Assembly (NCBI RefSeq): GCF_002160305.1
Contig: NZ_NFKI01000037.1
Span: 1-33,567 of the forward strand
Direction: 5' to 3'
DNA length: 33,567 nucleotides
Source of the DNA: Pseudoflavonifractor sp. An184
GTDB taxonomy: Bacteria > Bacillota > Clostridia > Oscillospirales > Oscillospiraceae
Shown here: positions 1 to 33,567 of the stretch, in pieces
Layout of the letters: every line of letters starts with the position of its first letter
Position numbering within the stretch: the first letter of the stretch is position 1
Position numbers and translations under genes: made by a program
Notes under the pieces: generated by a model
Told to the model about the DNA's origin: nothing
The model's input: only the letters and a program-made list of their open reading frames with translations
Databases searched by the model: none

Positions 1-16
1 AAGGCATTCAGGGCAT

Positions 17-105
17 TCGATCCCACTCGAGGCGGGCTGCCGCCCCCTCGAGCTCCCCCGCCAACACTCGGGCGGATTCGTCTGAACAGAGGTTTTTCGA
101 CAAGC
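17..105 (+). repeat. R80 structured repeat, copy 1
   Basis: This stretch of about 85 bp recurs in inverted orientation at 23801-23886. The first 45 bp differ at about one position and the remainder is more diverged. It carries a strong GC-rich hairpin (CTCGAGG ... CCTCGAG arms around a GGCTGCC loop, about 25-52) and ends in AACAGAGGTTTTT. The second copy directly follows a gene stop, so this may be a transcript-end element for a gene left of the window. Its function is unknown. Confidence 0.75.
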
Positions 106-179
106 TGAGCGCCGTGGGGAAACCGCTCCCCTATGCCCGAGAAAATTTTTCCAGTCCCTTGAAAATCCCGCGTTTCCAG

Positions 180-207
180 TTGCAATTTTCGGAAATTTTG
201 ATAAACT
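180..207 (+). promoter_or_regulatory. Candidate promoter of yggS-sepF
   Basis: TTGCAA (180-185), a 16-bp spacer and TAAACT (202-207) lie in an AT-rich patch about 35 bp before the yggS start. The match is moderate, so this is only the best candidate in the leader. Confidence 0.4.
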
Positions 208-242
208 AAAAAGTGGACCATTGGAGAAAGAGGGAACCTGCT

Positions 243-950
243 ATGTCCATTCAAGAGCACGTCAATCAGGTAAAGGCCAATATTGCCGCCGCGGCCCAGG
301 CCGCCGGCCGGGACCCGGAGGAGATCACCCTGTGCGCCGCCACCAAGGTGCAGACCGACGACACCATCCGGGCGGCCATCGCCGCCGGGATCACCGTGTG
401 CGGCGAGAACCGGGTGCAGGAGCTCACCGCCCACCTGGCGGCGGACGCCTACCGGGGGGCCCAGGTCCACTTCATCGGCCATTTGCAGACCAACAAGGTG
501 AAGCAGGTGGTGGGCAAGGTGGATCTCATCCACTCGGTGGATTCCGAGCGGCTGCTCCGGGCCATCGACGCCCAGGCGGCCAAACAGGACCTGGTTCAGG
601 ATATTCTGCTGGAGGTCAACATCGCCGGAGAGGAGAGCAAGGGCGGCTGCACCCCGGAGGAGGCCCGTCAGCTGGCCCAGCTGACCCGGGAGCTGGAGCA
701 CGTCCGCCTGCGGGGCCTGATGGCAATTCCACCCATCTCCCCGGAACCTGGGGCCAACCGCCCGTTTTTTGCCGCTATGCGACAGCTTTTTGTTGACATA
801 AAGGCAAATATGGGGGATAATCAATGTAATATGGATTGCCTGTCCATGGGCATGAGCGGCGACTATCCGGACGCCATCGCCGAGGGCGCCACCCTGGTCC
901 GGGTAGGCACCGCCCTGTTCGGCCCCCGGCCCCCCATGCACAAGGGATAA
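243..950 (+). CDS. yggS: YggS/YlmE-type PLP homeostasis protein
   Basis: Pyridoxal-5'-phosphate-binding protein of the YggS/PROSC family. Members bind PLP in a single-domain TIM barrel similar to alanine racemase and buffer cellular PLP; no enzymatic reaction is established. The PLP lysine is K35 in AATKVQ, followed by GENRVQE (about 54-60) and HFIGHLQTNK (about 81-90). Near the C-terminus, MGMSGDYPDAI and the end RVGTALFG are typical. At 235 aa it has the usual length. An upstream GTG at 213 is possible, but the ATG at 243 has the AGAGGG Shine-Dalgarno at good spacing and matches the family N-terminus. It is followed 49 bp later by sepF, the ylmE-ylmF order common in Bacillota. Confidence 0.95.
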   Translation: MSIQEHVNQVKANIAAAAQAAGRDPEEITLCAATKVQTDDTIRAAIAAGITVCGENRVQELTAHLAADAYRGAQVHFIGHLQTNKVKQVVGKVDLIHSVDSERLLRAIDAQAAKQDLVQDILLEVNIAGEESKGGCTPEEARQLAQLTRELEHVRLRGLMAIPPISPEPGANRPFFAAMRQLFVDIKANMGDNQCNMDCLSMGMSGDYPDAIAEGATLVRVGTALFGPRPPMHKG

Positions 951-999
951 GACCGGCGGACCGAGATTGATTTACATCCAGAGGAAAGAGGGTTTTACC

Positions 1000-1485
1000 A
1001 TGGGTTTTTTGGACGAGTTTAAGCGGCTGGCCCACCCCTATGAGGACGAAGACGACGAGGAGTTCGAGGACGACTACGAGCCCTCTCCCCGTCCGGTGGA
1101 GCGCCGGGAGCGGGAGCGGAGCGTCCGGAGCGAGCCCTCCTACAACAGCCCCGCTATGGACGAGCTGGAGGCCCGCCGGAGCAATAAAGTGGTAAACATC
1201 CGGGCGGCCACCCAGCTCCAGGTGGTGCTGGTGAAGCCGGAGCGCTTTGAGAACGCCAGCGAGATCGCCGACCACCTGCGGGAAAAGCGCACCGTGGTGC
1301 TCAACCTGGAGTCCACCAACAAGGAGATCGCCCGCCGCCTGCTGGACTTCCTGTCCGGCGTGGCCTACGCCAACGAGGGCAAAATCAAAAAGGTGGCCAT
1401 CTCCACTTACATCATCACTCCCTACAACGTGGACATCCTGGGGGACTTGATCGACGAGCTGGAGAACAACGGGCTGTATTTCTAA
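1000..1485 (+). CDS. sepF: Cell division protein SepF
   Basis: SepF (YlmF) polymerises into arcs and ties FtsZ filaments to the membrane during septum formation. This 161-aa protein has an N-terminal amphipathic membrane anchor (MGFLDEFKRL), an acidic then Arg-rich linker (about 14-60) and the SepF domain from about 65 (VVNIRAATQ, NLESTNKEIARR, LDFLSGVAYA). The ATG at 1000 is preferred over the in-frame TTG at 967, because GAGGAAAGAGG sits just before it and the membrane anchor begins there. It follows yggS closely and is probably cotranscribed with it. In many Bacillota divIVA follows with only ylmG/ylmH between; here a repeat block fills the gap instead. Confidence 0.95.
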   Translation: MGFLDEFKRLAHPYEDEDDEEFEDDYEPSPRPVERRERERSVRSEPSYNSPAMDELEARRSNKVVNIRAATQLQVVLVKPERFENASEIADHLREKRTVVLNLESTNKEIARRLLDFLSGVAYANEGKIKKVAISTYIITPYNVDILGDLIDELENNGLYF

Positions 1486-2039
1486 GTTCCCCGCTCACTT
1501 TCCACAAGCCAGGGAGAAACTGTGGAAAACCGCGCCCCTGTCTGCCTCATAAACGCAGGGGCGGCCCAGGTGTGCCGCCCCTGCGAACCTCATCCGCCCC
1601 AGTGTGCGCGCTGGGGCACCTTCCCCCAGGGGAAGGCTAAAGGCGGCCGCAAGGGCCGCCCCTACGGCGAGAACTGGACCGGGAGCGTTGGTTCGGAGAC
1701 GGCAGGCGCAGAATCGGAACTGCACCAGTCCAAAATTTCTGCCCGCTCAGGCCCCCAGTGGGGCCGGACGGGACCGCGCTCAAGCACTCCTGATTTTGCG
1801 CGCCGGAAATTCTCTGCCTGCCCCAAGGGATAACCCCCGTAATGGGGTCCGGGGGTAAGCGGTCCTATGGACCTAGGCAGAGCGCTAGCGGAGCCGTAGT
1901 CCATCGGCCGCGTCCCCCGGCGGCGTTTTGGTGACTTTGCCGCCGTGGGCAAAGTCACTCGCCGCCCGCAGGCGGCGAAACCCCCTGCATAAATCAGAAC
2001 CCACAGCGCCTCCGGGCGCTTTTTAGGAGGTAATGAACC
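1486..2039. repeat. Repeat-filled gap between sepF and divIVA
   Basis: No gene is visible. In order it holds two convergent DnaA-box-like sites forming an inverted repeat (about 1497-1527), a GC palindrome cassette (about 1554-1585), a short element with CCTTCCCCCAGGGGAAGG (about 1605-1640), half of a second cassette (about 1640-1672) and composite element copy A. Open frames here are by-products of the repeats. Confidence 0.8.
1681..1989 (+). repeat. Composite repeat R300, copy A
   Basis: Full-length copy of the composite element. Modules in order: GGAGCGTTGGTTCGG and GCAGGCGCAGAA; a CCCCCAGTGGGG hairpin; TTTTGCGCGCCGG; GGGATAACCCCCGTAATGGGG; a short variable hairpin (GGTCCTATGGACC); a variable long hairpin (GTGACTTTGCC / GGCAAAGTCAC); and a final CGCCGCCCGCAGGCGGCG hairpin. 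Its 3' end lies 50 bp before divIVA. Other copies are at 4637, 11858, 12625, 15148, 19965, 20671 and 30081. Confidence 0.85.
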
Positions 2040-2750
2040 ATGCTCACTCCCCAGGAAGTATCCGAGCGCGCCTTCCCCAAGGCGTCCTTCGGCGGGTATA
2101 ATATGGCCCAGGTGGACGAATTCCTGGATGTGCTCACTGAGGATTACAGCGCCCTATACAGCGAAAACGCCGTCTTGAAGAGCAAGATGAAGGTGCTGGT
2201 GGAGAAGGTGGAGGAGTACCGCTCCACCGAGGAGGCCATGCGGAAGGCTCTGATGGCCGCCCAGCGGATGGCGGACGACCTGGTGAAGGAGGCCGAGCAG
2301 AAGCGCGCCCAGATCCTTGAGGAGGCGGAGGCGGAGGCCGGCCGGAAGGTGGAGGCCATCCGCCAGGAGGAGGAGGCCGAGCGCTTCCGCCTGGAGTCCG
2401 CCCAGAAGGAGACCGCCTCCTATGTGGCCCAGGTGCGTGCGCTCCATGCCAAGGCGGCGGAGTACCTGGACCAGCTGAGCCAGCTGACGCCCCCCGGCCC
2501 CTCCCCCGCTGAGAACCAGGAGGAGAAGGTGGAGGAGACCGTCTCCGACATCGACGACAGCGTCCAGCGCCTGGTGGCCCAGGCCATGGCCGAGGCGGCC
2601 GCCGAGAACGAGAAGGCCCGCCAGACGGAGCCCGTCCAGGAGGGCGAGAGCCAATCCCCGCAAAAGGACGGCGAGGAGGAGGACCTGGGCGATACCACCC
2701 GCATCGACTTCGGGGAGCTCCAGTTCGGCCGGGACTACGAGATCAAATAA
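2040..2750 (+). CDS. divIVA: DivIVA-family cell division/polarity protein
   Basis: DivIVA binds negatively curved membrane at poles and septa and recruits division or polarity partners. In this 236-aa protein residues 1-55 hold the lipid-binding domain (MLTPQEVSERAFPKASFGGY, then VDEFLDVL). Residues about 35-145 are a Glu/Lys/Arg/Ala-rich coiled coil. The acidic C-terminal tail, rich in Glu and Gln, is poorly conserved in the family. The ATG follows an excellent TTAGGAGG site. The long second open frame on the opposite strand is a shadow of the coiled-coil codons. It is probably part of the yggS-sepF division cluster, although composite copy A separates it. Confidence 0.95.
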   Translation: MLTPQEVSERAFPKASFGGYNMAQVDEFLDVLTEDYSALYSENAVLKSKMKVLVEKVEEYRSTEEAMRKALMAAQRMADDLVKEAEQKRAQILEEAEAEAGRKVEAIRQEEEAERFRLESAQKETASYVAQVRALHAKAAEYLDQLSQLTPPGPSPAENQEEKVEETVSDIDDSVQRLVAQAMAEAAAENEKARQTEPVQEGESQSPQKDGEEEDLGDTTRIDFGELQFGRDYEIK

Positions 2751-2761
2751 TCAGAATATCA

Positions 2762-2805
2762 AAAGACAGCCGCCAGCGTTGCTGGCGGCTGTCTTTCTGT
2801 TTTTA
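2762..2805. terminator. Bidirectional terminator, divIVA and ancestral rnhA end
   Basis: A perfect 16-bp stem (2762-2777 with 2781-2796) has a GTT loop. A T-rich run follows on the plus side and an A-run on the other. It closes divIVA, and on the minus strand it directly follows the displaced copy of the rnhA 3' end at 2804-2875. Confidence 0.85.
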
Positions 2806-3013
2806 TTTGAATTTCCGGCTCTCGGCCACCGCCAGCTCGTCACAGCGGTTGTTATAGGGATTAGAGGCGTGGCCCGCGTCGTCGCAAGCTCCGTATCCCT
2901 CGCCCCGCCGTGTCCGGCAGGGCTCGCTCTCTCCGCTGCTCCTCCTTTCCCATTTGCACCCGCTGCGCTGGGCTGCAAATGGGGTCCCGGCTGTGGGTCA
3001 AGGGCCACTCTTC
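2804..3013 (-). mobile_element. Gene-end-duplicating element E1, after rnhA
   Basis: The real rnhA 3' end (3014-3085) is repeated at 2804-2875, exactly 210 bp away. Between the copies, on the minus strand, come a short linker, a 15-nt inverted copy (2994-3008) of rnhA codons at 3079-3093 (W-V-K-G-H), and a structured stretch. That stretch has a hairpin CCATTTGC/GCAAATGG around AGCCCAGCGCAGCGGGT, a hairpin CCCTGCC/GGCGGGG, and ends in AGCTTGCGACGACG. The five differences between the two gene ends are all silent, counting the stop change TAG/TAA. It resembles element E2 at typA in layout and scaffold. Confidence 0.75.
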
Positions 3014-3450
3014 TACTTGAACTTCCGGCTTTCCGCCACCGCCAGCTCGTCACAGCGGTTGTTATAGGGATTAGAGGCGTGGCCCTTGACCCAGTGGAGA
3101 TTGACCGTGTGGTACTCGCACAGCTCCAGAAGGCGGGCCCACAGGTCCGGGTTGAGGGCGGGCTTCTTGTCCCCCTTCACCCAGCCCCGGGCCCTCCAGC
3201 CCCTGGCCCAACCCTTCTCCAGGGCGTCAATGACGTACTTGCTGTCCGAGTACAGCTCCACCGTACAGGGCTCCTTCAGGGCCTCCAGGGCGGTGATCAC
3301 CCCGGTGAGCTCCATGCGGTTGTTGGTGGTCTGGGCCTCTCCCCCGGAGAGCTCCTTCTTGTGGGGGCCGTACATCAAAATCGCCCCCCAGCCCCCAGGG
3401 CCGGGGTTGCCCGAACAGGCCCCGTCGGTGTAGATGGTTACTGTTTTCAC
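3013..3450 (-). CDS. rnhA: Ribonuclease HI
   Basis: Cleaves the RNA strand of RNA-DNA hybrids and helps clear primers and R-loops. The 145-aa protein has the full RNase HI fold with the catalytic set D9 ([14 protein letters not shown]), E47 (NNRMELTG), D69 (YSDSKYV) and D134 (NRCDELA), plus the H124 loop HWVKGH. The GTG at 3450 has a CAGGAGA site 6 nt upstream and matches the family start KTVTIYTDG. The frame is open upstream as far as a DUF559 domain (see 3013-3939). The last codons belong to a duplicated block: this copy ends in TAG, while a silent-variant copy lies downstream at 2804-2875 beside the original terminator. Confidence 0.92.
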
Positions 3451-3939
3451 ATTGTTCTCCTGATAAAGCAGATTCTGTCCCGCCCCCTCATCCGCCCCCT
3501 TCGGGGGCACCTTCCCCCCAAGGGGAAGGTGCTTTCCTAAAGCTTCCCCTTGGGGGGAAGCTGTCGAGCGAAGCGAGACTGATGAGGGGACGTTCTGCTG
3601 TACTTTCCGATCAATGACCGAACAAACTTCCGTAAACTGATACTTGATTTCCAAATTTGTAAAACGAAGTACCTGAAACCCTCGCATCTGTTCCAGATAT
3701 TCTGTGCGTTCCACATCTGAGATGCGTCCGGAGTCTTCAAAATGCTGTCCTCCGTCCACTTCTACAACCAGCCGAGCCTCTGAGCAAAAGAAATCAACAA
3801 TATATCGGCCAATGACTTTTTGCCGCCGGAACTGAATCGGATACGTGCGCAAAAATTGATACCAAAGCAGATTTTCTTCTTCGGTCGCATTTTTCCTTAA
3901 TTTTCGAGCATATTCTTGAAGCAGAAAGTCATCGGCCAT
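3013..3939 (-). CDS. DUF559 endonuclease-like ORF, open into rnhA
   Basis: From the ATG at 3939 (GGGAG site upstream) about 115 residues match the DUF559/Vsr-like endonuclease fold: [50 protein letters not shown]. These proteins are predicted nucleases of unknown target. No stop follows the domain. The frame continues through a repeat-encoded linker ([14 protein letters not shown] ... [14 protein letters not shown]) straight into RNase HI in the same frame, which would give a 308-aa fusion. Either the original stop was lost when a short palindromic element entered, or a fusion is made in addition to RNase HI from its own GTG. I favour two proteins with accidental read-through. Confidence 0.55.
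3486..3600. repeat. Two head-to-head short palindromic elements
   Basis: Two elements of the CCTTCCCC...GGGGAAGG family lie back to back, with the CATCCGCCCCC and GATGAGGGG edges outward. They are translated as the linker of the DUF559-RNase HI frame. The same family recurs at about 3956-4065, 4437-4545, 11640-11792, 12225-12275, 14903-15120, 20300-20355 and 20490-20600. Confidence 0.7.
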
Positions 3940-4636
3940 TTGGAAACTGCTCCCTCTCATCCGCCCCAGTGTGCGCACTGGGGCTCCCTACCCCTTTTGG
4001 CTCCCTTTGGTCGCCATTTCCCCCTGACAGGGGGAATCAGCCTTCCCCCAGGGGAAGGCATTTTAACCCCAAACCCACCCGCACAAAACCGGCGTCCGGT
4101 GATAAACGTCATATGTAACCGTACCCATGTAACGATACCGGACATAAACATAACTTGGGAGTCGAACCCAACGCATGGTCCCGCGCGTTGCCAGTACTAT
4201 GTGCCGATTTGCTCCGGCACTGGGAGCGTGACGCCCGCTTTTTGTGCTACCAAAAAATCCATATTCAATTTTCAAACGCAGAGCCGGGCGGCTCCGCGTA
4301 TCTCCCCCGCGGCGCCTTCCGGAATTACGCGGCGGCGCGTCCGGGAGGCCGCGTCCTACAGAGCATCTCGCAGAGAGTGGGCGGCCCATGGGGCCGTCCC
4401 TACGGTTGAAACGGACCACCCTTATAACCGGGAGCGCTCCCCTCATCCGTCTGGCCTTTGGCCACCCCCCTTCCCCTTTTGGCCTTCAGCTATTTCCCCC
4501 TGACAGGGGGAATCGGACTTCCCCAAAGGGGAAAGCTTTACGGGCGGGTCTTGGACCCGCCCCTACGGCGGATACAAAACGGCTTCGTTTTCCTTGTAGG
4601 GGCCGGTCCCAGACCGGCCCGCCAGGATTCGCACCA
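3940..4636. repeat. Non-coding block with short repeats and cassettes
   Basis: No convincing gene. Short palindromic elements lie at about 3956-4065 and 4437-4545, and palindrome cassettes at about 4545-4625 (GGGCGGGTCTTGGACCCGCCC; GGGGCCGGTCCCAGACCGGCCC). Between them, about 4070-4400 is unique sequence of lower GC. On the minus strand it contains a tRNA-like T-arm (see findings). The frames here lack recognisable protein motifs. Confidence 0.6.
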
Positions 4637-4925
4637 GGAGCGTTGGCTCGTCAAAGCCAGGTGCAGAAATTGAACCGCACCAGCGGCAATTTTTGCACAC
4701 CCAGGGCCCAGTGGCCCGGCGGGAATTCAGACCCATCACTCAGATTTTGCGCGCCGAAAACTTTGCTGAACTTTTCAGGAGGGCGTCCCCCGTAACGGGG
4801 GACCGGGGGTAAGGCGAATATGGGCACGTTAGTGCCCATCCTGAGCCGTCCCCCGGCGATCCTTTGGTTTCTTTCCCATCGCTGGGAAAGAAACTCGCCG
4901 CCCGCAGGCGGCGAAATCCCCCTGC
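4637..4925 (+). repeat. Composite repeat R300, copy B
   Basis: Full copy. Its variable hairpins are ATGGGCACGTTAGTGCCCAT (about 4819-4838) and TTTCTTTCCCA / TGGGAAAGAAA (about 4867-4892), followed by the CGCCGCCCGCAGGCGGCG end. It stops 2-3 bp before the stop codon of the DIP1984-family gene on the other strand. Confidence 0.85.
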
Positions 4926-4927
4926 GG

Positions 4928-5386
4928 TCACCCCTCCAAAAGCTCGGTGGTCCAATTTGCCTCCTGAATTTTCTCATCCAGCTCCCGCAGCTCCTTGGAC
5001 ATCCGGTCCACCTCTTTCTGCATGGAGCGCACATCCACAGTGCTGCGGATTTTGATCTCGCCCACCGTGCGGCGGGACACCAGCTCGCTGGCGTTGTCCA
5101 GGAAGTTCCGCAGGACGCCCAGCTTGCCCTTCCGGCAGTCCCGCCGGGCCAGCAGGTCGGACAGGGGGACCCCATCCACCAGCGTGCAGCAGTTGGTGCG
5201 GTTGATGCAGGCGATCAGCGCCTCCAGCCGGGCGTAGTCCTCCTCCAGCTCCTGGAGCAGGTCCTGGGGGTCCTCGGCGGGGGACTCCCCCTCCTGGACC
5301 TGGGCGTTGTTGTACAGGCGGGTCTCCAGCTGGTGAATGCGGGTCTGGAGCTCCGCGCGCTGGGACAGAGCGTTGGCTAATTTCAT
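4928..5386 (-). CDS. DIP1984-family protein
   Basis: A 152-aa, mostly helical soluble protein that resembles the DIP1984 family (named for a Corynebacterium diphtheriae protein); its function is not established. Visible signatures are LANALSQRAELQTRI at the start, INRTNCCT and LSDLLARRD in the middle, and a C-terminal helix with MSKELRELDEKIQEANW. The ATG at 5386 follows AAGGAGA at good spacing and is chosen over the GTG at 5410, which overlaps the preceding stop. It starts 20 bp after the SHOCT protein and is probably in one transcript with it. No membrane segment or signal peptide. Confidence 0.85.
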   Translation of the reverse strand: MKLANALSQRAELQTRIHQLETRLYNNAQVQEGESPAEDPQDLLQELEEDYARLEALIACINRTNCCTLVDGVPLSDLLARRDCRKGKLGVLRNFLDNASELVSRRTVGEIKIRSTVDVRSMQKEVDRMSKELRELDEKIQEANWTTELLEG

Positions 5387-5406
5387 GGGTGTCTCCTTTC
5401 CTTCGG

Positions 5407-5808
5407 TCACAGACCCCGCAGGATCTCCTCCCGTTTTTTCTGATATTCCTCGTGGGTGATCAAACCCGCGGACTTCAGGGACTCCAGCTGTTCCAGCCGC
5501 CCCTTGGCGTCCAGGGCTGTGGAGGGGATGTGGTCGTGGGACTCCGCGGGAGCCGCCGCATCCCAGGCGGCGCTCCCCTCTTCATCTTCCTCCTCAATGT
5601 GGATCTCCGGCCCGCGGTACTTCTTGCCGAAAGACTGGTAGGCGTTCATTGCGGTGATTCCCACCGCCATGGCTGTCCACAGCAGGCCAAAGGCTCCGGC
5701 GGCAGGGACCACCACCACCAGGCCAATGAGAATAAAGACGCAGCCCCATACAATCCCAAAAATGCCCTGGGCCTTCCCCGGGCGGTAGGTAACCTTTCTC
5801 TTTCTCAT
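5407..5808 (-). CDS. SHOCT-domain membrane protein
   Basis: A 133-aa protein with two adjacent hydrophobic segments (about 15-36 and 39-55), an acidic linker (EIHIEEEDEEG) and a C-terminal SHOCT domain of about 30 residues (LEQLESLKSAGLITHEEYQKKR). SHOCT is a short oligomerisation-type domain often attached to membrane or nuclease modules; the role here is unknown. The ATG at 5808 follows GGAGAGAG. It sits between the broken SHOCT paralogue upstream and the DIP1984-family gene downstream, all on the minus strand. The C-terminal domain is clearly related to the fragment at 5834-5944, which suggests an old tandem duplication. Confidence 0.8.
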   Translation of the reverse strand: MRKRKVTYRPGKAQGIFGIVWGCVFILIGLVVVVPAAGAFGLLWTAMAVGITAMNAYQSFGKKYRGPEIHIEEEDEEGSAAWDAAAPAESHDHIPSTALDAKGRLEQLESLKSAGLITHEEYQKKREEILRGL

Positions 5809-5833
5809 CGCTCTCTCCTCCTTCCCAGTCCGG

Positions 5834-5976
5834 TCAGCGGCCGCTGAGAATCTCCTCCCGCTTGATTCGGTACTCCTCCTGGGTCACCAGACCGGCTTCC
5901 CGCAGGGAGTCCAGCTGTCTCAGACGGTCCCGGAACGTTTCCACACCGCGCGGCTGTTTTGGTCACTCTTTTTCAT
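5834..5976 (-). pseudogene. SHOCT-domain fragment, frameshifted
   Basis: From a GTG at 5944 the frame reads 36 aa with an intact SHOCT core (LRQLDSLREAGLVTQEEYR), like the end of the neighbouring gene. An ATG at 5976 starts MKKSDQNSRAVWK in another frame and would have to shift to enter the SHOCT frame. I read it as a decayed paralogue that lost its membrane part. A very small functional SHOCT protein from the GTG cannot be excluded. Confidence 0.55.
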
Positions 5977-6017
5977 CCACACGTCCTCCAGCCTATCCTA
6001 TTTGAAATATTTTGCGG

Positions 6018-8558
<2,541 letters not shown>

Positions 8559-8581
8559 AATAATCAACTCCGTTCAAGGGC

Positions 8582-8630
8582 AATTAAGAATTAAGAATTA
8601 AGAATTAAGAATTAAGAATTAAGAATTAAT
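8582..8630. repeat. AATTAAG heptad array, left flank of cassette
   Basis: Seven tandem 7-bp units of AATTAAG, the last being AATTAAT, lie between gyrA and the four-helix-bundle gene. A degenerate array in the opposite orientation lies on the other side of that gene at 9141-9175, so together they form inverted borders. Confidence 0.9.
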
Positions 8631-8693
8631 CCTTAGCCTTGAACTCTCTGCTTCTTAATTACGGTAGTGGTATATCGTAAATTTTACTTCTTT

Positions 8694-9074
8694 TTATTCT
8701 CCTGCGTCAGAATGGATGCGTTCTTTTGTACTTTTTAGAATCTGAATGAGCAGTTTTCGCAGTTCGATACAGTCCTGGTGGATGCTTGCACTCATGTCCT
8801 GGGGCAGGTATTCCGTCGCCCCTAGAAGCTCAATCCAATAGGCAGTCTCGTTTGTTTCCTTCAGGGCAATATGCAGTTTATTGATAAAATCTTTTCTGGA
8901 GGCGGCATAAACAGCCTCCCGCACATTGGCCCCAATGCTGGTTCCCGAACGGAGGATCTGCTTGGAAAGCACAAACTCTCTCTTTTCTTCCCGAAGAAAT
9001 TGAGACAGCCGCACGATCCGCACCGCAAAAGCAAAGCTCTTTCGCTCAATCGCATTCTCTCTCTGCTCCGCCAT
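8694..9074 (-). CDS. Four-helix-bundle protein (23S rRNA IVS type)
   Basis: 126-aa all-helical protein of the four-helix-bundle/S23 family. Members are encoded in the intervening sequences of some 23S rRNA genes, and the DGR accessory protein Avd is related. Signatures: SFAFAVRIVRLSQFL, LSKQILRSGTSIGANVREA, FINKLHIALKETNETAYWIELL. A basic, nucleic-acid-binding role is likely, but the exact function is unknown. The ATG follows a weak AGGTTGAG site. The gene splits gyrB from gyrA and is bounded by inverted heptad arrays (8582-8630 and 9141-9175), and its GC is clearly lower than that of the gyrase genes. Both points suggest an inserted cassette. Confidence 0.88.
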   Translation of the reverse strand: MAEQRENAIERKSFAFAVRIVRLSQFLREEKREFVLSKQILRSGTSIGANVREAVYAASRKDFINKLHIALKETNETAYWIELLGATEYLPQDMSASIHQDCIELRKLLIQILKSTKERIHSDAGE

Positions 9075-9140
9075 ATAATCTCAACCTTTCCGTCAACCAA
9101 ACAGGCCCCATCTATACGCAGAAACTCCCGTTCCCCACCC

Positions 9141-9175
9141 AATTCTTAATTCTTCATTCTTAATTCTTCATTCAA
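9141..9175. repeat. Degenerate heptad array, right flank of cassette
   Basis: Units of AATTCTT and CATTCTT alternate. They are the reverse complement of the AATTAAG-type array at 8582-8630. The array ends just before the gyrB stop codon at 9177. Confidence 0.8.
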
Positions 9176-9176
9176 A

Positions 9177-11545
<2,369 letters not shown>

Positions 11546-11559
11546 GAGGTTCCCTCCTT

Positions 11560-11591
11560 TTTTCCACATTCGACGTTGATTTTGTGGATTA
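11560..11591. promoter_or_regulatory. Two DnaA-box-like sites upstream of remB
   Basis: TTTTCCACA (11560-11568) is the same variant that is repeated in oriC, and TGTGGATTA (11583-11591) faces it. They could let DnaA act on the remB-gyrB transcript. This is inferred from sequence only, and such 9-mers also occur elsewhere in the window. Confidence 0.4.
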
Positions 11592-11857
11592 TTTTCTCTG
11601 TTGATTTCACCGCCGTCATCCTTTTCGCCTTCCCCCTGAGGGCCGACTCCCCTTGTCAAGGGGAGATGGCCGAAGGCCAGAGGGGATAGGGTCAGGTGGC
11701 CCCAAAGGTGGCGGATGAGGGGGTAATCCCCCAAAAAGCCTTCCCCCTGGGGGGAAGGTGGCACGGCGAAGCCGTGACGGATGAGGGGGCGTTTTAAGGA
11801 ACAGACATCGTTAAAAGACTCCCGTAGGGCAAGGCCATGCCCCCGCCGCCTTGTTTT

Positions 11858-12183
11858 GCAGGGTTTCGCCCTTCGGGGCGAGTTCCTTTTCCACGTGGAA
11901 AAGGAACCATAAGACGCTGGGGGACGCCGCAGGGGCGAACTTCGTTCGCCATGTCGGCTTTCCCTACCCCCTCTGGCCCTTCGGGCCATCTCCCCCTGAC
12001 AGGGGGAGTCGGCCCCCAGGCCCCCATTTACGGGGGTTATCCCTTGAGCTGGGCAAAGTATTTCCGGCGCGCAAAATTTGAGTGGGTGTCTGAATTCATC
12101 CCGGCCCACTGGGGCCTGGGTTTGCAAAAATTAGGACAGATGCGATTCCGCCGCCGCGCCTGGCATTCCCGAACCAACGCTCC
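11858..12183 (-). repeat. Composite repeat R300, copy C
   Basis: Reverse-oriented copy, with a short palindromic element (about 11955-12012) inserted between its two variable hairpins. Its long hairpin is TTCCTTTTCCACGTGGAAAAGGAA, quoted here only as arms TTCCTTTTCC/GGAAAAGGAA, and its short one is GGGCGAACTTCGTTCGCC. Confidence 0.8.
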
Positions 12184-12624
12184 TGGTCCGGTTCTCGCCG
12201 TAGGGGCGACCCTTGTGGTCGCCCGAAAGCCTTCCCCTTTAGGGGAAGGTGCCCCCGAAGGGGGCGGATGAGGTGAGCGGCCAAAGGCCGCCCGCGGGCC
12301 GGTCTGGGACCGGCCCCTACGGCGAATCTAAAACGGTTCTTGGGATTTCGTAGGGGCGGCACACTGGGCCGCCCGGAACACGGGCCGTGAACATACCCGG
12401 CTCCGACGAAAAAACGAAAGCACTTCCGGATACACCGCAGGGACAGGCGTCCTCACCCGCCCGCCGAATCCCTGAGCCGCACTTGAGCCCCACCCACGCA
12501 AAAGGCGCGCTCTCCACCAGGAGGAGCAGCACCCAAAGGTTCCCGGAAACTAAGCGGCAGCGGTCATAGAAGGGAAACCAGTCAACTGAACTACCCGCGC
12601 TTTTGCGAACACTGCCAACGCAGC

Positions 12625-12830
12625 CTAATCGGCGGTCCCCGTAAAACGGGGTCCAGAGGGACGACTCCCCTTATCAAGGGGAGATGGCCCGAAGGGCCAG
12701 AGGGGATAGGAAGGGTGAATATGGACGCGGAGCGTCCATTTTGAGTCCGCCCCTTGGCAGCTCTTTGGATACTTTCTGCCCGGGCAGAAAGTACCTCGCC
12801 CCGCAGGGCAAAATCCTCCCTCACAAAAAA
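12625..12830 (+). repeat. Composite repeat R300, copy D (3' half)
   Basis: Only the 3' modules remain: CCCCGTAAAACGGGG, a short palindromic element inserted at about 12660-12710, the variable hairpin ATGGACGCGGAGCGTCCAT (about 12719-12737) and the long hairpin TACTTTCTGCCC / GGGCAGAAAGTA (about 12770-12793). Confidence 0.75.
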
Positions 12831-13030
12831 CGGATGCCTTGCAGGGGAACATCAAAATTTCTCAATGGAACAGGACCGGGGCGGGCGGCCCAGGTGTGCC
12901 GCCCCTACGGGTAGAACGAAACGACAGGATAATCGGGACCGTTCCCCTCATCCGTCTGGCCTGGCGGCCAGCCACCTTCCCCCAGGTGGGAAGGCTTAAA
13001 AGAGAAAAAGCGGAACACCCCTGCAAAAAA

Positions 13031-13333
13031 CTACGGCCCCTTGATCACCCTGGGCCTCCAGAACCACTTCCACAGCCGCCATCCCAGGTAACACCCAATC
13101 AGCAGGAAAATCCCCGGCAGTCCGGGGAACAAAATGAGCTGTGTCACCGGGGATACCTCCTCCGAGGTCCACATATTCCACCGTCCCACGCCGACGATCA
13201 ACACAAACAGCACCGCCAGCGCCGGGGGCAGGGCCCTCCAGATCCTCCGCTTCGGGATGCGGCAGCACAGATATTCCAGCACCAGCCCGATCCCCAGGGG
13301 GAGCAAGCAGAAAATTCCAATGACAATGGGCAT
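13031..13333 (-). CDS. Small membrane protein of unknown function
   Basis: A 100-aa hydrophobic protein with about three membrane segments (about 2-20, 33-48 and 60-82) and a Trp/Arg-rich C-terminus (WRLWKWFWRPRVIK). I do not recognise the family. The ATG at 13333 follows GGGAGGAATG. Upstream extension of the frame runs into the MITE at 13369-13534 and is rejected. It lies downstream of recF with the MITE between, so it may be read from recF or from its own promoter. Confidence 0.65.
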   Translation of the reverse strand: MPIVIGIFCLLPLGIGLVLEYLCCRIPKRRIWRALPPALAVLFVLIVGVGRWNMWTSEEVSPVTQLILFPGLPGIFLLIGCYLGWRLWKWFWRPRVIKGP

Positions 13334-13368
13334 AACATTCCTCCCGGAACAAACCACAGTGAGGCCAC

Positions 13369-13534
13369 TGGGTCTTGTTTGAAAATTGGAAATGTGCCCG
13401 ACGGCGAGGGAATTTTTCGCTAGGCAAGGCAATTTGACGCAGCAATCCTTGGTGGATTGCAAGAAAAATTAACGCAGCATAGCGGAAAAAGACCCGCCGT
13501 TTGGGTATATTGACATTTTTCAAACATGGCCTAG
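13369..13534 (+). mobile_element. MITE-like element, copy 1
   Basis: A 166-bp non-coding element with inverted ends of about 17 bp (consensus CTAGGCCWTGTTTGAAA), an inner GCAATCC/GGATTGC hairpin and no transposase. A second copy lies at 18958-19123 in the same orientation at about 85 % identity (by eye). The right border CTAG overlaps the end of recF, so that the recF stop codon TAG is inside the element's terminal repeat. The left end of this copy is more degraded. Confidence 0.8.
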
Positions 13535-14634
13535 ATCAGCTTTCCCCCCTGAATGTGAAAACTTCTCCCCTGCTCCAGCCCCTCCAGCTTCTCCTCCTCA
13601 CAGCAGGTGATGAAGATCTGTCCCCCCTGAATGTGGTTCAATACAAAGGATTGCCGTTTTGCGTCCAACTCAGACAACACGTCGTCCAGCAGAAGGACGG
13701 GGTACTCCTCGGTCTCCTGGAAGAAGATCTCCCGCTGGGCCAGCTTCAGGGAGAGGGCGGCGGTGCGGGTCTGCCCCTGGGAGCCGTACATCTTGGCGGA
13801 CCGGCCGTCCAGCTCCACCGCCAGATCGTCCTTGTGGGGGCCGGTGAGGCACTGCCGGGCGTCCAGCTCTGCCTGCCGGTGGCGCTCCTGGTGGGCCAGG
13901 ATCTCCTCCAGAATGGTCCGGGGCGGGGCCAGGGGGTCGGTGACCGTGGACACCGTCTCATACCGCAGGGACAATTTCTCCCGTCCGCCGGAGAAGTCCC
14001 GGTGGATGGGGGGCGCGGTCTCCTGGAGCCGCTTCACAAAGTGGGCCCGGTAGTGGACCACCAGAGCCCCGGTCTGGGCCATGCGCAGGCTGAAGTCGTC
14101 CAACGTCTGGAGCAGGGAGGGATTTTCCGGCCAGTCCCGCAGAATGCGGGTCTTGTGCTCGTAGAGGCGGTTATACTCCCCCAGGGCCTGGGCGTACCTG
14201 GGCCGCAGCTGGCAGATGGCCAGATCCAGGAATTTCCGCCGGGCGGCCGCCCCCTCCCGGATGAGGTACAGGTCCTCCGGGCAGAACAGCACCGTGGTCA
14301 GGATCCCCGCCAGCTCCCCGGCTGTCTTTAAGCGCACCCCGTTGGAGTAGAGCTGCCGGCTTTTCCCCCGGTGCAGCTTGGCCTCCAGGGTAAAGGTCCG
14401 GCCCCGGCTGTCCACGGAGCCCTTCAAAAAAGCCCCGTCGATGTCCAGCATGATCATCTCCCGGTCGTACCGGGCCCGGTGGGACTTGGCGGAGGACAGG
14501 TAGGTGATGGCCTCCAGCAGGTTGGTCTTGCCCTGGGCGTTCTCCCCATAGATCAGGTTCACCCTGGGGTCGAAGCCGGACTGGAAGTGGACGTAGTTCC
14601 GGAAAAAATCCAGCTCCAGAGCGTTTAGGATCAT
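13531..14634 (-). CDS. recF: DNA replication/repair protein RecF
   Basis: SMC-like ATPase that, with RecO and RecR, loads RecA at single-strand gaps. 367 aa. Walker A is GENAQGKT (30-37), the ABC signature region contains GPHKDDLAV, and Walker B is [11 protein letters not shown]. The start ATG at 14634 overlaps the stop of the S4 protein (ATGA), so the two are translationally coupled. The C-terminus ends GGKLI, and the stop codon lies in the terminal repeat of the MITE at 13369-13534. Length is normal for RecF, so the insertion has not visibly shortened it. Confidence 0.97.
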
Positions 14635-14846
14635 TGGACCACCAGTTCCAGCTCGCCGTCGATGACCGCCCGGTCCCCGGGGCGCATCTTCTTGCCCCGC
14701 ATGGTGCAGGGCTCCCCGTTGACGGCCACCCGGCCCTCCTGGATGATCAGCTTGGCGTCCCCGCCGGTCTCCACCGCGCCGGCAAATTTCAAGAGGTCCT
14801 GGAGCTTGATGAATTCGGTGTGGATCTGTACAGTTTCGGTCTGCAT
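14631..14846 (-). CDS. yaaA: S4-domain RNA-binding protein YaaA
   Basis: 71-aa single S4 domain, the family found between dnaN and recF in Bacillota and linked to 50S ribosome assembly in Bacillus. Visible signature: [18 protein letters not shown], then [17 protein letters not shown] and a final hydrophobic strand. It should bind structured RNA through the basic surface. The stop overlaps the recF start. The usual direct junction with dnaN is replaced by a repeat block of about 800 bp and a thioesterase gene. Confidence 0.9.
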
Positions 14847-15651
14847 AGCATCAATTCCTTGTCAGTTTTTTCGCAGGGGAGTTTGCCGCCACATTTTTCA
14901 AGCCTTCCCCCTGGGACGAATGAGGGCCCCTCCCCCTCAAAAGCCTTCCCCCTTTTGGAAAGATGGCTGTCCGTCAGGCCAGACGGATGAGGGGGTTCCC
15001 CTTAAAAGCCTTCCCCCTGGGGGGAAGGTGGCACGGCGAAGCCGTGACGGATGAGGGGGCGATCTCCCCCCAAAGCCTTCCCCTCGGGGGGAAGGTGCCC
15101 CCAAAGGGGGCGGATGAGGGGGCAGGATTCGGATTGGGTTCGTTATACGCAGGGGGATTTCGCCGCCTGCGGGCGGCGAGTTCCTTTGCCCATGGCGGCA
15201 AAGGAACCAAAACGCCACCGGGGACGGCTCAGATGAGCGCTTCGCGCTCATATTCGCCTTTCCCCGGCCCCCTTTTACGGGGGTTATCCCTTGGGCCAGG
15301 CAGAATCCTTCCGGCGCGCAAAATCAGGAGTGCTCGAGCGCGGTCCCATCCGGCCCCACTGGGGGCCTGAGCGGGAAGAAAATTGTAGCTGGTGCGTTTC
15401 CGCTTCTGCGCCTGCCGTCTCCGAACCAACGCCCTGGGGCCGTTTTCCGCCGTAGGGGCGCACAGTGTGCGCCCGCGGGCCGGTCTGGGACCGGCCCCTA
15501 CGAGGGGAGAGGGACCGTTCCTGTATCCGGGTAGGGGCGGGTGTCCTCACCCGCCCGCCTCAGAGGGTCCCCCTCTCACCGTAGGGGCGGCCTTTGGCCG
15601 CCCGCGGGCCAGAAGCCTCAGCCCGCCCACAAATGCCAATTTTTCGATCCA
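14847..15651. repeat. Repeat-only region between yaaA and the thioesterase
   Basis: No gene. Three short palindromic elements stand in a row at about 14903-15120. The one at 15004-15061 is identical over 57 bp to 11734-11791. Composite copy E follows, then palindrome cassettes at about 15450-15610 (cores CACAGTGTG, GGTCTGGGACC, GGTGTCCTCACC and GCCTTTGGC). The promoter of yaaA-recF must lie in or near this block, but I cannot place it. Confidence 0.75.
15148..15434 (-). repeat. Composite repeat R300, copy E
   Basis: Reverse-oriented full copy. Its short hairpin is ATGAGCGCTTCGCGCTCAT (about 15234-15252) and its long one TTCCTTTGCC / GGCAAAGGAA (about 15181-15207). The CCCCACTGGGGG and GGCGCGCAAAATC modules are clear. 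Confidence 0.85.
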
Positions 15652-16077
15652 CTAACTTTTTTCCACACACTCCTGAAGCAGCTCATACAGCTCCGGGAAC
15701 ACTTTTTTCAGTGCCACCGGCTGTTCTGTCTTCCGGTCATAGAAGAAATGGGTAGAGGTCCCCAAGGTGTGGAGCTCCCCGGTCTCCGCGTCGGTCATCC
15801 GGTACTCCAGTACCAGCCGGGCGGGGGTGAGCTTTCTCACCTTCATCTCAATGGCCAGGGTCTGCCCAAATTTGGTGGTCTTTTTGTAGGAGCAGGAGAT
15901 ATCGGTGAGGGCGAAGTCGATCCCCGCCGCCGTGGCCCTCTCATACCCCCAGCCGATCTGCTCCAGAAAATCGGTGCGGGCCTCCTCCATCCAGTGGATG
16001 TAGTTGCCGTGGTAGACCACGCCCATGCTGTCCGTCTCATAAAACTGCGCCTTCCGCAGGTAGGGCTTCCATTCCAT
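15652..16077 (-). CDS. YbgC-like acyl-CoA thioesterase
   Basis: 141-aa hot-dog-fold protein of the 4HBT/YbgC family, which hydrolyses acyl-CoA or related thioesters. The active-site signature is YETDSMGVVYHGNYIHWMEEAR (quoted as YETDSMGVVYHGNYI), with Asp16 as the expected catalytic residue. Substrate chain length cannot be read from sequence. The ATG at 16077 starts one base after the dnaN stop, so it must be cotranscribed with dnaN, an unusual partner in place of yaaA. No signal peptide. Confidence 0.88.
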   Translation of the reverse strand: MEWKPYLRKAQFYETDSMGVVYHGNYIHWMEEARTDFLEQIGWGYERATAAGIDFALTDISCSYKKTTKFGQTLAIEMKVRKLTPARLVLEYRMTDAETGELHTLGTSTHFFYDRKTEQPVALKKVFPELYELLQECVEKS

Positions 16078-16078
16078 G

Positions 16079-17188
16079 TCAGTTCCCCGCCTTCAGCCGC
16101 ACCGGCAGCACCATATAGATGAAGTTCTCCTCCCCCTCGGCGGGCAGGATGACGCAGGGGGCCACGCCGGAGGAGAACTCCAGCTTCAGCTTGTCCGCCG
16201 GAGCCGCCTTCAGGGCGTCCATCAGGTACTTGTTGTTGAAGCCGATCTCCAGGTTCTGGCCGTCCCCGGTGATGGGGCACTGGTCAGCGGCGTCTCCGAT
16301 CCCCGTCTTGGTGGTGATGGACACCATGCCGTCCCCAAACACGCACCGCAGGGGGCTCTTCAGCTTCTCGCTGATGATCAGAGAGACGCGGTCGATGGAG
16401 GCCAGGAGGGTGCGGGCGTCACACTCCACCTGGATGGGGTTGTTCCGGGGAATGGCGTTGCGGTAGGCCAAAAACTCCCCCTCCAGCCGGCGGCACACCA
16501 GCAGGGTCTCCCCCGCCTGGAACAGGATGTGCCGGGCCCCCTGGCTGATGGTCACCGGCCCCTCGCCGGAGCAGATTTTTTCCACCTCGCTCAACGCGGA
16601 GCCGGGGACCACGAAGGAGAAGGACTCGGCCCCGTCAATTTTATCCACAGCCTCCCGGCGCAGGGCCAGCCGGTAGCCGTCCACCGACACCACGGTGAGC
16701 CCGTTTTTTTCCACCTCAAACAGGGAACCGGTGTGGATGGGGCGGCTCTCATTGTCGCTGACGGCGAACAGGGTCTGGGAAATCATGGAACGCAGCACGC
16801 TCTGCTCCAGGGAGAGGGAGTTCTGCTGGTCCACGGTGGGTAATTCTGGAAATTCCTCCGGATCGGTGCCCAGGATGTTGAATTCGCTCAGGCCGCACTT
16901 GATGTTTACCATATAGTTCTGAGCGGTGAACACCACCACGTCGTCGGGCATTTTCCGGATAATTTCCCCAAACAGCCGTGCAGACAGCACCAGAGAGCCG
17001 GGCTCCTGGATCTCTGCGGGGACAGTGGCTTGAATTCCTTTTTCCAAGTCATAGCCGGTAAGGCGCAGGCGGGTGTCCGCCTCAATTAAAATGCCCTCCA
17101 TGGCCGGAATGGAGCTCTTTGCAGCCACAGCCCGAGAGGTTGTGGCAACTGCGGAGACCAAGAGGGCCTTCTCACAGGAAAATTTCAT
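16079..17188 (-). CDS. dnaN: DNA polymerase III beta subunit (sliding clamp)
   Basis: 369-aa sliding clamp that holds the polymerase on DNA. The protein begins MKFSCEKALLVSAVATTSRA and ends YMVLPVRLKAGN, the typical hydrophobic-pocket end. Three clamp domains are readable, with DGYRLALRR in the middle. The ATG at 17188 follows GAAGGAGG. The frame is open 78 codons upstream, but that part is the DnaA-box region of oriC and shows no clamp similarity, so it is rejected. It is followed by the thioesterase with one base between. Confidence 0.97.
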   Translation of the reverse strand: MKFSCEKALLVSAVATTSRAVAAKSSIPAMEGILIEADTRLRLTGYDLEKGIQATVPAEIQEPGSLVLSARLFGEIIRKMPDDVVVFTAQNYMVNIKCGLSEFNILGTDPEEFPELPTVDQQNSLSLEQSVLRSMISQTLFAVSDNESRPIHTGSLFEVEKNGLTVVSVDGYRLALRREAVDKIDGAESFSFVVPGSALSEVEKICSGEGPVTISQGARHILFQAGETLLVCRRLEGEFLAYRNAIPRNNPIQVECDARTLLASIDRVSLIISEKLKSPLRCVFGDGMVSITTKTGIGDAADQCPITGDGQNLEIGFNNKYLMDALKAAPADKLKLEFSSGVAPCVILPAEGEENFIYMVLPVRLKAGN

Positions 17189-17229
17189 GCTGTGTACGCC
17201 TCCTTCTGCGTCGTTTCCTGCTTTCTCTC

Positions 17230-17500
17230 TCCGCAGAGAGAGGAGAGGATTAAAAATTTTAGTAACAGTAGTCCGTAGGGGGAAAAAATGTGGAAAACCG
17301 GGGGAAGCCGTTGGGGCGCTAAGAAAAAAGCGTCCACAGGGGGTGTGAAAAAAATTTTGCCGCTTTCCACAGCCATTGGGGCAAAGGAAAGTTTTCCACA
17401 CTATGCAACGAGTTTTCCACATTTAACTGTGGATAATTTAGGTCGAAAAAGGACAGGCCTGTTTCTCCACAAAAGGGGAGCGGCCTGGGGATAAATTGAG
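17230..17500. other. oriC: Probable oriC, DnaA-box cluster
   Basis: The gap between dnaA and dnaN, the usual place of incC-type origin DNA in Bacillota, holds a perfect DnaA box TGTGGATAA (17428-17436) and TTTTCCACA-type boxes at 17392-17400, 17413-17421 and 17289-17297 (reverse), plus CTTTCCACA at 17363-17371. An AT-rich patch with TTAAAAATTTTAG (about 17250-17262) is a candidate unwinding element. Next to it, TAGTAACAGTAG (17260-17271) resembles DnaA-trios. Opening of the duplex here is inferred, not shown. Confidence 0.85.
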
Positions 17501-17547
17501 ATAGGAGTTAAGAGATAGAAGATAGGAGATGACTGGGCGCAGGGAGT

Positions 17548-18861
17548 TTATTCATAGCGGATGTTGATGTTGGCGGTGATGTCCTTGATGATCTCCGCCT
17601 TCTCCGGGTCGGTCTTCACCAGGTCCTCGATGCGCTCGATGGAGTGGAGGACGGTGGTGTGGTCCCGATTGTCAAACTCCTTGCCGATCTCTTTGAGAGA
17701 CAGGTTGGTCATGCGCCGGATCTGATACATGGCGATCTGGCGGGCCAGAGAGATGTCCTTGGCCCGGCCCTGGCCCCGGAGGGTGGCCGGCTCGATGTTG
17801 TAGAACTTGCACACCTCGTCGATGATCACGTCGGCGGTGGGCACAATGTCGGACTTCTCCTTGAACATGTCCTTGACTGCCCGGATGACGGTGTCCTTGT
17901 CCACCGAGTCCCCCATGAGCTGCTGGTAGGCCATGATCTTGTTGACGGTGCCCTCGATCTGCCGCACGTTGGCGGTGATGTTCTCCGCAATGAGCTGGAG
18001 CAGGAACTCAGGCAGTTCCACCCCCATGCGGATGGCCTTGTTTTTGATGATGGCCATGCGGGTCTCGTAGTCGGGGGGCTGGATGTCCGCCAGCAGGCCC
18101 CACTCGAACCGGGTCTTCAGACGGTCCTCCAGACGCAGCATCTCCTTGGGGGGGCGGTCGGAGGTGAAGACGATCTGCTTTTTCAGCTCGTACAGGGTGT
18201 TGAAGGTGTGGAACATCTCCTCCTGGGTGGAGTCCCGGCCGGCGATGAACTGCACGTCGTCCATGAGGAACACGTCGGCGCCCCGGTACTTCTCCCGGAA
18301 CTCCGCGTTTCTCCCCTCCCGGATGGCCTGGATCAGCTCGTTGGTGAAGGTGTCCCCCTTGATGTAGACCACCTTGTACTCCGGGTGGTTTTTGTGGATG
18401 GTGTGGGCGATGGCGTACAGCAGGTGGGTCTTGCCCAGGCCGGACTCCCCGTAGATAAACAGGGGGTTGTAGCTCTTGCCCGGGTTGTCGGCCACCGCCC
18501 GGGCGGCGGCGTGGGCAAATTTGTTGGAGGAGCCCACCACGAAGCGCTCGAAGGTGTACTCCTCGGTGCCGGGGAAGAAATTGTCCTTCTCCGGCTGGCT
18601 GTACTGGTCCAGCTCCCCCTCGGTGAGCACCACCACGTCCATGTCGCAGGAGAACAGCTCCCGCAGGGCGGCCTGGATCTTCCCCACGTAGCGGGTGGCG
18701 ATGATGTCCCGCTTGAAGCGGGTGGGCGAGTAGAGGACGAAGCGGTCGTCCTCCAGGGCGACAGCGGAGGCGTCGTCAAACCAGGTGTTGATGGTGGTGG
18801 CGGTCATATCGGGCTGCATCAGAGTGATGACCTTGGACCAGACATCGGCGGCAGGATTCAT
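17548..18861 (-). CDS. dnaA: Chromosomal replication initiator DnaA
   Basis: AAA+ initiator that binds DnaA boxes and opens oriC. 437 aa, with a short domain I, a short linker, Walker A GESGLGKT (138-145), Walker B LMDD (199-202), sensor and arginine-finger region (DRLKTRFEWGL), and the domain IV DNA-binding signature DNRDHTTVLHSIE (about 397-409). The ATG at 18861 follows AAGGAGG. The promoter lies about 380 bp upstream (19244-19272), and a MITE sits in the untranslated leader. The downstream gap is oriC. Confidence 0.98.
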   Translation of the reverse strand: MNPAADVWSKVITLMQPDMTATTINTWFDDASAVALEDDRFVLYSPTRFKRDIIATRYVGKIQAALRELFSCDMDVVVLTEGELDQYSQPEKDNFFPGTEEYTFERFVVGSSNKFAHAAARAVADNPGKSYNPLFIYGESGLGKTHLLYAIAHTIHKNHPEYKVVYIKGDTFTNELIQAIREGRNAEFREKYRGADVFLMDDVQFIAGRDSTQEEMFHTFNTLYELKKQIVFTSDRPPKEMLRLEDRLKTRFEWGLLADIQPPDYETRMAIIKNKAIRMGVELPEFLLQLIAENITANVRQIEGTVNKIMAYQQLMGDSVDKDTVIRAVKDMFKEKSDIVPTADVIIDEVCKFYNIEPATLRGQGRAKDISLARQIAMYQIRRMTNLSLKEIGKEFDNRDHTTVLHSIERIEDLVKTDPEKAEIIKDITANINIRYE

Positions 18862-18957
18862 GAAAGGAATACCTCCTTACAGAAAAATAACGGCCGAAGG
18901 GCATAGCAATACGGGCGGAATGTCGAGGTGCTCCCGCCCGCGGCTGTGGAGATGCTG

Positions 18958-19123
18958 CTAGGCCTTGTTTGAAAATTGGAACTGTGCCCGGCGGCAAGGG
19001 ATTTTTCGCTGGGTGAGGCGATTTGACGCGGCAATCCTTGGTGGATTGCAGGGAAAATGAACGCAGCATAGCAGAAAAAGACTCGCCGTTTGGGTATATT
19101 GACATGTTTCAAACATGGCCTAG
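18958..19123 (+). mobile_element. MITE-like element, copy 2, in the dnaA leader
   Basis: This 166-bp copy has better preserved ends than copy 1 (CTAGGCC at left, GGCCTAG at right; inverted ends of 17 bp with one mismatch). It has the same GCAATCC/GGATTGC inner hairpin. It lies between the predicted dnaA promoter and the dnaA start, so it would be transcribed as part of the dnaA leader. Confidence 0.85.
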
Positions 19124-19243
19124 ATTCGGACCGAAGAAAAAGAGAGGCCCCCCGCGGCCCTATTCGGGCAGGGGACCCGTTCAGCGCGTGTTCCGGCGCG
19201 GCCCGTCCCCGGATCGGAGAGAGCCGCCAGTTTGATCAGATTT

Positions 19244-19272
19244 ATTATAGCAAAAATCACCTCTGGCCGCAA
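19244..19272 (-). promoter_or_regulatory. dnaA promoter
   Basis: On the minus strand: TTGCGG (19272-19267), a 17-bp spacer and TATAAT (19249-19244). It is the best sigma-A match in the region between rpmH and dnaA. Confidence 0.65.
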
Positions 19273-19425
19273 GGATTTCACCGGCTTTTTTATTTTAAAT
19301 GTATCGGAAATTTTCCACTGTACCGGGGGGATCTGTGAAAGAATGGAAACCATGGCTGAAACCATATGGGATGAGAAGAAAACCACCACAAGATGTGGTG
19401 TCTTCCAAGGAAAAACGGAAAAGTT

Positions 19426-19478
19426 TGTGGAAAAGAGCAAAAAAGGAGTTGACAGGAGGAAAAGTCAGGCGCTATAAT
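19426..19478 (+). promoter_or_regulatory. rpmH promoter with upstream DnaA-box-like site
   Basis: TTGACA (19449-19454), an 18-bp spacer and TATAAT (19473-19478) form a strong promoter 127 bp before rpmH. A DnaA-box variant TGTGGAAAA (19426-19434) lies immediately upstream. Confidence 0.75.
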
Positions 19479-19604
19479 GGAAGCCGTCATTCCAGGGAGA
19501 GGGTCATTCTACCCTTTTTCCGGGAAGTATCTGCGAACCGCAGCCGGAGACGGCTGTTGTTGGGCCGGTCCGCCGGCTTGAAATTAGATGAGGAGGTGTC
19601 CCCC

Positions 19605-19739
19605 ATGCTTCGTACCTATCAGCCCAAGAAGCGCCAGCGTTCCAAGGAGCACGGCTTCCGCAAGCGTATGGCCACCCGCAATGGCCGCAAGGTGCTGGCC
19701 CGCCGCCGCGCCAAGGGCCGCGTCCGCCTGACCCACTGA
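19605..19739 (+). CDS. rpmH: 50S ribosomal protein L34
   Basis: 44-aa very basic protein of the large ribosomal subunit, with the hallmark [20 protein letters not shown] and a C-terminal LARRRAKGR. The ATG at 19605 follows GAGGAGG. Longer upstream frames cover the promoter and are rejected. In most bacteria rnpA follows within a few dozen bases; here it is 1067 bp away. Confidence 0.97.
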
Positions 19740-19964
19740 GTTTGGGACAGACTGCCATCATCCGATGGAGATACGGCAAAAGGACACAAATCAAACAGAC
19801 GCGTAAATAGGGGCGTGGGAATGTTTCCCCCGCCCCTGCGGTGCATACGGAGGTTTTTCTGCCCTGGCCTTTTCTTTGCAGGACGGGGGCCTGCTTCCGC
19901 CGCCCCGGTTGTTTTTCCGCCTGTAGGGCCCGATGCCCTCATCGGGCCGCTGGGTGGATCTTTT

Positions 19965-20260
19965 CACAGGGGTATTTCGCCGCCTCGGCGGCGAGTGACT
20001 TTTTGGACGCCCAAAAAGTCACCAAAAAAGCGCCAGGGGGTGGGGCCAATCGGATTCGGCTGCGCCTCATCCTCCATGTGCCCCACCCCCTAGAACCCCC
20101 GTTACGGGGGTTACCCCTTGAAGCGGGCAGAATATTTCCGGCGCGCAAAATCTGAGTGGCGTTCCGCGATTCCTTCCGGGCCACTGGGCCCTGGGTTTGC
20201 AAAAATTAGGGCCTGGTGCGGTTCCACAACGGCGCCTGGGTTTTCTCAGCCAACGCTCCC
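19965..20260 (-). repeat. Composite repeat R300, copy F
   Basis: Reverse-oriented full copy. Its long hairpin has arms GTGACTTTTTGG / CCAAAAAGTCAC and its short one a GGATTCGGCTGCGCCTCATCC type core. The GGGCCACTGGGCCC and GCGCGCAAAATCTGAGTG modules are clear. Confidence 0.85.
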
Positions 20261-20670
20261 GGTGCGTTTTCACCGTAGGGGCGACCCTTGCGGTCGCCCG
20301 TAGCCTTCCCCTTTAGGGGAAGGTGGCTGGCCGTAGGCCAGACGGATGAGGGGAACGATCCTGGTTGCTGGTCCGTTTCCCGTCGTAGGGGCGCACAGTG
20401 TGCGCCCGCGGGCCGGTCCCAGACCGGCCCCTACGAGAATAACGCGGTCGCTCCCATATCCGCCGTAGGGGCGGGTCCAAGACCCGCCCGAAAGCCTTCC
20501 CCCTGCAAGGAGGAAGGCTGATTCCCCCTGACAGGGGGAAATGGCCGAAGGCCAAAAGGGGTAGGGAGGCACGCGAAGCGTGACAGATGAGGGTGACTTC
20601 TTAGCCTGCCCCCCCGGCGGGCGGCCCAGTGTGCCGCCCCTACGGAAATGAAAGATTGTCTCAGGATGTG

Positions 20671-20748
20671 CCGTTCCCGGTGGCGTTTTGGTTCCTTTGC
20701 CGCCATGGGCAAAGAAACTCGCCGCCCGCAGGCGGCGAAATCCCCTGG
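20671..20748 (+). repeat. Composite repeat R300, fragment H
   Basis: Only the last module is present: the TTCCTTTGCC / GGGCAAAGAAA hairpin followed by CGCCGCCCGCAGGCGGCG. It lies 58 bp before rnpA. Confidence 0.8.
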
Positions 20749-20806
20749 GTCTGCTTTTCTTGTGTCTTATGTGTTATATCTCCAAAACCATCCGGAGGAA
20801 CCCTTC

Positions 20807-21160
20807 ATGAAGCATACCATAGCACTAAAACAAAATCATGAGTTCCGCCGGCTGTACAGCAAGGGCAAGAGCGCCGTGTCCCCCTACTTCGCCGTCTACT
20901 GCCGGAAGACCAACCGGCCGGTGAGCCGTCTGGGCATCACCACGGGGGTGAAGCTGGGCAACGCCGTCAAGCGCAACCGGGCCCGCCGCCGCATTCGGGA
21001 GCTCTACCGCACCAACGAGCACCGGCTTCTGCCGGGCTACGACGTGGTGGTGGTGGCCCGCGCCCGGGTGATTTACGGCCGGTACCCGGAGCTGGAGCGC
21101 AGCTTTCTCCAGCTCATGCGCAAGCTGGGGATCTGTCCGCCCCGGGAGGCGCGGCCGTGA
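20807..21160 (+). CDS. rnpA: Ribonuclease P protein component
   Basis: 117-aa basic protein that assists the RNase P RNA in cutting the 5' leader off pre-tRNAs. The family signature is [20 protein letters not shown] (about 45-64), and the upstream FAVYCRK strand is present. The ATG at 20807 follows CCGGAGG. The open frame extends into composite fragment H but has no family match there. The stop overlaps the yidD start (GTGA), so the two genes are coupled. Confidence 0.97.
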
Positions 21161-21375
21161 AAGCTCTGCTGATCTGGATGATCCGGTTCTACCGGCGGGA
21201 GATCTCTCCCGCCCGTCCCCCCTGCTGCCGCTTCATCCCCACCTGCTCGGCCTACGCCCTGGAGGCGGTGGAGAAGTACGGCGCCCTGAAGGGCGGCCTT
21301 CTGGCCGTGCGCCGCATTCTGCGGTGCAACCCCTTCCACCGGCAGAAGTCCATCGAGTACGACCCCGTGCCGTAG
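21157..21375 (+). CDS. yidD: Membrane protein insertion efficiency factor YidD
   Basis: 72-aa protein of the YidD family, which assists membrane insertion near YidC. The Cys-containing signature [22 protein letters not shown] and the C-terminal RILRCNPFH are present (the first is cited here only in part: [11 protein letters not shown]). The GTG start overlaps the rnpA stop by four bases. A short gap of 39 bp leads to yidC. Confidence 0.95.
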
Positions 21376-21414
21376 GACCCGGCCGGATTCAATTTACAAT
21401 GTGGAGGTACCGTT

Positions 21415-22860
21415 GTGGGTATTATTCTGACGCCATTCGCATGGCTGTTGATGCTGTTTTATGATTTTTCCCAGAACTACGGCATCGCCCTGATTTTATT
21501 CGCCCTGGTCATCAAGCTGGTGCTCTTCCCCTTCAACCTGAAGGGCAAGAAGAGCATGATCCAGATGAACCTGCTCTCCAGTAAAATGCAGCAGCTGCAG
21601 AAGCAGTACGGCAAGGACCGGGAGCGCTATAACCTGGAGATCCAGAAGCTCTATGAGAAGGAGAAGGTCAACCCCATGAGCGGGTGCCTGTGGTCCTTCA
21701 TCCCCATCATCTTCCTGATGGTGCTGTACGGCATCATCCGGGAGCCCCTGACCTATCTGATGAACGTGCCCGCGGACATGATCGAAACGGTGGCCGAGAT
21801 CACCGGCGTGGCCAACTCCGGCACCTATCCCCAGATCGCCATGCTGAAGGCCATCGCCGACCCCGCCGTGCTGGAGCAGGTGAAGGCTGCCCTGGGCGAG
21901 TCGGCGGGGGCCGGACTGTTCTCCATGAACGTGGAGTTCCTGGGCATCAATCTGGCCAACATTCCCCAGCTGAACTTCTGGTCCAATGGCATGAACTGGG
22001 GCTCTGTGGGCCTGTTCCTGCTGCCCCTGGTGTCGGTGGGCACCTCGCTGCTGTCCATGTATGTGAGCATGAAGACCAACCAGATGAACCGGGGCGGTGA
22101 GCAGAACGAACAGATGGCCAAGACCAACCGCACCATGATGATCTTCATGCCCATCATGTCCCTGTGGATCGGCTTCACCGTTCCCGCCGGCCTGTCCATC
22201 TACTGGATCGCCCAGTATATCTTCTCCATCTTCCAGGAGCTCATCTGCGGCCGCCTGCTGAAGAAGGACTATGAGAAGGCCCGGGCCGAGGCCGCCGAGC
22301 GGGAGCGCCAGGAGAAAGAGGACGAGAAGCGCCGCAAAGAGGAGGCCCGTCTGGAGCGCCAGCGCCGCCTGGAGGAGGAGAAGAAGAACCGGGGCAAGAA
22401 GAAGCCCAAGAAGGCCGAGCCCACCGAGCCCGGCATCAACAAGGATGACAGCCGCATCGGCATCCGGGCCTACGCCCGGGGCCGCGCCTACGACCCCAAC
22501 CGCTTCGGCGGCGTGCAGCCCTACCGGGACCCCAGCGAGCTGCTGAAGGCCCAGGCGGAGGCCCAGAATGCCCAGAAGGGCAAGAAGGGCAGAAAGGACA
22601 AGAAGGAGGCCGAAAAGACCTCCCCCGCCCCGGAGAAGGAGACCAAGCCCATTTCCCAGGAGGAGCAGCCCCAGCTGACCCAGGTCCAGGAGACCCCTGT
22701 TCAGGAGGCTGAGGCCGCCCCTGAGATCCCCGCTCCCGCTGAGGCGGAGACCACTGCCCCCGAGGCCGCTCCTGTGGAGACCGAGGAGGTCGAAGTGGAA
22801 GTGGAGCAGGTGGAAGTGGAGATCCCCGAGGACGAGGACGACAAGAAGGAAGGTGTCTGA
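21415..22860 (+). CDS. yidC: YidC/Oxa1 membrane insertase with long charged tail
   Basis: 481-aa insertase that places proteins into the membrane alone or with Sec. Hydrophobic segments lie at about 5-16, 22-40, 95-112, 196-218 and 245-275, the usual Gram-positive YidC core. The residue preceding SM in NLKGKKSM is Lys at the place where the groove Arg is expected. From about 285 a long Lys/Arg/Glu coiled tail begins, then Pro/Glu-rich and acidic repeats (EVEVEVEQVEVEI). That makes the C-terminal half unusually long. The GTG at 21415 follows TGGAGG. The jag start follows one base after the stop. Confidence 0.93.
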   Translation: MGIILTPFAWLLMLFYDFSQNYGIALILFALVIKLVLFPFNLKGKKSMIQMNLLSSKMQQLQKQYGKDRERYNLEIQKLYEKEKVNPMSGCLWSFIPIIFLMVLYGIIREPLTYLMNVPADMIETVAEITGVANSGTYPQIAMLKAIADPAVLEQVKAALGESAGAGLFSMNVEFLGINLANIPQLNFWSNGMNWGSVGLFLLPLVSVGTSLLSMYVSMKTNQMNRGGEQNEQMAKTNRTMMIFMPIMSLWIGFTVPAGLSIYWIAQYIFSIFQELICGRLLKKDYEKARAEAAERERQEKEDEKRRKEEARLERQRRLEEEKKNRGKKKPKKAEPTEPGINKDDSRIGIRAYARGRAYDPNRFGGVQPYRDPSELLKAQAEAQNAQKGKKGRKDKKEAEKTSPAPEKETKPISQEEQPQLTQVQETPVQEAEAAPEIPAPAEAETTAPEAAPVETEEVEVEVEQVEVEIPEDEDDKKEGV

Positions 22861-22861
22861 T

Positions 22862-23749
22862 ATGAGAAAGTGGATTGAGACCACCGGACGTTCTGAGGAA
22901 GACGCCATTGCCGCCGCCCTGTTCCAGCTGGGCCTGGACCGGGACGACGTATCCGTGGAGGTCATTGAGCGGGCCAAGTCCGGCTTCCTGGGCTTCGGCG
23001 GCAACCCCGCCAAGGTCCGGGTGAGCTACGAGGTCCCCGGCGAGGATGAGGAGCCCTCCTCCCCCGCCCCGGAGAAGGCCCCGGAGCCCGCAGCCCCCAA
23101 GGCGGAGCCTGTCCCGGAGAAGAAGGCCGAGCCCGTCTCCCCCGCCCCCCAGGCGGAGAAAAAGGCGGAGCCCGCCCCCAGAGAGGACGCCAACCGCCTG
23201 CAGCCCGGGGATGAGGTGCTCATCGGCCGGGAGGAGACCAACGCCCCCAAGGGGATGGACGGCCAGCCTCTGGAGCTGGCCCCCGCCGGCGACCCCAAGG
23301 CCGCCCGCATCCGGGAGTTCCTGGCCGGACTCATGGAGCACCTCCAGGTGGAGGCGGTCCCCGACATCTATGTGAGTGAGAACGGCTATAAGGTGATTCT
23401 CCAGGGCCGCGGCCTGGGCGCCATCATCGGCCGCCGGGGCGAGACCCTGGACGCCATCCAGCAGCTCACCAACTACGCGGTGAACCACGGCCAGTCCAAG
23501 CGGGTGCGCATCCACATCGACGCCGAGGGCTACCGGGCCAAGCGGGAGGAGTCCCTCCAGCGCCTGGCGGTGAAGGTGGCCGGCAAGGTGGTCAAGTACC
23601 GCAAGAACATGACCCTGGAGCCCATGAACGCCTATGAGCGCCACGTGATCCACGCGGCCCTCCAGGACTACCCCAACGTGACCACCTACTCCACCGGCGT
23701 GGAGCCCAACCGCCGGACGGTGGTGGCCTACGCCCCGGGGCAGAAGTAA
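22862..23749 (+). CDS. jag: Jag/KhpB RNA-binding protein
   Basis: 295-aa Jag (KhpB, EloR) protein: an N-terminal Jag_N domain (MRKWIETTGRSEEDAIAAAL, about 1-50), a Pro/Ala/Glu/Lys-rich linker of about 70 residues, a KH domain with GAIIGRRGETLDAIQ, and a C-terminal R3H domain (MNAYERHVIHAALQDY). Members bind RNA and affect cell elongation and division. The ATG at 22862 follows AAGGAAGG at good spacing and is preferred over the GTG at 22853. In many relatives mnmE, mnmG and rsmG follow; here a strong terminator and a convergent gene follow instead. Confidence 0.95.
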   Translation: MRKWIETTGRSEEDAIAAALFQLGLDRDDVSVEVIERAKSGFLGFGGNPAKVRVSYEVPGEDEEPSSPAPEKAPEPAAPKAEPVPEKKAEPVSPAPQAEKKAEPAPREDANRLQPGDEVLIGREETNAPKGMDGQPLELAPAGDPKAARIREFLAGLMEHLQVEAVPDIYVSENGYKVILQGRGLGAIIGRRGETLDAIQQLTNYAVNHGQSKRVRIHIDAEGYRAKREESLQRLAVKVAGKVVKYRKNMTLEPMNAYERHVIHAALQDYPNVTTYSTGVEPNRRTVVAYAPGQK

Positions 23750-23758
23750 AGTTTATAC

Positions 23759-23812
23759 AGACAAGCAAAAGCGGGAGGAACTCACGTTCCTCCCGCTTTT
23801 GCTTGTCAAAAA
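23759..23812. terminator. Strong terminator after jag
   Basis: A perfect 22-bp stem (GACAAGCAAAAGCGGGAGGAA and its complement) has a short TCAC loop. On the plus side it is followed by AAAAACC, on the minus side by a short run. It also marks the border of R80 copy 2, whose last bases overlap it. Confidence 0.85.
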
Positions 23813-23886
23813 CCTCTGTTGAGATGAATCCGCTCAAGTTGGGGCGGGGGAGCTCGAGGGGGCGGCAGCCCGCCTCGAGTGGAATC
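23801..23886 (-). repeat. R80 structured repeat, copy 2
   Basis: Inverted partner of 17-105. It begins 6 bp after the stop of the glycerate kinase gene on the minus strand and overlaps the jag terminator at its far end. The CTCGAGG...CCTCGAG hairpin is conserved. Confidence 0.8.
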
Positions 23887-23892
23887 GCTTTC

Positions 23893-25125
23893 TTATCGTT
23901 TGATGAGCGCCACCGCCACGTCGTTTACGTTGGTGCCGGTGGGACCGGTGCGGATAAGGCCGCCCACCCGGTCCAGGGCGTGGTAAGCGTCGTTCTCCGC
24001 CAGAACCTGGTGGATAGTGAGGCCCGCCGCCTCCAGGCGGTCCTTCGTGCTTCCGTCCACCAGGCCCCCCGCCGCGTCGGTGGGGCCGTCGGTGCCGTCG
24101 GAGCCCAGGGAGAAGATCAGGGTGTCCGCCAGTCCCGCGATCCCCTGGGCGGCGGAGAGGGCCAGTTCCTGGTTGCGGCCCCCTTTCCCCTGGCCGGTGA
24201 GGAGGACCACCGTCTCGCCTCCGGCCAGAAAGGCCAGGGATTTCTGAGTGTCCTGGTGGGTCCTGGCGATGGAGGCCAGGAAGGAGCCCGCCTCCTTGGC
24301 CTGACAGCACAGCTGGTCGGTGAGCAGGACCGGCTCATAGCCCAGCCGCCGGCAGGCCGCGCTGGCGGCGGCGCACAGCTCCCGGACGCTGCCGGTGATC
24401 ACCGTCTCCACATTGTCCAGCGCCTTGGGGGTCTCCTCTTGGAGGAGCGCCCGGGCCTGGGGCGACAGGGGGAGCCGGTACTTCTCCGCCACCGCCTGGG
24501 CCTGCGCGCAGGTGGACTGGTCCGGGTAGGCGGGGCCCGAGGCGATCATGTCCAGGGGGTCCCCCAGAATGTCGGACAGGACGATGGAGAACACCCGGGC
24601 CGGGGCGCACAGCTGGGCGAACCTCCCCCCTTTCACGGCGGACAGCCGCTTGCGGACGGTGTTCATCTCCACAATGTCCGCCCCGCAGGCCAGCATGGCC
24701 TGGGTCAGATGGGAGAGCTCCTCCGCCGGAATGAGGGGACATTCAAACAGGGCGGAGCCCCCGCCGGACACCAGGAACACCACCGTGTCCTCCGCCGTCA
24801 GATTCTCCACCAGCTCCATGGCCGCCCGGGTGCCCCGGAAGGAGTTCTCATCGGGGACCGGGTGCCCCCCCTCATAGACGGCGCACCGGGGGATCTCCCC
24901 CCGGCTGTGGCCGTGCTTGGTCACCACCACCCCGGCCTCCAGCCGGTCCCCCAGCAGCCGGGCGGCGCAGTGGGCCATCTGCCAGGCCGCCTTGCCCACG
25001 GCCACAAGAAAGACGCGGCCCGCGCCGAAGGTCCGGCCCTCCAGGGCCCGGCGCACCGCCTGGTCGGGCAGGCAGGCCGTCAGAGCCTCCTGGATGATGG
25101 TTTGCGCGTCTGTGTGGATGGACAT
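23893..25125 (-). CDS. Glycerate 2-kinase (GckA/TtuD, MOFRL family)
   Basis: 410-aa enzyme that phosphorylates D-glycerate to 2-phosphoglycerate with ATP. The family's two domains are recognisable: the N-terminal part with VAVGKAAWQMA, VVTKHGHS, VFLVSGGGSAL and EMNTVRKRLSAVKGG, then IVLSDILGDPLDMIASGP, and the C-terminal MOFRL domain with SLGSDGTDGPTDAAGG and TGPTGTNVNDVAVAL. The ATG at 25125 follows AGGGGGCG. It points towards jag and is followed at once by R80. No transporter or glycolate genes are near, so the source of the glycerate is not apparent. Confidence 0.93.
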   Translation of the reverse strand: MSIHTDAQTIIQEALTACLPDQAVRRALEGRTFGAGRVFLVAVGKAAWQMAHCAARLLGDRLEAGVVVTKHGHSRGEIPRCAVYEGGHPVPDENSFRGTRAAMELVENLTAEDTVVFLVSGGGSALFECPLIPAEELSHLTQAMLACGADIVEMNTVRKRLSAVKGGRFAQLCAPARVFSIVLSDILGDPLDMIASGPAYPDQSTCAQAQAVAEKYRLPLSPQARALLQEETPKALDNVETVITGSVRELCAAASAACRRLGYEPVLLTDQLCCQAKEAGSFLASIARTHQDTQKSLAFLAGGETVVLLTGQGKGGRNQELALSAAQGIAGLADTLIFSLGSDGTDGPTDAAGGLVDGSTKDRLEAAGLTIHQVLAENDAYHALDRVGGLIRTGPTGTNVNDVAVALIKR

Positions 25126-25340
25126 GATAGTCGCCCCCTGGAAATGGAAATCCCGGCCCTGTTCGGAGAGTGCCGGACATTGATATCATGATACCATACT
25201 GGACCGGGGTTTGGATTGTCTGCAAATCAATTTTTTGAGAGAAGCCCGATATAGGGCGGTTGTCATGGAAGCGAACCGCAGGGCCGCCAGCGCAGAATGG
25301 CCGCGCCGCGGCCTGTCAGCGGGATCAATCTGTAAAGCAA

Positions 25341-25395
25341 ACACGCTCCGCATTGCCTGTTTTTGGCGATGCGGAGCGTGTTCTTTGAATTTTTC
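25341..25395. terminator. Bidirectional terminator after typA
   Basis: A 13-bp stem (ACACGCTCCGCAT, 25341-25353, with 25369-25381) with a T-containing loop. T-rich sequence lies on both sides. It is placed between typA and the upstream region of the glycerate kinase gene. Confidence 0.7.
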
Positions 25396-25409
25396 AGGGA
25401 CAGATAAAC

Positions 25410-27239
25410 TTACCCCTTCTTCTTGGAGGCCAGCTTCATGCGCTCGCCGTGGTCCAGAACGCGCTTGCGCAGGCGTAAATTTTCCGGGGTGCACTCCAGC
25501 AGCTCGTCGTCGGCCAGGAACTCCAGGCACTGCTCCATGGACATCTGCTTGGGAGGCGTCAGGCGCAGCGCCTCGTCGGAGCCGGAGGCACGCATGTTGG
25601 TCAGCTGCTTCTTCTTGCACACGTTGACAGAGATGTCCTCCGCCTTGGGGGTCTCGCCCACGATCATGCCGGCGTACACCGGAGTGCCCGGGCCGATGAA
25701 TAGGGTGCCCCGCTCCTGGGCGTTGAAGAGGCCGTAGGTCACCGCCTCGCCGGTCTCAAAGGCCACCAGGGAGCCGGTGGAACGGCGCTGGATGTCCCCG
25801 CGCATGGGCTCATAGTGGTCAAAGACGGAGGCCATGATGCCCTCCCCCTTGGTGTCGGTCAAAAACTCGTTGCGGTAGCCGAACAGGCCCCGGGAGGGGA
25901 CCATAAACTCCAGCTTGGTGCGGTTCCCCACCGGAGTCATGTTCTGCAGGTCGGCCCGCCGGGACTGGAGCTTGTTGATGACCGCTCCGGTGTAGTCGTT
26001 GGGCACGTCGGCCACCAGCAGCTCCATGGGCTCGCACTTCTTGCCGTCGATCTCCTGGTAGAGCACCCGGGGGGGAGACACCTGGAACTCATAGCCCTCC
26101 CGGCGCATGGTCTCCATAAGGATGGACAGGGACATCTCGCCCCGGCCGGCCACGTTGAAGGAGTCGGTGGAGTTCTCCACCTCGGACACCTTCAGGGACA
26201 CGTCCTTCAGGGTCTCCCGGAACAGCCGGTCCCGGAGCTGGCGGCTGGTGACGAATTTGCCCTCCCGCCCGGCGAAGGGGGAGTCGTTGACGGAGAAGGT
26301 CATCTCGATGGTGGGGGCGGAGATCTTGACGAACTCGATGGGCTCCACGCAGTCGGGGGCGCAGATGGTGTCGCCGATGGTCACGTCGCCGATGCCGCTC
26401 ATGGCGATGATGTTGCCGGCGGTGGCCTCCTGGACGGGGACCTTGGCCAGGCCGTCGAACTCATAGAGGGCGGTGGCCTTGGCCTTCTTGGGGGCGGCGT
26501 CCGGATCGTGGTAGTTGCACACGGCGATCTCCTGGTTCTGCTTGATCACGCCACGCTCGATACGGCCGATGGCGATGCGGCCCACAAACTCGTTGTAGTC
26601 GATGGAGGAGACCAGCATCTGGAAGGGGGCGTCCACATCCGCCTCGGGGGCGGGGATATACTCCAGAATGGTGTCGAACAGGGGCTTCAAGTCGCTGCCC
26701 GCCTCGTCGGGCTGGACGGAGGCGGTGCCCTGGCGGCCGGAGCAGAACAGCATGGGGGAGTCCAGCTGCTCGTCGGTGGCGTTCAGGTCCATGAGCAGCT
26801 CCAGCACCTCGTCGATGACCTCGTACACCCGCTGGTCGGGACGGTCGATCTTGTTCACCACCACGATCACCCGGTGGCCCAGCTCCAGGGCCTTGCTCAG
26901 CACAAAGCGGGTCTGGGGCATGGGGCCCTCGGCGGCGTCCACCAGCAGGATGACGCCGTTGACCATCTTCAGGATGCGCTCCACCTCGCCGCCGAAGTCG
27001 GCGTGGCCCGGGGTGTCCACAATGTTGATTTTTACGCCGTTGTACTCCACGGCGGTGTTCTTGGCCAGGATGGTGATGCCCCGCTCCCGCTCCAGGTCGT
27101 TGGAGTCCATGACCCGCTCCACCACGGCCTGGTTCTCCCGGTACACGCCGGACTGCTTGAGCATCTGGTCCACCAGAGTGGTTTTGCCATGGTCGACGTG
27201 GGCGATAATGGCAACATTTCTCAATTTTTCGTTCCGCAT
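25410..27239 (-). CDS. typA: Translational GTPase TypA/BipA
   Basis: 609-aa GTPase of the EF-G group, active on ribosomes under stress and in 50S assembly. G1 is AHVDHGKT (13-20), G2 region RGITI, G3 DTPGH, G4 NKID; the C-terminal domain contains RGLFGYRNEFLTDTKGEG. The ATG at 27239 follows AGGAGGATTCAAGAA. A second copy of this start region, with the same Shine-Dalgarno site and 16 codons, lies upstream at 27467-27530; element E2 lies between. The translation start used now must be the downstream one, because the upstream copy soon stops. Confidence 0.97.
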   Translation of the reverse strand: MRNEKLRNVAIIAHVDHGKTTLVDQMLKQSGVYRENQAVVERVMDSNDLERERGITILAKNTAVEYNGVKINIVDTPGHADFGGEVERILKMVNGVILLVDAAEGPMPQTRFVLSKALELGHRVIVVVNKIDRPDQRVYEVIDEVLELLMDLNATDEQLDSPMLFCSGRQGTASVQPDEAGSDLKPLFDTILEYIPAPEADVDAPFQMLVSSIDYNEFVGRIAIGRIERGVIKQNQEIAVCNYHDPDAAPKKAKATALYEFDGLAKVPVQEATAGNIIAMSGIGDVTIGDTICAPDCVEPIEFVKISAPTIEMTFSVNDSPFAGREGKFVTSRQLRDRLFRETLKDVSLKVSEVENSTDSFNVAGRGEMSLSILMETMRREGYEFQVSPPRVLYQEIDGKKCEPMELLVADVPNDYTGAVINKLQSRRADLQNMTPVGNRTKLEFMVPSRGLFGYRNEFLTDTKGEGIMASVFDHYEPMRGDIQRRSTGSLVAFETGEAVTYGLFNAQERGTLFIGPGTPVYAGMIVGETPKAEDISVNVCKKKQLTNMRASGSDEALRLTPPKQMSMEQCLEFLADDELLECTPENLRLRKRVLDHGERMKLASKKKG

Positions 27240-27466
27240 TTCTTGAATCCTCCTACTGATCTATGGCAAAACCACTCGGGGCCCCATCGCAGATGGGGCG
27301 CGCCGAATGGCGCGTTTTAAAAATCCTTCTTTCTCCTGTGCGGCGGAGCCGCACCCCAAACCGAAGCCCAGCGAAGCGGGTTCGGTTTGGAGAGGAGCCG
27401 TAAGGGAGCGGGCGAGGGATGCCCACACCTGGGCGTCCCGAGCTTAAGCGGACTTTGCGGCGACGA
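27191..27466 (+). mobile_element. Gene-end-duplicating element E2, at the typA start
   Basis: The 64-bp 5' end of typA (27191-27254) is repeated at 27467-27530, 276 bp apart, with one mismatch. Between lie a linker, a 15-nt inverted copy (27263-27277) of typA codons at 27176-27190 (H-G-K-T-T of the P-loop), and at least five hairpins. One is CCAAACCG/CGGTTTGG around GCCCAGCGAAGCGGG; another is GCCCA/TGGGC. The end reads GAGCTTAAGCGGACTTTGCGGCGACGA. Layout and scaffold parts match E1 on the other strand. In element orientation E2 is antisense to typA. Confidence 0.75.
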
Positions 27467-27515
27467 GGTCGACGTGGGCGATAATGGCAACATTTCTCAA
27501 TTTCTCGTTCCGCAT
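27444..27515 (-). CDS. Truncated upstream copy of the typA start (23-codon uORF)
   Basis: From the upstream copy of the duplicated typA 5' end an ATG at 27515 with a perfect AGGAGG site gives 16 TypA residues (MRNEKLRNVAIIAHVD), then LVAAKSA and a stop. It is read from the same promoter as typA, so a leader peptide may be made before the real gene. I regard it as a by-product of the E2 insertion. Confidence 0.5.
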   Translation of the reverse strand: MRNEKLRNVAIIAHVDLVAAKSA

Positions 27516-27654
27516 TTCTTGAATCCTCCTGCAATCAATCCGAAGACACACCGGCCCGTGCAAGTTCGTCCGGACGTGCCAAAACGAAGGAATCGCTTCC
27601 ACCGGAGCGGACCGCCCCGGGGAAACATTCCCCTGAAATTCATTCAGACGGTAT

Positions 27655-27683
27655 ATTATACCGCTCTTTGGTGGGAAACGCAA
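27655..27683 (-). promoter_or_regulatory. typA promoter
   Basis: On the minus strand: TTGCGT (27683-27678), a 17-bp spacer and TATAAT (27660-27655). The transcript would start near 27648 and cross the uORF and E2 before typA. Confidence 0.7.
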
Positions 27684-27768
27684 CGAATTTGCAAAAAATC
27701 TCACACAAATTTGTCCCCTCCTTTTCCTGGCGGCTTTTGGCAGAAAAGCGGAACCCTGGGGAAATCTA

Positions 27769-27798
27769 TGTGGAAAACTCGGTGGAAAGTGTGGAAAA
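27769..27798 (+). promoter_or_regulatory. DnaA-box-like doublet
   Basis: Two TGTGGAAAA sites (27769-27777 and 27790-27798) in the same orientation, 21 bp apart, about two helical turns. It is the same 9-mer as in oriC. It stands just upstream of the LexA-box promoter. Confidence 0.45.
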
Positions 27799-27820
27799 CC
27801 GAAAACCTGTTCGACAGCTC

Positions 27821-27868
27821 TTGACAGAATCGAACATTTGTTGTATTCTTGATACGAACATACGTTTG
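27821..27868 (+). promoter_or_regulatory. SOS-type promoter with LexA boxes
   Basis: TTGACA (27821-27826), a 17-bp spacer and TATTCT (27844-27849) form a strong promoter. A near-perfect Gram-positive LexA box CGAACATACGTTTG (27855-27868) lies over the start point. A weaker one, CGAACATTTGTTGT (27831-27844), sits in the spacer. LexA bound here would block RNA polymerase, so SOS control is the plain reading. Confidence 0.75.
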
Positions 27869-27984
27869 AATTTGGCCGGGGCGCTGGAAAGTCCCAACTA
27901 TGGGACGGGCAGCCCAGTATGATACACATAACAGGCCGGTTACCGGTCAATCCGCCCGCCGGGCATTTATTGGAGGGAGAGACG

Positions 27985-28257
27985 ATGCAAACCCTGTACT
28001 ACACCACTGGAAACTTTATCCGCCACACCGGCAATGTGGTGGACCTGACCGAGTACCGCCGCCGGCTGGCTCAGGCCCAACAGGAGCCGGAGGAGGCAGG
28101 GGAAACCCGCGTCCTCCTCCCCCGGGAGAGTGTTCCCGGTCCCCGCCGGACCAGAGCCAGAAGGGCCCGCCGCCGGGCGCTGGTTCTGGACGCCTGCGCC
28201 AGCATGGGGGTGGTGGTGATGACCTTGACGTTTACCCTGCGGATGCTGGCGCTTTGA
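27985..28257 (+). CDS. Small SOS-type membrane protein, family unknown
   Basis: 90-aa protein with a polar N-terminal half (MQTLYYTTGNFIRHTGN, then VVDLTEYRRRLA), a basic middle stretch (RTRARRARRRA) and one C-terminal hydrophobic segment (about 68-88). The ATG at 27985 follows GGAGGGAGAG. I do not recognise the family. The promoter carries LexA boxes, and a terminator directly follows. A small, single-pass, SOS-controlled protein recalls division inhibitors such as YneA or SidA by context only; no sequence link to them is seen, and no LysM domain. Confidence 0.8.
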   Translation: MQTLYYTTGNFIRHTGNVVDLTEYRRRLAQAQQEPEEAGETRVLLPRESVPGPRRTRARRARRRALVLDACASMGVVVMTLTFTLRMLAL

Positions 28258-28276
28258 ATTTTGAGTCTGAAATAAG

Positions 28277-28326
28277 AGCGCTATGCAGAGTAATTAACCT
28301 TTCTGCATAGCGCTTTCTCTTATTTT
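28277..28326 (+). terminator. Terminator of the SOS-type gene
   Basis: A perfect 13-bp stem AGCGCTATGCAGA (28277-28289) with TCTGCATAGCGCT (28302-28314), followed by TTCTCTTATTTT. Confidence 0.85.
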
Positions 28327-28401
28327 GGAGGGTTGCCGCCCCCGGGGAATTCTCCTCTCCCCGGTTGGGAAGGCTGCGCCCAATGGGGCGCAGGGCGTAC
28401 C

Positions 28402-29640
28402 TCAAAGTCCTGGCGGCAGATCGGCGCTGACCACCTGCCAGCCCCGGGGATAGTAGTTCAGGGTGATGGTGCACAGGCTGCTCTGGCCCCCGGCCTCCGC
28501 CTGGACCTGGAATGTGATCCGGTCCCCCTCCCGGCCGACCAGGGTCACCTCCTGAATGTCACAGCCGCTGTAATAGTTCAGCACAGCTTGGCGGGCGTTT
28601 TCCTCTGTGTCCTGAGGCGGCAGCTGGTCCAGATAGACGGGCAGGAAGCCCCGGGAGAGAATAGCCACCTGCCCCTCCTCCGACCGCAGCCAGCGGGTCA
28701 GGACCCGGGCCGGGTGGTCCTCCGGCAGGTCCGCCCGGGTGACGGCGTAGTAGCCGCCGGTCAGGGGGTAGCTCCCTTCCGAAATGGTCTGAGCGGTGGC
28801 GGGCACCCCCTCGTAGTCCAGAATCTTCAGGGAGGAGGCGATGCCGGTGATCTCGTCCATGTTCTGAAGGTAGGTAAACAGGGTATACCCCAGGGCATAG
28901 CTGTCGCTGGGCTGGCCGAACATCCCGCCGGTGTGGTAAAAGGCGGTCTGCTCCAGCATCCCCTCCATGGTCAGCTCCACATAGTTCTCCTGGATGGAGG
29001 GGTCCATGGGCTCCCCCTTCAAAATCAGGTTGTCCAGCTGGGACTGGCTTCCGCTGTCGGCGTTGCGGCAGATGGGCACCAGCGCCCGGTCCGGTCCCCC
29101 CAGCTCCGTCCAGCTGGCGATGCCGTTGTGCAGATAGATGTCCCGCACCTGGTCCCCGGTGATGTTGGCGGCGGTGTTCTCCACCGGAGTGATGAAGATC
29201 AGAGCCTCGGCGGCCACTTGAGCAAGTTCCAGCTCCACCCCCGCCTCCTTGGCCTGGCTCAGCACATCGGCGGATGGAGAGGGGGCCAGAATCAGGTCCA
29301 GATCTCCGGCGATGAGCTTCTCATAGGAGGGCACCGTCTTGGAGGCCTCCCAGGGGTAGCCCTCCTCATCCATGGACTCCGGGCCGAACACCGCCTCATA
29401 GGCGGCCTGGACGATGCCCAGAGTGGAGGTGGAGCCGTCCACCCGGGGGTAATTTTTCTCCGTCACCCCCAGCTTCTCCAGGTCCAGGCCGGACTCTATG
29501 GGGGCTGTCTCCGGGCCGGCCTCAGGGCTCCCGCCTGGATTCCCCTCCGCCCCGCTGGAGGCGGAGCCCGCCGGGGCGGCGCAGGCGGAGAGCAGCAGGC
29601 CGGACAAGAGCAGACAGACGGCCGGTTTCCACAATTTCAT
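28402..29640 (-). CDS. PstS-like substrate-binding lipoprotein
   Basis: 412-aa extracellular lipoprotein: a basic and hydrophobic signal (MKLWKPAVCLLLSGLLL) with lipobox LSAC and Cys20, then a Gly/Ser/Pro-rich spacer (about 24-45), then a type-2 periplasmic-binding fold of the phosphate-binding (PstS) kind: DGSTST (the S/T-rich ligand loop), LIFITPVENTAANIT, ADSGSQSQLDN, and GGYYAVTRADLP. The ligand need not be phosphate; no pst transporter genes are near. The ATG at 29640 follows GAGGAGGG. Longer upstream frames lack a signal peptide. Downstream is convergent with the SOS-type gene. Confidence 0.85.
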   Translation of the reverse strand: MKLWKPAVCLLLSGLLLSACAAPAGSASSGAEGNPGGSPEAGPETAPIESGLDLEKLGVTEKNYPRVDGSTSTLGIVQAAYEAVFGPESMDEEGYPWEASKTVPSYEKLIAGDLDLILAPSPSADVLSQAKEAGVELELAQVAAEALIFITPVENTAANITGDQVRDIYLHNGIASWTELGGPDRALVPICRNADSGSQSQLDNLILKGEPMDPSIQENYVELTMEGMLEQTAFYHTGGMFGQPSDSYALGYTLFTYLQNMDEITGIASSLKILDYEGVPATAQTISEGSYPLTGGYYAVTRADLPEDHPARVLTRWLRSEEGQVAILSRGFLPVYLDQLPPQDTEENARQAVLNYYSGCDIQEVTLVGREGDRITFQVQAEAGGQSSLCTITLNYYPRGWQVVSADLPPGL

Positions 29641-29725
29641 AGCGGGTCCCTCCTCTATATTTTTTGTATCTCTATGATAGCACATTTTCCCGGAAAAAAC
29701 AGGACCAAATCTCCACATCCAGCTC

Positions 29726-29754
29726 TTGACAGGTGGAAAAATGTATATTACAAT
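29726..29754 (+). promoter_or_regulatory. Promoter of the T-box/glyS transcript
   Basis: TTGACA (29726-29731), a 17-bp spacer and TACAAT (29749-29754), with T-box RNA starting a few bases later. Close to consensus. Confidence 0.8.
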
Positions 29755-29760
29755 GGGGTG

Positions 29761-29996
29761 CAAATCCGAAAGCGACGACAGAGAACAGTACCCCGGGCCG
29801 GGAATATCAGAGATGGGATGGCCGGTGCGAATCCCACGAAGGCGCGGCGGGAAGGCCCTCTGGAGCGCGGGCAGGCAATGGCCCGCCGTCTCCCCACGTT
29901 ACGGGGGTCGAGTGTGTACCTCTGGTACAAATTCAGGTGGAACCACGGATCGTTTGATTCGCCCTGAGCCTTTTCCGGCTCGGGGCGTTTTTATTT
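29761..29996 (+). promoter_or_regulatory. T-box riboswitch leader, probably tRNA-Gly
   Basis: The T-box core AGGTGGAACCACGG (29935-29948) is followed by a terminator (CGCCCTGAGCC / GGCTCGGGGCG and a T-run, 29960-29995). Upstream are stem I signatures: AGAGAACAGTA, AGAGATGGGAT and GGTGCGAATCCC, and linker hairpins GCGGGC/GCCCGC and TGTACC/GGTACA. Uncharged tRNA would stabilise the antiterminator. A GGC triplet (AAGGCG) lies in the expected part of stem I, which fits glycine and the next gene glyS, but I cannot fix the specifier loop by eye. Confidence 0.85.
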
Positions 29997-30459
29997 GGAC
30001 GGAGGCTGTGCCCTGCAGGCAACGTGGAGCATGGGAGAACAGGCGGCTGCAAGGATCGCCCCTACGGCAACACATACACCGGATCGTTGGCTCTACAACG
30101 CCAGGCGCAGCAGTTGAACCGCACCAGGAATAAATTTTGCAAACCCAGGGCCCAGTGGCCCGGCGGGAATTTAGATGCTCACTCAGATTTTGCGCGCCGG
30201 AGCTTCCGCTCCAACCAACCAGGAGCGCGTCCCCCGTAATGGGGTCCGGGGTGGGCGAATATGGGCACGTAAGTGCCCATCCTGAGCTCACCCCGGGGGC
30301 GTTTTGGTTCCTTTGCCGCCATGGGCAAAGGAACTCGCCGCCCGCAGGCGGCGAAACTCCCCCGCGCAAAACGAACTAATTCCAAACCCTGCTTCCCCCT
30401 CTTGGAAATGTATATCAATCAAAAAACCATCCAATGCTAGGAATAAAAGGAGTTTTATC
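29997..30459. repeat. Spacer between T-box terminator and glyS
   Basis: No gene. It holds part of a palindrome cassette (about 30040-30065), composite copy G (30081-30366) and the glyS leader. The 94 bp before glyS hold a Shine-Dalgarno site, and no clear second promoter is visible. Confidence 0.75.
30081..30366 (+). repeat. Composite repeat R300, copy G
   Basis: Full copy in the glyS leader. Short hairpin ATGGGCACGTAAGTGCCCAT (about 30261-30280), long hairpin TTCCTTTGCC / GGCAAAGGAA (about 30308-30333), then CGCCGCCCGCAGGCGGCG. Modules GGGCCCAGTGGCCC and TTTTGCGCGCCGG are clear. Confidence 0.87.
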
Positions 30460-31881
30460 ATGAAAAACAGCGAAAAGACCATGGAAAAAATCGTAAACCT
30501 GTGTAAGGGCCGGGGCTTCATCTTCGCCGGGTCCGAGATCTACGGCGGCCTGGCCAACACCTGGGACTACGGCCCCCTGGGTGTGGAGCTGAAGAACAAC
30601 GTGAAGAAGGCCTGGTGGAAGAAGTTCGTCCAGGAGAACCCCTACAATGTGGGTCTGGACGCGGCCATCCTGATGAATCCCCAGGTGTGGGTGGCCTCCG
30701 GCCATGTGGGCGGCTTCTCCGACCCGCTGATGGACTGCAAGGAGTGCAAGGAGCGCTTCCGCGCCGACAAGGTCATCGAGGACTGGTGCCAGGAGAACAA
30801 TTTCGAGCTGGGCCACAGTGTGGACGCCATGACCCAGGCCCAGATGAAGGAGTTCGTGGAGGAGCACAACATCCCCTGCCCCACCTGCGGCAAGCACAAC
30901 TGGACCGACATCCGCCAGTTCAACCTGATGTTCAAGACCTTCCAGGGCGTCACCGAGGACGCCAAGAACACCGTCTACCTGCGCCCCGAGACCGCCCAGG
31001 GCATCTTTGTCAACTTCCAGAACGTCCAGCGCACCACCCGGAGAAAACTGCCCTTCGGCGTGTGCCAGATCGGCAAGTCCTTCCGCAACGAGATCACCCC
31101 GGGCAACTTCACCTTCCGCACCCGGGAGTTTGAGCAGATGGAGCTGGAGTTCTTCTGCACCCCCGGCACTGAGCTGGACTGGTTCGCCTACTGGAAGGAC
31201 TTCTGCCACAAGTGGCTGCTGAACCTGGGCATGCGGGACGAGAACCTGCGTCTCCGCGACCACGACCCGGAGGAGCTCTCCCACTACTCCAACGCCACCA
31301 CCGACTTTGAGTTCGTCTTCCCCTTCGGCTGGGGCGAGCTGTGGGGCGTGGCCTCCCGCACCAACTTCGACCTGACCGCCCACCAGAACACCTCCGGCAA
31401 GGACATGACCTACTTCGACCAGGAGAAGAACGAGCACTATATCCCCTACGTCATCGAGCCCTCCCTGGGCGCCGACCGCGTCACCCTGGCCTTCCTGGTG
31501 GACGCCTACGACGAGGAGGTGGTGGACGAGGCCAAGAACGACGTGCGCACCGTCCTGCGCCTCCACCCCGCTCTGGCCCCCTTCAAGTGCGCCATCCTGC
31601 CCCTGTCCAAGAAGCTGGGCGACAAGGCCCGGGAGATCCAGACCGAGCTGTCCAAGTATTTCATGGTGGACTACGACGACGCCGGCTCCATCGGCAAGCG
31701 CTACCGCCGCCAGGATGAGATCGGCACCCCCTACTGCATCACCGTGGACTTCGAGACCGTGGGCGACGACAAGACCCCCGCGGACAACGCCGTCACCATC
31801 CGGGACCGGGATACCATGGAGCAGGTACGAGTGCCCATTTCTGAGCTGAAGGCCTGGCTGGAGGAGAAGCTGGCTTATTAA
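30460..31881 (+). CDS. glyS: Glycyl-tRNA synthetase, single-chain type
   Basis: 473-aa class II GlyRS of the homodimeric (archaeal/eukaryal-like) type, which charges tRNA-Gly. Two CxxC pairs ([21 protein letters not shown]) suggest a metal knuckle. Motif 2 is [19 protein letters not shown]; the C-terminal anticodon-binding domain starts near [12 protein letters not shown]. The ATG at 30460 follows AAAAGGAG. Expression is probably set by the T-box leader at 29761. The last codons ([13 protein letters not shown] to LAY) are duplicated downstream at 32033-32093 around element E3. The active copy ends GCT TAT TAA, the displaced copy GCC TAC TGA. Confidence 0.96.
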
Positions 31882-32093
31882 GAAAAAGTTTTCCCCCTGC
31901 TCCATGCCCGCCGCACAGCGGCGGAAACCGAGCATTTTGGCGCAGCCAAAATCTCGCCGGAGGGCGGATTCACTCCGCCCGAGGATTTAAAATCGGCCTT
32001 GGGGCCCCACAAACGCCTGCGTTTGTGGGAGCGCAGGTACGAGTGCCCATTTCTGAGCTGAAGGCCTGGCTGGAGGAGAAGCTGGCCTACTGA
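31882..32093 (+). mobile_element. Gene-end-duplicating element E3, after glyS
   Basis: The glyS 3' end (31821-31881) is repeated at 32033-32093, offset 212 bp; the differences are three, all silent, counting TAA/TGA. Between lie a linker, an 11-nt inverted copy (31896-31906) of glyS 31815-31825 (CATGGAGCAGG), and hairpins CCGCCGC/GCGGCGG, CATTTTGG/CCAAAAT, GGGCGGA/TCCGCCC and CCCACAAACGC/GCGTTTGTGGG. Layout equals E1 and E2, though the scaffold is only weakly similar. Confidence 0.7.
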
Positions 32094-32103
32094 TTTTTCC
32101 ACA

Positions 32104-32153
32104 AAAAACCGCTTTCCTGTGGATTGTTCCGCGGGAAGGCGGTTTTCTCATTT
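32104..32153 (+). terminator. Original glyS terminator
   Basis: AACCGCTTTCC pairs with GGAAGGCGGTT (one bulge or mismatch region), followed by TTCTCATTTTT. It directly follows the displaced second copy of the glyS 3' end, which indicates that the downstream copy is the ancestral end. Confidence 0.75.
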
Positions 32154-32159
32154 TTGGAA

Positions 32160-32440
32160 TCTGCCGTCTGCTTTTTTCAGCCTTCCCCCCGAGGGGAAGG
32201 CTAAAATGAGCAGGCGGCGAAATTCCCCTGCAAGACGGCGCGCTGAGGTCGTCTCGCCATACATAGGGAGCAGAAACCCCGGCGGCGGGGGCAAGCCCCC
32301 GCCCTACAAGCATTGGAAACCTCAGAGACGGACGGCCCTATGGAGCCGCCCCTGCGGAGTGGGGAAAAACCTGCCCCCTCACCCGCCCCGCAGGGCGAAC
32401 CCTGCCAAATAGGGCGGCGGCAAAAATCCCTCCCCAAGGA
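32160..32440. repeat. Repeat fragments before mutL
   Basis: Part of a short palindromic element (about 32175-32205), a composite-like edge (GGCGGCGAAATTCCCCTGC, about 32212-32232) and cassette-like palindromes (GGCGGGGGCAAGCCCCCGCC at about 32282-32301, and about 32325-32350). No gene. Confidence 0.55.
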
Positions 32441-32470
32441 AAACCTTTCGCCTTTTTCCTCCGGCTGTGT

Positions 32471-32476
32471 TATAAT
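32471..32476 (+). promoter_or_regulatory. mutL promoter, extended -10
   Basis: TGTTATAAT gives an extended -10 with perfect TATAAT. No good -35 is seen; TTCGCC at 32447-32452 is the nearest. It lies 42 bp before mutL. Confidence 0.55.
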
Positions 32477-32517
32477 AACAGTAAGATGCCAGACTATGCT
32501 CTCATTTGGAGGTATCC

Positions 32518-33567
32518 ATGCCCAACATACAAGTATTAGACTCCCATGTGGCCGACCTGATCGCCGCCGGCGAGGTGGTGGAGCGGCCCGCCTCCGTGGC
32601 CAAGGAGCTCATGGAGAACGCCATTGACGCGGGGGCCTCCGCCGTGACGGTGGAGATCGCCCACGGGGGGATGACATTTCTGCGGGTGACCGACAACGGC
32701 TGCGGCATTCCGGCTTCCGAGCTGAAGACCGCCTTTCTCCGCCACGCCACCAGCAAGCTGCGCACCGAGTACGACCTGGAGGCCATCGGCACCCTGGGCT
32801 TCCGGGGGGAGGCCCTGGCGGCCATCTCCGCCGTCTCCCGGGTGGAGGTGATGACCCGCACCCAGGACAGCTCTCTGGGGGCCTCCCTCTCCCTGGAGGG
32901 GGGCGTGCCCGGACCGGTGGAGGAGGCGGGCTGTCCCCTGGGCACCACCATGGTGGTGCGGGACCTGTTCTACAACACCCCGGCCAGGCTGAAATTTATG
33001 AAGAAGGACGCGGCCGAGGGGGCCGCCGTCTTTGCCGTGGTCCAGCGGGTGGCCCTGTCCCACCCGGAGGTGAGCGTGAAGTTCCTCCGGGACGGGAAGC
33101 AGGAGCTGCTCACCCCCGGGGACGGGCAGCTCCAGTCGGCGGTGTACGCCGTTCTGGGCCGGGAGCTGGCCCTGGGCTTCACCCAGGTCAGCGGCTCCGG
33201 GGAGGATATGGCGGTCACCGGCTATGTGTCCCAGCCCGCCTGCTGCCGGGCCAGCCGGAACTGGCAGTTCTTCTTCGTCAACGGCCGGCAGGTGAAGTCC
33301 CGGCTGATGATGGCCGCCCTGGAGGAGGCGTACAAAAACCAGAAGATGGTGGGCAAGTTTCCCGCCTGCGTCCTCCACCTGGAGCTGAAGCGCAGCGCGG
33401 TGGACGTGAACGTCCACCCGGCCAAGACCGAGGTGAAGTTCGGCAATGAGCGCTCGGTGTTCGGGGCGGTGTACCACGCCGTCCTGGCCGCCCTGGAGCG
33501 GGACCACACCCGCCCGGCGGCGGTGCTGGAGAGGCCCAAGCCCCACGACACGGTGACGCCCCGCCAG
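32518..33567 (+). CDS. mutL: DNA mismatch repair protein MutL, 3' part outside window
   Basis: First 350 codons of MutL; no stop before the window ends. MutL couples mismatch recognition by MutS to strand removal. The GHKL ATPase motifs are complete: E33 in LMENAIDAGAS, DNGCGIP (59-65), GFRGEALAAISAVS and GTTMVVRDLFYNTPARLKF, followed by the transducer domain (RQVKSR, VDVNVHPAKTEVKF). The endonuclease C-terminal domain would lie beyond the edge. The ATG follows TTTGGAGG. It has its own promoter (32471-32476). Confidence 0.96.
   Translation, partial: MPNIQVLDSHVADLIAAGEVVERPASVAKELMENAIDAGASAVTVEIAHGGMTFLRVTDNGCGIPASELKTAFLRHATSKLRTEYDLEAIGTLGFRGEALAAISAVSRVEVMTRTQDSSLGASLSLEGGVPGPVEEAGCPLGTTMVVRDLFYNTPARLKFMKKDAAEGAAVFAVVQRVALSHPEVSVKFLRDGKQELLTPGDGQLQSAVYAVLGRELALGFTQVSGSGEDMAVTGYVSQPACCRASRNWQFFFVNGRQVKSRLMMAALEEAYKNQKMVGKFPACVLHLELKRSAVDVNVHPAKTEVKFGNERSVFGAVYHAVLAALERDHTRPAAVLERPKPHDTVTPRQ

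Follow-up and report, generated by a model that had tools for sequence, protein, structure and literature searches.

Here, we report a family of short structured repeats at the edges of conserved genes in Oscillospiraceae genomes, where 43 distinct cases share one order of parts: X, a stretch of codons in the gene; D1, an inner copy of the gene edge; a linker; X', the reverse complement of X; a structured body; and D2, an outer copy of the edge. We tentatively read them as gene-edge elements, ORF-less repeats whose lineages re-enter element-free alleles of their own gene in a homing-like manner, and put the probability of this reading at about 0.45. The order was found by sequence comparison at rnhA, typA and glyS of Pseudoflavonifractor sp. 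An184 (GCF_002160305.1), in the 33,567-nt stretch hereafter called the window (contig NZ_NFKI01000037.1, positions 1-33,567, forward strand; Table 1).

Table 1. Parts of the three elements in the window
Locus	Feature	Positions	Strand	Remarks
rnhA	X (WVKGH codons)	3079..3093	-	15 nt
rnhA	D1, inner gene edge including stop codon	3011..3085	-	75 nt
rnhA	X', reverse complement of X	2994..3008	-	15 nt
rnhA	Body, A type: central hairpin and A module with GACGAC end	2876..2993	-	
rnhA	D2, outer gene edge	2801..2875	-	75 nt
typA	X (antisense of HGKTT codons)	27176..27190	+	15 nt
typA	D1 (start codon and ribosome-binding site)	27191..27254	+	64 nt
typA	Linker L	27255..27262	+	
typA	X'	27263..27277	+	15 nt
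typA	Body: B-module start fused to A-module end	27278..27466	+	
typA	D2	27467..27530	+	64 nt
glyS	X (MEQV codons)	31815..31825	+	11 nt
glyS	D1	31821..31877	+	57 nt
glyS	D1 final bases with stop codon, then linker L	31878..31895	+	
glyS	X'	31896..31906	+	11 nt
glyS	Body, B type	31907..32032	+	Model R1 match 31892-32030, 99.5 bits (self-including, as this body is one of the 11 training sequences)
glyS	D2, then downstream hairpin	32033..32089	+	

Architecture of the gene-edge repeats

The D copies are 93% identical over 75 nt at rnhA, 98% over 64 nt at typA and 98% over 57 nt at glyS, while X and X' lie 70 nt (perfect pairing), 72 nt and 70 nt apart, respectively. As originally predicted, X falls on conserved codons of all three genes, the inner copy D1 keeps each gene intact, and the nine differences between D1 and D2 (five in rnhA, three in glyS and one in typA) are silent or stop-for-stop, with no nonsilent coding difference at rnhA or glyS and the single one at typA silent. 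Nothing is encoded inside: past X' the bodies measure 118 nt (rnhA), 189 nt (typA) and 126 nt (glyS), which leaves room for neither a nuclease nor a reverse transcriptase. When 30 dinucleotide-shuffled versions of the window (1,007,010 bases in total) were scanned in the same way, no full pattern was returned, against three in the window itself, and the 43 cases likewise stand against none in this 1.0 Mb of shuffled sequence.

The further X-D-X'-D cases that the original prediction had proposed to look for were present both elsewhere in the An184 genome and in relatives, with smc, ftsY, infB, uvrB, lepA, leuS, asnS and others as hosts. In all 43 cases X is part of a coding sequence, with the insert directed outward from the gene. 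After correction by eye of three scripted labels (L199 proved to be a 5' edge, whereas L315 and L328 belong to the 3' edges), 38 cases are at 3' ends and five at 5' ends, the latter including typA, lepA and era. X and X' are 65-75 nt apart in 39/43 cases, with outlier gaps of 35, 38, 98 and 107 nt. The presumed entry point, c, lies 4-6 nt inside X from its body-side end in 24/43, and 72-83 nt separate c from X' in 34/43 (full range 46-111 nt). X', a complementary stretch of 10-19 nt directly before the conserved body, starts no more than 10 nt past the stop codon in 27 of the 38 3' cases (27/37 as scripted; p 2e-15 against a uniform 0-75), and tandem arrays of D-X'-body are present. Random insertion with target-site duplication predicts X outside genes, the opposite orientation and X' spread over 0-75 nt past the stop; the geometry of the 43 cases is otherwise and, together with the gene-specific lineages described below, led us to drop that reading.

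Gene-specific lineages and the two edge copies

The bodies form a structured repeat family with stem covariation, 76-237 nt long across cases and without any gene inside, of which the An184 genome holds at least 54 copies. A covariance model, R1, was built as had been suggested, albeit from 11 B-type bodies (glyS being the sole member from the window) and not from E1 and E2, and body counts were taken over 61 genomes of the genus. In 29/33 the closest relative of a body came from the same gene of a different genome (2000 label shuffles: mean 3.7, maximum 12), and in no case from another gene of its own genome (0/18). The expectation for an intragenomic transposon or MITE, that copies of one genome are most alike, thus failed, and the elements have not lately moved between genes. 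Each lineage is confined to a single conserved gene, at its edge, and the data fit gene-specific homing, or old residents homogenized by recombination, better than random jumping. Of the suggested mobile element, the repeated family is real, but recent jumping between genes is not seen. Body identity did not exceed upstream coding identity in 41/48 same-gene pairs; body identity thus mostly follows host-gene identity, as expected from plain vertical descent, which speaks against homing.

Divergence between D1 and D2 is mostly silent. Across the 37 cases that the script labelled 3' ends, 144 differences were silent and 44 nonsilent, against an expected silent share of 0.365 (p 4e-29). This count takes in L199 (0:3, wrong frame) and leaves out L315 and L328 (2:0 each); at four 5' edges the ratio was 16 to 1. 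D2 was nearer to its own D1 than to the D2 of any other species in 28/30. Empty alleles, which the original prediction had proposed to seek in relatives, were found at glyS, typA, smc and ftsY. The ftsY gene is empty in the close relatives G193 and G159, whose edges differ from D2 of An184 at 2 and 5 of 48 positions and from D1 at 8 and 11 of 48; judged from these alignments, D2 is native and D1 of other origin. At glyS of G193, D1 equals the empty edge of G170 (51/51 nt) and D2 is a different allele, so that here, as at ftsY, the two copies appear to be of different origin. The view that D2 is the ancestral end therefore agrees with ftsY but is not always clear: the single D1/D2 difference at An184 typA makes D1 the match to the empty G193, and at An184 smc neither edge is clearly native.

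D1 of An184 glyS carries D2-type sequence that is absent from D1 of G193 and G159, a sign of conversion, and D2 in these three genomes, as we read the alignments, differs solely at silent positions despite sitting behind a stop codon. In G160, D1 plus linker at an OmpR-type gene is duplicated from the native site (80 nt, one difference), and at rnhA of G091 a 77-nt duplication from the native site also includes the linker. At typA of G165 the X-X' pairing is perfect (14/14) although D2 has decayed.

Search for a machinery and for known relatives

The surveys of RVT_1 and Y1/RAYT found no enzyme for the element. Reverse transcriptases are present in An184 (3) and G160 (5), but the proposed survey of such genes in hit-bearing genomes turned out against them: RVT_1 (PF00078) was not detected in G159, G193, G201, G157, G204, G167, G173, G039, G184 and G189, with 11-44 B bodies in each, and had 4-8 matches each in G154, G169, G200, G194 and G197, all with 0 bodies. 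Several of the ten genomes lacking a match are incomplete, but G159, G039 and G184 reach 98-99% completeness. An RVT_1-driven retroelement with target-primed insertion was therefore rejected, as reverse transcriptase presence does not track body counts, past activity being possible. Y1/RAYT as the machine was likewise set aside, its presence being unlinked to body counts: one RAYT query had no match at E 1e-5 in G177, G189, G190 and G192 (18, 15, 13 and 12 bodies; 87, 76, 94 and 95% complete). An184 also has GTAG-tagged palindromes close to a RAYT gene, but these are of a different kind.

Rfam 15 gave nothing at gathering within the window and no match to the typA element at E up to 5; at rnhA and glyS there were sub-gathering hits to two miRNAs over X-D1-X' (best E 0.028) and further weak ones to a snoRNA, istR and HOTAIR (best E 0.28). 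A known structured RNA family (HEARO/IscB RNA, group II intron and the like) was rejected, these hits being far below gathering and to unrelated families. No motif was seen at c or beside X in 22 aligned target sites (highest column 0.43 bits), so the conserved target-flanking motif expected of an RNA-guided nuclease failed to appear there. Longer coding versions with a second edge up to 15 kb away were absent from the loci examined; the glyS element had no match in plasmids and the rnhA element none in phages, each being the only element queried, and viral contigs gave 2 and 1 stretches by pattern, none with the full architecture.

To our knowledge the X-D1-X'-body-D2 pattern matches no known element, and we know of no long edge duplication in REP, REPIN or BIME elements. 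Among the closest parallels are integrative elements such as e14 and phage 21 in icd, which restore the 3' end of a gene but are kilobases in length and encode a tyrosine recombinase. There too one edge copy is brought by the element and the other is native, differences are mostly silent and the gene stays intact, whereas here the body is 76-237 nt and gene-free and an antisense X' is held at its narrow spacing from X. Homing endonucleases and mobile introns share conserved target codons, gene-specific lineages and empty alleles, but here no endonuclease or splicing activity is seen and occupied alleles keep the target X intact. Guide RNAs of IscB/OMEGA and CRISPR systems are alike in the complementary stretch before a structured body and in the position of c close to its body-side end; unlike them, the present elements lack a credible Rfam match and a flanking motif. 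REPs, REPINs and BIMEs with RAYT (PMC3733652, PMC2817692), as far as these sources were covered, are also hairpin-rich repeats in gene borders, and the A module end GACGAC/G resembles a CGTC tag, but several element-rich genomes have no RAYT match. MITEs (e.g. MITEAba12, PMC6382973, in the part covered) are similarly short, non-coding and dispersed; here fixed terminal inverted repeats are lacking, X' reflects the host gene and the c-to-X' distance varies between 46 and 111 nt. No account of the architecture was found in the portion of the open-access PMC literature that was searched.

Proposed homing and its alternatives

Under homing, X' would be an address complementary to the conserved codons around c. 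On entry, D1 (stop codon or start region) would complete the gene with X' and the body directly after it, and the recipient's native edge would remain outside as D2. Entry may still be ongoing, with X' guiding it as RNA or single-stranded DNA and the body as scaffold, recombination or repair finishing it and some enzyme acting in trans. Speaking for this reading are the shared geometry and outward orientation, the gene-specific lineages, the empty alleles, the mostly silent D1/D2 divergence, the tandem arrays and the edge copies of different origin at ftsY and G193 glyS. A guide role for X' is plausible. Against it, X' fits the local X also at sites where X is not the same in all genomes, whereas a guide brought along by the element would sometimes fail to match; on the other hand, the scan demands at least 10 perfect X/X' pairs, and the smc case of G204 does mismatch. 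More specifically, the X'-body transcript could be a natural address-plus-scaffold RNA gene that directs a cellular or borrowed nuclease to the same codons in element-free alleles, repair then installing element and rebuilt edge, which we consider unlikely. The missing flanking motif and enzyme, G165 typA, the An184 smc edges and the outlier gaps also count against homing.

A somewhat unlikely alternative is that the elements are one-time insertions that duplicated about 72-83 nt of the target site, with X' arising as a snap-back copy when a 3' overhang folded onto X; vertical inheritance, D1/D2 conversion and loss by recombination of D1 with D2 would have followed. The common c-to-X' distance, the conversion sign at An184 glyS and the body identities that track gene identity agree with it, and the exact or near-exact duplications of D1 and linker in G160 and G091 are explained by it as well, which counts against homing. 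It is opposed by the geometry of the 43 cases described above, by the solely silent differences among glyS D2 copies behind a stop codon and by same-genome copies never being nearest.

Quite improbable is a cis-acting leader or trailer whose X-X' pairing, formed in the mRNA, would control the gene and be maintained by selection, with mobility a thing of the distant past. In line with such a role, changes of X are matched by X' at typA, lepA and two further genes, and pairing persists at G165 typA; the model leaves D2 with its mostly silent divergence, the tandem arrays and the empty sister alleles unexplained, and the pairing must function in both 3' and 5' untranslated regions. An intron-like RNA, spliced out from c to the body end so that D2 serves as coding end, is hardly credible: D2 behaves as coding sequence, X' pairs across the would-be 5' junction and the bodies are structured, but the 5' edges (typA, lepA, era) transcribe the opposite body strand with D2 equally constrained (16:1), and no Rfam intron family matches.

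If homing is true, a non-coding element that sits harmlessly at conserved gene edges, reappears at the same codons in different species and bears an antisense address would represent a new survival mode for selfish DNA in compact bacterial genomes; it might also embody a new principle of insertion. The plainer reading would still yield dozens of natural events that combine a duplication of about 78 nt with an inverted copy made from a template, so that the mechanism can be put to a direct test.

Architecture and occurrence

At rnhA, typA and glyS the predicted order, read in element orientation, was confirmed throughout: a coding stretch (X), the inner gene edge (D1), a short linker, a perfect reverse complement of X (X'), a hairpin-rich body and an outer copy of the edge (D2), which starts at a point (c) inside X or just past it and continues into the native flank. 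When the window was shuffled 30 times with dinucleotides preserved (1.0 Mb), the full pattern did not appear. The search for further cases proposed with the original prediction added smc, ftsY, infB and asnS in the An184 genome, when the window and about 397 kb more, on contigs chosen for known body matches, were scanned with no use of body sequence. Edges of a pgk-like and a dGTPase-like gene adjoin body matches in this genome, and a FAD-protein edge at a contig end has X and X' with the second edge absent. Among 18 stretches of 20 kb from the related genome G160, the architecture is carried by lepA, an OmpR-type regulator, one unnamed gene and smc, all within the five stretches at known body or smc matches, and the 13 others held no case.

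Requiring at least 10 perfect X-X' pairs, 43 distinct cases were collected in Oscillospiraceae genomes; their gene frequencies are biased by partly gene-directed searches (rnhA, typA, glyS, smc-ftsY), and the names of all genes except rnhA, typA and glyS are presumptive, assigned from the protein ends. In every one of the 43, X lies in coding sequence and the body is directed away from the gene. X measures 10-19 nt and is separated from X' by 65-75 nt in 39 cases (exceptions: gaps of 35, 38 and 107 at leuS, 98 at a tsaD-like gene); 34 cases have 72-83 nt between c and X', and 24 have c 4-6 nt within X. The pgk-like case (gap 32) fell below the D cut-off and was excluded. Of the 38 cases at 3' edges, 27 have X' beginning no more than 10 nt from the stop codon, and in the others it begins up to 39 nt past it.

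The bodies and neighbouring repeats

In a full-length body, module B (5') is linked to module A (3') by a GGGGNCCCC hairpin; within the architecture there are bodies with B alone, with A alone and with the two joined. Eleven B bodies share 22 consensus pairs, 12 of them with two-sided changes. With 55 candidates scored per genome, the covariance model built from these bodies found at least 54 copies in the An184 genome and matches in 34 of the 61 genomes of the genus. The architecture was present at 25 of 30 loci found with the model (L309-L338), which was itself built from bodies with the architecture, five of the 25 being training bodies or the same allele (ftsY of An184 and G157, G159 typA, G160 lepA, G198 glyS). 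Not every body shows the architecture: of 21 matches in the stretches of the An184 and G160 genomes, 10 lie in it, 7 outside (several beside tRNA genes), 2 are in a rearranged tandem, 1 is at a contig end and 1 has an X-X' pair for which no second edge was found. The glyS element searched against plasmids and the rnhA element searched against phages gave no match.

Several other repeats were observed (table). A B-body variant with a GGCCTTCTGGCC-like start occurs in pairs near tRNA-like sequences, without X-D-X'. Tandem arrays look as if one site had been entered twice, or as if slippage had occurred. The window also holds dispersed repeats about 270-350 bp long that are 79-81% alike. RAYT-type Y1 transposase genes lie behind genes which we take to be smc, uvrB and hisS, and GTAG-tagged palindromes lie near hisS in the An184 genome.

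Positions of individual features (C, contigs of the An184 genome; L, loci or stretches)
Feature	Source	Position
Dispersed repeat pair	window	1657-2003 / 15135-15460
Dispersed repeat pair	window	4632-4922 / 30077-30363
Dispersed repeat pair	window	12013-12279 / 20087-20357
B-body variant pairs	An184 genome (L062, L067, L072)	C75:27.8k; C75:132.9-133.3k; C97:73.2-73.8k
Tandem D-X'-body arrays, asnS and elsewhere		L080:19510-19980; L295; L079; L032
RAYT-type Y1 genes	An184 genome	L254:2436-2990; L307; L308
X-X' pair, no second edge found		L290:12423

Empty alleles and the origin of the edges

Empty alleles, sought as the prediction had advised, are common in relatives, where the gene, its stop codon and the downstream region follow one another without interruption. 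D2 had been proposed as the ancestral end, which holds at ftsY: both close relatives, G193 and G159, are empty, and their edges differ from the An184 D2 at 2/48 and 5/48 positions, vs 8/48 and 11/48 from D1. The upstream gene is 84-100% alike to both relatives (75-nt windows). D2 is therefore native there and D1 is not. At the An184 smc neither copy is clearly native. At smc of G160 (L260/L300) the entry point c is shared with other species, but the 19-nt X and X' are placed about 20 nt further upstream and the stop codon comes from X', which suggests a second event at an already occupied site. Over 51 nt the G193 glyS D1 matches exactly the empty edge of G170, another species, while its D2 is a different allele; in An184 the glyS D1 is like D2, a sign of conversion. 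By reading, the glyS D2 of An184, G193 and G159 (L224, L225, L226) shows differences at silent positions only, despite the stop codon upstream.

At 3' edges 144 of 188 D1/D2 differences are silent (a share of 0.365 is expected if D2 is unconstrained), as are 16 of 17 at four 5' edges, and D2 seems to have been a working gene edge for most of its history.

Proposed recurrent entry, and renewal

The reading we place first, at somewhat under even odds (about 0.45), is homing, in which a gene-specific element would repeatedly enter element-free alleles with X' serving as the address. Against it, body identity mostly tracks host-gene identity (41/48 pairs), no motif was found beside the target and no enzyme was identified; each of the candidates, RVT_1 reverse transcriptases and RAYT transposases, was undetected in several body-rich genomes. 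Insertion followed by descent and conversion is the less probable, rather doubtful alternative. Random insertion with a long duplication accounts for the spacing of about 78 nt and for a few exact copies, but leaves unexplained the orientation, stop-codon position, gene-specific lineages and codon constraint on D2, for all of which recurrent entry accounts.

The elements work somewhat like homing elements and gene-end-restoring islands, and their X'-body order resembles a guide plus scaffold. The defining feature tested was lacking for an RT-driven retroelement, a REP/RAYT system, a known structured RNA and MITE-like transposition, and we file the elements as a member of none of the systems compared.

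Of 33 eligible bodies, 29 have their nearest relative at the same gene of a different genome (label shuffles: mean 3.7, maximum 12), and none of 18 has it at another gene of its own genome, so copies have not recently jumped between genes. In 28 of 30 cases D2 is nearer to its own D1 than to the D2 of any other species. Where X differs among genomes (typA, lepA and two other genes) X' follows the local X, although X' of the G204 smc fits the usual codons and mismatches the local ones; other typA leaders have an imperfect X' (10-13 of 14). In many lineages, some process therefore keeps D and X' renewed at old addresses.
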